Source of the DNA: an uncultured Bacteroidales bacterium
Lineage (GTDB): Bacteria > Bacteroidota > Bacteroidia > Bacteroidales > P3
Direction: 5' to 3'
Assembly: GCA_900319865.1 (NCBI GenBank)
Contig: ONQD01000013.1
Coordinates: 1 to 50,773, forward strand
Length of the DNA stretch: 50,773 bases
Shown here: positions 1 to 50,773 of the stretch, one piece after another
How the letters are laid out: every line of letters begins with the position of its first letter
How positions within the stretch are numbered: position 1 is the stretch's first letter
Position numbers and translations under genes: made by a program
The notes under the pieces: generated by a model
Databases searched by the model: none
The model's input: only the letters and a program-made list of their open reading frames with translations
Told to the model about the DNA's origin: nothing

Positions 1-1
1 C

Positions 2-745
2 CAGGTGGCCGTGATACCGATGCTGGCGTTGCGTTATTTCATCACCCTGTTTATTGTTGGCTGGGTGGTGTCGAAATATGTACACTTGGCGGTGGGTCTG
101 CTGTTTGTGATAGCCTTGGTGGTGGAGCTGGTGGTGTTGCTTTCGAAGCGGGCCACCGAGTTCTACAACCGTATAGAGGAGCACTTTGTGTCGAATTTCA
201 ACCAGCGGCAGGCGCAGCATTCATTCAAGATACCCGAGTCGCTGGAGAAGAACTTCCTGATGGAGCGAATGACAGTGACTGCCTATTCGCCGCTGGCCGG
301 AGTGTCATTGATGGATTCGAACTTGCGGCAGGACTACGGGGTGAACGTGGTGAGCATAGAGCGTGCCGGACAAGTGTACGACCTGCCCGACAAAGAGATG
401 CTCATCATGCCTACCGACCGCATCACCATACTGGGCAACGAGGACCAGCTGGCACGGGTGCGCAGCGTGGTGGAGGTGGAACCGGACATGCTGATACACG
501 ACCATTCGGACAACGAAATAAACACCTACAGGCTTGAAGTGGGAGTGCACAACCCCCTGATTGGAAAAGACATCAAGTCGTCGCGCTTTATGAGCGACTA
601 CCATTCGCTGGTAATAGCCATAGAGCGTGGCAAGGACTACATGATTAACCCCAGCGCCGACACTGTGTTCCAGCATGGCGACATCGTGTGGTTCGTGTCG
701 CCGCTCGACCTGCAAGTGAAGGAGTTCCAAGAAGCCCACATATAA
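2..745 (+). CDS. Cation:proton antiporter (CPA2 type), C-terminal part, 5' truncated by the window edge
   Basis: The reading frame is open to the left edge, so only the C-terminal part is present; the GTG at position 5 is not a convincing start. About 45 residues of hydrophobic sequence (two membrane segments) are followed by a cytoplasmic portion with two RCK_C/TrkA_C-like units, one around residues 95-150 and one around 175-240. This order, membrane exchanger then paired TrkA_C domains, is that of KefB/CPA2-type K+/H+ or Na+/H+ antiporters, where TrkA_C binds a ligand that gates the transporter. The transported ion cannot be told from this piece. Plus-strand composition is G-rich compared with later genes in the window. 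Next gene starts 57 bp downstream on the same strand. Confidence 0.8.
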   Translation, partial: QVAVIPMLALRYFITLFIVGWVVSKYVHLAVGLLFVIALVVELVVLLSKRATEFYNRIEEHFVSNFNQRQAQHSFKIPESLEKNFLMERMTVTAYSPLAGVSLMDSNLRQDYGVNVVSIERAGQVYDLPDKEMLIMPTDRITILGNEDQLARVRSVVEVEPDMLIHDHSDNEINTYRLEVGVHNPLIGKDIKSSRFMSDYHSLVIAIERGKDYMINPSADTVFQHGDIVWFVSPLDLQVKEFQEAHI

Positions 746-802
746 CATTAGTAAAGATAATAAAAAACAACATAAGCTCATAGACTGAAAGAAGAAAGAA
801 GT

Positions 803-2452
803 ATGAAACAGATAAAACAACGACTCATCGCACTGACATTGCTTCTGGCTGCCGGCCTCACAGCAGCGGCCCAGGAGGACAAAGGATTTGAGATTTCGAA
901 GAACCTGGAGATTTTTGCCAACATATACAAAAATCTGCATACCAACTATGTGGACGATGTAGACCCGGGCAAGACCATGAAAGTGGCCATCGACGCCATG
1001 CTGGCATCGATGGACCCCTACACCAACTACTATGCAGAGAGCGATATGGAGGATGTGCGACTGCAGGTGATGGGGCAATATGGCGGCATCGGGTCGCTGA
1101 TACACCAGGAGGGCGACAAGATATACATTGCCGAACCCTACGAGGGACTGCCTGCCGACAAAGCGGGCATCCGCATAGGCGACCGCATACTGGCCGTGAA
1201 CGGTGAGAGCACCGAGGGGAAAAACACCCAGGCGGTGAGTGCGGCCATGCGAGGACAAGCCGGCACACCGCTCACCCTAAAACTGGAACGCGACGGCAAG
1301 GAATTTGACGTAACGCTGACCCGCGGTGAGATAAAACTGCCCAACGTGTCGTATAGCGGAATGGTGGCAAACGGAACAATAGGATATATACGTCTTGACG
1401 AATTTACACAGGACGCCGCCAAACATGTGCGCGACGCTTTCCGCGCCCTGAAACGCGACAACCCCGGAATGAAGGGTGTGATACTCGACCTGCGAGGCAA
1501 CGGAGGCGGACTGATGGGCGAAGCCGTGGACATAGTGAACATTTGGGTGAAGCCCAATGAGTTGGTAGTGGAGACCAAAGGCAAAATAGCCTCCAAAAAC
1601 CTGAAATCGCGCACCCGCATGGCCGCCGAGGATTTGGAAATACCTGTGGCGGTGCTAATCAATGGATCGAGTGCTTCGGCCAGCGAGATTGTGAGCGGAA
1701 GTCTGCAAGACCTGGACCGTGCCGTCATTATCGGGGGACGTTCCTATGGCAAGGGACTGGTGCAAAACATACTGCCAATGCCCTACAACAGCCAGATGAA
1801 AGTCACAGTGTCGAAATACTTTATTCCCAGCGGACGTTGCATACAGGCTATAGACTACAAGCACCGCGACGAGAACGGACGTGCCGTGAAGGTGCCCGAC
1901 TCGCTCAAAACAGCGTTCAAGACCCGCAACGGACGCACAGTCTATGACGGCTTCGGGATAGAGCCCGACGTGGAGGTGGAACACGAGACCAGCTCGCTGC
2001 TCTCAATTGCACTTTACAACCGGTTCCACTTCTTCAACTACGCAAAAAAATACCATAAAGAACACCCCACAATAGCGCCTGCAGGGCAGTTTGAAATTAC
2101 CGACGAGATATACAACGACTTTGTCAACTACCTCTCGGACAAGACCTACGACTACACCACCTATACCGAGAACATAATCAACGACCTGCGCAAAGTGGCG
2201 GAAGAGGAGAACTATATGGATAATCTGAAACAGCAGATAGACCAATTGGAGAAGACCTACAAGGATGCGAAGAAAGAAGACCTGATGCGCAACCGCACGG
2301 AGATAAGCCAACTGCTGAAAGACGCCATACTGCTGCACTACTATTACCGCAAAGGATGCATAGAGGGCGCACTGGCCGACGACCCCGACGTGAAAAAAGC
2401 AGTGGAAATACTTACCAACCCTACAGAATACAACCGCATACTGAACAAATAA
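803..2452 (+). CDS. S41 family C-terminal processing peptidase (CtpA/Prc-like)
   Basis: Periplasmic serine protease of 549 residues. A signal peptide (residues 1-24, ending AAAQ) is followed by an N-terminal helical region, a PDZ domain (about residues 90-160, with GIGSLI and AGIRIGDRI blocks) and the S41 catalytic core. The Ser/Lys dyad is visible: Ser292 within SSASASE and Lys317 within YGKGLVQ, 25 residues apart as in Prc/CtpA. After the core there is a charged helical C-terminal extension of about 150 residues. Family members recognise C-terminal tails of envelope proteins and process them. It starts at an ATG 57 bp after the antiporter gene and may be co-transcribed with it. Confidence 0.93.
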   Translation: MKQIKQRLIALTLLLAAGLTAAAQEDKGFEISKNLEIFANIYKNLHTNYVDDVDPGKTMKVAIDAMLASMDPYTNYYAESDMEDVRLQVMGQYGGIGSLIHQEGDKIYIAEPYEGLPADKAGIRIGDRILAVNGESTEGKNTQAVSAAMRGQAGTPLTLKLERDGKEFDVTLTRGEIKLPNVSYSGMVANGTIGYIRLDEFTQDAAKHVRDAFRALKRDNPGMKGVILDLRGNGGGLMGEAVDIVNIWVKPNELVVETKGKIASKNLKSRTRMAAEDLEIPVAVLINGSSASASEIVSGSLQDLDRAVIIGGRSYGKGLVQNILPMPYNSQMKVTVSKYFIPSGRCIQAIDYKHRDENGRAVKVPDSLKTAFKTRNGRTVYDGFGIEPDVEVEHETSSLLSIALYNRFHFFNYAKKYHKEHPTIAPAGQFEITDEIYNDFVNYLSDKTYDYTTYTENIINDLRKVAEEENYMDNLKQQIDQLEKTYKDAKKEDLMRNRTEISQLLKDAILLHYYYRKGCIEGALADDPDVKKAVEILTNPTEYNRILNK

Positions 2453-2510
2453 CCATTGTTGTTGCCACGGCAGGACCTCTACAAGCACGGCAACACAATG
2501 ACCCATAGCA

Positions 2511-4109
2511 ATGACAACAAAAAAGCCTACAGCCATCCGCAAAACAATACATAGACAGCTGTATATCCTGCTGCTTTGCCTACTGGCAATTGGCATGACC
2601 ACCTCGGTATTTGCCACGAACCTGTTTTGGGTGCTGCTGGTGGCCAACTGGGTGGCGGAATGGAACTGGAAGGAGAAGTTTTCCGATTTCATGCACAACC
2701 ACCTGCTGCATGCCTTTTTGGTGTTGGCAGCGGTACATATAGTATGGCTAATCGGCACCGAAAATATGAGCTACGGGCTGTTTGACATGCAAAAAAAGCT
2801 GCCGTTGCTGGCCATACCGCTGGTGGTGCTGACCACGCCGGCTCCCACGCTGCGTGACCGACGCATGATAGGCATATCCTATGTCGGCACCGTGCTGGTG
2901 GTGTCGATAATAGGAATGGTGCGATACCTCACACTGCCCGACCTACCCTATCGCGATATAGTGCCCTACATCTCGCATATACGTTTCGGGTTGAACGTAT
3001 GTTTCACCATGGTGCTGTTGGTATACGCCTGCATCAAGTACCGCCGCCCATGGATTTATTGCCTGAACATATTGCTGATGCTGTGGCTATGCCTGTTCTT
3101 GATGATGTTGCATGCCTACACCGCCTTTATCATCCTGCCGGTGATAGCGGTGGCGATGCTGTTGTTTTACGGCAAAAAGCTGACCGCTGCCGCCCGATGG
3201 GTGCTGAGCCTTGCCGTTGCGGCAGTAGTGATTGGTACGGGCATACTGGGGTTGTGCTACCGTCACGACTACTTTCACCTGCAATCCCTCTCCGCTGAAC
3301 CGCTGAAGGAATGCACCGTAAACGGGAACCCCTACGTTCACTGCCACGACGGCTTGATAGAGAACGGCAACTATGTGCACTACTATGTGTGCGAAAAAGA
3401 GATGAGGCAGGAATGGCAAAAAAGGAGCGACATGTGCATAGACAGCCTTACACCGGTGGGCTACACCGTATATCCAGCCCTGCTGCGCTATCTGGGCGCC
3501 ATGGGGGTGACCAAGGACAGCCTGGGCATGACACAGCTCAAGGCCAAGGACATACAAGCCATAGAAAAAGGGATAGCCAATCCAGTTTACCTACAACACG
3601 GGCCGAGAAAGATGTTCTATGTGCTCTTCTACGAATATGAAAACTACCGCTGCTTCCGCAGTGTGAGCAATTTCTCGCTGCTGCAACGCATAGAACTGTG
3701 GCAAAACGCCTGGCATTTGTTTTTGGAACATCCCTTGTGGGGAGTGGGCACGGGCGACGTGGTGGACGTGTGCCACCAACGGTTGAAAGAAACAGACTCG
3801 CCCTTGAAAAACACAGACTTGCATACACACAACCAGTACCTCAACTTTTTACTGGCTTTCGGCATAGTGGGATTCGGAGTGATATGTTTCTTCTTTGTAC
3901 GGGCATTGAGCCGCAAAGGAAGACTGCCGGCCCTGTTCACTGCATTTCTATGCATTGTGCTGGTGTCATTTGTGAGCGAGGACACCCTCGAAACCCTGGC
4001 AGGCATAATGTTTTGCGTTATGGGATTCTGCCTGCTGCCGCGTAGAAACACAGCCAGTAAGGCACAAATGGTGGAAGAAAAAACGCCCACACCTACAACC
4101 CAACAATAA
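2511..4109 (+). CDS. O-antigen ligase/polymerase family membrane protein (Wzy/WaaL type)
   Basis: Integral inner membrane protein of 532 residues with about ten hydrophobic segments and one large periplasmic loop (about residues 260-395). After this loop comes the Wzy_C-like block: an amphipathic stretch, WGVGTGD, and a His-Asn-Gln-Tyr-Leu motif near residue 440, as in O-antigen ligases and polymerases. These enzymes join polymers or repeat units from undecaprenyl diphosphate on the periplasmic face. The ligase and polymerase functions cannot be told apart by sequence inspection. It lies between two proteases, away from the polysaccharide genes at 13-24 kb. A charged tail follows the last membrane helix. 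Confidence 0.75.
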   Translation: MTTKKPTAIRKTIHRQLYILLLCLLAIGMTTSVFATNLFWVLLVANWVAEWNWKEKFSDFMHNHLLHAFLVLAAVHIVWLIGTENMSYGLFDMQKKLPLLAIPLVVLTTPAPTLRDRRMIGISYVGTVLVVSIIGMVRYLTLPDLPYRDIVPYISHIRFGLNVCFTMVLLVYACIKYRRPWIYCLNILLMLWLCLFLMMLHAYTAFIILPVIAVAMLLFYGKKLTAAARWVLSLAVAAVVIGTGILGLCYRHDYFHLQSLSAEPLKECTVNGNPYVHCHDGLIENGNYVHYYVCEKEMRQEWQKRSDMCIDSLTPVGYTVYPALLRYLGAMGVTKDSLGMTQLKAKDIQAIEKGIANPVYLQHGPRKMFYVLFYEYENYRCFRSVSNFSLLQRIELWQNAWHLFLEHPLWGVGTGDVVDVCHQRLKETDSPLKNTDLHTHNQYLNFLLAFGIVGFGVICFFFVRALSRKGRLPALFTAFLCIVLVSFVSEDTLETLAGIMFCVMGFCLLPRRNTASKAQMVEEKTPTPTTQQ

Positions 4110-4141
4110 TAAAACTACTAAAACAAAACAACCCCATCGAC

Positions 4142-5368
4142 GTGTATCAATATCATACTCTCAATAACGGTATCCGCATCATCTTCCGACAGAACAATTC
4201 GATAGTGACCCATGCGGGTGTATACATAAACGTAGGTTCGCGGAATGAACAAGGGTCCGAAGAGGGCATAGCCCATTTTATAGAACATTCCATATTCAAA
4301 GGGACCGAACACCGGAAATCGTACCACATACGCAACCGCATAGACGGAGTGGGGGGCGAGCTGGACGCCTTCACCTCGAAAGAGGAAACCTGTGTCTATG
4401 CATCGGCATTGAGCGCGCATTTGGAGCGGTGTCTGGAGTTGTTTGCCGATATCATATTCCACTCAACCTTCCCGGAACACGAGATAGAGAAAGAAAAAGA
4501 TGTGGTGATAGAGGAAATCAACCTGTATAAGGACAGTCCGTCAGAACTGATATACGACGAATTTGAAGAACGGTTCTTCGGCTCACACCCATTGGCGCAC
4601 AATATTCTGGGCAGCAAGAAGAATGTGAAACATTTCACACCCGCAATACTCAAAGACTTTATGCGGCGACACTATACGCCCGAAAAGATGGTGATATCGG
4701 TGGTGGGGAATGTGGAATTCAAAAAGCTGATACACTTGTGTCAAAAGTATTTCGAACATGAGGGTATCGACCGCACTTCTGACGCTCAACCCAAGAAGAC
4801 AATCGATACAGCCCCGATGCAATTCAACCACACCGTGAACAGGCACACGCACCAAGTGCACTTGTTGGCAGGATGCAAGGCGCCATCACTATTTGACAAC
4901 AACAAGACCGCTTTCACGCTGCTGAACAACATAATAGGCGGGCCTGCGATGAACTCGCGGCTGAATGTGGCGATTCGCGAGAAAGAAGGCTTCTGCTACA
5001 CTATAGAATCGCAGTATGTTCCCTTTACCGATGCAGGGGTATTCTATATCTATGCAGGAGTGGACAGCGGTGCGGCTGAACGCAGTACCCAGCTGATACT
5101 GGACGAACTGAGACACATGCGCAACACGCCATTGACCGCCCAACACCTGAAAGCAGCACAGACACAACTGATAGGTCAGATGGCTATCAACAACGACTCG
5201 GGCCTGAACGAAATGCAAAGCATAGGCAAGGCATGCCTGAACTTTGAGCATGTGGACACCCTCGAGGAGATGAACCGAGACATACTTGCAGTGACATCGG
5301 AAGAGCTGCAAGAGGTGGCAAACCAATATTTGACAGAAGAGAATTTCAGCTATCTTTATTACGTTTGA
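4142..5368 (+). CDS. M16 family zinc metallopeptidase (pitrilysin/processing-peptidase-like)
   Basis: Protein of 408 residues, the usual size of single-unit bacterial M16B peptidases. The inverted zinc motif HFIEH is at residues 45-49, and the third ligand Glu125 lies 76 residues after His49, as is standard in the family. The second M16_C half (about residues 170-400) has the conserved R-less FCYTIES and GVFYIYAG-type strands. No signal peptide is seen, so it is probably cytoplasmic. The only sensible start is GTG at 4142, because the HTLNNGIRI strand that opens M16 domains begins at residue 5. Substrate unknown. The following intergenic stretch to the opposing fucosidase gene is 107 bp. Confidence 0.92.
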   Translation: MYQYHTLNNGIRIIFRQNNSIVTHAGVYINVGSRNEQGSEEGIAHFIEHSIFKGTEHRKSYHIRNRIDGVGGELDAFTSKEETCVYASALSAHLERCLELFADIIFHSTFPEHEIEKEKDVVIEEINLYKDSPSELIYDEFEERFFGSHPLAHNILGSKKNVKHFTPAILKDFMRRHYTPEKMVISVVGNVEFKKLIHLCQKYFEHEGIDRTSDAQPKKTIDTAPMQFNHTVNRHTHQVHLLAGCKAPSLFDNNKTAFTLLNNIIGGPAMNSRLNVAIREKEGFCYTIESQYVPFTDAGVFYIYAGVDSGAAERSTQLILDELRHMRNTPLTAQHLKAAQTQLIGQMAINNDSGLNEMQSIGKACLNFEHVDTLEEMNRDILAVTSEELQEVANQYLTEENFSYLYYV

Positions 5369-5475
5369 CGCGATAAGGAAAGTGTAGTCACACAAAAGTA
5401 TGACCCACTGAGTTTTTAAGAGGCGACAAACGTTGTCCCCAAATCGGCATTAGCAACCTTAACGAACGATTGGAG

Positions 5476-6858
5476 CTAAAATTCGACAGTGACCGCATAG
5501 TACTGGGGAGCAGCAGCGGTGATGTCGATTAGGGTACCGTTGTCGGTGGGAGTGCAGCGGACAGTGCGTTTGTTGCGAGGGGCGATGCAGCGCACCTTCT
5601 TCACCTTGAAAGGTATTTCGAAAGAAATGTGCGAAGTGGATTGGTCAATCAAGCAGATAGCATACCGATGCTTGCCATCTTTGCTTTGGGTGAAACGGAC
5701 ATTGCCTTGACTATATGGATAAAGTGGGCGTGTAGAGTATATGGCCGTGCCATTGCAATCCAACCAACCGCCAATCTGTTCCATACGTTCTAACGCCTCG
5801 GCAGGCAAGTTGCCTTCGGAGTCGGGGCCCACATTGAGGAGGAGGTTGCCCCCTTTGGACACCACATCAACGAGCATGTGGACCAACTGGGTGGTACTTT
5901 TATAATGGTCGCCAGGCACATAAGACCAACTATCGCCCATGGTCATGCAGGTTTCCCAGGGATAGGGAAGCAGCGTGTCGGGTATCTGTTTTTCGGGAGT
6001 GCGGTAATTCTCGTAGCGGCCACCCACACTGCGGTCCACAACAATGAGGTCAGGATTATCGCTACGGGCGATAGAGACAAGTGTGTTCATGTCGATGTCC
6101 TGAATGCGCTGATAACAGCCCAGCCAAGGAAGAGTTTCATCGTTGAGGCTCCATTCGGGACGAATCCAGCCACCGTCGAGCCATAGGATGTCGATATCGC
6201 CATAGTTGTGGGTGAGTTCACGGATTTGATTATGGGTGAACGTCTTGAAATTCTGCCAGCGTTGGGGATGGTCGTTGATATCGTAATTGACATTGCGGTC
6301 GGGGGTGGCCCACTCGGGAGCCCAATAGTCCTTGTGGTGCCAGTCGGGCTTGGAGAAATAGAGACCGGTCCACAATCCCTGAGCACGGAAGGCATTGACG
6401 ATGTCGAGAGTGATGTCGGGCTGGGGATTGCGGCTGTAGGGGCATTCCGGGCCGGCAACACTATAATTGGTTTCGGCACTGCGGAACATACAAAAGCCAT
6501 CGTGGTGCTTGGTGGTGAAAACCATATATTTCATGCCTGCTTTCTTGGCGGCGGCAGCCATCTGGTCGGGATGGAAACGGGTAGGGTTGAAAGTCTTGTT
6601 GAGTTCCTGGTATCGTTGCTTATACTCCACATAGGGCATGCCCTTACGGTCGATCCAGGGCTCGTTGCAGATGCTCCAAGACTCCACAACGCCCCATTGG
6701 GAATAGATGCCCCAATGCATCATGAATCCGAACTTGAGATCCTGCCATTGGTCGATGCGGTTGAGGATGACGGGGTCGGTTTCGGGAAGACGGTCGCTTT
6801 GGGCAAAAGCGGTGCAACACATGGCACCGAAAAGCAAAACAAGAAAAGATTTCTTCAT
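5476..6858 (-). CDS. Secreted alpha-L-fucosidase, glycoside hydrolase family 29
   Basis: Protein of 460 residues with a signal peptide (residues 1-20, ending AFAQ). The GH29 (beta/alpha)8-barrel is clear: KFGFMMHWG near residue 42, the HH pair at 118-119 within TTKHHDGF, and WLDGGW with Asp228 as the expected retaining nucleophile. A short C-terminal beta-sandwich follows from about residue 370. It removes alpha-linked L-fucose from glycans, probably in the periplasm or on the surface. It has no SusC/SusD or other glycosidase genes beside it, so it is an orphan rather than part of a polysaccharide utilisation locus. A TATCTTTG box lies about 47 bp upstream of the ATG on the minus strand. Confidence 0.93.
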   Translation of the reverse strand: MKKSFLVLLFGAMCCTAFAQSDRLPETDPVILNRIDQWQDLKFGFMMHWGIYSQWGVVESWSICNEPWIDRKGMPYVEYKQRYQELNKTFNPTRFHPDQMAAAAKKAGMKYMVFTTKHHDGFCMFRSAETNYSVAGPECPYSRNPQPDITLDIVNAFRAQGLWTGLYFSKPDWHHKDYWAPEWATPDRNVNYDINDHPQRWQNFKTFTHNQIRELTHNYGDIDILWLDGGWIRPEWSLNDETLPWLGCYQRIQDIDMNTLVSIARSDNPDLIVVDRSVGGRYENYRTPEKQIPDTLLPYPWETCMTMGDSWSYVPGDHYKSTTQLVHMLVDVVSKGGNLLLNVGPDSEGNLPAEALERMEQIGGWLDCNGTAIYSTRPLYPYSQGNVRFTQSKDGKHRYAICLIDQSTSHISFEIPFKVKKVRCIAPRNKRTVRCTPTDNGTLIDITAAAPQYYAVTVEF

Positions 6859-6904
6859 ATAACAGTGGATTTAATTAGCAAAGAATTATACTTCAAATAT
6901 GATG

Positions 6905-6912
6905 CAAAGATA
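6905..6912 (-). promoter_or_regulatory. TAnnTTTG promoter box of the fucosidase gene
   Basis: The minus strand reads TATCTTTG here, matching the Bacteroidota sigma-ABfr -7 consensus. The A/T-rich sequence beyond it supports a promoter. The inferred 5' leader is about 40 nt. Confidence 0.65.
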
Positions 6913-7095
6913 CACTTTTTTTTTGAAACAGAGAAAAAACACAGGACATGCAAGCTAAGTAGGGCGGAGGATTCTGTGCCATCAGAACAGTTTGGCGGAG
7001 CCTTGAACTAAAAACCGAGATGAAGACATGGACGAAGGATCGAACTGAAGTATGATAGAGGAAGAATGGATTTGTGACAATCGGTAATTTTTGTG

Positions 7096-7103
7096 TATCT
7101 TTG
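7096..7103 (+). promoter_or_regulatory. TAnnTTTG promoter box of the queC operon
   Basis: TATCTTTG matches the Bacteroidota -7 box exactly. Transcription starting 5-8 nt downstream would place the RNA 5' end just before the riboswitch at 7115, so the riboswitch would make up nearly the whole leader. Confidence 0.75.
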
Positions 7104-7114
7104 CAGCGCAATAC

Positions 7115-7148
7115 AGGGGTACTTGATAACCCCCTTAAACAAAACAAG
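7115..7148 (+). ncRNA. preQ1-I riboswitch in front of queC
   Basis: A compact H-type pseudoknot can be drawn. P1 pairs AGGGG (7115-7119) with CCCCT (7131-7135). The loop CTTG (7122-7125) pairs perfectly with CAAG (7145-7148) to give P2. C7130, directly before the P1 3' strand, is in the place of the cytosine that pairs with preQ1 in the Thermoanaerobacter tengcongensis class I aptamer. The stretches TAACCCC and the A-rich tail AACAAAACAAG match that aptamer closely. The P2 3' strand ends three bases before the queC ATG, so ligand-bound RNA would mask the ribosome site. I infer translational repression of queC-queD-queE by preQ1. Confidence 0.9.
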
Positions 7149-7151
7149 AAG

Positions 7152-7838
7152 ATGATTAGCAATAACTTATTTAACAATTCCAAGGCGAAAGACGCGGCAA
7201 TAATTTATTCCGGCGGGCTGGACTCAACCACTTTGCTCTATGAGAAGCGTGAACACATAGCGTTGGCCGTGACCTTCGACTATGGGAGCAACCATGCACA
7301 GCAGGAGATAGCCTGTGCCAAATGGCATTGCGAACACCTGGGCATAGAACATGCCATAGTGAATCTGTCCTTCTTCAAAGAGTATTTCTCCTCGTCGCTT
7401 ATAAGCGGTGCCGACACGATACCGAATGGCAGCTATGACGAGGAAAACATGAAGAGCACGGTAGTGCCTTTCCGCAACGGGATAATGCTCTCCATAGCCT
7501 GCGGGATGGCCGAAAGCCGGGGGCTGACACGTGTGCTGATAGCCAATCATGGCGGGGATCACGCCATATACCCCGACTGTAGGCCCGACTTTATTGCAGC
7601 CATGGATGCCGCCATGCAAGCCGGGACATATATCGGTGTCCGCATCGAGGCGCCCTATACCAATTTAACCAAAGCCGACTTGGTGAGAAAAGGCACCGAG
7701 ATGGGCATTGATTACGGGCACACCTATTCGTGCTACCGGGGTGGGGAGCGGCACTGTGGACGCTGCGGCACATGCACGGAACGCCGCGATGCCTTTAAAA
7801 AATGCGGCATAAAAGACCCAACAATATACGAACAGTAG
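7152..7838 (+). CDS. queC: 7-cyano-7-deazaguanine (preQ0) synthase
   Basis: Enzyme of 228 residues that converts 7-carboxy-7-deazaguanine to preQ0 with ATP and ammonia, in the queuosine pathway. The PP-loop SGGLDST lies at about residues 20-26. The zinc site near the C-terminus has four cysteines in CYRGGERHCGRCGTC. The start is ATG 7152: an upstream in-frame ATG at 7074 lies before the promoter box and is not usable. The 5' end overlaps the preQ1-I riboswitch region (aptamer ends at 7148). queD follows after 6 bp. Confidence 0.96.
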   Translation: MISNNLFNNSKAKDAAIIYSGGLDSTTLLYEKREHIALAVTFDYGSNHAQQEIACAKWHCEHLGIEHAIVNLSFFKEYFSSSLISGADTIPNGSYDEENMKSTVVPFRNGIMLSIACGMAESRGLTRVLIANHGGDHAIYPDCRPDFIAAMDAAMQAGTYIGVRIEAPYTNLTKADLVRKGTEMGIDYGHTYSCYRGGERHCGRCGTCTERRDAFKKCGIKDPTIYEQ

Positions 7839-7844
7839 AAAGCA

Positions 7845-8180
7845 ATGTATTACGTAACAAAGAAAATTGAAATATCGGGAGCCCATTACCTTGAATTGGA
7901 CTACCCAAGCAAGTGCACAAATCTGCATGGGCACAACTGGAATATCACCATATACTGCAAATCCAAGGAGCTGGACAAAAACGGCATGGTGGTGGACTTT
8001 TCGAAAATAAAAAGCAAAATAGTGGACAAACTGGACCACCAGATAGTGAACGATGTGATAGGTATGAACCCCACAGCGGAAAATATAGCCCGATGGTGTC
8101 AACAGCAGGTGCCCAACTGCTACAGGGTGGATGTGCAGGAGAGCTCCGGGAACCTGGCCACATACGAAATAGACGATTGA
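7845..8180 (+). CDS. queD: 6-carboxy-5,6,7,8-tetrahydropterin synthase
   Basis: Protein of 111 residues. It converts 7,8-dihydroneopterin triphosphate to 6-carboxytetrahydropterin, the first committed step toward 7-deazaguanines. The zinc ligands His14, His28 and His30 and the catalytic Cys24 (CTNLHGH) are all present, and a Glu in VQESSGN lies near the C-terminus. The length fits the short QueD class. The stop codon overlaps the start of queE by one base (TGATG), which points to translational coupling in the que operon. Confidence 0.96.
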   Translation: MYYVTKKIEISGAHYLELDYPSKCTNLHGHNWNITIYCKSKELDKNGMVVDFSKIKSKIVDKLDHQIVNDVIGMNPTAENIARWCQQQVPNCYRVDVQESSGNLATYEIDD

Positions 8181-8755
8181 TGAAAGTAAACGAGATATTC
8201 TATTCGCTGCAGGGCGAGGGATATTATACAGGCACGGCAGCAGTGTTTGTGCGCCTGAGTGGATGCAATCTGCAATGTCCATTCTGCGACACCAACCACG
8301 AGGACGGGAGCATGATGACCGAGGAGGAGATAGTGGATGCCGTGAGTGCCTATCCGGCGCGTATGGTGGTGGTGACTGGGGGAGAGCCTTCATTGCAATT
8401 GACAGAGAGTTTGGTCGACGCCCTTCATAAGAAAGGAAAATATGTTTCGGTAGAGACCAACGGTACCCACCAGTTGCCCGACAACGTGGACTGGATTACC
8501 CTTTCTCCGAAGGATTCCTATATGGGCGAGAAGGCAAAAGTGGTGCTTTCCCGGGTGGATGAAGTGAAATCCGTGTTTGACGGGAGCCATGAACCCACTT
8601 GGATTGAAGGGGCGAAACACTATTTTATCCAACCCTGTGACACTGGCGACCAAAAACGGAACAAAGCCATTGTGGAAGCGACGATAGAATATGTGAAACG
8701 TAATCCCGAATGGAGGCTATCGCTTCAAACGCATAAGATACTTGATATACGGTGA
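8180..8755 (+). CDS. queE: 7-carboxy-7-deazaguanine synthase (radical SAM)
   Basis: Protein of 191 residues that rearranges 6-carboxytetrahydropterin to 7-carboxy-7-deazaguanine. The radical SAM cluster CNLQCPFC is at residues 29-36, in the CxxxCxxC spacing of the short QueE type, and the SAM-binding TGGEP follows. The start is ATG 8180, which overlaps the queD stop. A longer in-frame extension upstream lies wholly inside queD and is not used. With QueC and QueD this completes the GTP-to-preQ0 route downstream of FolE; queF is not in the window. Confidence 0.95.
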   Translation: MKVNEIFYSLQGEGYYTGTAAVFVRLSGCNLQCPFCDTNHEDGSMMTEEEIVDAVSAYPARMVVVTGGEPSLQLTESLVDALHKKGKYVSVETNGTHQLPDNVDWITLSPKDSYMGEKAKVVLSRVDEVKSVFDGSHEPTWIEGAKHYFIQPCDTGDQKRNKAIVEATIEYVKRNPEWRLSLQTHKILDIR

Positions 8756-8799
8756 TTGGCCGGAAAAACCAATCGTTGAAATGAGAAAACAACAACATA

Positions 8800-9402
8800 A
8801 TGACTACAAAAGACAAGATACTTGATTTGCTGGACAAGACTGACCGGCAGGGAATTGACGAGGTGATGGACTGGTTGAAGGGGTCTGGTTTCTTTACCGC
8901 ACCCGCGTCAACCCATTTCCACGGCAATTATGAGGGAGGCTTGGCCGAACACTCACTGAACGTATACACAGCCGCCATGCGTCTACGCTCCACGGCACTG
9001 AGCCTGACACCCTCGCTGGAAGAGCAACTGCCAGAGGACAGCGTGGCCATTGCCACCCTTCTACATGACATTTGCAAGGCCGATATCTATGTTGAGGCCA
9101 CAAAGAAAAGGCAGAACACTTTCGGTCGGTGGGAAGAATATAGCGGATATAATGTGGACTATAGCAATTTCCCGTTGGGGCACGGTGAGAAAAGCGTAAT
9201 CATATTGCTGCGGCTTGGCCTTGACCTGACCGATGCCGAGATAGCTGCCATCAGGTGGCATATGACTGCTTGGGACCTGCCTTTCCAGAGCGCGGAGGCA
9301 AAAGGCAATATCAATGCGGCAAAGGATAAATACCCCCTTTGTGCATTGGTGCAACTGGCCGACGGATTCGCCTCGTCGCTGATGGAAGATTCAGTGAAAT
9401 GA
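8800..9402 (+). CDS. HD-domain metal-dependent phosphohydrolase-like protein
   Basis: Protein of 200 residues. The N-terminal helical part (MDWLKGSGFFTAPAS) leads to an HD-type domain: His in GGLAEHSLNVY, the HD pair in LLHDICKADIY, a further His in PLGHGEKS and an Asp in VQLADGFAS near the C-terminus. These are the usual metal and phosphate ligands, so it probably cleaves a nucleotide or small phosphoester; the substrate is unknown. The family occurs as single copies in Bacteroidota. It begins 44 bp after queE on the same strand and may share the que transcript, but this does not show a role in queuosine synthesis. Confidence 0.75.
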   Translation: MTTKDKILDLLDKTDRQGIDEVMDWLKGSGFFTAPASTHFHGNYEGGLAEHSLNVYTAAMRLRSTALSLTPSLEEQLPEDSVAIATLLHDICKADIYVEATKKRQNTFGRWEEYSGYNVDYSNFPLGHGEKSVIILLRLGLDLTDAEIAAIRWHMTAWDLPFQSAEAKGNINAAKDKYPLCALVQLADGFASSLMEDSVK

Positions 9403-9502
9403 ACATTGGGAAAAGCATGTGACAACCGGTGACTGCAAATGCAAAAAAAACATAAAAAGTCCGTAAAGGAGAAAAATATTTCGCCATGTCGAAAAAAGTG
9501 TG

Positions 9503-9510
9503 TATCTTTG
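9503..9510 (+). promoter_or_regulatory. TAnnTTTG promoter box of the L31 gene
   Basis: TATCTTTG matches the Bacteroidota -7 consensus. The inferred transcript would have a leader of about 110 nt before the L31 start codon. Confidence 0.7.
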
Positions 9511-9580
9511 CAAACTCAAAATGGTATGGAATACGGCCATATTGAAACAGACAAATTAGTATAAAACAATTAATAACAAT

Positions 9581-9605
9581 CGTTTAAGAGCCACTGCTTA
9601 AAACG
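9581..9605 (+). promoter_or_regulatory. Hairpin in the L31 mRNA leader, possible autoregulatory site
   Basis: CGTTTAAG (9581-9588) pairs with CTTAAAACG (9597-9605) with one bulged A, around an 8-nt loop. It lies 20 nt before the ATG of L31 in a leader of about 110 nt, unusually long for this window. L31 leaders are autoregulatory in several other phyla. No match to a named family is claimed. Confidence 0.35.
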
Positions 9606-9625
9606 GCAAAAAGTACAAAAAAACA

Positions 9626-9883
9626 ATGAAAAAAGGAATCCATCCCGAGAATTACAGACTCGTTGTATTTAAAGACATGTCCAACGACAACATGATCCTC
9701 ACCAAGAGTTGCGCTGCAACCAAGGAGACCGTTACCTATACCGATGGAAATGAGTATCCGGTAGTGAAGTTGGAAATTTCCAACACTTCCCACCCCTTCT
9801 TCACCGGTAAGTTGAAACTGGTTGATACCGCCGGACGTGTTGATAAGTTCATGAGCAAGTATAAGAAATACTCCAAGAAGTAA
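9626..9883 (+). CDS. rpmE2: 50S ribosomal protein L31 type B
   Basis: Protein of 85 residues that begins [18 protein letters not shown] and ends in a lysine-rich tail, both typical of L31. It lacks the CxxC zinc cysteines of type A (only one Cys, in SCAATKET), so it is the zinc-independent type B form. In some bacteria type B replaces type A under zinc limitation; in many Bacteroidota it is the only L31, and whether that holds here cannot be seen. It is a single-gene unit with its own promoter, a long leader and a strong terminator. Confidence 0.95.
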
Positions 9884-9904
9884 TTTGTTTTAGGTTTTAG
9901 ATTA

Positions 9905-9934
9905 AAGCCCCTGTCGCAAGATGGGGGCTTTTAT
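9905..9934 (+). terminator. Rho-independent terminator of the L31 gene
   Basis: AAGCCCC (9905-9911) pairs with GGGGCTT (9924-9930), followed by a short T run. It lies 20 bp after the L31 stop and just before the 3' end of the opposing acyltransferase gene. Confidence 0.8.
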
Positions 9935-9956
9935 TATGCCCGATTGTAGAGAAACA

Positions 9957-11066
9957 TCATCCAATGAGGCAACGACCCCAGGATGTTTTGAGCAAGAGCG
10001 ATGTGCACAGCGTGCTGAAAAGCAGCGAAACAAATAACAAAGCCCACGGCAACATCCATACGCCGAGAAGAGAGGCACTGCACCACTGGGGGAAAGACGT
10101 GTAGTAGAGAAGCCATTGAAGGAAAAACATGTGAAACACATACACACCATAACAAAGACGTGACGCCTCACGGAGCACCACACCGGGCTCGGCATCGGGA
10201 GTACGGTGGAGGCCAAGCCAATGTCGGACTGTGGCATAAAGCGCCAAAATGCCGCATGTGGTGTGACCCAGAGTAAACAGTCGAAGAGCGATTTGACTAC
10301 AACCCTGAAGCCATTTGGGGCAAAGGAACGAGCACCCGGGAAGGCGAAGGTGAGTAGCCTGGAGGTGAAGCAAAAGGAAAACGATATAGAGTGTCCAAAG
10401 CAAAGCAATATGCCCCCGGGAAAGATGGAATTGAGGTCTCAGTATGGAAAGGTGTCTGAGAATGTAACCCAAATAAAAGTAGAAAAGGAAATAGGGGGCA
10501 CGTGAAAGTCCCATGCGGAGACCCGTGACCCGAAGGAGCGAGAGTGCAGCAAAAAGCAGCAACAAAATACACGAAACAGGTGTGCACCATGATGGTTTAC
10601 GAAGCGAAAGAAAGTGGAGCAGGCGGTCGGTGAGCCACCCTACGAGAAAACACCAGAACAGCATTGGGAGAAACCACAGGTGAGACACCCCGTTGGCAAG
10701 ACGCCAAAAGAAGACATTCCATTTGAAACTCGACGCATGGAAGAGGAAAAGAAAATAATAGATTGCCCCGAAGACGAAGCACGGAATGATAAGCCTCTTG
10801 AACTTTTTCCACACAAAAGGGAAAAAGGCAGTTCGACGAGCCAGTTCATTACATTGGTATGAGAAGACATAACCACCTACCAAAGCAATAGTTTCAATAC
10901 GGAATCCGCTGATAAGATGGCCCAACCACCAGTAAAAATCGTTAGACTCCAAGCCTTGTGGCACAGGCCAGCCCCCAGTATAAATGCAGAGCGAATGGTA
11001 CACTACCAGTAGGAAGATGACCAACGGGCGGATGATTGAAACCTCGTATAGCAAATGTTTTTTCAC
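9957..11066 (-). CDS. Acyltransferase 3 family membrane protein
   Basis: Integral membrane protein of 369 residues with about ten hydrophobic segments and the overall layout of acyltransferase family 3 (O-acetyl or succinyl transfer to sugars or other surface molecules). The expected N-terminal block of this family is IIRPLVIFLLVVYHS, with a conserved His. I place the start at GTG 11066 (protein begins VKKHLLYEV): the frame is open further upstream, but a TATCTTTG promoter box at 11071-11078 lies inside that extension. Only about five bases separate the box from the GTG, so the mRNA is probably leaderless. Acceptor substrate unknown. The C-terminal 60 residues are also hydrophobic. Confidence 0.78.
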   Translation of the reverse strand: MKKHLLYEVSIIRPLVIFLLVVYHSLCIYTGGWPVPQGLESNDFYWWLGHLISGFRIETIALVGGYVFSYQCNELARRTAFFPFVWKKFKRLIIPCFVFGAIYYFLFLFHASSFKWNVFFWRLANGVSHLWFLPMLFWCFLVGWLTDRLLHFLSLRKPSWCTPVSCILLLLFAALSLLRVTGLRMGLSRAPYFLFYFYLGYILRHLSILRPQFHLSRGHIALLWTLYIVFLLLHLQATHLRLPGCSFLCPKWLQGCSQIALRLFTLGHTTCGILALYATVRHWLGLHRTPDAEPGVVLREASRLCYGVYVFHMFFLQWLLYYTSFPQWCSASLLGVWMLPWALLFVSLLFSTLCTSLLLKTSWGRCLIG

Positions 11067-11070
11067 AATG

Positions 11071-11078
11071 CAAAGATA
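11071..11078 (-). promoter_or_regulatory. TAnnTTTG promoter box of the acyltransferase gene
   Basis: The minus strand reads TATCTTTG, followed after five bases by the proposed GTG start codon. This is too close for a normal leader with a ribosome binding site. Confidence 0.65.
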
Positions 11079-11260
11079 CAAATATTTTTGTAATTGAACA
11101 GATGTGGATACTCTGCCGTCACTTTTTAGCATTCTGATAGACCCTAAACGACGAGGCAGAGGTGACAAAATGACATTTCCCAGTAGTGGCATGAAATTTG
11201 AAAACAAGTATAATTGTTTTTTCATTCCGAACATTGAAGAAAATAAACAAGATAAATATT

Positions 11261-13174
11261 ATGAACGGTAATTTAAATGTGCAGACCGAGAACATCTTTC
11301 CGGTCATCAAGAAATTCCTTTATTCGGATCACGAGATATTCCTACGCGAACTGGTTTCGAACGCCATCGACGCCACACAGAAACTAAAAGCCCTGGCCTC
11401 ACGCGGTGAGTTGAAGGGCGAAACAGGTGACTTGACAGTAGAAGTAGAGGTCGACAGCAAAAAGAAGACCCTCACAGTGAAAGACCATGGTATCGGCATG
11501 ACCGCCGAAGAGGTGGAAAAATACATCAACCAAATCGCTTTCAGCGGTGCCACAGACTTCCTTGACAAGTACAAAGATGTGCAGGAAAACCTGATAGGCC
11601 ATTTCGGACTTGGCTTCTACTCGGCATTCATGGTGGCCGACAAAGTGGAGATTTTCTCCAAATCCTACAAGGATGAACCAGCCATCCACTGGAGCTGTGA
11701 AGGCAATCCGGAGTTCACCATGGAAGAAGACCCCAAACACACCGACCGCGGCACAAATATAGTGCTCCACATTGCTGACGACTGCAAGGAATTCCTCGAC
11801 GATCAACAAGTGTTGCAGCTACTTCGCAAATACTGTCGTTTTATGCCTATAGCCATACGTTTCGGCGATGAAAGTGTGTGGGTGGACAGCGATACCGAGT
11901 TCGACGAAGTGGACGACGGCAATGGTGGAAAGAAGAAACAGCCCAAGCGCGTCGAGAAAAAGCAGCCCCGAATCATTAACGACACCGAACCCGCATGGAA
12001 GAAGAACCCTGCCAATCTGACAGACGAAGACTACACCAAGTTCTACCACGAGCTGTATCCGATGAACTTTGAAGACCCTCTGTTCCAAATTCATCTTAAT
12101 GTAGACTACCCGTTCAACCTGACAGGCATTCTCTACTTCCCGAAAGTGCGCAAGACTATCGACCCCAACCGCAATAAGATACAGTTGTATTGCAACCAAG
12201 TGTTTGTAACCGACAGTGTGGAAGGTGTTGTGCCCGACTACCTGATGTTGCTTCATGGCGTCCTGGACAGCCCCGACATTCCGCTAAACGTGAGCCGTAG
12301 CTATCTGCAAAGCGACAGCAACGTAAAGAAGATTTCCAGCCATATCAGCAAAAAGGTAGCCGACAAGTTGGAAGAAATGTTCAAGAACGACCGCAAAGAC
12401 TTCGAGGACAAGTGGGACGACATCAAGATATTCGTCGAATACGGTATGCTGACCGAAGAGAAATTCTGCGAAAGAGCCTTGAAATTCGCTCTCCTAAAGA
12501 ACATCGACGGTCAATACTTCAGTCTGGACGACTACCGCGAGAAGATAGCACCCCTGCAAACCGACAAGGACAAGAATGTGTGCTACCTCTATGCCAACGA
12601 CGCAGAAGAACAGCATGCATACATTGCCAAGGCCAAAGCCAAAGGATACGATGTACTGCTGATGGACAGCGTACTGACCCCCCACTGGGTGAACCTATTG
12701 GAACAGAAAAAAGAGAAAAGTCGCTTTGTCCGTGTCGATGCCGACACCGTGGAAAAACTCATTGCCCACGAAGACAGCATCCCCGAGAAAATGAGCAAGG
12801 AAGACCAAGAGAAACTGAAACCCATCATCGAGGCCGAACTTGACAAAAAGAAATTCACTGTCCAGATGGAAAGCATGGAGAGCGACGACCAACCTATGGT
12901 TATCACACAAAGTGAATTTATGCGCCGATACAAGGAAATGGCAGCCACCAGCGGTGGCGGAATGGGGTTCTATGGAGAAATGCCCGAGAGCTACAATCTT
13001 GTGGTGAACGTTAACCATCCCTTGATAGAACAGGTGCTCAACGAGTCCGACGCCGACAAACAGAAACAGCTGGTACATCAACTCACCGACCTCGCCCTGT
13101 TGGCCAACGGCCTGCTTAAAGGAGAAGCACTTACGGAGTTCGTCAAACGCAGCACAGAGTATTTAGGCAAGTAA
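11261..13174 (+). CDS. htpG: Molecular chaperone HtpG (Hsp90)
   Basis: ATP-dependent cytosolic chaperone of 637 residues. The GHKL ATPase motifs are visible near the N-terminus: ELVSNAIDA (Glu and Asn of motif I), DHGIGMT, and GHFGLGFYSAFMV. The middle domain includes NVSRSYLQ with its conserved Arg, and the C-terminal dimerisation part ends at residue 637. A charged insert rich in Lys, Asp and Gly (about residues 215-240) is the flexible linker. The start is ATG 11261 (MNGNLNVQTENIF); upstream in-frame codons are in A/T-rich sequence with no family similarity. It is a single-gene unit with a strong terminator downstream. Confidence 0.97.
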   Translation: MNGNLNVQTENIFPVIKKFLYSDHEIFLRELVSNAIDATQKLKALASRGELKGETGDLTVEVEVDSKKKTLTVKDHGIGMTAEEVEKYINQIAFSGATDFLDKYKDVQENLIGHFGLGFYSAFMVADKVEIFSKSYKDEPAIHWSCEGNPEFTMEEDPKHTDRGTNIVLHIADDCKEFLDDQQVLQLLRKYCRFMPIAIRFGDESVWVDSDTEFDEVDDGNGGKKKQPKRVEKKQPRIINDTEPAWKKNPANLTDEDYTKFYHELYPMNFEDPLFQIHLNVDYPFNLTGILYFPKVRKTIDPNRNKIQLYCNQVFVTDSVEGVVPDYLMLLHGVLDSPDIPLNVSRSYLQSDSNVKKISSHISKKVADKLEEMFKNDRKDFEDKWDDIKIFVEYGMLTEEKFCERALKFALLKNIDGQYFSLDDYREKIAPLQTDKDKNVCYLYANDAEEQHAYIAKAKAKGYDVLLMDSVLTPHWVNLLEQKKEKSRFVRVDADTVEKLIAHEDSIPEKMSKEDQEKLKPIIEAELDKKKFTVQMESMESDDQPMVITQSEFMRRYKEMAATSGGGMGFYGEMPESYNLVVNVNHPLIEQVLNESDADKQKQLVHQLTDLALLANGLLKGEALTEFVKRSTEYLGK

Positions 13175-13209
13175 TCCCGCCTATCTTCCAAAGTCATTTT
13201 AATACCCCA

Positions 13210-13252
13210 GGGGGAGACTACAAAACAAACATGTAGTCTCCCCCTTTTCTTT
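13210..13252 (+). terminator. Rho-independent terminator after htpG
   Basis: A perfect 12-bp stem: GGGGGAGACTAC (13210-13221) pairs with GTAGTCTCCCCC (13233-13244), followed by a T-rich run. It is one of the strongest terminators in the window. Confidence 0.92.
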
Positions 13253-13521
13253 TTCATTTCGTTGCAATGCTGGCGCTTATCAAAGGCAATCGGCCCAACT
13301 GACCCGAATCAACTTTCCCAAACAACTCAAACCCATCATTACGCTTTCATTTACAGCTGTCGGAACAATTACTTTCCTCGTCGGTCCGACTCAAAAACGC
13401 TCTGACCTATATTCTGATTCAGAATATTTTCTCCCACACACAATATTACCCCCTGTTGAGCGTTACACAGTTAAGAAAGGGAAATTGCCTTCCCTCCAAT
13501 CTTTAATCTATTAATCTTATC
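13253..13521. other. Intergenic region upstream of rmlB
   Basis: The htpG-rmlB gap is 347 bp in all and the first part is the htpG terminator. The rest has no convincing reading frame. The main feature is the 17-base palindrome at 13410-13426. No clear TAnnTTTG box was found before rmlB, so its promoter remains unplaced. Confidence 0.5.
13410..13426. promoter_or_regulatory. Perfect inverted repeat upstream of rmlB, candidate operator
   Basis: TATTCTGA-T-TCAGAATA is a perfect palindrome with 8-bp arms and a one-base centre, 95 bp before the rmlB start. It lacks a following T run and is too tight to be a normal hairpin, so a binding site for a dimeric regulator is more likely than a terminator. 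No cognate regulator is in the window. Confidence 0.4.
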
Positions 13522-14658
13522 ATGAAAAGAAATATCATCATCACCGGCGGTGCCGGATTCATTGGCAGCCATGTAGTGCGTCTATTTGTGAACAAGTACC
13601 CCGATTACAATATCATCAATCTCGACAAACTGACATATGCAGGCAATCTCGCCAACCTAAAAGACATCGAAGGCAAGCCTAATTACAAGTTCGTCAAGAT
13701 GGACATTTGCGACTTCGAAGGCGTTTACAAACTGATGCAAGCCGAACACGTGGATGGCATCATTCACCTCGCTGCCGAAAGCCATGTGGACCGCAGCATC
13801 AAAGACCCCTTCACCTTCGCCCAGACCAACGTAATGGGCACACTTTCGCTGCTCCAGGCCGCGAAAATCTATTGGGAATCGCTCCCCGAAAAGTGGGACG
13901 GAAAGCTCTTTTACCACATCAGTACCGATGAGGTCTATGGTGCCTTGGAGCTCACCAACCCCGAAGGCGTGGAACCTCCGTTCAGCACCAAAGCCTCCAG
14001 CGGAAAACACCACCTCGCCTACGGCAGCAAGTTCTTCACTGAAGACCTGAAATACCAACCCCACAGCCCCTACAGCGCCGCCAAGGCCTCAAGCGACCAC
14101 TTCGTACGTGCCTTCCACGACACCTACGGCATGCCCACCATAGTCACCAATTGCAGCAACAACTACGGCCCCTACCAATTCCCCGAAAAACTCATCCCAC
14201 TCTTCATCAACAACATCCGCCACCGCAAACCCCTCCCCGTTTACGGCAAAGGGGAAAACGTCCGCGACTGGCTCTATGTGGAAGACCACGCCCGTGCCAT
14301 CGACACCATTTTCCACAACGGCAAAGTGGCTGAAACCTACAATATCGGCGGTTTCAACGAATGGAAAAACATCGATATCATCCATGTACTCATCCGCACC
14401 GCCGACCGACTGCTGGGCCGCCCGGAAGGTGCCGACGACGACCTCATCACCTTCGTCACCGACCGTGCCGGACACGACATGCGCTACGCCATCGACAGCA
14501 CCAAACTGCAGCGCGAATTGGGTTGGGAGCCCAGTCTCCAGTTCGAGGAAGGCATTGAGCGTACCGTCCGCTGGTATCTCGACAACCAGGAATGGATGGA
14601 CAATGTCACCAGCGGCGACTACATGAAATACTATGACGATATGTACTCCAATCGATAG
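13522..14658 (+). CDS. rmlB: dTDP-glucose 4,6-dehydratase
   Basis: Extended short-chain dehydrogenase of 378 residues that makes dTDP-4-keto-6-deoxy-D-glucose for rhamnose and other deoxysugars. The NAD motif GGAGFIGSH is at residues 9-17, the catalytic Thr-Asp-Glu at 135-137 (STDEVYG), and Tyr184/Lys188 in YSAAK. Family signature pieces AAESHVDRS and NNYGPYQFPEKLIP are present. It is about 30 residues longer than E. coli RmlB because of an insert between residues about 140 and 180, seen in Bacteroidota forms. rmlA, rmlC and rmlD are not in the window, so the final sugar is not set by this locus alone. Third codon positions are C-rich. Confidence 0.95.
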   Translation: MKRNIIITGGAGFIGSHVVRLFVNKYPDYNIINLDKLTYAGNLANLKDIEGKPNYKFVKMDICDFEGVYKLMQAEHVDGIIHLAAESHVDRSIKDPFTFAQTNVMGTLSLLQAAKIYWESLPEKWDGKLFYHISTDEVYGALELTNPEGVEPPFSTKASSGKHHLAYGSKFFTEDLKYQPHSPYSAAKASSDHFVRAFHDTYGMPTIVTNCSNNYGPYQFPEKLIPLFINNIRHRKPLPVYGKGENVRDWLYVEDHARAIDTIFHNGKVAETYNIGGFNEWKNIDIIHVLIRTADRLLGRPEGADDDLITFVTDRAGHDMRYAIDSTKLQRELGWEPSLQFEEGIERTVRWYLDNQEWMDNVTSGDYMKYYDDMYSNR

Positions 14659-14742
14659 TCATCCATAGGGGTGCGCTTCCCTCGCACCCCTCCACCCCTC
14701 CATCTCACCCGGGCCACTGCTGCCCCAATAATCCCATTTACC

Positions 14743-15351
14743 ATGAACTCAACCAACATCATTTTCGACTTCGGCAACGTGCTGGTACGTTGGGAACCCG
14801 AAAGAGTGTATCTCCCATATTTCAACGGCGACGAAGCCCGCTATTGGTATTTTTGGCGTCACGTCTGCACTCAGGAACTCCGCAACCGCATCGATGCCGG
14901 AGAAAACCAACGGCAGTGCATCGACGCCCAAAAACTACTTTTCCCCGAATATGCCGAACCCCTCGACATGTTCATCACCCACTGGGCCGAAACCCTCCCC
15001 GGCGAAATGCCCGGCATGCGCCAACTGCTGCAGGAACTCTCGGACAACCCAGCCATCCAGATATACGGACTCACCAACTGGTCTATGGAAACCTTTCCCT
15101 TGGCTCGCCAAAAGTTCCCCATTCTCCAAATGATAGACCGCTACATCGTCTCTGCCGACGTGAAAATGGTAAAGCCCGACCCGCGCATCTTCCAATTGCT
15201 CCTTGACCGCTACAACCTACAGCCCTCCCGCACCCTTTTCATCGACGACAACCCAAACAACATATCGGCCGCCAACAGCATAGGCCTCAAAGGCATCCAA
15301 TTCCACAACGCCGAACAACTGCGCAGCGACCTCGCCATTTACCTTCAATAA
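14743..15351 (+). CDS. HAD superfamily phosphatase (subfamily IA, YihX-like)
   Basis: Protein of 202 residues. Motif I is FDFGNVL with the nucleophile Asp9; motif II is the Thr in YGLTNWS; motif III is the Lys in KMVKPDPRIF; motif IV is FIDDNPNN. The layout and the FDFGNVL variant match YihX-type sugar-phosphate phosphatases such as alpha-D-glucose-1-phosphatase, though the substrate is not proven. The start is ATG 14743 (MNSTNIIF); the in-frame sequence upstream is proline-rich and unlike the family. It lies 84 bp after rmlB and may be co-transcribed with it. It is strongly C-rich on the coding strand. Confidence 0.88.
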   Translation: MNSTNIIFDFGNVLVRWEPERVYLPYFNGDEARYWYFWRHVCTQELRNRIDAGENQRQCIDAQKLLFPEYAEPLDMFITHWAETLPGEMPGMRQLLQELSDNPAIQIYGLTNWSMETFPLARQKFPILQMIDRYIVSADVKMVKPDPRIFQLLLDRYNLQPSRTLFIDDNPNNISAANSIGLKGIQFHNAEQLRSDLAIYLQ

Positions 15352-15664
15352 GCCCCATTGCTCCAGCCGGGATGCAACAACAATCCGGTCGCTAGCTCCC
15401 TTCGTCCAGTTAAGGCATCTACACCTCAACTCCTCTCCTTCAATTCCATCCTTTCAAAGTACATTTTTTCTTTGAGGGGAACTTTTTTTTATTTTTTTCT
15501 TTATGTAAAAAAAAAAGAGTATTTTTGCAATTTGAAACTGTCGAATACACAGTGGGTAGTTATTATAGAATCAATTTGTATATAAACATTCCCACCGCCA
15601 GCCGACATTTCAAAAAAGAACTATCAAAACACGTTCTTTTAATTATTAACATACACACGAAACT
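15352..15664. other. Intergenic region between the HAD gene and the WbpM-like gene
   Basis: About 313 bp without a credible gene. The first 110 bp are C/T-rich; then T- and A-runs lead into the TATTTTTG promoter box at 15520-15527. The remaining leader of about 135 nt before the next start codon is A/T-rich, with no strong hairpin seen. Confidence 0.5.
15520..15527 (+). promoter_or_regulatory. TAnnTTTG promoter box of the WbpM/CapD-like gene
   Basis: TATTTTTG matches the consensus and follows A-runs. It predicts a 5' leader of about 130 nt, unusually long compared with most genes here. Confidence 0.65.
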
Positions 15665-17596
15665 ATGAAAAAGAAAACACCTAATTATCATATAAGGCGA
15701 TTGATTCTTTCTTTCGGACACAAATATCGCCACACCACAGCATCGCGGTGGCTTATCCTTGCCATCGATCTTTTCTCCCTCACATTAGCCTTTGCCGTCA
15801 CCTCCCTCTTCCGCCTCCGCATGGTCGAGCTTCCCGACTGGCCTGCCCTGATAGTAAAACTGGCTGCGTTCATAGTCATTTCCACACTCTGCTACATCGG
15901 TGTCGGCACTCACCGTGGCATCATCCGCCACTCTGGCATGTACGACATCTATAAAATCCTTATATCCAACGGCATTGCATGCCTCATACTAATCATCTTC
16001 AACTTCATCAATAACAACCACACCATTGTAGCCAACCGCTTCACGCCCTCCTACAATGAAATCATTATGACCTTCACGTTGCAGATAGTCAACATGCTCA
16101 TCACACGCCTGTTCCTACAACGCATCTACAACGATTACATACGCCGCCAACACGTCACCACAAACATCGTCATCTACGGTGCCGGTGCCGCCGGAGTGAT
16201 TGCTTACAACGCTCTCAGTCAAGACCCTGCGCACAACTACAAAATTGTTGCCTACATCGACGACGACCGCAAAAAACGCGACTCCGCCCTCAACGGCATC
16301 CACATCATGCATAGCGAGGCCGTCCTCAACCCCACCTTCATCACCAAAAACCATATTAAGACCCTGCTCATTGCCATCCCCACTATCAAGATAGAACGCA
16401 AACAGGATATCACCACCCAGGCACTCGACCTTGGACTGACCGTCAAGTCCGTGCCCCACATCAGCAAATGGATCAACGACTCGTTCACCGTCAACCAGAT
16501 ACAGAACATCAAGATTGAAGACCTCCTGGAACGCGAGAGCATCAAACTCGACAACATCAACATCGTCCGCGAAGTCGTCGACAAAACGGTGATGGTCACC
16601 GGCGCCGCCGGTTCGATTGGCAGCGAAATCAGCCGCCAGCTCATCCAGTACAAACCCAGCAAAATCATACTTCTCGACCAGGCCGAATCGCCCATGTACG
16701 ACCTCCAGTTCGAGCTTCGCAACAACGAGCCCTACAAACAATATGCCGACCATCTGGAATTCATCATCGCCAACGTCAAGGACAAACACCGGATGGAGGA
16801 GATATTCGCCGAACACCGCCCCCAAATCATCTACCATGCAGCCGCCTACAAGCACGTCCCCTTCATGGAAGAAAACCCCTACGAGTCGATACTGGTCAAC
16901 GTCTTCGGCACCAAAAATGTGGCCGACCTCGCCATCAAATACGGCGCACAGAAATTTGTGATGATCTCAACCGACAAAGCCGTCAACCCCACCAACGTCA
17001 TGGGAGCCACCAAACGCATGGCCGAAATCTACATCCAAAGCCGCAGCACCGAACAAACACATTTCGTAACCACCCGTTTCGGCAATGTCTTGGGCTCCAA
17101 CGGCAGTGTCATCCCTCTATTCAAAAAACAGCTTGAAGCCGGCGGTCCTCTCACTGTCACCCACAAAGACATCATACGCTACTTTATGACCATCCCCGAA
17201 GCCTGCAACCTGGTGCTCGAAGCAGGCGCCATGGGCGACGGTGGCGACATCTTCGTGTTCGACATGGGCAGCCCCGTCAAGATATACGACCTCGCCAAAA
17301 AGATGATCCAGCTCTCAGGCCTCAAAGACATAAAGATTGTGGAAACCGGCCTCCGTCCTGGCGAAAAGCTCTACGAGGAGCTCCTCGCCACCAAAGAGAA
17401 CAACATGCCCACCTACCATCCAAAAATCATGCGTGCCCAGGTGCGCAAATATCCGCTCGATGCCATCGACCGCGCCTACGAAGAGATGTGGCAGATACTG
17501 AACACCGGCAACGACATGCAAATGGTGGGCAAAATGAAGCAAATAGTACCCGAATTCAAGAGTAACAACAGCATCTATTGCCAATTGGACAAGTAA
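15665..17596 (+). CDS. Membrane-bound nucleoside-diphosphate-sugar 4,6-dehydratase (WbpM/FlaA1/CapD family)
   Basis: Protein of 643 residues. The N-terminal part holds about four membrane helices within residues 25-150, then a Rossmann-like region (VIYGAGAAG near residue 170) and the catalytic SDR domain with GAAGSIGSE at 313-321. The active site reads ISTDK (434-438) and VMGATK, so Met446 and Lys450 stand where other SDRs have Tyr and Lys. This Ser/Thr-Met-Lys arrangement is typical of large WbpM-type dehydratases. It probably converts UDP-GlcNAc to the 4-keto-6-deoxy sugar at the inner membrane, for example for QuiNAc, FucNAc or bacillosamine in surface glycans. It has its own promoter and a strong terminator, so it is a single-gene unit. 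Confidence 0.9.
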   Translation: MKKKTPNYHIRRLILSFGHKYRHTTASRWLILAIDLFSLTLAFAVTSLFRLRMVELPDWPALIVKLAAFIVISTLCYIGVGTHRGIIRHSGMYDIYKILISNGIACLILIIFNFINNNHTIVANRFTPSYNEIIMTFTLQIVNMLITRLFLQRIYNDYIRRQHVTTNIVIYGAGAAGVIAYNALSQDPAHNYKIVAYIDDDRKKRDSALNGIHIMHSEAVLNPTFITKNHIKTLLIAIPTIKIERKQDITTQALDLGLTVKSVPHISKWINDSFTVNQIQNIKIEDLLERESIKLDNINIVREVVDKTVMVTGAAGSIGSEISRQLIQYKPSKIILLDQAESPMYDLQFELRNNEPYKQYADHLEFIIANVKDKHRMEEIFAEHRPQIIYHAAAYKHVPFMEENPYESILVNVFGTKNVADLAIKYGAQKFVMISTDKAVNPTNVMGATKRMAEIYIQSRSTEQTHFVTTRFGNVLGSNGSVIPLFKKQLEAGGPLTVTHKDIIRYFMTIPEACNLVLEAGAMGDGGDIFVFDMGSPVKIYDLAKKMIQLSGLKDIKIVETGLRPGEKLYEELLATKENNMPTYHPKIMRAQVRKYPLDAIDRAYEEMWQILNTGNDMQMVGKMKQIVPEFKSNNSIYCQLDK

Positions 17597-17640
17597 CGCT
17601 GGTCTACCACTGCTGGTCCAAAACCAGAATACACCCCATC

Positions 17641-17678
17641 CACCCCCGTGTTTGCAAGCAAACACGGGGGTGTTTCAT
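17641..17678 (+). terminator. Rho-independent terminator after the WbpM-like gene
   Basis: CACCCCCGTGTTTG (17641-17654) pairs perfectly with CAAACACGGGGGTG (17659-17672) around a 4-nt loop, then TTTC. Confidence 0.9.
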
Positions 17679-17832
17679 TACGTCTGCAACACATTCATTT
17701 GCCTCCTTCACCTCCAAATCACTTTCCAGCCCTCAAATGCCCGCAACACTAGATTCCAGCACCATTTACCCCACCTCCATCTCCCCATTTCGCTTCATCC
17801 ATCCGCCTTCCCGCTCCCACACTTCTTCACCT

Positions 17833-17865
17833 CATAATAAGCTCTTAGTAATTTCTTATTAACCT
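17833..17865. repeat. AT-rich element at composition switch 1 (related to 50350-50382)
   Basis: The segment reads CATAATAAG, 19 bases, AACCT. The same two blocks with the same 19-base spacing occur at 50350-50382, and 24 of 33 positions agree, most differences being transitions. Both sit exactly where the plus strand changes from C-rich to G-rich. Confidence 0.45.
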
Positions 17866-18360
17866 CTGCACTGAAGAAGAATTAAAGATGTGATGGATGA
17901 ATACTGAACTGCAAGCGGAGTTGGATAAAAAGGACACTGGGGACGGGGCAAAAGAGGATTGGATTTATGGCGCGGATGAAGTAACCGTAACTACTAATTG
18001 ATGGGCTGGCGGAAGGTTATTGAGCGGGATGAAAAGAGCTACGAAACCTGGCATCACACTGACTGCATCGTCTGGAGATCGAACTACGTTATTATCTGAA
18101 AGACATCTGTCATGCATCTATACTGCGGTTGATTACAGAGAGCAAATAAGTGGTAGCATGAAAGGTGCATCGCAATATGCCACTGCTGATTTACTCATAG
18201 GTATGAATGCTGCTACTGGATTATTATCATGCCTTAATGCGGCAAGAAAGGCCTTTGGTTCATCCCTTGATTGTAAGGATTGCCGTTTTCTATTGATGAC
18301 GGAATACAATCAGAAGAAGAAAAAATGCAAAAAAATATTTTATATATTAAAAAAATAGCG

Positions 18361-18368
18361 TATTTTTG
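18361..18368 (+). promoter_or_regulatory. TAnnTTTG promoter box of the nucleotide-sugar dehydrogenase gene
   Basis: TATTTTTG follows an A-rich stretch. It predicts a leader of about 70 nt and probably drives the 18.4-26.6 kb gene series. Confidence 0.65.
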
Positions 18369-18444
18369 CAAATTGGTTTTGCAGGTTGTACAATGCAATG
18401 ACCGACACTGGCATGATAATATACAAATAATATAATAAAATAAT

Positions 18445-19719
18445 ATGCAAGAAATTAAGATTGCCGTTATCGGATTAGGCTATGTAGGATTACCTTTGGC
18501 CAGACTGTTTTCCACCAAGTACAAAACTATTGGATACGACATGAACAAGGCCCGAGTTGACGCATTGATGGCAGGTCACGACGCCACTCTCGAGGTTAGC
18601 GACGAATTGTTGCAAGACGCCATTAACAATCACGGGTTTATTTGCTCGGCCAATATTGACGATATACGCCAGTGTAATTTCTATGTGGTTGCCGTTCCCA
18701 CGCCTGTGGACCGCAACAACAATCCAGACCTCACACCCCTTTACGGAGCCAGCGAGGTGGTGGGCAAAGTGATAAGCCGCGGCGACGTGGTAGTGTACGA
18801 GTCAACCGTCTATCCCGGTGTGACCGAGGACGAATGCCTTCCCGTGGTGGAAAAGGTGTCGGGATTGAAGTACAACAAAGACTTTTTTGCCGGTTACAGT
18901 CCCGAACGTATCAATCCCGGTGATAAAGTCCACACCGTAGAGAAAATCACCAAAATCACTTCCGGTTCAACACCCGAGATTGCCGACCTGGTAGACCAAG
19001 TATACTCGTCGGTTCTTCTCAACGGAACCCACAGAGCCTCCAGCATCAAGGTGGCAGAGGCCGCCAAGGTGATTGAAAACAGCCAGCGCGACATCAATAT
19101 CGCATTTGTCAACGAGCTGTCGAAGATTTTCAACCTGATGGGCATTGACACAAACGATGTGCTGGAAGCAGCCGGAACCAAATGGAACTTTATCAAGATG
19201 AACCCTGGACTGGTGGGCGGACACTGCATTTCGGTAGACCCCTACTATCTTGCACAATGCGCCCAACGGTTGGGATACAACCCCGAAATTATTCTTGCCG
19301 GACGCCGCATGAACGACGGCATGGGTGCCTATGTGGCCGACCAGACCATCAAGCTGATGCTGAAGAAAGGCATTCAAGTGCTGCACTCGAAAATCATCAT
19401 CATGGGATTCACCTTCAAGGAGAACTGCCCCGATGTGCGCAACACCCGCGTCATCGATATCTATCACGCCCTGCAGGAGTATAACGCCGACATCACGGTG
19501 TTCGACCCATGGGCATCGCCCGAGCGCGTGAAGCACGAATACGGCATTGATGTGGTGAACACACTGCCCAACGACAAGTACAGTGCCGCCATTATAGCCG
19601 TCGCCCACCGCCAGTTCCGCGAGATGGAAATAGACTTCGAAAAGCTGCTGGAGCCGAACCACGTAATCTACGATGTAAAAGCCATTATGCCCCGCAATTT
19701 GGTGGACGGCAGACTCTAA
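18445..19719 (+). CDS. UDP-N-acetyl-hexosamine 6-dehydrogenase (WbpA/WbpO/TviB-like)
   Basis: Protein of 424 residues of the UDP-glucose/GDP-mannose dehydrogenase family. The NAD motif GLGYVG is at residues 10-15, the catalytic Cys261 in GGHCISVDPYYL, and the C-terminal domain has GFTFKENCPDVRNT. The NPGLVGGHCISVDP variant is that of enzymes oxidising UDP-GlcNAc or UDP-GalNAc to the uronic acid, rather than UDP-glucose. With the WbpB-, WbpE- and WbpI-like genes after it, WbpA-type oxidation of UDP-GlcNAc to UDP-GlcNAcA is the most likely step. It is the first gene of the cluster and has its own promoter. Confidence 0.9.
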   Translation: MQEIKIAVIGLGYVGLPLARLFSTKYKTIGYDMNKARVDALMAGHDATLEVSDELLQDAINNHGFICSANIDDIRQCNFYVVAVPTPVDRNNNPDLTPLYGASEVVGKVISRGDVVVYESTVYPGVTEDECLPVVEKVSGLKYNKDFFAGYSPERINPGDKVHTVEKITKITSGSTPEIADLVDQVYSSVLLNGTHRASSIKVAEAAKVIENSQRDINIAFVNELSKIFNLMGIDTNDVLEAAGTKWNFIKMNPGLVGGHCISVDPYYLAQCAQRLGYNPEIILAGRRMNDGMGAYVADQTIKLMLKKGIQVLHSKIIIMGFTFKENCPDVRNTRVIDIYHALQEYNADITVFDPWASPERVKHEYGIDVVNTLPNDKYSAAIIAVAHRQFREMEIDFEKLLEPNHVIYDVKAIMPRNLVDGRL

Positions 19720-19773
19720 CCGCTTATTCTGAGGCAACAAATAACACTAAACTAAAAAAAGACACTGAAATAC

Positions 19774-20754
19774 ATGGCAAATTTTGCACTGATAGGCGCG
19801 GCCGGCTATATCGCCCCGCGACACCTCAAGGCCATAGCCGATACCGGCAACACCCTGTTGGCCGCCTACGACAAGTTCGACAGCGTGGGTAGACTGGACA
19901 GTTTCTTCCCCGATTGCTCATTCTTTACCGAACAGGAACAGTTTGACCGCTTCTGCTCTAAACAGCAGCATAGCGACAACCCGCTGAACTGGGTATCGAT
20001 CTGCACCCCGAACTATACACATGATGCCTTTATCAGGTACGGTCTGCGTCTGGGATGCGACGTGATATGCGAGAAGCCCTTGGTGCTGAACCCCTACAAC
20101 ATCGACAACTTGATAGAGATGGAGCAAGAAACCGGGCACAAGGCATACACTATATTGCAGCTGAGGTTGCACGACTCGATTGTGGCATTGAAGAAGAAGG
20201 TGGATGAGGGTCCGAAGGATAAGATTTACGACGTGGACCTCACCTATATCACATCTCGGGGCAAGTGGTACTATTCCTCGTGGAAAGGCGATGTGCACAA
20301 AAGTGGAGGCGTGGCCACCAATATCGGTGTACACTTTTACGATATGCTGCAATGGATATTCGGCCCGGTGCAGCAGAACGTGGTGCACGTCATGTCGCAC
20401 GACCGAGTGGCCGGGTATTTGGAATTGAAACAAGCCCGTGTGCGCTACTTTCTGAGCATCAATGCCGACTGTTTGCCTCCCAATGCAGTGCAAGGCGAAA
20501 AACGCACTTACCGCACCATCATGATTGACGGCGACGAGTTTGAATTCAGCCAAGGGTTTACGGAGCTGCACACCAAGAGTTACCAAGAGATTCTGGCCGG
20601 ACGTGGATTCCGCATCAGTGAAGCGCGCAACTGCATACAGATAGTAAGCGACATCCGTCATTCCACCCCTGTAGGACTGAAAGGCGACTACCATCCGCTG
20701 GCCAAAATGCCGCTTTCAGCCCACCCGTTTGGATGGACAGACATGAAGTATTAA
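19774..20754 (+). CDS. Gfo/Idh/MocA family UDP-N-acetylglucosaminuronate 3-dehydrogenase (WbpB/WlbA-like)
   Basis: NAD-dependent oxidoreductase of 326 residues. An N-terminal Rossmann start (ALIGAAGYIAPRHL) is followed by the EKPLVLNP motif near residue 105, whose Lys is the usual catalytic residue of the family. The sequence GAAGYIAPRHLKAI is characteristic of WbpB/WlbA, which oxidise C3 of UDP-GlcNAcA to give the 3-keto sugar used by the next enzyme. The partner aminotransferase gene starts 33 bp downstream, matching the usual WbpB-WbpE pairing in which 2-oxoglutarate recycles the cofactor. Confidence 0.88.
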   Translation: MANFALIGAAGYIAPRHLKAIADTGNTLLAAYDKFDSVGRLDSFFPDCSFFTEQEQFDRFCSKQQHSDNPLNWVSICTPNYTHDAFIRYGLRLGCDVICEKPLVLNPYNIDNLIEMEQETGHKAYTILQLRLHDSIVALKKKVDEGPKDKIYDVDLTYITSRGKWYYSSWKGDVHKSGGVATNIGVHFYDMLQWIFGPVQQNVVHVMSHDRVAGYLELKQARVRYFLSINADCLPPNAVQGEKRTYRTIMIDGDEFEFSQGFTELHTKSYQEILAGRGFRISEARNCIQIVSDIRHSTPVGLKGDYHPLAKMPLSAHPFGWTDMKY

Positions 20755-20787
20755 AAAAAATCATTAACGCAATAAAGGGAACAGACA

Positions 20788-21993
20788 ATGGAGTTTAGAG
20801 ACTTGAAGAAACAATATCAGGTACTGAAAACCGACATGGACAAGGCTATGACCGATGTGGCCACCTCGGGAGCATTCATCATGGGCGAACCCGTGAAGAT
20901 GCTGGAACAGGAACTGGCCAACTATGTCGGTGTGAAACATTGTATCAGCTGTGCCAACGGCACCGATGCCCTCACCCTTGCACTGAAGACTCTGGGCATC
21001 GGGAAAGGCGATGTGGTGTTTGTGCCCGATTTCACTTTCTTCTCCACTGCCGAGGTGGTGGCATTGGAAGGTGCCCTGCCCGTGTTTGTGGATGTTGACC
21101 CAGACACGTTCAATATGGACCCCTCCAGCCTGGCCGAGGCCATAGAATGTGTGCGCGATGACATGTCGTTGAGAGCGAAAGCAGTCATAGCGGTGGACCT
21201 TTTCGGTATGCCTGCCAATTACGCTGAGATACGCAAGGTGGCCAAACAGCACGACCTCTACATCATAGAAGACGGAGCCCAAGGGTTTGGCGGTTGGACG
21301 GACTACGATGTCAGCAACAGCGGGGTTGTCACTCCCTGCCCCAAGGGCAAAAGAGCCTGCAGTTTCGGTGATATCAGCACCACATCTTTCTTCCCTGCAA
21401 AACCTTTGGGATGCTATGGCGACGGCGGTGCAGTGTTTACCAATAACGACGAATGGGCAGACTATATCCGTTCGCTTCGGGTTCACGGCAAGGGAAGCAA
21501 CAAATACGACAATGTGCGTATTGGACTCAACTCCCGTCTCGACACCATGCAGGCCGCCATTCTGAGGGTGAAGCTGAAAGCCTTTATAGACCACGAACTG
21601 GCCGATGTGAACCGTGCGGCTGAATATTACACCCAACTTATCACCGGAACACTGCGATTCAGCAAGAAGGAAATACAAATCACAGCTCCCACACTGCCCA
21701 AAGGATATGGCAGCAGTTGGGCACAATACACCGTACGGCTCAGTGTTCCGTCAGGAAACGGGACATTCAACCGCGAAGCCTTACAGGCAAAGATGAAGGC
21801 CAAAGGCATACCCACCATGGTGTATTACCCCATACCCATGAGCTACCAGACAGCATTCCGGGGGTTGCGCCGCTTTGTGCTGACCCCACATGCCGAAAAC
21901 CTGTCGAAGAGTGTGCTCTCGCTGCCAATGCACCCCTATATCACACGCGAGGAAATACGCTACGTGGTTGAGTCGCTGGTGAACAGTATTTAA
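20788..21993 (+). CDS. DegT/DnrJ/EryC1 family sugar aminotransferase (WbpE/WlbC-like)
   Basis: PLP-dependent enzyme of 401 residues, glutamate as likely amino donor. The PLP lysine is Lys205 in FFPAKPLG, preceded by the EDGAQGFG block and followed by GDGGAVFT. It is expected to put an amino group on C3 of the 3-keto-UDP-GlcNAcA made by the WbpB-like enzyme, giving UDP-GlcNAc3NA. It starts 33 bp after that gene. At about 400 residues it is longer than P. aeruginosa WbpE (about 360); a 20-residue insert near residues 172-190 (YDVSNSG to KGKRACS) accounts for part of this. The next step, N-acetylation by WbpD, has no recognisable gene here. Confidence 0.9.
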   Translation: MEFRDLKKQYQVLKTDMDKAMTDVATSGAFIMGEPVKMLEQELANYVGVKHCISCANGTDALTLALKTLGIGKGDVVFVPDFTFFSTAEVVALEGALPVFVDVDPDTFNMDPSSLAEAIECVRDDMSLRAKAVIAVDLFGMPANYAEIRKVAKQHDLYIIEDGAQGFGGWTDYDVSNSGVVTPCPKGKRACSFGDISTTSFFPAKPLGCYGDGGAVFTNNDEWADYIRSLRVHGKGSNKYDNVRIGLNSRLDTMQAAILRVKLKAFIDHELADVNRAAEYYTQLITGTLRFSKKEIQITAPTLPKGYGSSWAQYTVRLSVPSGNGTFNREALQAKMKAKGIPTMVYYPIPMSYQTAFRGLRRFVLTPHAENLSKSVLSLPMHPYITREEIRYVVESLVNSI

Positions 21994-22010
21994 CACACAC
22001 ATGTCACACC

Positions 22011-22502
22011 ATGGAAAGAAGAATATGCCACAACGATGGAATTTCTCCAGTATGGGACGGCAGAATATTCTTCAAGAAATGTATGTCGCTAAGCGAAAAG
22101 TGCTATTCATTCCCCATTGCCCTAAACGTTGAACGACCGACAAGGGAGGGTATGCCCATTATCGGCGTTTCCCATCCGGACGGGAAGTCGAATGATTTTG
22201 CCCACAGGGACCACCGCGAACAGCATTTGAACAGGACTCAGGTTCATCATATATCCGACCACATGGTGGCCACAAAAGCCATCACCTCAGTCGATGAAGC
22301 ACCGAGTATGATAGTACAATGTGTATTCGACGAGGCGGTATCTGAAGCCACAGCGAAGCTACACCGACTCAACCCCGACCAAAGCAAAAACTGGAGGCAT
22401 AACGGGAAAGCACAAGTGCATCGCAACCACCGAGCCATTTCCCAGCTATTCGTAGGCAGAGTTTTAAATACATCTTTACAGAACAACAAGCAAACAACAT
22501 GA
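22011..22502 (+). CDS. Unrecognised reading frame in the position expected for a WbpD acetyltransferase
   Basis: The gap of 574 bp between the aminotransferase and epimerase genes holds one open frame of 163 codons beginning MERRICHNDGIS. It has no signal peptide, no membrane segment and no hexapeptide (left-handed beta-helix) repeats, so it is not a WbpD-type acetyltransferase. It is rich in His, Asn and Arg. Arginines are often AGA/AGG here, whereas neighbours mostly use CGC/CGT, which argues against a long-resident gene. It could be a small new gene, a decayed insert or chance. The spacing is close to the length of a wbpD gene, but I see no remnant of one. Confidence 0.3.
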   Translation: MERRICHNDGISPVWDGRIFFKKCMSLSEKCYSFPIALNVERPTREGMPIIGVSHPDGKSNDFAHRDHREQHLNRTQVHHISDHMVATKAITSVDEAPSMIVQCVFDEAVSEATAKLHRLNPDQSKNWRHNGKAQVHRNHRAISQLFVGRVLNTSLQNNKQTT

Positions 22503-22567
22503 TACCGATGGATGGGACAAGCCTTTTGCCCATTCCACCGGTTCAAAATCATAAGGAGACATAATAG

Positions 22568-23734
22568 ATGAAATTACTCACCGTCATCGGGGCCCGTCCC
22601 CAAATCATCAAAGCCGCCGCCATCAGCCGAGCCATAGCAAATGGTTTTTCCGACCAAGTGGAAGAGCGTATCCTGCATACCGGACAACATTATGATGCCA
22701 ATATGTCACAGGTCTTCTTCGACGAACTGGGCATTCCCCAGCCCCACTACAATCTTAAGGTGGGTTCCGGCCGTCATGGTGCACAGACAGCCAAGATGAT
22801 TTCAGGTATAGAGGAGGTGTTAATGACCAGCGCTTTCGATGGCGTAATACTCTATGGCGACACCAATTCCACATTAGCCGGAGCTGTGGCTGCATCGAAA
22901 CTGCATGTGCCCGTTTATCATATCGAGGCAGGACTGCGTTCTTTCAACATGACTATGCCCGAGGAAATCAACCGCATTGTGTGCGACCAACTCTCCAATA
23001 TCTGTTTCGCCCCCACCCAAACGGCTGTCAATAACCTTAGAAACGAAGGTTTCATGGAAAGCCACGCCACTTTTGCCGGAGGCCGTCACCGAAAGGTTTG
23101 CAACTGCGGTGATGTTATGTATGACAACAGCATGTATTTTGCCACACTGGCCAATCAGCGGTGCCATATAATCAATAAATTAGGGCTACAGCCCAACAAC
23201 TACATTCTTGCCACAATACATCGTGACAACAATACCGACAACCCAGAGCGGTTATTGGCCATCATGACTGCCCTGAACGATATAGCACAACAGGACAACA
23301 TCCAGGTTGTGTTGCCGTTGCATCCTCGCACTCGAAAAATGCTCCAGAATACAACGCTTCCATTCAGCATAGCGGGTTTGGAATCGTCTGCCACTAACAG
23401 CATCAACAACGACAATACTTGCGCCATACGAATCATTCCTCCTGCCAGTTTCTTCGAAATCAACATGCTTGAACAATACGCAAAAGTGGTGATGACCGAC
23501 AGTGGCGGCGTGCAGAAAGAAGCATTCTTCTTTGAAAAACCTTGCGTAATTCTACGGCCTGAAACCGAATGGGTTGAGATTGTGGAACATGGGGCTGGCC
23601 TTATTGCCGATGCCAACTACGACCGCATTGTCGCCTCATATCGACAGCTGGTTGACCACCCTGTGCATTTCCCCCATCTCTTCGGCAATGGACATGCGGC
23701 AGAAAAAATAATTGAAACCATTATAGAATATTAA
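22568..23734 (+). CDS. Non-hydrolysing UDP-N-acetylglucosamine 2-epimerase family (WbpI/WecB-like)
   Basis: Cytosolic enzyme of 388 residues that inverts C2. The family hallmarks are present: GARPQIIKAAA at the N-terminus, LHTGQHYD, GDTNSTLAG, HIEAGLRSF, EEINR and the C-terminal MTDSGGVQKEAFFF block. GARPQIIKAA, where WecB has GTRPEAIKMA, resembles the WbpI/WlbD branch acting on UDP-GlcNAc3NAcA, in line with the neighbouring genes. A usable purine-rich ribosome site (AAGGAG) lies 9-14 bp before the ATG, uncommon in this window. The next gene starts 4 bp after the stop. Confidence 0.92.
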   Translation: MKLLTVIGARPQIIKAAAISRAIANGFSDQVEERILHTGQHYDANMSQVFFDELGIPQPHYNLKVGSGRHGAQTAKMISGIEEVLMTSAFDGVILYGDTNSTLAGAVAASKLHVPVYHIEAGLRSFNMTMPEEINRIVCDQLSNICFAPTQTAVNNLRNEGFMESHATFAGGRHRKVCNCGDVMYDNSMYFATLANQRCHIINKLGLQPNNYILATIHRDNNTDNPERLLAIMTALNDIAQQDNIQVVLPLHPRTRKMLQNTTLPFSIAGLESSATNSINNDNTCAIRIIPPASFFEINMLEQYAKVVMTDSGGVQKEAFFFEKPCVILRPETEWVEIVEHGAGLIADANYDRIVASYRQLVDHPVHFPHLFGNGHAAEKIIETIIEY

Positions 23735-23738
23735 AGCA

Positions 23739-26594
23739 ATGCAACTCCATACTGACCCCCTCCATCGCATAGCCTACGCCACCGATGCCTCCGCCTATCG
23801 CGAATTGCCTCAGGCTGTAGCCTATCCGGAAAACGAAAATGAGATTGTTGAGCTGATACAATTAGCTCATAGGCTCCACACCCATCTCATTCCCCGTGCA
23901 GGGGGAACCAGCATTGCCGGGCAGGTGGTAGGAGATGGTATTGTGGTGGACATCAGCCGCCATTTCAACCATATTCTTGAAGTCAACCCTGCCGAACGGT
24001 GGGCAAAGGTGGAACCCGGAGTTGTGCGTGACGAGCTAAACCTCTACCTGAAGCCTTATGGTCTCTTTTTCAGCCCGGAAACATCCACCAGCAACCGTTG
24101 CTGTATTGGTGGCATGGTGGGCAACAACTCCTGCGGCACCCACTCTTTGGTCTATGGCAGCACCCGTCACCATGTTCTCGAAATTGAAGGCTTCTTAAGT
24201 GACGGCACCCGTTTCAACACATCCAACCGCAAAGGGAGTCCACTCCTCGACAGTATCTATGAACAACTTGCTTCATGGCAGGCTGACCCCACGGTTAGGC
24301 AACTTATAAACGACAATTTCCCTGACGCCAGCCTGAAGCGCCGCAGTTGCGGTTATGCCATTGACGAATGCATAGCTGGCAACGATAGCAACACGCCCAT
24401 CGACCTCTGCAAACTCATCTGTGGAAGTGAGGGCACGTTGTGCTTTGTCACGGCCATCAAAGTCTCTCTCGACCCCCTTCCGTCCGAGAAGCAAATGGTG
24501 CTATGTGCCCACTGCAATAGCCTGGCGCAAAGCTACCAGGCCAACCTCGTTGCATTGAAGTATCATCCCACCGCCGTTGAGTTGATGGATGGAAAGATAC
24601 TCGAGCTATGCCGCAACAACCCCACGCAAGAGCGTAACCGTTTCTTTGTTCATGGCGAACCTGCAGCTCTCATCATTGCAGAATTCAATGGTGAAGACAT
24701 GGACCAACAAGCAAACTCCATGGAGCAAGAGTTGATAGATAAAGGATTGGCTTATCATTGCAGCCGGGTATATGGCAACGACATCAACCGTGTATGGGCG
24801 CTGCGCAAAGCAGGACTTGGCGTATTGACTGGAACCCGAAGCGACCGCAAACCCATTGGGGTCATCGAGGACACCGCCGTTGCCCCGGAACGGTTGCCCG
24901 AATATCTCGATGATTTTGCCCAAATGATGCAACGCCTCGGTCTCGAATGTGTATACTATGGCCACATCGGCACCGGAGAACTACATCTGCGTCCCATTCT
25001 CGACATCAAGCAGCCTGCCGACCGTCGACTCTTCCGACAAGTGGCCGAAGAAACCGCGCTGTTGGTACGCCGACACCGCGGAAGCCTAAGCGGCGAGCAT
25101 GGCGACGGACGTCTGCGTGGCGAGTTCATCCCCATAATGTATGGCGACGAGGTTTACCAAATGATGCGTCAAGTAAAGCAATGTTGGGATCCAGATGGAA
25201 TATTCAACATGCACAAGATTGTTGACGCTCCACCTATGGACCAATCGCTTCGCTACGATGTCAACCAGCAATACCTCTTCCACGACCATGAAATCATGTG
25301 CAGCATAGAGCAGTGCAATGGTGCTGGCGATTGTCGTAAAAGCAATGCCATCGGCGGCACCTTATGTCCTGCCTTCAAACAATCGCACGACGAACTGCTC
25401 TCCACCCGAGCCCGGGCAAACGTTCTCCGTGAACTTCTTACACGAGGCATGCCCGACCCCTCGCCTCTTGCCACCGATAAATCCAAAACCGACTCACGGC
25501 ATCTGATAGAGGAAGTGCTTTATAGTTGTCTTGCATGCAAAGGCTGCAAAGGTGAATGCCCATCCAATGTGGATATGACCCGTATCCGCGCCCAAGTGCT
25601 GCAACAACTCTACAATAGCCATGGCACTCCCTTCCGCAGTTGGATGGTAGCCCGCATGGCCATGGTGGAACAGCTTGGACATATTGTTTTCCCATTGTAT
25701 AACTACTTTGCCTCGGCCTCTTGGTCATCTGCCATTATTAAGAAGATTGTATCATTTGCGCCCCAACGTTCCATTCCGGCACTCTCTCCCAAAACCACTC
25801 GCCAATTGGTTAAACACCTTCCTTCTCCTGCACATCCCAAAGGGCGTGTACTTTTCTTTGCCGATGAATTCACCAACCTCCAGGAAGCCGAATTGGGGCT
25901 TGAATTTGCCCAACTTCTTGTTCATCTAGGCTACGAAGTCATTGTTCCCCGTCATGTGGAGAGTGGCCGCGCCGCCATTTCCAAAGGATGTCTCAAATTG
26001 GCCTCTAAATACGCCCGCAAGAACATACGGCGGCTCGCACCCCTTGTCTCCGACAGCACACCCCTTGTGGGTATAGAACCCAGCTGTATTCTCTCTTTCC
26101 GTGACGAATACCCCGACCTTGTGCCCGACCACATGAAGGACACCGCCCGGAAACTAGCATCCAACTGTCTGCTTTACGACGAATTCATCATGCGCGAAGT
26201 GGCCCGTGGAAATATCTCCGCCGAACAGTTCCGTTCCGATGCAGTTGAAATATGGCTGCATGGCCATTGCCATCAAAAAGCCCTTGTAGGCATCGAATAC
26301 ACGGCCTCTATGCTCCGCCTTCTCCCCAACTGCAACCTCCATGTCATTCCCTCCGGTTGTTGTGGCATGGCGGGGTCTTTCGGCTATGAAAAGGAGCATT
26401 ACCAAACATCAATGGAAATAGGCGAGATGGTTCTCTTCCCTGCCGTCCGCGATGCAGTCCACAAGACCGAAGGAAAGCCCGTCACCATGATGGTTGCCGC
26501 TCCCGGCACTTCCTGCCGCCAACAAATACTCGACGGCACAGGCATCCATGCCCTTCACCCCATACAAATCATGCTCCGCATGCTCAAAAACTGA
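23739..26594 (+). CDS. FAD- and Fe-S-containing D-2-hydroxyacid dehydrogenase (YdiJ / D-lactate dehydrogenase type)
   Basis: Protein of 951 residues joining a GlcD-like half to a GlpC-like half. The FAD_binding_4 domain covers about residues 20-230 (PRAGGTSIAGQ, then GGMVGNNSCGTHS). The FAD-oxidase C domain runs to about 510 and includes HIGTGELHLRP and SGEHGDGR. Two cysteine groups follow: Cys521/526/532/542 and CLACKGCKGECP at 597-608, for 4Fe-4S clusters. The C-terminus has heterodisulfide-reductase-like CCG sequences (GHCHQK, PSGCCGMAGSFGYE). It probably oxidises D-lactate or D-2-hydroxyglutarate and passes electrons to the respiratory chain. It begins 4 bp after the epimerase gene although it has no obvious part in sugar synthesis. 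Confidence 0.88.
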   Translation: MQLHTDPLHRIAYATDASAYRELPQAVAYPENENEIVELIQLAHRLHTHLIPRAGGTSIAGQVVGDGIVVDISRHFNHILEVNPAERWAKVEPGVVRDELNLYLKPYGLFFSPETSTSNRCCIGGMVGNNSCGTHSLVYGSTRHHVLEIEGFLSDGTRFNTSNRKGSPLLDSIYEQLASWQADPTVRQLINDNFPDASLKRRSCGYAIDECIAGNDSNTPIDLCKLICGSEGTLCFVTAIKVSLDPLPSEKQMVLCAHCNSLAQSYQANLVALKYHPTAVELMDGKILELCRNNPTQERNRFFVHGEPAALIIAEFNGEDMDQQANSMEQELIDKGLAYHCSRVYGNDINRVWALRKAGLGVLTGTRSDRKPIGVIEDTAVAPERLPEYLDDFAQMMQRLGLECVYYGHIGTGELHLRPILDIKQPADRRLFRQVAEETALLVRRHRGSLSGEHGDGRLRGEFIPIMYGDEVYQMMRQVKQCWDPDGIFNMHKIVDAPPMDQSLRYDVNQQYLFHDHEIMCSIEQCNGAGDCRKSNAIGGTLCPAFKQSHDELLSTRARANVLRELLTRGMPDPSPLATDKSKTDSRHLIEEVLYSCLACKGCKGECPSNVDMTRIRAQVLQQLYNSHGTPFRSWMVARMAMVEQLGHIVFPLYNYFASASWSSAIIKKIVSFAPQRSIPALSPKTTRQLVKHLPSPAHPKGRVLFFADEFTNLQEAELGLEFAQLLVHLGYEVIVPRHVESGRAAISKGCLKLASKYARKNIRRLAPLVSDSTPLVGIEPSCILSFRDEYPDLVPDHMKDTARKLASNCLLYDEFIMREVARGNISAEQFRSDAVEIWLHGHCHQKALVGIEYTASMLRLLPNCNLHVIPSGCCGMAGSFGYEKEHYQTSMEIGEMVLFPAVRDAVHKTEGKPVTMMVAAPGTSCRQQILDGTGIHALHPIQIMLRMLKN

Positions 26595-26611
26595 CACTCG
26601 TTACATACGCA

Positions 26612-26648
26612 AAAGAGCGGGACACCTGTTGAAGGCATCCCGCTCTTT
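26612..26648. terminator. Bidirectional terminator between convergent genes
   Basis: AAAGAGCGGGA (26612-26622) pairs perfectly with TCCCGCTCTTT (26638-26648). The flanking A and T runs provide a U tract on both strands, serving the dehydrogenase gene (plus) and the rubrerythrin gene (minus). Confidence 0.9.
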
Positions 26649-26666
26649 CTATTACGAAGAGTCAGA

Positions 26667-27209
26667 TTATTTCTTGAAATAACGGTTGTAGAGACCCTCC
26701 AAAGCCTTTCCGTGGCGAGCCTCGTCGCGAGCCATTTCATGAACAGTGTCGTGAATTGCATCCAAATTCAGCGCCTTGGCACGTTTGGCTAAGTCAGTCT
26801 TGCCAGCGGTGGCACCATACTCTGCGTCAATGCGCATCTTCAGATTCTCAGCAGTGCTGTCGGTAAGCACCTCACCCAGCAGTTCTGCAAACTTGGCAGC
26901 GTGCTCTGCTTCCTCAAAAGCAGCCTTCTCCCAATACAAACCCACTTCGGGATAGCCCTCGCGGTGTGCCACACGGGCCATGGCAAGATACATTCCCACT
27001 TCTTTGCATTCGCCTTCAAAATTGGCACGCAAATCCATCATAATGTCTTCGGGAGCACCCTTGGCAACTCCCACAATATGCTCTGCAGCCCAAGTTTTTA
27101 CATCTTCTACTACTTCCTGCATTTGCTTGCCGCAAATAGGACACTTTTCGGGCATTTCATCGCCTTCATAAACATAGCCACAAACGGGGCAGATAAACTT
27201 TTTGCTCAT
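26667..27209 (-). CDS. Reverse-type rubrerythrin (N-terminal rubredoxin plus ferritin-like di-iron domain)
   Basis: Protein of 180 residues. The rubredoxin domain is at the N-terminus, with iron-binding Cys7/10 (CPVC) and Cys23/26 (CPIC). The four-helix ferritin-like domain (about residues 40-175) has Glu ligands in [18 protein letters not shown] and ARDEARHG. This order is reversed from classical rubrerythrin, so it belongs to the revRbr group, which reduces hydrogen peroxide with electrons from NAD(P)H-linked donors in anaerobes. It points to an anaerobic lifestyle. It is a single gene on the minus strand, divergent from the outer membrane barrel gene; no clear -7 box was found before it. 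Confidence 0.95.
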
Positions 27210-27564
27210 AATTTAATATTGTTGGATTAATAACTTGTTTCCCCATAAACGGAGAAATGGGGTTATTATTGTACTATCCCGACGAAAAAATCAAACAATT
27301 CTCTCCTCTCCCCGATGTCCATTCTTCGTTTTTCCAGCCTGTCGAACACAATGCCCTATCATCCTTCCATACAGGACACGCTCATCAACTGAATCCACAA
27401 TTGAAGTGATTGGCATCAACAATCATAATGCTCCAATTTTCAATTCAATAGCTCTGCCATTTATCGTCCATCTCCACCATTTCTTGTCGAAAATGGCCAT
27501 TATTAGGTATTGCTCACCATATTTAAAAGTAGGAATTTTGCACCCTGAAATAATAATAACAACT
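27210..27564. other. Divergent intergenic region between rubrerythrin and the outer membrane barrel gene
   Basis: 355 bp. CCCCAT (27241-27246) can pair with ATGGGG (27257-27262), giving a small hairpin next to the rubrerythrin start. A frame open across this region in front of the barrel gene has no family similarity and lacks a signal peptide, so it is not translated. A poor -7 match (GAATTTTG, about 27530) is the only promoter candidate before the barrel gene. Confidence 0.4.
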
Positions 27565-28857
27565 ATGCAAAAAGAATATTTCAAACTCTTAACTATCAGC
27601 ATTCTATTATGCTTACCCCTTGCAATGCTGCAAGCCCAAACCGACACCATCGAGCGTCCGTCCCGACTCACTATTGGTGGGTATGGCGAGGCAGTATGTA
27701 ATTACAATCTATATAGCGATAATGTCTTTCGATACACCCACGCTTCTCGCTACGCCGACAGCAAGGGCCACGGCCGTGTCGACATACCTCATGCCGTCAT
27801 CATGCTGGGCTACGATTTCGGTCACGGCTGGAGCATGGGTACCGAAATAGAGTTCGAACATGGTGGTATTGAAGCTACCGTCGAGAAGGAGACCGAGGAA
27901 ACCGGCGAGTTCGAACAGGAAATAGAGCGTGGTGGCGAAGTAGCCCTCGAGCAGTTCTGGGTACAAAAGTCTTTCAGCAATGCCTTCAATATCCGTGCAG
28001 GACACATCGTTGTTCCCGTCGGTATGACCAACAACAACCACACTCCCGACAAATTCTTCGGCGTTTATCGTCCGGAGGGAGAAAACACCATATTGCCCTG
28101 CACCTGGCACGAAACCGGTATCTCTCTTTGGGGCAGAGCCGGCAACTGGCGCTACGAAGCCCAACTGTTGCCTGCTCTCAACAGCAACCTCTACAACGAA
28201 TCCGGCTGGGTTCACAACGGCTCCGCCTCCCCCTACGAGTTCCGGCCTGCCAACAGCCTGGCCGGTGCTCTCCGCATCGACTATCTGGGCATCCCCGGCC
28301 TGCGCCTCAGTCTCAGCGGCTACCTAGGCAACACATTCAACAACGATATTGTTACCAACACCTACTCCGAGACCTCCCAATTCCACAATGCCAAAGGCAC
28401 TCTTGCTATCGGCGCTTTCGACTTCGACTACCACAACCGCTGGTTCCTCATTCGTGGCAACTTCGACTATGGGTGGCTCGGCAATGCCAGTCTCATCTCC
28501 ACCCGCAACAAAAACCAAACCACCATGACCGGCAACCCCTATCCCCATACTGCGGTAGGCGAACGCGCTTGGGATGCCTCTGTGGAAGCCGGCATCAATC
28601 TTTTGGCAGCCCGCAGCACCCACAAGAAACTCTATCTTTTCGGTCGCTACGACCACTACGATAGCTTTGTTCCCGCCAACGGCTGGACCGATATTCCCTG
28701 GGCTGAAAAGCAAATTGTCTCGGCAGGCATCAACTACTACCCCCTTCCCCAGATTGCCGTCAAGGCCGAAGCGGGTATCCGCCTTTTGAAACAGCAATAC
28801 AACAACGAACCCTATGTGGCTGTCGGCATCACCTGGTGCGGCTTCTTCCATCGGTAA
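27565..28857 (+). CDS. Outer membrane beta-barrel (porin-like) protein
   Basis: Protein of 430 residues with a signal peptide (about residues 1-24, ending MLQAQ). After the signal the sequence alternates polar and hydrophobic residues in short strands with many aromatic residues, and ends in a short strand with aromatic residues (GITWCGFFHR), as expected for a barrel. An acidic loop (about residues 98-118) is rich in Glu. The layout resembles phosphate-selective-porin-like proteins of Bacteroidota, but the solute is unknown. The start at ATG 27565 is fixed by the signal peptide. It is first in a series with imelysin, di-heme oxidoreductase and CcsBA, which suggests metal or redox-linked transport. 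Confidence 0.7.
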   Translation: MQKEYFKLLTISILLCLPLAMLQAQTDTIERPSRLTIGGYGEAVCNYNLYSDNVFRYTHASRYADSKGHGRVDIPHAVIMLGYDFGHGWSMGTEIEFEHGGIEATVEKETEETGEFEQEIERGGEVALEQFWVQKSFSNAFNIRAGHIVVPVGMTNNNHTPDKFFGVYRPEGENTILPCTWHETGISLWGRAGNWRYEAQLLPALNSNLYNESGWVHNGSASPYEFRPANSLAGALRIDYLGIPGLRLSLSGYLGNTFNNDIVTNTYSETSQFHNAKGTLAIGAFDFDYHNRWFLIRGNFDYGWLGNASLISTRNKNQTTMTGNPYPHTAVGERAWDASVEAGINLLAARSTHKKLYLFGRYDHYDSFVPANGWTDIPWAEKQIVSAGINYYPLPQIAVKAEAGIRLLKQQYNNEPYVAVGITWCGFFHR

Positions 28858-28899
28858 ACAATTCTTTTATCAAACTAACAATAACATAATACCAACAAA

Positions 28900-30060
28900 A
28901 TGAAAAGTAACTTATTCAAATGTTGTCTGATGGCTGTATCTTTCATTACCGCCTCCGCCCTTGTCGGGTGCAACAAGAACGAAAACCAAAGCACAAACGA
29001 CGACACCCAAATCGCCAACATCTCAGCCCAATTTGTCGACCACACCGTGGCCCCCACCTACTCCGCTCTGGCCTCATTGACCGAGCAGTTGACCAACCAG
29101 CTCACCGCACTCAAGGCCAACCCCACCAACAACGGCATTCAGGATGCCTGCATCACTTTCCTTGCCGCACGTCAGGAATGGGAACGCAGCGAGGCATTCC
29201 TTTTCGGTGCTGCCGGTGACTTCGGCATCGACCCCCACATCGACTCCTGGCCTCTCGACGAAGATGCTTTCAACACCCTCATGGGTAGTCCTGCCATGAT
29301 TGCCGCCCTCGACAACGAAGATGGCGACGTTGTGGCCGGCGAACGTCTAGGCAACGCCCTGCTCGGATTCCATGGCATAGAATACATCCTTTTCGAGGAT
29401 GGTCACGCCAAGGATGTTTCCAAAATCACCCCGAACGAATGGATTTATATCACCGCCGTGGCTGGCGACCTCCGCAACCGTTGCTACCAGCTTGAGGTGG
29501 GCTGGCTGGGCGACAAAGCTCCCAAAAGCCACATTGACAAACTCGACGACCTCGAAATGCCCTACACCGTGGCCGGCGGTAACCTAAGCTATGGCGAAAA
29601 TCTCCGCAATGCCGGTCGTGCCGGTAGCACCTATTCCAGCCCCAAAGCAGCCATCATGGCCATCCTTCAGGGTTGCTCCGACATCGCCGACGAGGTGGGA
29701 AGCTCCAAGATTTATGCCGCATGGCACGGCGAAGACATCACCTACATCGAATCGCCCTACAGCCACATGTCCATCACCGACTTCCACAACAACATCATCA
29801 GCATTCGCAATGCCTACATGGGTGGCGTTGAGGGTCAGCGCGACGAATCCCTCTCTGTCCATAACTATGTTAACAAAGGCAACCCCATGATCGATGCCAA
29901 AATCATCCAAGCCATCGAAGAAGCCATCAGCAAGATCGATGTCATGCCCGCGCCTTTTGTTGAACACTACTCCGATGCCGCCAACGGCGCCGTTGTCAAA
30001 GCCTGTGCCGAACTGAGCGATGCCATTGGTGAAGCCATCGACATGATTCGCAATCTCTAA
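28900..30060 (+). CDS. Imelysin family lipoprotein (peptidase M75/IrpA-like)
   Basis: Protein of 386 residues with a lipobox LVGC, Cys24 being the lipidated residue. The rest is a helical imelysin domain. The family motif GxHxxE is present at residues 156-161 (GFHGIE), a conserved putative metal site. Imelysins such as IrpA and EfeO-like proteins are linked to iron uptake, though no peptidase activity is established. It begins 42 bp after the barrel gene and is followed by a c-type cytochrome lipoprotein, an arrangement that points to an envelope redox-dependent iron process. Duplicate halves of the domain are faintly visible. Confidence 0.9.
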   Translation: MKSNLFKCCLMAVSFITASALVGCNKNENQSTNDDTQIANISAQFVDHTVAPTYSALASLTEQLTNQLTALKANPTNNGIQDACITFLAARQEWERSEAFLFGAAGDFGIDPHIDSWPLDEDAFNTLMGSPAMIAALDNEDGDVVAGERLGNALLGFHGIEYILFEDGHAKDVSKITPNEWIYITAVAGDLRNRCYQLEVGWLGDKAPKSHIDKLDDLEMPYTVAGGNLSYGENLRNAGRAGSTYSSPKAAIMAILQGCSDIADEVGSSKIYAAWHGEDITYIESPYSHMSITDFHNNIISIRNAYMGGVEGQRDESLSVHNYVNKGNPMIDAKIIQAIEEAISKIDVMPAPFVEHYSDAANGAVVKACAELSDAIGEAIDMIRNL

Positions 30061-30152
30061 TATCTTTTCTGCCTCCCAGCAACGTTTCCAACACGTGCAA
30101 TTCATAAACTTCCAAATCATCATTTTTCACAACAATTAAAAACTCACTCTAC

Positions 30153-31727
30153 ATGAACAAAAAACTTTTTATTCCTGTGCTGGCCGCTCTTGCCTCCTTT
30201 GGATTGGCCTCTTGCAATAGCGATCAGAAAGAGCCCATAGTCCCCGACACCGTGGACGAAGAGACCTATGCCGGCGGCCGTCTTGGCACCACCTTCAACC
30301 AGTCCGCCTCCGCCTACGAAGACCCGACTCCCGCTGTCGAAAACGCCGGCATGGTGAACGCCTTCAAATACGGTGAGTTCTTCTTCGAACACACCATCAC
30401 CCAAAACAATCCCCCCTTCAACGGGTTGGGTCCCCTTTACGTCCGTTCCTCGTGCGAAAGCTGCCATCCCGGCTACGGCCATGGCCGCCGCATGGAACGC
30501 TACCGTGCCGACGACTGGGCCAACGGCTACCTGCTCGTAGTGTACAACAAAACACTCCCCGGCGAACCTTACGAAACCTCGGTGGCCGGTATGCCTCAAA
30601 CCAAAGCCGTGGCTCCTTTCAAGCCCTCCATCGACGAAGAGAAAATCAACATCTCCTGGCTCAACTACACCGACGAGTGGGGCAACCGCTTCCCCGACGG
30701 CGAAACCTATAGCCTCATCTATCCCGAAGTCGAAATACCCGAGGACGCATTCTATGCCCCCCTCTCCGTTCCCTATAGCCAGCTGGCCTTCCGTCTGGAA
30801 AGCACCATCGGCATCTACGGTACCGGCCTGCTTGACGCCATTCCCGACGACTCGCTCAAGGCTCAATACCAAAAAGAGTCCGATGCCGGCGCCAGCCTCA
30901 ACCCCGCCATCTGGGCTGGCAACAACTGGGCATCCTACTATGGCAACACCACCCATCCCAAACGCTTCACCTACGCCCTCAGCCGTGGCCCGCTGCAAGA
31001 TGCTGCCGGTGCCAACGCCATCTGGAACATTCCCAATGTCTCCCGCAGCGACCGCCGCAGCCACTACCTCAGTCTCAACAAGAGCATCTACGCCACCCGC
31101 GCCTCTCAGGACCCCGAGGTACAAGCCAACTTCTACCGCTACTTTCCTGACTGGAACAAAACCGGCAACCCCGAAACCGACATCTACAACTATCTGATGT
31201 GCGACACCCTGCCCATCGAGATGAGCGATGACGACTACGTGAACTTCATGGTTTGGCACCGCGGACTCGCTGTCCCCGCTGCCCGCAACCTGTCCGACCC
31301 CACCATCCAGCGTGGCCGCAAACTATTCCGCGACCTCGGTTGCGCCACCTGCCACCGCCCCAGCTGGACCACCGGCTCCGACCACTTTACCGACCCCAAC
31401 GGTTTCTTCGCCGATGCCGACGCCCGTCTGCCTCGCTATCCCAACCAGAAAATCTGGCCCTACACCGACATGGTTCAGCACCGTCTCCACATGGTCAACG
31501 ATATCCGCACCGGCTGGTGCCGCACCACCCCCCTTTGGGGCCGTGGCCTCTCGCAGATTTGCAGCGGACATAGCGACCGCCTGCACGACTGCCGCGCTCG
31601 CAACGTCATCGAAGCCATCATGTGGCATGGCTGCCCCAACAGCGATGCACGCTTCACTGTTGAGAAATTCCGCAACCTCTCCAAAGAAGACCGCGACGCC
31701 GTTGTAAAATTTATCAACGCCATTTAA
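30153..31727 (+). CDS. Di-heme oxidoreductase lipoprotein (DHOR/DUF1111 family)
   Basis: Protein of 524 residues with lipobox LASC (Cys21). Two c-type heme sites are seen: CESCH at residues 101-105 and CATCH at 397-401. Between and after them are MauG/cytochrome-c-peroxidase-like pieces, including RTTPLWGRGL and LHDCRARNVIEAIMWHG; the usual Gly of LHDGRA is Cys here. Family members are periplasmic redox proteins often encoded beside imelysins; the substrate is unproven. It needs heme attachment, and the next gene, 6 bp downstream, encodes the heme-attachment machinery. Coding strand composition is strongly C-rich. Confidence 0.9.
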   Translation: MNKKLFIPVLAALASFGLASCNSDQKEPIVPDTVDEETYAGGRLGTTFNQSASAYEDPTPAVENAGMVNAFKYGEFFFEHTITQNNPPFNGLGPLYVRSSCESCHPGYGHGRRMERYRADDWANGYLLVVYNKTLPGEPYETSVAGMPQTKAVAPFKPSIDEEKINISWLNYTDEWGNRFPDGETYSLIYPEVEIPEDAFYAPLSVPYSQLAFRLESTIGIYGTGLLDAIPDDSLKAQYQKESDAGASLNPAIWAGNNWASYYGNTTHPKRFTYALSRGPLQDAAGANAIWNIPNVSRSDRRSHYLSLNKSIYATRASQDPEVQANFYRYFPDWNKTGNPETDIYNYLMCDTLPIEMSDDDYVNFMVWHRGLAVPAARNLSDPTIQRGRKLFRDLGCATCHRPSWTTGSDHFTDPNGFFADADARLPRYPNQKIWPYTDMVQHRLHMVNDIRTGWCRTTPLWGRGLSQICSGHSDRLHDCRARNVIEAIMWHGCPNSDARFTVEKFRNLSKEDRDAVVKFINAI

Positions 31728-31733
31728 TTTTAG

Positions 31734-33860
31734 ATGAATAAACTTTTCCATATCCTTTTGGTGCTTGTGGTGGCAGTGCTCGCCACAGGCACCATTGTTG
31801 AAAAATACCATGGCAACGAATTTGCCCTCGATCACATATACGGCTCCTGGTGGTTCACCCTGCTCATGGCTGCCGTGGCCGCAGCCGCAATAGCCAATAT
31901 CGTCCGCCATAAACTCTGGCACACTCCCTACCGTCTACTGCTCAACAGTTCCATCGTCATCATACTTCTCGGCGGTGCCCTCACCACATGGACCGGACAG
32001 CACGGCACCATGACCCTCTCGCCCGGCCAGCCGTGCACCTCGTTCCAAACCGAACAAGGCCATAACATCCCACTGCCTTTCACCATCACTCTCAACCACT
32101 TCGACGTGGTGACCTACCCCGGCTCCAAAACACCCATGGATTTCGTAAGCCACGTGACTATCGACGGCCAACAAACCAACATCTCAATGAACAACATTGC
32201 CCGGCACAAAGGATACCGACTCTACCAAGCCGACTACGACCCCGAGGGCAACTCCACCCTCAGCGTGGCCCACGACCCTCTCGGCATAGCCGTAACCTAC
32301 ACCGGCTACCTCCTGCTCATTGCCGGATTTGCATGCATGTTCCTTTCCCGCAACTCCCGTTTCCGCCACCTGCTCAGAGGCCTGCCGCTCATCCTGCTGC
32401 TACTGTTGGGCACCCGGGCCACAGCCCTGCCCGGCACCCTCCCGCGCCAAAGCGCCGACCGCATGGGGCAAATACAGGTGCTATACAAAGGACGCATCTG
32501 TCCCCTCCAAACCCTCGCCAAAGACTTCACCACCAAGCTCTACGGCAACGCCACCTACCACGGCCTCACCCCCGAGCAGGTGCTGTCCGGATGGATATTC
32601 TACTTCGGCGAGTGGTCCAACGAACCCGTTATCAAAATCAAAGGCCAGTCACTCCGCCAACAACTCGGCATGAACGGCAAATACACCTCGTTCAACAATC
32701 TCGCCAATCACCAGCAACTCTTCGACCAGCACCCCCTCCCCAGCGAACTGCGTGCAGCACAGGAGAAATTCGAACTTGTGCAAATGGTCAGCAACAGCCA
32801 ACTGCTCAAAATATACCCCTCGCTCGACAGCACAGGTGCACTCAACTGGTACTCGCAAAACGACCCTCTCCCCACCACAATAGCCAACGACGAATACATC
32901 TTTATCCGTAAACAACTGGGCTACTGCCAAGAGCTGGTAGTCACCCGCAACTACGAAGAGCTGAACCGTGTGTTCGACAAAACACTCACCTACCAACAAC
33001 AAAAGGCCGGCGACCAACTCCCATCCCCCCTCCGCATCAAAGCCGAACGTCTCTACAACTCGCTCACCACCGGCAAGTGGCTTGCCATAGTCAGCATCGC
33101 CATAGGACTGCTATTCTTCGCCCTTGCCGTTTTCCGTTCCGGCACATCTGTCAACACCACCCGGAATGCCACCCGCCGTCACCACATCATACCCGCCATC
33201 ATAGCCGGCTTGCTCACCGCATTCCTGCTGCTAATATTTGTTTTGCGCTGGATTGCCGGTGGCCATGTACCCATGGCGGGCGGGTTCGACAGCATGAGCC
33301 TCATGGCCATAGCCATAGGACTGCTGGGTATCCTCTCCGCACGCCGACACCCCCTGGCACCATCCATCTCGCTGATGGCCATGGGATTCTGTCTGCTGGT
33401 TGCCATGATGAGCGGCTCCAACCCACCCATCACCCACCTCATGCCCGTACTCAGTTCCCCACTGCTCACCCTCCATGTCACCGTCATCATGATAGCCTAC
33501 GCCCTTTTCATCTTCGCCATGCTTGGCAGCGTGGCGGCCCTGATTCGCCCTGCCTGGCAACAAAGCATGATGCGCACCAACCTACTGATCATCTATCCCG
33601 CCGAAGCGCTTCTGGCCCTTGGCATCATCCTGGGTGCCGTGTGGGCCAACATCTCATGGGGCAACTACTGGTCGTGGGATCCCAAAGAAGTTTGGGCCCT
33701 CATCACCTTCATTGTCTATCTGCATCCCCTTGTCACCGCCCCCAAACCCGGCCGACAACCCACAGGCTTCCATATATACTGCATTGCCGCTTTCCTCAGC
33801 GTCATTGTCACCTACTTCGGCGTCAATCTCATTCTAGGCGGAATGCATGCCTATAACTAA
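31734..33860 (+). CDS. Cytochrome c synthase, fused ResB-CcsA type (CcsBA)
   Basis: System II cytochrome c biogenesis protein of 708 residues. The N-terminal ResB/CcsB-like part (about residues 1-230) has membrane helices and a periplasmic beta domain. The central periplasmic part spans about 230-430, and the C-terminal CcsA part (about 440-708) has eight or so helices with the tryptophan-rich heme-handling motif WGNYWSWDPKEVW near residue 640. It exports heme and attaches it to CxxCH proteins outside the inner membrane. It lies 6 bp after the di-heme oxidoreductase gene, its likely client. Confidence 0.92.
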   Translation: MNKLFHILLVLVVAVLATGTIVEKYHGNEFALDHIYGSWWFTLLMAAVAAAAIANIVRHKLWHTPYRLLLNSSIVIILLGGALTTWTGQHGTMTLSPGQPCTSFQTEQGHNIPLPFTITLNHFDVVTYPGSKTPMDFVSHVTIDGQQTNISMNNIARHKGYRLYQADYDPEGNSTLSVAHDPLGIAVTYTGYLLLIAGFACMFLSRNSRFRHLLRGLPLILLLLLGTRATALPGTLPRQSADRMGQIQVLYKGRICPLQTLAKDFTTKLYGNATYHGLTPEQVLSGWIFYFGEWSNEPVIKIKGQSLRQQLGMNGKYTSFNNLANHQQLFDQHPLPSELRAAQEKFELVQMVSNSQLLKIYPSLDSTGALNWYSQNDPLPTTIANDEYIFIRKQLGYCQELVVTRNYEELNRVFDKTLTYQQQKAGDQLPSPLRIKAERLYNSLTTGKWLAIVSIAIGLLFFALAVFRSGTSVNTTRNATRRHHIIPAIIAGLLTAFLLLIFVLRWIAGGHVPMAGGFDSMSLMAIAIGLLGILSARRHPLAPSISLMAMGFCLLVAMMSGSNPPITHLMPVLSSPLLTLHVTVIMIAYALFIFAMLGSVAALIRPAWQQSMMRTNLLIIYPAEALLALGIILGAVWANISWGNYWSWDPKEVWALITFIVYLHPLVTAPKPGRQPTGFHIYCIAAFLSVIVTYFGVNLILGGMHAYN

Positions 33861-33962
33861 AGCTGGTTCATTCCAGTACCATCGCCCACTTTCCCAAACT
33901 CGCACTCCGCTTCGTCCACAATCCACTACCAACCCACTCCTCCCAAAAGACATCTTCACCCC

Positions 33963-34012
33963 AGAGCTTAACAAAAGCTTTTGAAGAGGTTGATACAAGC
34001 TGAATTAGTAAG
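33963..34012. repeat. AT-rich element at composition switch 2 (related to the one at 50.37 kb)
   Basis: It contains the 12-base palindrome CAAAAGCTTTTG (33972-33983), then a TGATAC...AGCTG block. The element at 50367-50397 has the same AAGCTTTTG followed by TGATATAGTTG. It sits where the plus strand changes from C-rich to G-rich. Similarity to the 17.85 kb element is weaker. Confidence 0.35.
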
Positions 34013-34159
34013 GATGTTGCAAAAAAGAGAAATGGAACCGGAAGAATGCCGACAAAGATGATGAAAAGTAAACCAAACGGAAAAACAGGGGAAGTGGAAG
34101 GGCATAAACAGGATTAACCGTCAGGTTAGAAATGATATTCTTTTTTTGTTTGATTTTGT

Positions 34160-34192
34160 GCGCAGGTCTGTCTTATCAGGCCTGTGCTTTTT
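34160..34192 (+). terminator. Rho-independent terminator about 300 bp after ccsBA
   Basis: GCGCAGG (34160-34166) pairs with CCTGTGC (34181-34187), with one G-U, followed by five T. It ends either a long ccsBA 3' untranslated region or a separate small RNA. Confidence 0.75.
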
Positions 34193-34394
34193 ATCCCCAA
34201 TGGGTCATACGGAATTATGGCATATTAGTATTTGTTTCGAAAGGCTGATATGGCATAAGGAGACCTGAAAAAGTTAAAGGTCGGTCTAATGGCCGATTGG
34301 GAGTCATAGGTATTCATTGTCGTGCCACGAACGGGTCGCAGTTGCTTTGGTTTTTGATAGCCGACGCACTGCACAATGTACAGAGTAAATGACA

Positions 34395-34418
34395 ATATCA
34401 CCCCCGAAGGGGTGATAT
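34395..34418. repeat. Perfect 10-bp hairpin, REP-like palindromic unit
   Basis: ATATCACCCC (34395-34404) pairs with GGGGTGATAT (34409-34418) around the tetraloop CGAA. No T run follows on either strand, so it is not a normal terminator. It resembles dispersed REP-type palindromes; no second copy was noticed in the window. Confidence 0.5.
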
Positions 34419-34474
34419 ATAGAATTTCCCACAGATGAGAAACGAAGTGGGGCAGTATGGGTAAAAAAAATCTT

Positions 34475-34501
34475 AACCTCTTAACCTAAGGGAATGAGGT
34501 T
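34475..34501. terminator. Bidirectional terminator at the 3' end of the minus-strand lpxA operon
   Basis: AACCTC (34475-34480) pairs with GAGGTT (34496-34501). T runs flank it on the plus strand (34500-34506) and, as A run 34463-34470, on the minus strand. It lies 67 bp beyond the last minus-strand stop codon. Confidence 0.7.
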
Positions 34502-34567
34502 TTTTTAGAACGGTACTAGCTATGAGAGCGCGAAAAACCACCACGGACAGAGGTCGGGCAGAAGGGG

Positions 34568-34795
34568 CTACTCTACATAGTCCTCGCAGGTCTTGGCGAG
34601 AAGGTCACGTGTGCTGTCGGCGGCCTGCCACTCCATGTTGAGCTCGCTGCAATTCTTGTGGCCAGCTTTGGGTTCGAGCGAGATGGCGGGTAGATATTTG
34701 TCGCGGAATGTAGTGCATTTGCAACGCTTGGCCTTGCAGCTATCGAGCGAAAACACCAGCACGAGGATGCCTGCTAAGATTAATATCTTTTTCAT
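34568..34795 (-). CDS. Small lipoprotein of unknown function
   Basis: Protein of 75 residues with a lipoprotein signal ending in LDSC (Cys20). The mature part of 55 residues is charged and has three further cysteines besides the CKAKRCKC start. I do not recognise a family. It lies 38 bp after lpxA at the 3' end of the same minus-strand series, so it may be expressed with the lipid A genes. The clear lipobox and the position before the terminator support a real gene. Confidence 0.65.
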   Translation of the reverse strand: MKKILILAGILVLVFSLDSCKAKRCKCTTFRDKYLPAISLEPKAGHKNCSELNMEWQAADSTRDLLAKTCEDYVE

Positions 34796-34833
34796 GACAA
34801 TGATATGTTTAAATGATTATTCACTAATGGGGA

Positions 34834-35628
34834 CTATTTCTCGGAGTCTTTTTTCATGAAAGTGTATCCTTTCATCAGACCGGTCTGGGCGTTGCCGATG
34901 AAGCTGAGCACCTGCTTGCCTTCGTCGGTGTGGCCATAGCGTTCCTTGATTTCCTCGACTGCATGGCTGATGGTGTAGCCTTTTTGGAAAAGGAAACGGT
35001 AGATGTCGGTGATATTGTTGATGCTTTCGCGGGAAAAGCCGCGGCGCTGGAGTCCGAGCGAGTTGACACCGGCATAGGATATGGGATAGCGGGCAGCTTT
35101 GACAAAAGGCGGTATGTCCTTGTCGATTAGAGCACCGCCTTGCGTGATGACATGCGAGCCGATATGGATGAACTGTAGGCAAGCGGTTTTGCCACCGAGG
35201 ATGACATAGTCGCCCACAATGATGTGGCCGGCGAGAGTGGCATTGTTGGCAAAAACGCAGTTGTTGCCCACGACGCAGTCGTGCGCCACATGGACATAAG
35301 CCATAAGGAGGTTATGGCTGCCGATGACGGTGCGGCCTGAAGCGGAAGTGCCGCGGTTGATGGTGCAGCACTCACGGATGACGTTCTCGTCGCCAATTTC
35401 GCATGTGGTGTACTCGCCGGCGAATTTCAGATCCTGGGGAATGGCCGAGATGACCGACCCGGGGAAGATATGGCATTTGCGTCCGATGCGGGCACCGGGA
35501 TATATGACCACATTGGGTTCAATGATAGTATCGTCGCCAATCACCACATCCTCGCAGATGGTGGAGAAATTGCCGATTTTTACATTGTTGCCAATAATGG
35601 CTTTTGGACTGATGTCGTTTAATTGCAT
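34834..35628 (-). CDS. lpxA: UDP-N-acetylglucosamine acyltransferase
   Basis: First enzyme of lipid A synthesis; 264 residues. The left-handed beta-helix hexapeptide repeats run from about residue 8 to 190, and a helical C-terminal domain follows. His116 in YVHVAHDC is the catalytic base equivalent to E. coli His125. QGGALIDKDIPPFVKA matches the family end of the helix. It starts 10 bp after the lpxC stop. In most Bacteroidota a fabZ domain lies between, as part of a fused LpxC/FabZ. Confidence 0.96.
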   Translation of the reverse strand: MQLNDISPKAIIGNNVKIGNFSTICEDVVIGDDTIIEPNVVIYPGARIGRKCHIFPGSVISAIPQDLKFAGEYTTCEIGDENVIRECCTINRGTSASGRTVIGSHNLLMAYVHVAHDCVVGNNCVFANNATLAGHIIVGDYVILGGKTACLQFIHIGSHVITQGGALIDKDIPPFVKAARYPISYAGVNSLGLQRRGFSRESINNITDIYRFLFQKGYTISHAVEEIKERYGHTDEGKQVLSFIGNAQTGLMKGYTFMKKDSEK

Positions 35629-35638
35629 AACTATGGGG

Positions 35639-36568
35639 TTATTGTGATTGTTTATTCAATTGGTCGATATAGGGGATAAGGTAGTTGGCGAAAGCCACGT
35701 TGGCTTTGTGGCCGGGTTTATATATTGTGAAGTGACCATTGAGGGGCATGCCCACAAGCCGGATGTCGCCCACAAAGTCGAGCAGTTTGTGGCGGGCGGG
35801 TTCGTTGGGATAGTAGGGGTCGGTGGTGTTGAGCACACCGTCGTGGACACGGAACTGTGCGGGGTCCTTGTGGAAAGTGCGGCCGAGGCGTCGGAGCTGA
35901 CGGGGGGAGAGTTCTTTATTGACAAAGACGAGGGCGTTGTCGAGACTGCCACCCTTGATGAGGTTGAGATGAAGCAGAGGCTCGATTTCGTGGAGGAAGA
36001 CAAACGTGCGGCAGGGAGCGATGCCCGAAGCATATTGGGAGAAATTGTCGAGATTGGCGGTTTGTTTACCGATGACACTGTTGGGGAAATCGACGGTGCA
36101 GTGGACTGAGAAGGTGTCGGCAGGGTCGATATGATAGACCGAGCCGGTAGGGGCAAACTCGAAATCGACAGGTTCGGGGAAGGAGAATACACGCCTTTCG
36201 GCTTCCTGCTGCACTGTGCCCACACGGGCCAGTTGCAACATCCAAGGACGGGCAGAGCCGTCGAGGATGGGTACTTCGCCACCATCAAGTTCAATAAGGG
36301 CGTTGTCGACCTGACTGCCATGGAGTGCCGACATAAGGTGCTCGATAGTGGCAACGGTGTGTCGGCCAGTGCCGATGGTGGTACCACGCGAGGTTTCGCT
36401 CACCTGGGTGGCGAGAGCCGGAAGGGTGACGATGTTGAAACGGTCGGTTCGGCGGAAAGCGATGCCGAAGTCGGCAGGAGCCGGACGGACCGTGACCGTG
36501 ACCGTGCGCCCAGTGTGAAGGCCCAGGCCGGTGAGGCGAAAATCCTTGCTTATAGTGGTCTGTTTCAT
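35639..36568 (-). CDS. lpxC: UDP-3-O-acyl-N-acetylglucosamine deacetylase, stand-alone form
   Basis: Zinc deacetylase for the committed step of lipid A synthesis. Zinc ligands His77 (TIEHLMSAL), His260 and Asp264 (HKLLDFVGD) and the general acid His287 (PGHKAN) are all present. The protein ends at residue 309, shortly after the last conserved block, as in E. coli (305 residues). In Bacteroidota LpxC is normally fused at its C-terminus to FabZ (about 460 residues in all). Here no FabZ domain follows; lpxA begins 10 bp later. Its ATG overlaps the upstream gene's stop by 4 bases (ATGA), so the two are translationally coupled. Confidence 0.95.
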   Translation of the reverse strand: MKQTTISKDFRLTGLGLHTGRTVTVTVRPAPADFGIAFRRTDRFNIVTLPALATQVSETSRGTTIGTGRHTVATIEHLMSALHGSQVDNALIELDGGEVPILDGSARPWMLQLARVGTVQQEAERRVFSFPEPVDFEFAPTGSVYHIDPADTFSVHCTVDFPNSVIGKQTANLDNFSQYASGIAPCRTFVFLHEIEPLLHLNLIKGGSLDNALVFVNKELSPRQLRRLGRTFHKDPAQFRVHDGVLNTTDPYYPNEPARHKLLDFVGDIRLVGMPLNGHFTIYKPGHKANVAFANYLIPYIDQLNKQSQ

Positions 36569-38133
36569 TCGACGGGCGTAAAGTGATAATCGGTCATGCG
36601 GTAAATGATGGTGAATTGGTTTTCGAACCCATTGTCGGCACGGATATGGGAGAAGGAGAGTGGGTAGAGCATGCCCTTGGGCGCAGGGATGACAGGATTG
36701 CGGAAGAAGTCGGTGCCTTTCTGCTGGAGGCCGCAGACAAAATAGAGGATAATGTCGTTGGCCATACCGGCATAGGTCTGTGTGGGTTCGGTTTTGTAAC
36801 GCTGGCGGAAGAGGTCGACAAAGTCCTTGTGATTGGGGTTTGACATGTTCCAGTCGGCGTTGAAGGTATGATAGTTCAGGTTTTGAAGTTGTGCGAAATC
36901 GACATCGGAATAGGTGGCGCTCCAGTCGTCGAAAGTGAAGAGATAGGGTGTGCGTGTCTTAATGGCGGAGAGCTTGTTGAGCAGTTGGGAGACGTAGATT
37001 CGGTTTTTGGACTTGTCCTGGTCGTAGAGACTGATAACAACCGACTGGTCGCCCTTGCGGAGCATGTTGGTGAACTTGGCCGATGCGGCCCAGTCGACAA
37101 GCGAATAGGTCATGCCGGAGCGGTCGAGTTCGTCGGTGAGGGAACGGAGATTGGTTTTCTCGTTTTTGGCATTGGAATGGACAATGTAGATGGGGGCAGT
37201 GGGGAGGGTGTGCCTGATGGCCGAGACTGTAGCTTTGGCATAAGCCTGGCTGGAGGGCATGCACTTGAAGACATAAGGGTTGTTGTCGAGAATCTCAGCA
37301 CGGTCGGAAACTGGGTTGACTATGAATAGCTGGGCGTCGCGTGCCAGGCTGGCGGCCTTGTGGAAAGGACGGCGGGTGAGCATGGCGATGAGGATGTCGG
37401 ACTGTGCGACATTGTGGGAACGGAATGCCTTCTCGACATCAGCGTCCTCTTCGCCTTCAACATCCACAACGTTAAGGACAATGTTGTAGCCCATTTGCTC
37501 CAAGCGGTCGAGACCCAACAGGAGACCTTCGTAGAACTGAATGAATTCCAAACTCTTGTAGGATATCTTACCACGCTGCTCGACATCGAATTTGGAGGTG
37601 GATATCTTGTCCATCTGGCTGAGATTAAGCGGCATCATCAGTGACACCACGATATTGTTCGGGTTCACCCGTGGACGGATGACCGCCGTGGGGCCCAACG
37701 GCTTTTCGGTTTCGGCGGCGGGGGCGGCGTTTGCCGTTTTGGAGGCTGTAGAGACAACCGATGAAGAAGACTGGGGATTGGGGGCGTTGCCCTGAGCCGG
37801 TTGAGAGGATGCAGTAGTGGACTGCGATACAGAAGCCGGGGGGGCGACGGTGCCGTCACTCATTTTCTGTCCGCGGCAAGGCAGCCACACGGTGTCACCG
37901 ATTTGGAGGAAATGTACATCCTTCTTGGTGACAGCCTCTACCTCTTTCAAACCATAGGCTCGTGCGATGGCATAGACGGTTTGTCCTTGCTCTACCACAT
38001 GCACCATAAAGCGTTTGCCGTTAATAACCTGCACTTTGTGGGACACCTGGACAGGAGTGCCACCTTTCATCTGTGCCATACAAGCCGACGAAAAAAGCAG
38101 GAACAGTGTCAATAAGGCAATCAATCTCTTCAT
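36565..38133 (-). CDS. Periplasmic PBP1-type protein with N-terminal LysM domain
   Basis: Protein of 522 residues. A signal peptide (residues 1-21, ending ACMAQ) is followed by a LysM peptidoglycan-binding domain (about 43-85) and a low-complexity Ser/Pro/Ala linker (about 90-155). A type-1 periplasmic-binding-protein-like domain (about 165-520) follows, resembling the amino-acid or LpoA-like ABC receptor fold. The same architecture is common in Bacteroidota. There is no transporter gene beside it, so it may have a wall-linked regulatory role rather than solute uptake; this is inference. The 3' end overlaps the lpxC start by 4 bases. Confidence 0.85.
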   Translation of the reverse strand: MKRLIALLTLFLLFSSACMAQMKGGTPVQVSHKVQVINGKRFMVHVVEQGQTVYAIARAYGLKEVEAVTKKDVHFLQIGDTVWLPCRGQKMSDGTVAPPASVSQSTTASSQPAQGNAPNPQSSSSVVSTASKTANAAPAAETEKPLGPTAVIRPRVNPNNIVVSLMMPLNLSQMDKISTSKFDVEQRGKISYKSLEFIQFYEGLLLGLDRLEQMGYNIVLNVVDVEGEEDADVEKAFRSHNVAQSDILIAMLTRRPFHKAASLARDAQLFIVNPVSDRAEILDNNPYVFKCMPSSQAYAKATVSAIRHTLPTAPIYIVHSNAKNEKTNLRSLTDELDRSGMTYSLVDWAASAKFTNMLRKGDQSVVISLYDQDKSKNRIYVSQLLNKLSAIKTRTPYLFTFDDWSATYSDVDFAQLQNLNYHTFNADWNMSNPNHKDFVDLFRQRYKTEPTQTYAGMANDIILYFVCGLQQKGTDFFRNPVIPAPKGMLYPLSFSHIRADNGFENQFTIIYRMTDYHFTPVE

Positions 38134-38177
38134 CTGTGTATGCTATAAAGTTTCACATTCAATAATTAACCATGGGG

Positions 38178-39704
38178 TTACTCCCATTCGATAGTTGCGG
38201 GCGGCTTAGAACTGATGTCGTAGACCACCCGGTTGACTCCTTTGACGTGGTTGATGATGTCGTTAGAGACCTTGGCCAGAAACTCGTAGGGGAGATGGCA
38301 CCAGTCTGCCGTCATGCCGTCGACGGACTCGACAGCACGCAGGGCAACCACACTTTCGTAGGTGCGTTCATCACCCATCACACCAACACTCTGAACCGGG
38401 AGGAGCATGCATCCGGCTTGCCACACTTTGTCGTAGAGACCGTTGTCGCGAAGACCGCGAATGAAAATATCGTCAACCTCCTGCAGCAGACGCACCTTCT
38501 CGGGGGTGACATCGCTGAGAATGCGGATGGCCAGGCCGGGACCTGGGAAAGGATGACGGCCAATGAGCTCGTCCTTAATGCCCAGCTGACGACCCACACG
38601 GCGAACTTCGTCTTTGAAAAGGCTGCGCAGGGGTTCAACCAACTGGAGCTTCATATAGTCGGGCAAACCGCCAACATTATGGTGGGACTTGATGGTTTGC
38701 GAGGGGCCCTTGACCGAGCTGGACTCAATGACATCGGGGTAGATGGTGCCTTGTCCCAACCACTTGGCATCGGTAATCAGTTTGGCTTCGGCGTCGAACA
38801 CATCAATGAAAGTCTTGCCGATGGCTTTGCGTTTCTTCTCAGGGTCGGTAACTCCTGCAAGAACAGAATAGAAACGGTCTTTGGCATCAACGCCTTTTAC
38901 ATTGAGGCCCATATCGCGATAGGACTCCAGCACACCTTCGAACTCGTTTTTGCGAAGCAGGCCGTTGTCGACAAAGATGCAATGCAGTTGATGACCGATG
39001 GCACGGTGGAGCAACACCGCAGCTACAGTGGAGTCGACACCGCCTGAGAGGCCCAGCACCACCTTGTCGCTGCCGACTTTGGCACGAAGCTCGTTGACGG
39101 TGGTTTCGATAAACGACTCGGGAGTCCACGACTGGTCGCAATGGCATATATCGACCACGAAGTTCTTCAAGAGGGTGAGACCGTCGACAGAGTGGTGCAC
39201 CTCGGGGTGGAACTGGATGGCATAGGTTTGCTCGCCTTCAATCTGATAGCCGGCAAAGCGCACGCTATCGGTAGAGCAAATTACGTGATAGTTGTCGGGC
39301 AGGCTCTCAATGGTGTCGCCATGACTCATCCAGACCTGACTGCCGGAAGGGATGTCCTTCATCAGGGGGTTGGTGCTGTCGACAAACTGCAAATTGGCAC
39401 GGCCATATTCGCGGACCTGCGATTGCTGGACACTGCCGCCACCATATTTGGCCAGATACTGAGCTCCGTAGCAAACGGCCAACAGCGGGAGTTTGCCTTT
39501 AATGGCCGACATATCGGGCACCGGGGCATCGGGGGCGTTACAGCTATAAGGGCTACCTGAGAAAACGACTCCCTTCACCTGCTCAGTCAATACAGGAATC
39601 TTATTATAGGGATGGATTTCGCAATAAATATTCAATTCGCGAATCTTGCGGGCAATCAGCTGAGTGTACTGAGAACCAAAATCTAAGACAATAATAGTAT
39701 CCAT
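38178..39704 (-). CDS. guaA: GMP synthase (glutamine-hydrolysing)
   Basis: Enzyme of 508 residues that aminates XMP to GMP. The N-terminal class I glutamine amidotransferase domain has the nucleophile Cys78 in AVCYGAQ and the HPEVHHS block. The ATP pyrophosphatase domain has the PP-loop [10 protein letters not shown], and the C-terminal dimerisation domain ends in the conserved TIEWE. I choose ATG 39704 ([13 protein letters not shown]) over a GTG four codons upstream. A promoter box is at 39728-39735. The gene ends 44 bp before the PBP1-LysM gene on the same strand. Confidence 0.97.
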
Positions 39705-39727
39705 TGTGCTATTCACTTTATAAAAAG

Positions 39728-39735
39728 CAAAGATA
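39728..39735 (-). promoter_or_regulatory. TAnnTTTG promoter box of guaA
   Basis: The minus strand reads TATCTTTG, predicting a leader of about 15-20 nt. It probably drives guaA and perhaps the whole lpx series. Confidence 0.7.
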
Positions 39736-39961
39736 CAAATAAAAATCGGATTATTTCATTTTTTGACTCACAAAATCGTCATTATTAACATTTCCTAATC
39801 GGGAAAAAAAGCATTATGTCCCATACAATGCGGGTACAACAAGGGTATCGAAACATTTGACCGCCTCCCTAAACAGATGTCGGCATCCGGCAAAATAATC
39901 CCTATCCCGAATGCATAATATTAAAATTCTATTAAATACGCGATGATTGCAAAAAAAAGTG

Positions 39962-39969
39962 TATCTTTG
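39962..39969 (+). promoter_or_regulatory. TAnnTTTG promoter box of bamD
   Basis: TATCTTTG lies only six bases before the bamD ATG. A transcript starting 5-8 nt after the box would begin at or inside the start codon region. Confidence 0.7.
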
Positions 39970-39975
39970 CAGGCT

Positions 39976-40779
39976 ATGAAAACATTATCGAAAATAGGTT
40001 TTTTCATCCTAACAATCGCTATACTAACCGGTTGCGGCAGTTACGAAAAACTGCTGAAAGGGCACGATTATGAGGCTCAGTACGAGGCTGCGGTCAAATA
40101 TTACAATGAGCGTAACTACACCAAGGCCATACAGCTATTCGAAAATCTGATAATGCACTATCACAACAAGGACTATACCGAAAACATCTCGTGGTACTAT
40201 GCCGAATCGCTGCTGGCCGAACGTGACTACTATTCGGCGAGCTATCAATATAAAAGCTTTTTCAAGCGTTTCCCATATAGCGACCACGCCGAAGAGGCAT
40301 TGTTTAAAGCAGCCGACTGCAAATACCACCTCTCGCCCGAGTACTATCTGGACCAACAGATTACAAAAGAGGCCATTAGCGAGTACGAAAGCTTTGTGGA
40401 CCGTTATCCCACAAGCATACATGTGCCCGAAATAAACAGTCACCTTGACGAATTGCGTGACAAACTGATGCGTAAAGATTACGAAATAGCCTATAACTAT
40501 TACCTCACAGAGAACTACAATGCGGCATACGTGTCGATGATGTCTTTTCTAAACAACTACCCCGATTCAAAGCTTCGCGAGGACGCCATGTTCTATCTAC
40601 TGGCAAGCGGATACCAGTATGGCATCAATAGCCGCGAAGACAAGATGAGGGAGCGCCTGCAGCAGATGATAAACGACTTCGACCGTTTCGCCACCTTGTT
40701 CCAAAACTCCAAATACCTGGAGCAGGCTCAAGGCTTCTACACCAAAGCCAAGGCCGCCCTGGCCACCATGGAGAAATAA
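39976..40779 (+). CDS. bamD: Outer membrane assembly lipoprotein BamD
   Basis: Lipoprotein of 267 residues with lipobox LTGC (Cys20). The mature part is built of TPR-like helical pairs (for example YYNERNYTKAIQLFENLI and YYSASYQYKSFFKRFP), as in BamD/YfiO, which works with BamA to insert outer membrane beta-barrels. Length and position upstream of rpoZ-like and coaBC genes are as usual in Bacteroidota. The start is ATG 39976, fixed by the lipoprotein signal; an in-frame ATG at 39943 lies before the promoter box. The mRNA is probably leaderless. Confidence 0.93.
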   Translation: MKTLSKIGFFILTIAILTGCGSYEKLLKGHDYEAQYEAAVKYYNERNYTKAIQLFENLIMHYHNKDYTENISWYYAESLLAERDYYSASYQYKSFFKRFPYSDHAEEALFKAADCKYHLSPEYYLDQQITKEAISEYESFVDRYPTSIHVPEINSHLDELRDKLMRKDYEIAYNYYLTENYNAAYVSMMSFLNNYPDSKLREDAMFYLLASGYQYGINSREDKMRERLQQMINDFDRFATLFQNSKYLEQAQGFYTKAKAALATMEK

Positions 40780-40827
40780 AAAGATAGCGCTAATCATTAT
40801 TCACACATAGATAATTATCATTGTACA

Positions 40828-41205
40828 ATGGAAGATATCAAGAAAAAAACACCTAACACCACCATCACCCGCAACACGGCAGAATTCAGCCAAATGACCG
40901 GCAACATCTACGAGACTGTCGCTGTGCTGACCAAACGTGCCAACCAGATTGCAATTGAAGAGAAGAAAGAACTGCATCACAAAATCGAGGAATTCTCGAA
41001 CAGCAACGATGGTTTGGACGAATATTACGAAAACCGTGAGCAGATTGATATCGTGCGCCGTTTCGAGCAGATGCCCAAACCCACATTGATTGCCACGGAA
41101 GAATACTTAAATCACGAACTCTACTACCGCAACCCGGCCAAGGAAGACCAGGCACAGCAGAAAATGGAGGCAATGGAGAACGCCGTTATCGCCTCTCAGG
41201 CCTAA
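40828..41205 (+). CDS. RNA polymerase omega-like subunit (Rpb6/RpoZ family)
   Basis: Protein of 125 residues. The core TGNIYETVAVLTKRANQIA resembles the omega/Rpb6 helix (YE, then RA.QIA), and charged helices follow. In Bacteroidota this gene, often annotated as DNA-directed RNA polymerase subunit omega, sits between bamD and coaBC, as here. Its similarity to E. coli RpoZ is limited, so the name relies partly on gene order. It begins 48 bp after bamD. The C-terminal half is acidic and helical (EEYLNHELYYRNP) and is typical of the Bacteroidota form. Confidence 0.82.
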   Translation: MEDIKKKTPNTTITRNTAEFSQMTGNIYETVAVLTKRANQIAIEEKKELHHKIEEFSNSNDGLDEYYENREQIDIVRRFEQMPKPTLIATEEYLNHELYYRNPAKEDQAQQKMEAMENAVIASQA

Positions 41206-41332
41206 GACAAGGCGTTGATACTGCCAGTCTATTCTTCTCAACAACCGCTTCCCAACCTGTTGCAGCAACAATTCTGATGCACCAGCCGTGGGCTAAAGTA
41301 TGGGGATTAATCATTAATGGTACTGTATCGAG

Positions 41333-42532
41333 ATGAAAGTGATAGTAGGCATAACCGGCGGCATTGCAGCCTATAAGGCACCCTTGTTGGTGAGGCTGCT
41401 GCGCAAGGAAGGACACGAGGTGAAATGCGTGGCTACCGACCATGCGTTGCAATTCGTCACACGGCTGACGCTTGAAACTGTGTCGGACAATAAACTATAC
41501 TCCGACCTATTCGACCGTGGGAACAATCACTCCACCGAGCATATCTCCCTGAAAGACTGGGGTGATATGATTATTGTTGCACCCGCCACAGCCAATATCA
41601 TCGGCAAAATGGCCTCGGGCATCGGCGACGATGCATTGAGCACACTGCTACTTTCCATGAGCCGCAAACCAATAATGCTTGCCCCTGCCATGAACACCCA
41701 AATGTGGGAATGCCCCGCAGTGCAGCGCAACATAGAGTACCTACGCAGCGTGGGAGTACATATTGTCAGTCCCACCGACGGCGAGTTGGCCTGTGGCACC
41801 TCCGGCACCGGACGAATGGCTGAACCCGAAGAGATAATGCGCCAAATAACATCGTTGCCCGACGCGAGACCGATACACGAATCCCCGTTGAACAATATGC
41901 GCGTGCTGGTGACGGCTGGTCCAACCTACGAACGTATTGACTCTGTACGTTTCATCGGCAACTACTCGTCGGGGAAAATGGGGTTTGCGTTGGCCGAAGC
42001 GCTGGCCTCAATGGGAGCCACCGTCGAACTGGTTTCAGGCCCCACCTCACTGAGCGTGCATCACCCCCTTATCCATCGCACCGATGTGGAAAGTGCCCGA
42101 CAGATGTTCGATGCAGCCACAACGCTGTTTCCTGATTGCCAAGCCGCCATCCTGTCGGCAGCCGTTGCCGACTACAGGCCAGAACAGACGGCTGACCATA
42201 AATTAAAAAAACAGGGTGAGGAGGGTATGACTTTGAAATTGGTTCAGAATCCCGATATCCTCGCCACTTTGGGTAGCCGAAAAGTAGAGGGGCAGACACT
42301 CATTGGGTTCGCCCTCGAAACCGATAATGAGCTGGACAATGCTCGTCACAAATTGGAGAAAAAGAATCTGGACTACATCGTGCTGAACTCTTTGCGTGAC
42401 AAAGGGGCAGGATTCGGAGTAGACACCAACCGCGTGACCATCATAGGCCGTAGCGGTGCCTCTCTTGAAACACCATTATTGAGCAAGAAAGAAGTAGCAG
42501 AAGTAATTGTACGTCATTGCCTTTGTCATTAA
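41333..42532 (+). CDS. coaBC: Bifunctional phosphopantothenoylcysteine decarboxylase / phosphopantothenate-cysteine ligase
   Basis: Protein of 399 residues for two steps of coenzyme A synthesis. The N-terminal CoaC flavoprotein domain has GITGGIAAYKA, the conserved His in NHSTEHISL, APAMN and the catalytic Cys in ELACGTSGTGRMAEP. The C-terminal CoaB domain starts near residue 190 (VTAGPTYERID) and includes IGNYSSGKMGFALAEA and the AAVADYRP block. Complete length. It lies 127 bp after the omega-like gene on the same strand. Confidence 0.96.
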   Translation: MKVIVGITGGIAAYKAPLLVRLLRKEGHEVKCVATDHALQFVTRLTLETVSDNKLYSDLFDRGNNHSTEHISLKDWGDMIIVAPATANIIGKMASGIGDDALSTLLLSMSRKPIMLAPAMNTQMWECPAVQRNIEYLRSVGVHIVSPTDGELACGTSGTGRMAEPEEIMRQITSLPDARPIHESPLNNMRVLVTAGPTYERIDSVRFIGNYSSGKMGFALAEALASMGATVELVSGPTSLSVHHPLIHRTDVESARQMFDAATTLFPDCQAAILSAAVADYRPEQTADHKLKKQGEEGMTLKLVQNPDILATLGSRKVEGQTLIGFALETDNELDNARHKLEKKNLDYIVLNSLRDKGAGFGVDTNRVTIIGRSGASLETPLLSKKEVAEVIVRHCLCH

Positions 42533-42689
42533 CATAGCAATCTACACATACCTGCTTTCCTACCCATCTGGTGCTTTGATACTTCATAACCCATTATAAT
42601 ACCTGCGCTCATCCCATACTCCCGGCCACAATATGGCATCAACACGTCAACAAACATAAATAGTAACAATATAATAAAACAATTTGACC

Positions 42690-43664
42690 ATGAAGAAGCT
42701 CTCTATCGCAGCCATTGTACTATCCGTCCTGGCCATCGTGGGGGAAATCCTGATTTGTGCCAGTTCTAGGGAAGACAGCGAGGAAGTGCTTCAACGCGCC
42801 ATCTCAAACAACTACCGCATCTACTCACCAATTCTGCCCGACACAATGTCGTTTGCCGGTGAGAAGGTCCCGCTTTCCACCTACTACGTCCACGAAGGTC
42901 TCGACCTCGAGGTGATAACCAATATGTACCGACACTCCTCCACCATGCTCTACTTCAAACGGGCCAACCGCTACTTCCCCATTATCGAACCCATACTGAA
43001 GAAGAACGGTATCCCCGCCGACTTCAAATACCTCTGCGTGATAGAAAGCGGACTGACCAATGCCACCTCTCCTGCCAAAGCGCAAGGGTTCTGGCAATTC
43101 ATACCCAGCACTGGTGCCAACTACGGCCTCACTGTAAACGACGAAATAGACATGCGCAACAATCTCACCGCCTCGACCGAAGCTGCCTGCAAATACATCC
43201 GCTCCCTCTACAACAAGTTCCACAGCTGGACCGCCGCTGCTGCCGCATACAACTGTGGCGAGAACGGCTTGGCTCGCCGCATCAGCAAACAAAGCACCGA
43301 CAACTACTACGACCTTTGGCTCAACTCCGAAACAAGCCGTTATGTGTACCGTATCCTCGCCATGAAACTCATCATGCAGAATCCTCAAAAATACGGTTTC
43401 CACCTCCGCCAGTGCGACCTCTATCCCCCCATCCCCACACGGGCTGCCACCCTCTCAGGCCAAAATGTGGACCTCTATGAGTTTGCCCGCTCCAATGGCA
43501 CAAGTTACAAAATGCTGCGCATGTTGAATCCTTGGATTCAAACCGATGTTTTGAAGAATAAGTCCAACCAAAAATACATGGTGCAACTCCCCGTCAAGAA
43601 TGGCACTGAAAGTAAAACAATCGCGCCCGGACGTCGCGAAACTAGTTTCATTACATCCATTTAG
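42690..43664 (+). CDS. Lytic transglycosylase (MltD-like, SLT domain)
   Basis: Periplasmic murein-cleaving enzyme of 324 residues. An N-terminal hydrophobic segment (residues 4-25) acts as signal or anchor. The SLT domain has the catalytic Glu119 in CVIESGLTN, then GFWQFIPSTGANYGL and AAAAYNCGENGL. A degenerate LysM-like region follows near residues 260-310 (VDLYEFARSNGTSYKML). The start ATG 42690 is preferred over a TTG two codons upstream. Its TAG stop is in the same frame as uvrA, which starts 12 bp later. Confidence 0.9.
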   Translation: MKKLSIAAIVLSVLAIVGEILICASSREDSEEVLQRAISNNYRIYSPILPDTMSFAGEKVPLSTYYVHEGLDLEVITNMYRHSSTMLYFKRANRYFPIIEPILKKNGIPADFKYLCVIESGLTNATSPAKAQGFWQFIPSTGANYGLTVNDEIDMRNNLTASTEAACKYIRSLYNKFHSWTAAAAAYNCGENGLARRISKQSTDNYYDLWLNSETSRYVYRILAMKLIMQNPQKYGFHLRQCDLYPPIPTRAATLSGQNVDLYEFARSNGTSYKMLRMLNPWIQTDVLKNKSNQKYMVQLPVKNGTESKTIAPGRRETSFITSI

Positions 43665-43676
43665 CTCTATATAGTT

Positions 43677-46535
43677 TTGGAAGACAATATTGAAATATTA
43701 GGTGCCCGCGAGCACAACTTGCAGAATGTGGACCTCGACATTCCCCGCAACCAGTTTGTTGTTTTCACCGGTCTCAGCGGCAGCGGCAAATCCAGTCTTG
43801 CCTTCGACACCATCCACGCCGAAGGTCAACGCCGCTATATGGAAACATTCTCGGCCTATGCACGCCATTTCATAGGCAACATCGAACGTCCCGATGTGGA
43901 CAGCATCACCGGGCTCAGTCCCGTCATCTCTATCGAACAGAAAACCACCAACAAGAATCCCCGTTCCACCGTCGGCACAGTGACCGAGATTTACGACTTC
44001 ATCCGATTGCTTTATGCCCGCATCGGCATAGCCTACTCTCACATCAGCGGGGAACGAATGGTGAAATATACCGAGGAACAGATTCTCAACCTCATCGTCG
44101 AACGCTATGGCGGCCGCGACATCATGGTGCTTGCCCCTCTGGTGAAAGCACGTAAAGGTCACTACCGCGAACTCTTTTCCCAGGTGGCCAAGAAAGGCTT
44201 TCTCCGGGTACGTGTGGACGGCGAAATCCGCGAACTCACCTACAACATGCAGGTCGACCGCTACAAAACCCACGACATAGAGTTGGTGATAGACCGCGTG
44301 CGTGTAGGCACCAACCTCGACCGTCTCAAAGAAGCCGTGCGCACCGCTTTCAAACAAGGCAAAGGGGTACTCATGATTCTCGAAAACCTACCCCACAACC
44401 CCATTCCCACCCCTCAGCCCAAGCCGGCTTTCTTCAGCCGTCTACTCATGGACCCCACCACTGGCCATTCCTATCCCGAGCCAGAGCCCAACACTTTCTC
44501 ATTCAACTCTCCCTATGGCGCATGCCCCAAATGCAACGGATTGGGACAAATAGCGCAAATCGACATTTCCAAGCTCATCCCCGACCCTAAGAAAAGCATC
44601 CGCGAAGGGGCATTCGAAGTTTTGGGCAAATACAGCAGCACCAACTACTTCTATCGCAAACTGGAACGCCTGGGGCAATACTATCACTACACCATCGACG
44701 ACCCCGTCGAGTCATTCTCCGACGACGCCATGAACACCATTCTCTATGGCACCAGCGACTTCACCGGAATGGAGGATGCCTACGAAATGAATCATGGCAA
44801 CAATTTCCAAGGCATTGTCAACTACATCATGCAGATGGCCTCCGACGAGAACTCCGCCGCCCTGCAGAAATGGGCCTCCAGCTTCATGAACACGGTCCCC
44901 TGTCCCGAATGCCACGGCTACCGGCTCAAACCCGAAAGCCTGGCCTTCAAGGTGGACGGCATGCATATCGGTGAAATGTCCGAACTGGATTTGACCGAAC
45001 TCTACGACCGTTTGCTCCATCTCGAAGACCGGCTCGAGCCCCAGCAGAAACAGGTGGCTCACGAAATACTCCGCGAAATACTCACCCGCACAAAATTCAT
45101 TATTGACGTGGGCGTTGGATACCTCTCGCTCAACCGCAGCAGCAGCAGCCTCTCCGGCGGCGAGTCGCAACGCATTCGCCTCGCCACACAAATCGGTGCC
45201 CGTCTGGTCAATGTGCTCTATATCCTTGACGAACCCAGCATCGGCCTCCACCAACGCGACAACCGCCGCCTCATTAACTCCCTCAAGGAGCTCCGCGATC
45301 TCGGCAACAGCGTGATTGTGGTAGAGCACGACCGCGACATGATGCTCAGTTCCGACTATCTTGTCGACATCGGCCCCGGTGCCGGAGTTCATGGCGGCAA
45401 AGTCATCTTTCAGGGCAACCACAAACAACTCGTCTCGTCCAAGAAACATACGCTCACCCTCGACTATCTCAAACGCATCAAGGACATCCCCATCCCCCAG
45501 CGCCGCCCCATGCAGGACTGCGACCATATCGTCATCACCGGTGCCACCGGCAACAACCTCAAGGATGTAACTTTCTCCCTTCCCCTGCGACGCTTTGTAT
45601 GCATAACCGGCGTTAGCGGCAGTGGGAAATCCAGCCTCATCAACGAAACACTCCACACCATACTCAACCGCCATTTCTTCCATGCCCTTAAAGAGCCCTT
45701 GCCCTATAAAAGCATTACAGGTATTGAGCATATCGACAAAGTCATTGAAATCGACCAGTCGCCCATCGGCCGCACTCCGCGCAGCAATCCCGCCACCTAT
45801 GTTGGCGTCTTCGACGACATCCGCTCTCTCTTCACCCAGCTTCCCAGTGCCCGCATCCGTGGCTACAAACCCGGCCGCTTCTCTTTCAATGTGAGTGGAG
45901 GCCGCTGCGAACACTGCAAAGGAGCCGGAGTACGCACCATTGAGATGAACTTCCTTCCCGATGTGTATGTCAACTGCGAAGTGTGCAACGGCAAACGCTA
46001 CAACCGCGAAACTCTGGAAATTCGCTACAAAGGCAAGAGCATTGCCGACGTGCTCGACATGACCATCAACGAAGCCGTCTCCTTCTTTGAATCTTACCCC
46101 AAAATCTACCGCAAGCTGAAAACCCTCCAAGAGGTAGGCCTTGGCTATATCACCCTGGGCCAGCAATCCACCACCCTCAGTGGAGGTGAAGCACAGCGCA
46201 TCAAACTGGCAACCGAACTGGCCCGACCCGAAACCGGCAACACCCTCTACATCCTCGACGAACCTACCACCGGCCTCCATTTCGAGGACATCCGCGTACT
46301 GCTCGACGTGCTGCAACGCCTGGTCGACCGCGGCAACAGCATCCTGGTCATCGAACATAATATGGATGTCATCAAAGTGGCCGACTGGATTATCGACATG
46401 GGGCCCGAAGGAGGTCGCCGTGGAGGCCGCATCATGTTCGAAGGCACACCCGAGGACCTCGCCCTCCAAACCGACAACTACACCGGTCAGTTTCTGCGCG
46501 ACGAATTGGAACAAACCCTCAAATCCTCGCAGTAG
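43677..46535 (+). CDS. uvrA: Excinuclease ABC subunit A
   Basis: Damage-recognition ATPase of nucleotide excision repair, 952 residues. Two ABC modules are complete: Walker [10 protein letters not shown] at 32-40 and a second GVSGSGKSS near 650; signatures [12 protein letters not shown] and [12 protein letters not shown]. Zinc modules include [16 protein letters not shown], and CEHCKGAG with CEVCNG. The start must be TTG 43677: the family N-terminus ([13 protein letters not shown]) begins right there, and the only in-frame codons before it are four after the preceding gene's stop. A rare start codon in this window. DUF819 gene starts 12 bp downstream. Confidence 0.97.
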
Positions 46536-46547
46536 ACTCCTACTCCC

Positions 46548-47702
46548 ATGATACCCTACCTGCTATACCTCTTTGGCATCCCAGCCCTCGTCATGCTTCT
46601 GGCCCGACGTTGGACTTGGATAGACAAGGTAAGCCCCATGGCCATTCTCTATGTCATAGGCCTCTTGGTAGCCAACCTCACCCCCTGGATTCATAGCCCC
46701 GGCCTGCTCGAAACCAACAACCTCATTGGCAATATCTGTATTCCTCTGTCCATCCCCCTGATGCTCATCTCGTGCAGTCTCACCAACTGGTCGTCGGGCA
46801 CAACCCTCAAAGCCTGTCTCAGCGGACTGCTGGCCATCATCGTTGTCACAGTGGCCGGATTCTTCCTTTTCCGTGGACATAGCTCCCCGCTCCAGTTTGC
46901 CCAAGTCTGCGCCGTCTCCATCGGCATCTACACCGGCGGCATACCCAACATGGGCGCCATTGCCCGGGGCGTGGGCATGGACAACGCCACCTATCTCTAC
47001 ATCACCTCCTACGACCTCATCGTCACCGGCCTCTACCTCGTCTTCGTCATCTGCTTTGGCAAACCCGTCTTCCGCCACCTTCTTCCCCCTCCTTCCAATC
47101 CCTCGTCCCATTCCCAACCCGGCCCCTCCTCCCAGCAGTCTGTCCCCACGCGTTCATCCCAACGCTTCCTCCCCATCCTCCTGGCTGTCATCATCGCTGT
47201 CGTGTCCTACCTAACCTCAACTCTCTTCCCCGACTCAATTTCCACCCCCATGCTCATCCTCATTCTCACAACCCTCTCCATTGCAGCCTCTTTCCTCCCC
47301 TTCGTCCGACGTGTCAATCAACATGCCGACAGCCAAAACCAGCAACCCCTCGCCTTCAACGTTGGCCTCTACTTCGTCTATCTCTTCTGCTTCTCCATAG
47401 CCAACGCCTGCGACATCAGCCAAATGGACCTCACCGGAAGCCTCAACATCCTTTGGTACATACTCTTTGTCATCTTCGGCTCCCTCATCCTCCAAATACT
47501 TTTTTCCCGCATACTCCACATCGACAGCGACACCACCCTGGTCACCTCCGTCACATTCATCAACTCCCCGCCTTTTGTCCCCTTGGTGGCAGCCCTGCTC
47601 AACAATAAAAACCTCATCGTAACCGGCATCACCATCGGCCTTCTGGGCTATCTCGTCGGCAACTATCTGGGTTTAGGACTATTCTTCATTCTGGCACCCT
47701 AA
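46548..47702 (+). CDS. DUF819 family integral membrane protein
   Basis: Protein of 384 residues with about ten to eleven membrane helices. Family landmarks are a GGIPNMGAIARG motif with small residues between helices and a similar PPFVPLVAALLNN block near the C-terminus, suggesting two inverted halves as in secondary transporters. A Ser/Pro/Gln-rich cytoplasmic loop lies near residues 180-205, in a very C-rich stretch of DNA (47101-47220: 58 C, 16 G). Function unknown; transport is inferred only from fold. It starts 12 bp after uvrA. Confidence 0.82.
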   Translation: MIPYLLYLFGIPALVMLLARRWTWIDKVSPMAILYVIGLLVANLTPWIHSPGLLETNNLIGNICIPLSIPLMLISCSLTNWSSGTTLKACLSGLLAIIVVTVAGFFLFRGHSSPLQFAQVCAVSIGIYTGGIPNMGAIARGVGMDNATYLYITSYDLIVTGLYLVFVICFGKPVFRHLLPPPSNPSSHSQPGPSSQQSVPTRSSQRFLPILLAVIIAVVSYLTSTLFPDSISTPMLILILTTLSIAASFLPFVRRVNQHADSQNQQPLAFNVGLYFVYLFCFSIANACDISQMDLTGSLNILWYILFVIFGSLILQILFSRILHIDSDTTLVTSVTFINSPPFVPLVAALLNNKNLIVTGITIGLLGYLVGNYLGLGLFFILAP

Positions 47703-47801
47703 CCTTTCTGCCATCCCCCCCAAAAAAGCCCAACAACTATTAACAGATATTAATTTCCCGCGCCGCGCTCTTTTTTGTTCCATCATGTCATTTTTTTTTC
47801 G

Positions 47802-47809
47802 TATTTTTG
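47802..47809 (+). promoter_or_regulatory. TAnnTTTG promoter box of the C10 protease gene
   Basis: TATTTTTG follows a T-rich stretch with TTTG near 47774 as a possible -33 box. The predicted leader is about 35 nt. Confidence 0.65.
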
Positions 47810-47847
47810 CCTTTTGGAAAGAAAATATTAATAAACAGTATATCACA

Positions 47848-49281
47848 ATGAAAAATCTGAGAACCACACTATTATCACTTAGTGTTATTGTCGTTTCCCT
47901 TATGTTTGGCACCGCAAAAGCCGACAACATCGACCTCCAAACTGCAAAAGAGGTGGGTGCTTACTATTTTAGCGTAGCCACCGGGGCCAAAGCTCCCATC
48001 ACCGCCGACAAGCTGAAACTTGTTGAGCAAATGGACAACCCCACACTTTGCATCCCTGCCCTCTATTCTTTCAATATCTCGGGAAATGGCTTCGTGATTG
48101 TTTCCGCCTCCAACTGTGTGGAGCCCGTCCTGGCCTATTCGCCCGTAGGCAGCCTTGACCCCGAAAACGTCAATCCCGCCTGCCGCGCCATGCTCAACAG
48201 CTATGTCGAAATCATCAGCGTGCTTCAGAACGAAGAGGCCGCCCAAACTGCCACCTACAAACAACGTTGGGACGAACTCCTCAACCACACTTTCACCTGC
48301 AACCCCGAAAGCAAAGCCATCCTAATCCAGACCAAATGGGGTCAAGATTATCCCTACAACACCTTCTGCCCTGTTATTCGCGACACCGTCTGCCCCACCG
48401 GCTGCGTTGCCACTGCCATGGCCTCCATCATCCGCTACTGGCAATACCCCCTCAAAGGCGCAGGCACCGCTGCCACCAGCTGGCGCAATCAAACTCTCCG
48501 CTACTATTTCACTCACGACTCCAATAAATTCATCTACGACAGCATGCCCCTCCGCCCCGCACGCTACAACTGTGAATGGAACATCCGCCGCGCCCTCGGC
48601 AAACTCATGTATGCCTGCGGTGTCACCGTCCGTATGGGTTGGGATATCGGCGGCAGCGGCACCCAAAGCACCTATGTGCCCAATGCCCTTACCACTTATT
48701 TCCGCTACTCCCCTGATGCAAAACACATAACCCGTGGTTCTTATACCGACGCTCAATGGGACAAAATGCTCCACTCTGAACTCGACGACAACCGCCGCCC
48801 CATTTACTACAGTGCTTTCGACCCCACAAGCTCCGGTGCTGATGCAGGTCACGCATTCGTCATTGCAGGCTCCTCCTCTTCCGACGAACACAAATACTAC
48901 ATCCGCTGGGGTTGGGACGGCAATAGCGACGGCTTCTTCACCCTCACCCCTGCAAGTCAAATCGAAAGAGCCGGTGGATACAAATTCTATGATAGACACG
49001 CTATGGTCTACAAAATCCATCCCAAAACCGAAGGCATAGAGGACAACACCTCCTACAGCATCGCTCCCTCTTACCCCAATCCCGCCACCGACTACATGAT
49101 GATTCCCTCCGACCTCCCACTCAACGCCTACCTCACCATCTACAGCATGGACGGCAAAATCGTTGACCGTCACATCATCCCCGGCGGCGCTAAAGAGTAT
49201 CGTCTCGACCTCCAAAACTACGCTCCCGGCATGTACGTCTACCGCCTCAACGGCAACGCCTATAAATTCACCGTACAATAA
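47848..49281 (+). CDS. Secreted C10 family cysteine protease (streptopain/PrtT-like) with type IX secretion tail
   Basis: Protein of 477 residues. A signal peptide (1-25) is followed by a Spi-type inhibitory pro-domain (about 26-150) and the C10 catalytic domain. The latter has Trp164 (WGQDYPYN), the nucleophile Cys186 in PTGCVATAMAS, His335 in AGHAFVIAG and WGWDG at 354-358. The last 70 residues (YPNPATDY onward, ending FTVQ) form a type A Por secretion sorting domain, so the enzyme is exported by the type IX system and anchored at or released from the surface. The start ATG 47848 is fixed by the signal peptide; upstream codons are in the promoter region. Confidence 0.92.
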   Translation: MKNLRTTLLSLSVIVVSLMFGTAKADNIDLQTAKEVGAYYFSVATGAKAPITADKLKLVEQMDNPTLCIPALYSFNISGNGFVIVSASNCVEPVLAYSPVGSLDPENVNPACRAMLNSYVEIISVLQNEEAAQTATYKQRWDELLNHTFTCNPESKAILIQTKWGQDYPYNTFCPVIRDTVCPTGCVATAMASIIRYWQYPLKGAGTAATSWRNQTLRYYFTHDSNKFIYDSMPLRPARYNCEWNIRRALGKLMYACGVTVRMGWDIGGSGTQSTYVPNALTTYFRYSPDAKHITRGSYTDAQWDKMLHSELDDNRRPIYYSAFDPTSSGADAGHAFVIAGSSSSDEHKYYIRWGWDGNSDGFFTLTPASQIERAGGYKFYDRHAMVYKIHPKTEGIEDNTSYSIAPSYPNPATDYMMIPSDLPLNAYLTIYSMDGKIVDRHIIPGGAKEYRLDLQNYAPGMYVYRLNGNAYKFTVQ

Positions 49282-49308
49282 TAACCGGTTTCACACCACA
49301 TACAATAT

Positions 49309-49349
49309 CCCCCCGATGTCAACAATCCGAATGTCGGGGGGCTATTTAT
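49309..49349 (+). terminator. Terminator after the C10 protease gene
   Basis: CCCCCCGA (49309-49316) pairs with TCGGGGGG (49334-49341), followed by a T-rich but broken run. Confidence 0.7.
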
Positions 49350-49436
49350 TAAAAAACATCCATCCTCGCCACCCTGCCCGCTCCCAACTAACATTTCCTT
49401 TCGTGCATCACTACTAAAACAAAAAACAACCACACA

Positions 49437-50117
49437 ATGAAAAAAGCCTTAACAATACTCATTCTCAGCCTCGTGTCTGCCACTTGCCTGCTGCAGGCAC
49501 AGTCCATCTCGGCAGCCGACAGTGCCGTATTCAACAAACTACTGGCTTCCAACCAAAAATACCACTCTTTGAAAACCATTTTCCGCCACGAACTCATCAA
49601 AAAGAACACCTCCCAGATGCGCTTCGGCACCCTCTACTACAAGCAAGTTTCGCCCAACAAAAAAGGCGACATCGAAGCCCTCATCTCCATGCTTTACGAC
49701 ACCCCAAAAGGTGAATACTACATCATCAACAAAACCAATCTCTACAACGGCATCGATGGGCACAAACTCAATTTCAGCTACCGCTTTGTCCCCCTCATGA
49801 AACTACTGGGCAATGCCGTGGCCTGGGCCATGAACGGCGACATCTACAGCATCTGCAGCAACCTCCAAACCGACTACACCCTCACCTCCGACGCCAACCA
49901 CCACATCGTTGCCCTCTCCGTGAAAAAAGGCAAAAACAAAGGCATCACCCGCATGCTTATGAAATACAGCAAGAAAACTGGCCTTATCGAATATCTCGAA
50001 ATCGAGGAGAAACTCGGCATTACACACAAATACAGCATGGGTCTGGACAACAAAGGCACTTTCCACCAGCCCCAAATCAACACCACTATCAACGCCTCGG
50101 TTTTCACCCTCAACTAA
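49437..50117 (+). CDS. LolA-like outer membrane lipoprotein carrier family protein
   Basis: Protein of 226 residues with a signal peptide (about residues 1-22, ending LLQAQ). The mature part is a succession of beta strands with an early amphipathic helix, and the middle GTLYYKQVSPNKKGDIEALISMLYD and the end INTTINASVFTLN resemble Bacteroidota LolA-family proteins. LolA ferries lipoproteins across the periplasm. The match is of the remote type, so a specialised paralogue is possible. It is a separate unit, between two terminators. Confidence 0.7.
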   Translation: MKKALTILILSLVSATCLLQAQSISAADSAVFNKLLASNQKYHSLKTIFRHELIKKNTSQMRFGTLYYKQVSPNKKGDIEALISMLYDTPKGEYYIINKTNLYNGIDGHKLNFSYRFVPLMKLLGNAVAWAMNGDIYSICSNLQTDYTLTSDANHHIVALSVKKGKNKGITRMLMKYSKKTGLIEYLEIEEKLGITHKYSMGLDNKGTFHQPQINTTINASVFTLN

Positions 50118-50144
50118 CCGAGTGCCCCAACCCCTTACATTAAC

Positions 50145-50188
50145 GCCCTGCCTCAGCCATTCGCTTGCCGAGGCAGGGCATTTGTTTT
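50145..50188 (+). terminator. Rho-independent terminator after the LolA-like gene
   Basis: GCCCTGCCTC (50145-50154) pairs perfectly with GAGGCAGGGC (50170-50179), followed by a T-rich run. Confidence 0.92.
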
Positions 50189-50349
50189 TCCACCATTTTC
50201 CATCCTCATTCCCTCATTACTCCAGTTGGGAATCAGTTTCATCAACACTCCCGGCATTATTTGACAAGCCAATCAGTTTAACCAGCAAAAATCTGTCAAG
50301 CGATTTCAGGAAAACACACACCCATTCCATCCTCGCTTCCTCATAAGCA

Positions 50350-50382
50350 CATAATAAGTTTCTATTAAGCTTTTGTCAACCT
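50350..50382. repeat. AT-rich element at composition switch 3 (related to 17833-17865)
   Basis: CATAATAAG, 19 bases, AACCT, the same blocks and spacing as at 17833-17865. It also contains AAGCTTTTG (50367-50375), shared with the 33.97 kb element. It marks the C-rich to G-rich change. Confidence 0.45.
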
Positions 50383-50482
50383 ACCTGATATAGTTGTCTT
50401 GATTTAGTCGTGAGGTAATGCTGAGCAGCAAGTGAAGCCGTATCAATCCTAGAAGGAAAATGGGAAAAGAACTGATTGAAAC

Positions 50483-50579
50483 GGGGCTGTGGGGCGTGGT
50501 TATTTGGGTTGTTGGTGGGTGCTGCGATGCGTATTGATGGGGTGGGGAAAAGCAAGGCGGGGTACGTTTTTTGGGGGGG
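50483..50579 (+). other. Cluster of eight G-runs with G-quadruplex potential
   Basis: G-runs of 3-7 bases start at 50483, 50491, 50506, 50517, 50539, 50544, 50559 and 50573 on the plus strand. Two sets of four are possible. They lie upstream of the promoter box at 50666. Confidence 0.4.
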
Positions 50580-50665
50580 CGTATCGGTTGGGCAACCGGT
50601 TCGGGGTGTTGCGAAAATAATTGCAAAAAAAAGTTTTTTTTGTTTGGAGAATCAAAAGAAAAATG

Positions 50666-50673
50666 TATATTTG
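50666..50673 (+). promoter_or_regulatory. TAnnTTTG promoter box of a gene beyond the window
   Basis: TATATTTG, with TTTG near 50642 as a possible -33 element. The transcript would have a leader running past the window end. Confidence 0.6.
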
Positions 50674-50773
50674 CATTTGAAATCAATGTGCGATTGGCGA
50701 GTGTGTGGCGGTGTATTGTATTGAAGACCAAGAGGAAAAGAAAATAAGACCTAACAATAACAAATATAAAATA

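What the first reader, a model, noticed from the sequence alone, without database searches (positions are those of the whole stretch)
17700..50520. Saw-tooth strand composition: three abrupt C-rich to G-rich switches about 16 kb apart
On the plus strand, hand counts are: 17701-17820, 58 C/9 G against 17881-18000, 14 C/38 G; 33861-33960, 44 C/9 G against 34021-34120, 13 C/28 G; 50221-50340, 36 C/17 G against 50401-50520, 13 C/44 G. Between switches the strand drifts back from G-rich or balanced to C-rich (35701-35820: 45 G/22 C; 47101-47220: 16 G/58 C). Each switch resembles a replication-origin skew reversal, but three in 33 kb cannot all be origins. The switches are at about 17.85, 33.97 and 50.38 kb. 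An alternative is C-enrichment toward the 3' ends of long transcription units; this explains the convergent 34 kb site but less well the 17.85 kb site, where genes on both sides point the same way.
Basis: partly seen in the sequence, partly recalled or inferred. Interest (0 to 1): 0.7.

Follow-up and report, generated by a model that had tools for sequence, protein, structure and literature searches.

The report
Repeated DNA sites flip strand composition
A gut bacterium carries about a hundred copies of a small two-armed DNA element between its genes, and around each copy the two DNA strands differ in composition much as they do around a replication origin, which hints that some outward-running DNA process starts there.

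Summary
The three switches are not odd gene ends. Each carries a copy of a dispersed intergenic element that I found described nowhere: two oppositely oriented ~56-nt arms built of ~11-nt phased units. The whole genome gave 123 arm matches, about 113 sites.

Of 49 elements with both flanks, 47 show a C-to-G jump (mean +0.25); 222 ordinary gaps average 0.005, the 32 convergent ones included. In DNA not used to build the motif, 11 of 11 agree. The effect is alike for convergent, co-directional and divergent neighbours, fades over ~8-10 kb, and adds to a gene-strand bias: R2 0.32 with strand, 0.35 with distance along the unit added, 0.49 with the element added. Orthologues in one congener lacking the element show no such pattern.

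Congeners carry 11-nt arrays of other sequences; those tested show no consistent flip.

Best explanation: a protein-binding site from which DNA synthesis or unwinding runs outward both ways (auxiliary origin or restart site). Anatomy and association are shown; mechanism is inferred (0.4).

The parts
17809..17864 (+). Element 1, left arm (11-nt phased units), centre about 17866
   Evidence: R1 arm model 40.2 bits, E 9.3e-10
17872..17925 (-). Element 1, right arm, weaker
   Evidence: R1 arm model 18.6 bits, E 0.005
33966..34019 (-). Element 2, right arm, centre about 33964; the facing left arm is not recognised by the model
   Evidence: R1 arm model 36.9 bits, E 9.9e-9
50326..50381 (+). Element 3, left arm, centre about 50383; the facing right arm is not recognised by the model
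   Evidence: R1 arm model 37.0 bits, E 9.3e-9
17661..17840 (+). C-rich, G-poor tract left of element 1
   Evidence: 60-base counts C19/G9, C26/G5, C28/G3
17901..18080 (+). G-rich tract right of element 1
   Evidence: 60-base counts G21/C8, G20/C8, G17/C14
33861..33980 (+). C-rich tract left of element 2
   Evidence: 60-base counts C25/G8, C24/G4
33981..34160 (+). G-rich tract right of element 2
   Evidence: 60-base counts G17/C5, G18/C7, G13/C6
50081..50380 (+). C-rich tract left of element 3
   Evidence: 60-base counts from C26/G6 to C18/G5
50381..50620 (+). G-rich tract right of element 3
   Evidence: 60-base counts G17/C10, G21/C7, G28/C5, G25/C8
17641..17672 (+). Hairpin (15-nt arms) between the last gene stop and element 1, terminator-like
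   Evidence: inverted repeat I1
50142..50182 (+). Hairpin (16-nt arms, 88%) followed by T-rich DNA, before element 3, terminator-like
   Evidence: inverted repeat I2; T run read
18361..18368 (+). TATTTTTG, like the Bacteroidota -7 promoter box TAnnTTTG (recalled), ahead of the gene at 18445
   Evidence: read
50666..50673 (+). TATATTTG, same recalled promoter box; suggests a + strand gene beyond the contig end, so the 50.38 kb site is probably not convergent
   Evidence: read

Best explanation
Each switch is a copy of a dispersed intergenic element made of two oppositely oriented arrays of ~11-nt phased, binding-site-like units. Inferred: an oligomeric DNA-binding protein assembles on it and triggers outward, bidirectional DNA unwinding or synthesis (an auxiliary origin, or a replication-restart site). 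The strand left exposed or copied in one way gathers a biased set of substitutions, so the plus strand becomes C/T-rich to the left and G/A-rich to the right, with an e-fold length of about 6-8 kb. The saw-tooth is the sum of neighbouring domains plus a separate gene-strand bias. Shown: the element, its place at the switches, independence from gene direction, additivity, decay. Inferred: protein, DNA synthesis, mutational cause.
For: Same polarity for 26 co-directional, 15 convergent and 8 divergent elements. 47 of 49 elements against 109 of 222 control gaps positive; held-out 11 of 11 against 22 of 54. 4-fold GC skew within 6 kb: + genes about -0.5 to -0.58 left and +0.03 to +0.10 right, - genes about 0 left and +0.44 to +0.51 right. 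Element coefficient 0.379; 1000 random placements in element-free gaps gave mean 0.019, maximum 0.128. G010 orthologues lack the effect (slope -0.11, p 0.12, against +0.41, p 4.5e-7; 77 genes). The polarity, right side G-rich, is that of a bacterial origin (established knowledge). Intercepts of the six longest contigs are small, -0.07 to +0.08, beside the element term. Genes within 10 kb point away from elements slightly more often, 386 against 333, p 0.052.
Against: No replication, binding or coverage data. No dose response between motif score and jump (rho 0.01). The right side is G- and A-rich, not the G- and T-rich pattern expected of cytosine deamination (recalled). DnaA is present and no DnaA-box clusters were found in the sampled part. 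Arrays in G010 have no flip (21 of 40 positive, mean 0.004), nor is the sign consistent at five arrays of two named relatives. Several 20-kb stretches have contig intercepts up to about 0.36 that the model does not explain.
Confidence: 0.4

Rival explanations
1. Recombination hotspot: the element is a preferred break site; resection, strand invasion and repair synthesis over several kb on both sides cause strand-asymmetric substitution, and perhaps GC-biased conversion.
For: Outward repair synthesis gives the same polarity as an origin (reasoning). 4-fold GC is 0.72 within 1 kb of an element and falls to 0.59 at 15-25 kb. The motif differs between congeners, as fast-changing hotspot motifs do elsewhere.
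Against: The GC trend is absent among 77 genes with G010 orthologues (rho 0.07, p 0.54), and stretches without an element have 0.643, so core/accessory content may cause it. SNP density between two strains shows no clear peak at elements.
Confidence: 0.2
2. Selection for polar sequence: strand composition around the element guides a DNA translocase or nucleoid organiser, as KOPS and similar polar motifs do (recalled); the element is its loading or sorting site.
For: Phased arrays look like sites for an oligomeric protein. The skew includes purine against pyrimidine.
Against: It would need weak selection on thousands of synonymous sites; 4-fold sites reach -0.58. No enriched polar motif was looked for.
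Confidence: 0.15
3. The element marks, but does not cause, older skew reversals: it survives or inserts preferentially where another process flips the skew.
For: No dose response with motif score. At threshold 0.3, 35 of 80 upward jumps have no family-1 element within 500 bp.
Against: 29 of the 32 strongest jumps have the element, and G010 orthologues of the same genes lack the pattern.
Confidence: 0.13
4. Transcription: C-enrichment toward transcript 3' ends, or C-rich Rho-loading terminators, with the inverted arms as bidirectional terminators.
For: Coding strands are C-rich at 4-fold sites, more so with distance along a unit. Rho is present. Arms and tails are C-rich and G-poor. Convergent gaps are over-represented among element sites (15 elements for 47 gaps of 250 bp or more, against 26 for 159 co-directional).
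Against: Convergent gaps without an element show no jump (0.005, n 32). Divergent elements flip alike. Distance along the unit adds 0.027 to R2, the element 0.166. 16 of 67 genes running into an element have a terminator-like hairpin before it (0.8 expected from shuffles).
Confidence: 0.07

Closest known systems
E. coli oriC low-affinity DnaA arrays (PMC4285127, passages seen)
   Same: [quoted passage not shown] local origin-like polarity here. The unit TT(A/C)TT(A/C)A(C/G)C resembles the DnaA box TTATNCACA (box recalled, not tested for binding).
   Different: About 113 sites instead of one; last base of the unit is C, not A; congeners' arrays do not resemble DnaA boxes.
Multi-origin, DnaA-independent chromosome replication in cyanobacteria (PMC7198777, abstract and passages seen)
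   Same: Bacterial chromosome with irregular skew and possibly many initiation sites.
   Different: Here a defined repeated element sits at each local switch and dnaA is present; the passages seen describe no such element; replication was not measured here.
Saw-tooth replication skew domains of mammalian genomes (recalled; a related paper, PMC3320577, seen as a listing)
   Same: Abrupt upward jump, gradual decline to the next jump.
   Different: Bacterium, tens of kb instead of about a megabase, and a sequence element at the jump.
REP/BIME and similar dispersed bacterial intergenic repeats (recalled)
   Same: Many intergenic copies with inverted parts.
   Different: Arms are weakly complementary, 28.1 of 60 pairs against 22.9 in random DNA, no stable RNA fold in two of three window copies and a weak one in the third, 11-nt phased units, long skew domains.

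Membership tests
Bacterial oriC (DnaA type) | Cluster of DnaA boxes (TTATCCACA, recalled) | tested here: not met
   18 exact boxes in the sampled own genome, no three within 200 bp; the same for 127 relaxed boxes
Bacterial oriC (DnaA type) | GC skew turns from C-rich to G-rich at the site | tested here: met
   47 of 49 elements
Bacterial oriC (DnaA type) | Single site per chromosome | tested here: not met
   about 113 sites
Replication origin (any kind) | DNA synthesis starts there | not testable with these tools
   needs nascent-strand or read-depth data
REP/BIME-type repeat | Stable stem-loop | tested here: not met
   arms weakly complementary; fold z-scores 0.01, -1.79, 0.32 for the three window copies
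Bidirectional transcription terminator | Lies downstream of genes on at least one side | tested here: not met
   8 of 54 elements lie between divergent genes and flip alike
Rho-dependent terminator | C-rich, G-poor transcript before the end point | tested here: inconclusive
   tracts are C-rich and G-poor, Rho present, no transcript data
Iteron-type plasmid origin | Helically phased direct repeats | tested here: met
   conserved A at arm positions 21, 32, 43, 54
Iteron-type plasmid origin | Adjacent initiator (Rep) gene | not tested
   no search for Rep genes next to elements was made; Pfam scans covered 38 window frames only

The most novel reading that the evidence does not exclude
A Bacteroidales bacterium starts DNA synthesis at more than a hundred discrete, sequence-defined chromosomal sites, where a phased two-armed element loads a dedicated initiator, and the array sequence (so the initiator's specificity) is rewritten from species to species within the genus.
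Probability: 0.25. Interest if true: 0.97.

Novelty: categorically new. Interest (0 to 1): 0.8.

Why it matters
Bacterial skew is usually read as one origin and one terminus. Here a short repeated element sits at the centre of skew domains some 16 kb wide across a chromosome, whatever the direction of the genes. If outward DNA synthesis is the cause, this is a bacterium with many sequence-defined initiation sites; if recombination is, it is a bacterial parallel to fast-changing hotspot motifs. Either way the strand composition is a ready map of where to look, and the genus, whose species carry 11-nt arrays of other sequences, offers a comparison.

Tried and rejected
Rejected: RNA hairpin or long perfect inverted repeat as the cause; known RNA families (0 matches at gathering threshold in the window); tRNA genes; transcript ends as the cause; regular 16-kb spacing.

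Led nowhere or stayed ambiguous: 4-fold GC peak at elements, absent among 77 orthologue genes. Conspecific SNPs: 1003 in 33 kb aligned; within 4 kb right of an element A/G 54% and C/T 12% of 109, left A/G 30% and C/T 27% of 380; unpolarised, three loci, no clear density peak (one search was the same script and failed). Arm pattern in viral contigs: 0 exact matches. A first analysis by position in the unit suggested a transcript-distance gradient; most of it is the element effect. Gap class 'convergent' alone, without element, shows nothing.

Literature: nine searches (one search returned 0 papers). I saw listings only, except PMC7198777 (abstract, passages) and PMC4285127 (passages). No listing showed such an element; the library holds open-licence PMC papers only, so absence from print is not proven.

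Rows dropped: six contigs that came back all N (C1, C3, C4, C5, C18, C66) had made 12 false downward jumps at W 1000; they are left out from then on. Elements or genes without enough flank or too few 4-fold sites were left out by the rules. The element lists differ by threshold: 54 in 1.48 Mb (E < 1), 64 in 1.85 Mb (E < 0.05).

Full report
WHAT WAS CHECKED. The window is a whole contig (C32) of a 2.9-Mb, 84-contig genome. The nearest named relatives by UvrA are Bacteroidales metagenome genomes, several from ruminants, 87% at best. Window genes with Pfam matches are ordinary: Hsp90, sugar-nucleotide enzymes, LpxC, GMP synthase, UvrA, a C10 peptidase.

THE SWITCHES ARE GENOME-WIDE AND ONE-SIDED. 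In a first 1.48-Mb sample, 1-kb windows at threshold 0.4 gave 26 upward (C to G) jumps, all between genes; the 12 downward ones there came from contigs that are all N. In 1.85 Mb the figures are 32 up and 0 down at 0.4, and 80 up and 25 down at 0.3.

THE ELEMENT. Lining up the switch points showed a shared sequence. An iterated profile of one 56-nt arm has an 11-nt column pattern, units of the type TT(A/C)TT(A/C)A(C/G)C, with A at positions 21, 32, 43 and 54 in 57 to 59 of 59 arms. Two arms face each other about a centre of a few bases; often one arm is strong and the other decayed. 54 sites were found in the first sample, 53 between genes: 15 convergent, 14 ++, 12 --, 8 divergent and 5 at contig ends. 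The whole genome gave 123 arm matches, 113 sites after merging ten pairs that I count in the list; only 150 of 657 candidates were scored, so this may be low. Copies sit at 17866, 33964 and 50383 in the window.

ELEMENT, NOT TRANSCRIPT. Plus-strand skew around elements is about -0.13 to -0.16 from 0.5 to 4 kb on the left and about +0.07 to +0.13 from 0.5 to 8 kb on the right, near 0 by 10 kb, and alike in the three orientation classes. The ends of that profile are partly circular, since switches seeded the motif. So I tested 385 kb not used for it: 12 elements, 11 with both flanks, 11 positive, mean +0.238; controls 22 of 54 positive, mean -0.015. Over all data 47 of 49 elements are positive, mean +0.249, and 109 of 222 control gaps, mean 0.005. 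At 4-fold sites + genes average -0.58 within 4 kb left and +0.03 to +0.10 within 6 kb right; - genes about 0 left and +0.44 to +0.51 right; AT skew moves the same way. Over 1368 genes, strand alone gives R2 0.324, with unit distance 0.351, with the element instead 0.490, with all three 0.502; 1000 random placements gave at most 0.128 against the observed 0.379. In the window R2 rises from 0.526 to 0.707; genes in the first 10 kb are more G-rich than predicted. An element beyond the contig end would explain that; I cannot check it.

RELATIVES. The arm model hits 6 of 61 genomes at E 0.01, the own genome being one. G027 has four strong matches. The three contigs that carry them match G000 at about 96-97% over most of the aligned length (90-99% in single pieces), while its own GMP synthase is 94% identical in protein; I read them as stray conspecific DNA. 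G010's weak matches are other 11-nt arrays (11 of its 15 were looked at); G008 and G023 share one inverted 11-nt array. At a strict threshold, gaps hold lag-11 arrays: 38 in 379 kb of G010, 14 in 1.85 Mb of G000, 5 in 179 kb of near relatives, 0 in 191 kb of intermediate and 0 in 1.15 Mb of other Bacteroidota. At guaA in 30 genomes (29 congeners and the own one) there were 9 lag-11 windows, mostly of different sequence, none at lags 10, 12 or 13, but 4 each at lags 9 and 18. Base identity in gaps peaks at lags 11, 22 and 33, clearly in G010 and weakly in G000.

FLIPS ELSEWHERE. G010 shows no excess of upward jumps in 2-kb windows (10 up, 12 down at 0.25; with 1-kb windows 9 up, 4 down at 0.3). 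Its arrays do not flip (21 of 40, mean 0.004), and five arrays of two named relatives have mixed signs. The G008 and G023 loci show none within 1.4 kb. G010 orthologues lack the element-side effect. So arrays look like a trait of the genus, while the flip is shown for this species only. In G000 a second, truly palindromic family (20 loci) has a weak flip, about -0.04 left and +0.02 to +0.08 right between 0.5 and 4 kb, and 15 of 20 lag-11 arrays outside family 1 are positive, mean 0.105.

MECHANISM. Shown: the element, its place at switches, independence from gene direction, additivity with gene strand, decay over 6-8 kb. Inferred: an outward bidirectional DNA process. DnaA is encoded and one element lies about 1.2 kb from dnaA. 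Intercepts of the six longest contigs, -0.07 to +0.08, are small beside the element term, but short stretches reach -0.36 and +0.28. Origin firing and break repair with restart leave the same polarity and cannot be told apart here. Motif score does not predict the jump, which weakens a simple affinity model.

NOVELTY. Nine literature searches (listed in Tried and rejected) showed no description of this element. Multi-origin bacteria are known among cyanobacteria (PMC7198777, abstract and passages) and oppositely oriented low-affinity arrays in E. coli oriC (PMC4285127, passages). I rate the element together with its skew domains as categorically new, with moderate confidence in the mechanism.

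Noticed in passing
G010 loci L231-L250 (e.g. C10:9263-9313 and C10:5854-5938); guaA loci L265-L283; L028, L029: Other species of the genus carry intergenic 11-nt arrays of other sequences, e.g. CGGACCATCCT mostly five times and CCTAAGCATAT; CCTAAGC arrays lie in C-rich valleys on both sides.
   Followed up: partly
own genome, e.g. C42:77116, C53:14450, C34:225620 (20 loci in 1.85 Mb): A second dispersed family: a palindrome of about 110 bp with 11-nt units (TTTCAACGCTA type) and a central hairpin, with a weak skew flip; a related match lies in L031 at 6396-6496.
   Followed up: partly
G027 contigs C41, C16, C27: Contigs about 96-97% identical to the own genome inside a genome whose GMP synthase is 94% identical in protein: probable cross-binning.
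   Followed up: partly
own genome C40:78499-78551: An element lies about 1.2 kb from dnaA (gene about C40:79759-81207), with a local skew jump from -0.42 to +0.32 in 500-base windows.
   Followed up: no
own genome C43:34286-36490 (L001): Rho has a long open frame of 742 aa, against 415 model positions, so it carries extra sequence.
   Followed up: no
own genome C56 near 2791: A strong upward skew jump without the element falls at the start of a frame that reads like a Cas9 N-terminus (recognised by eye, no search).
   Followed up: no
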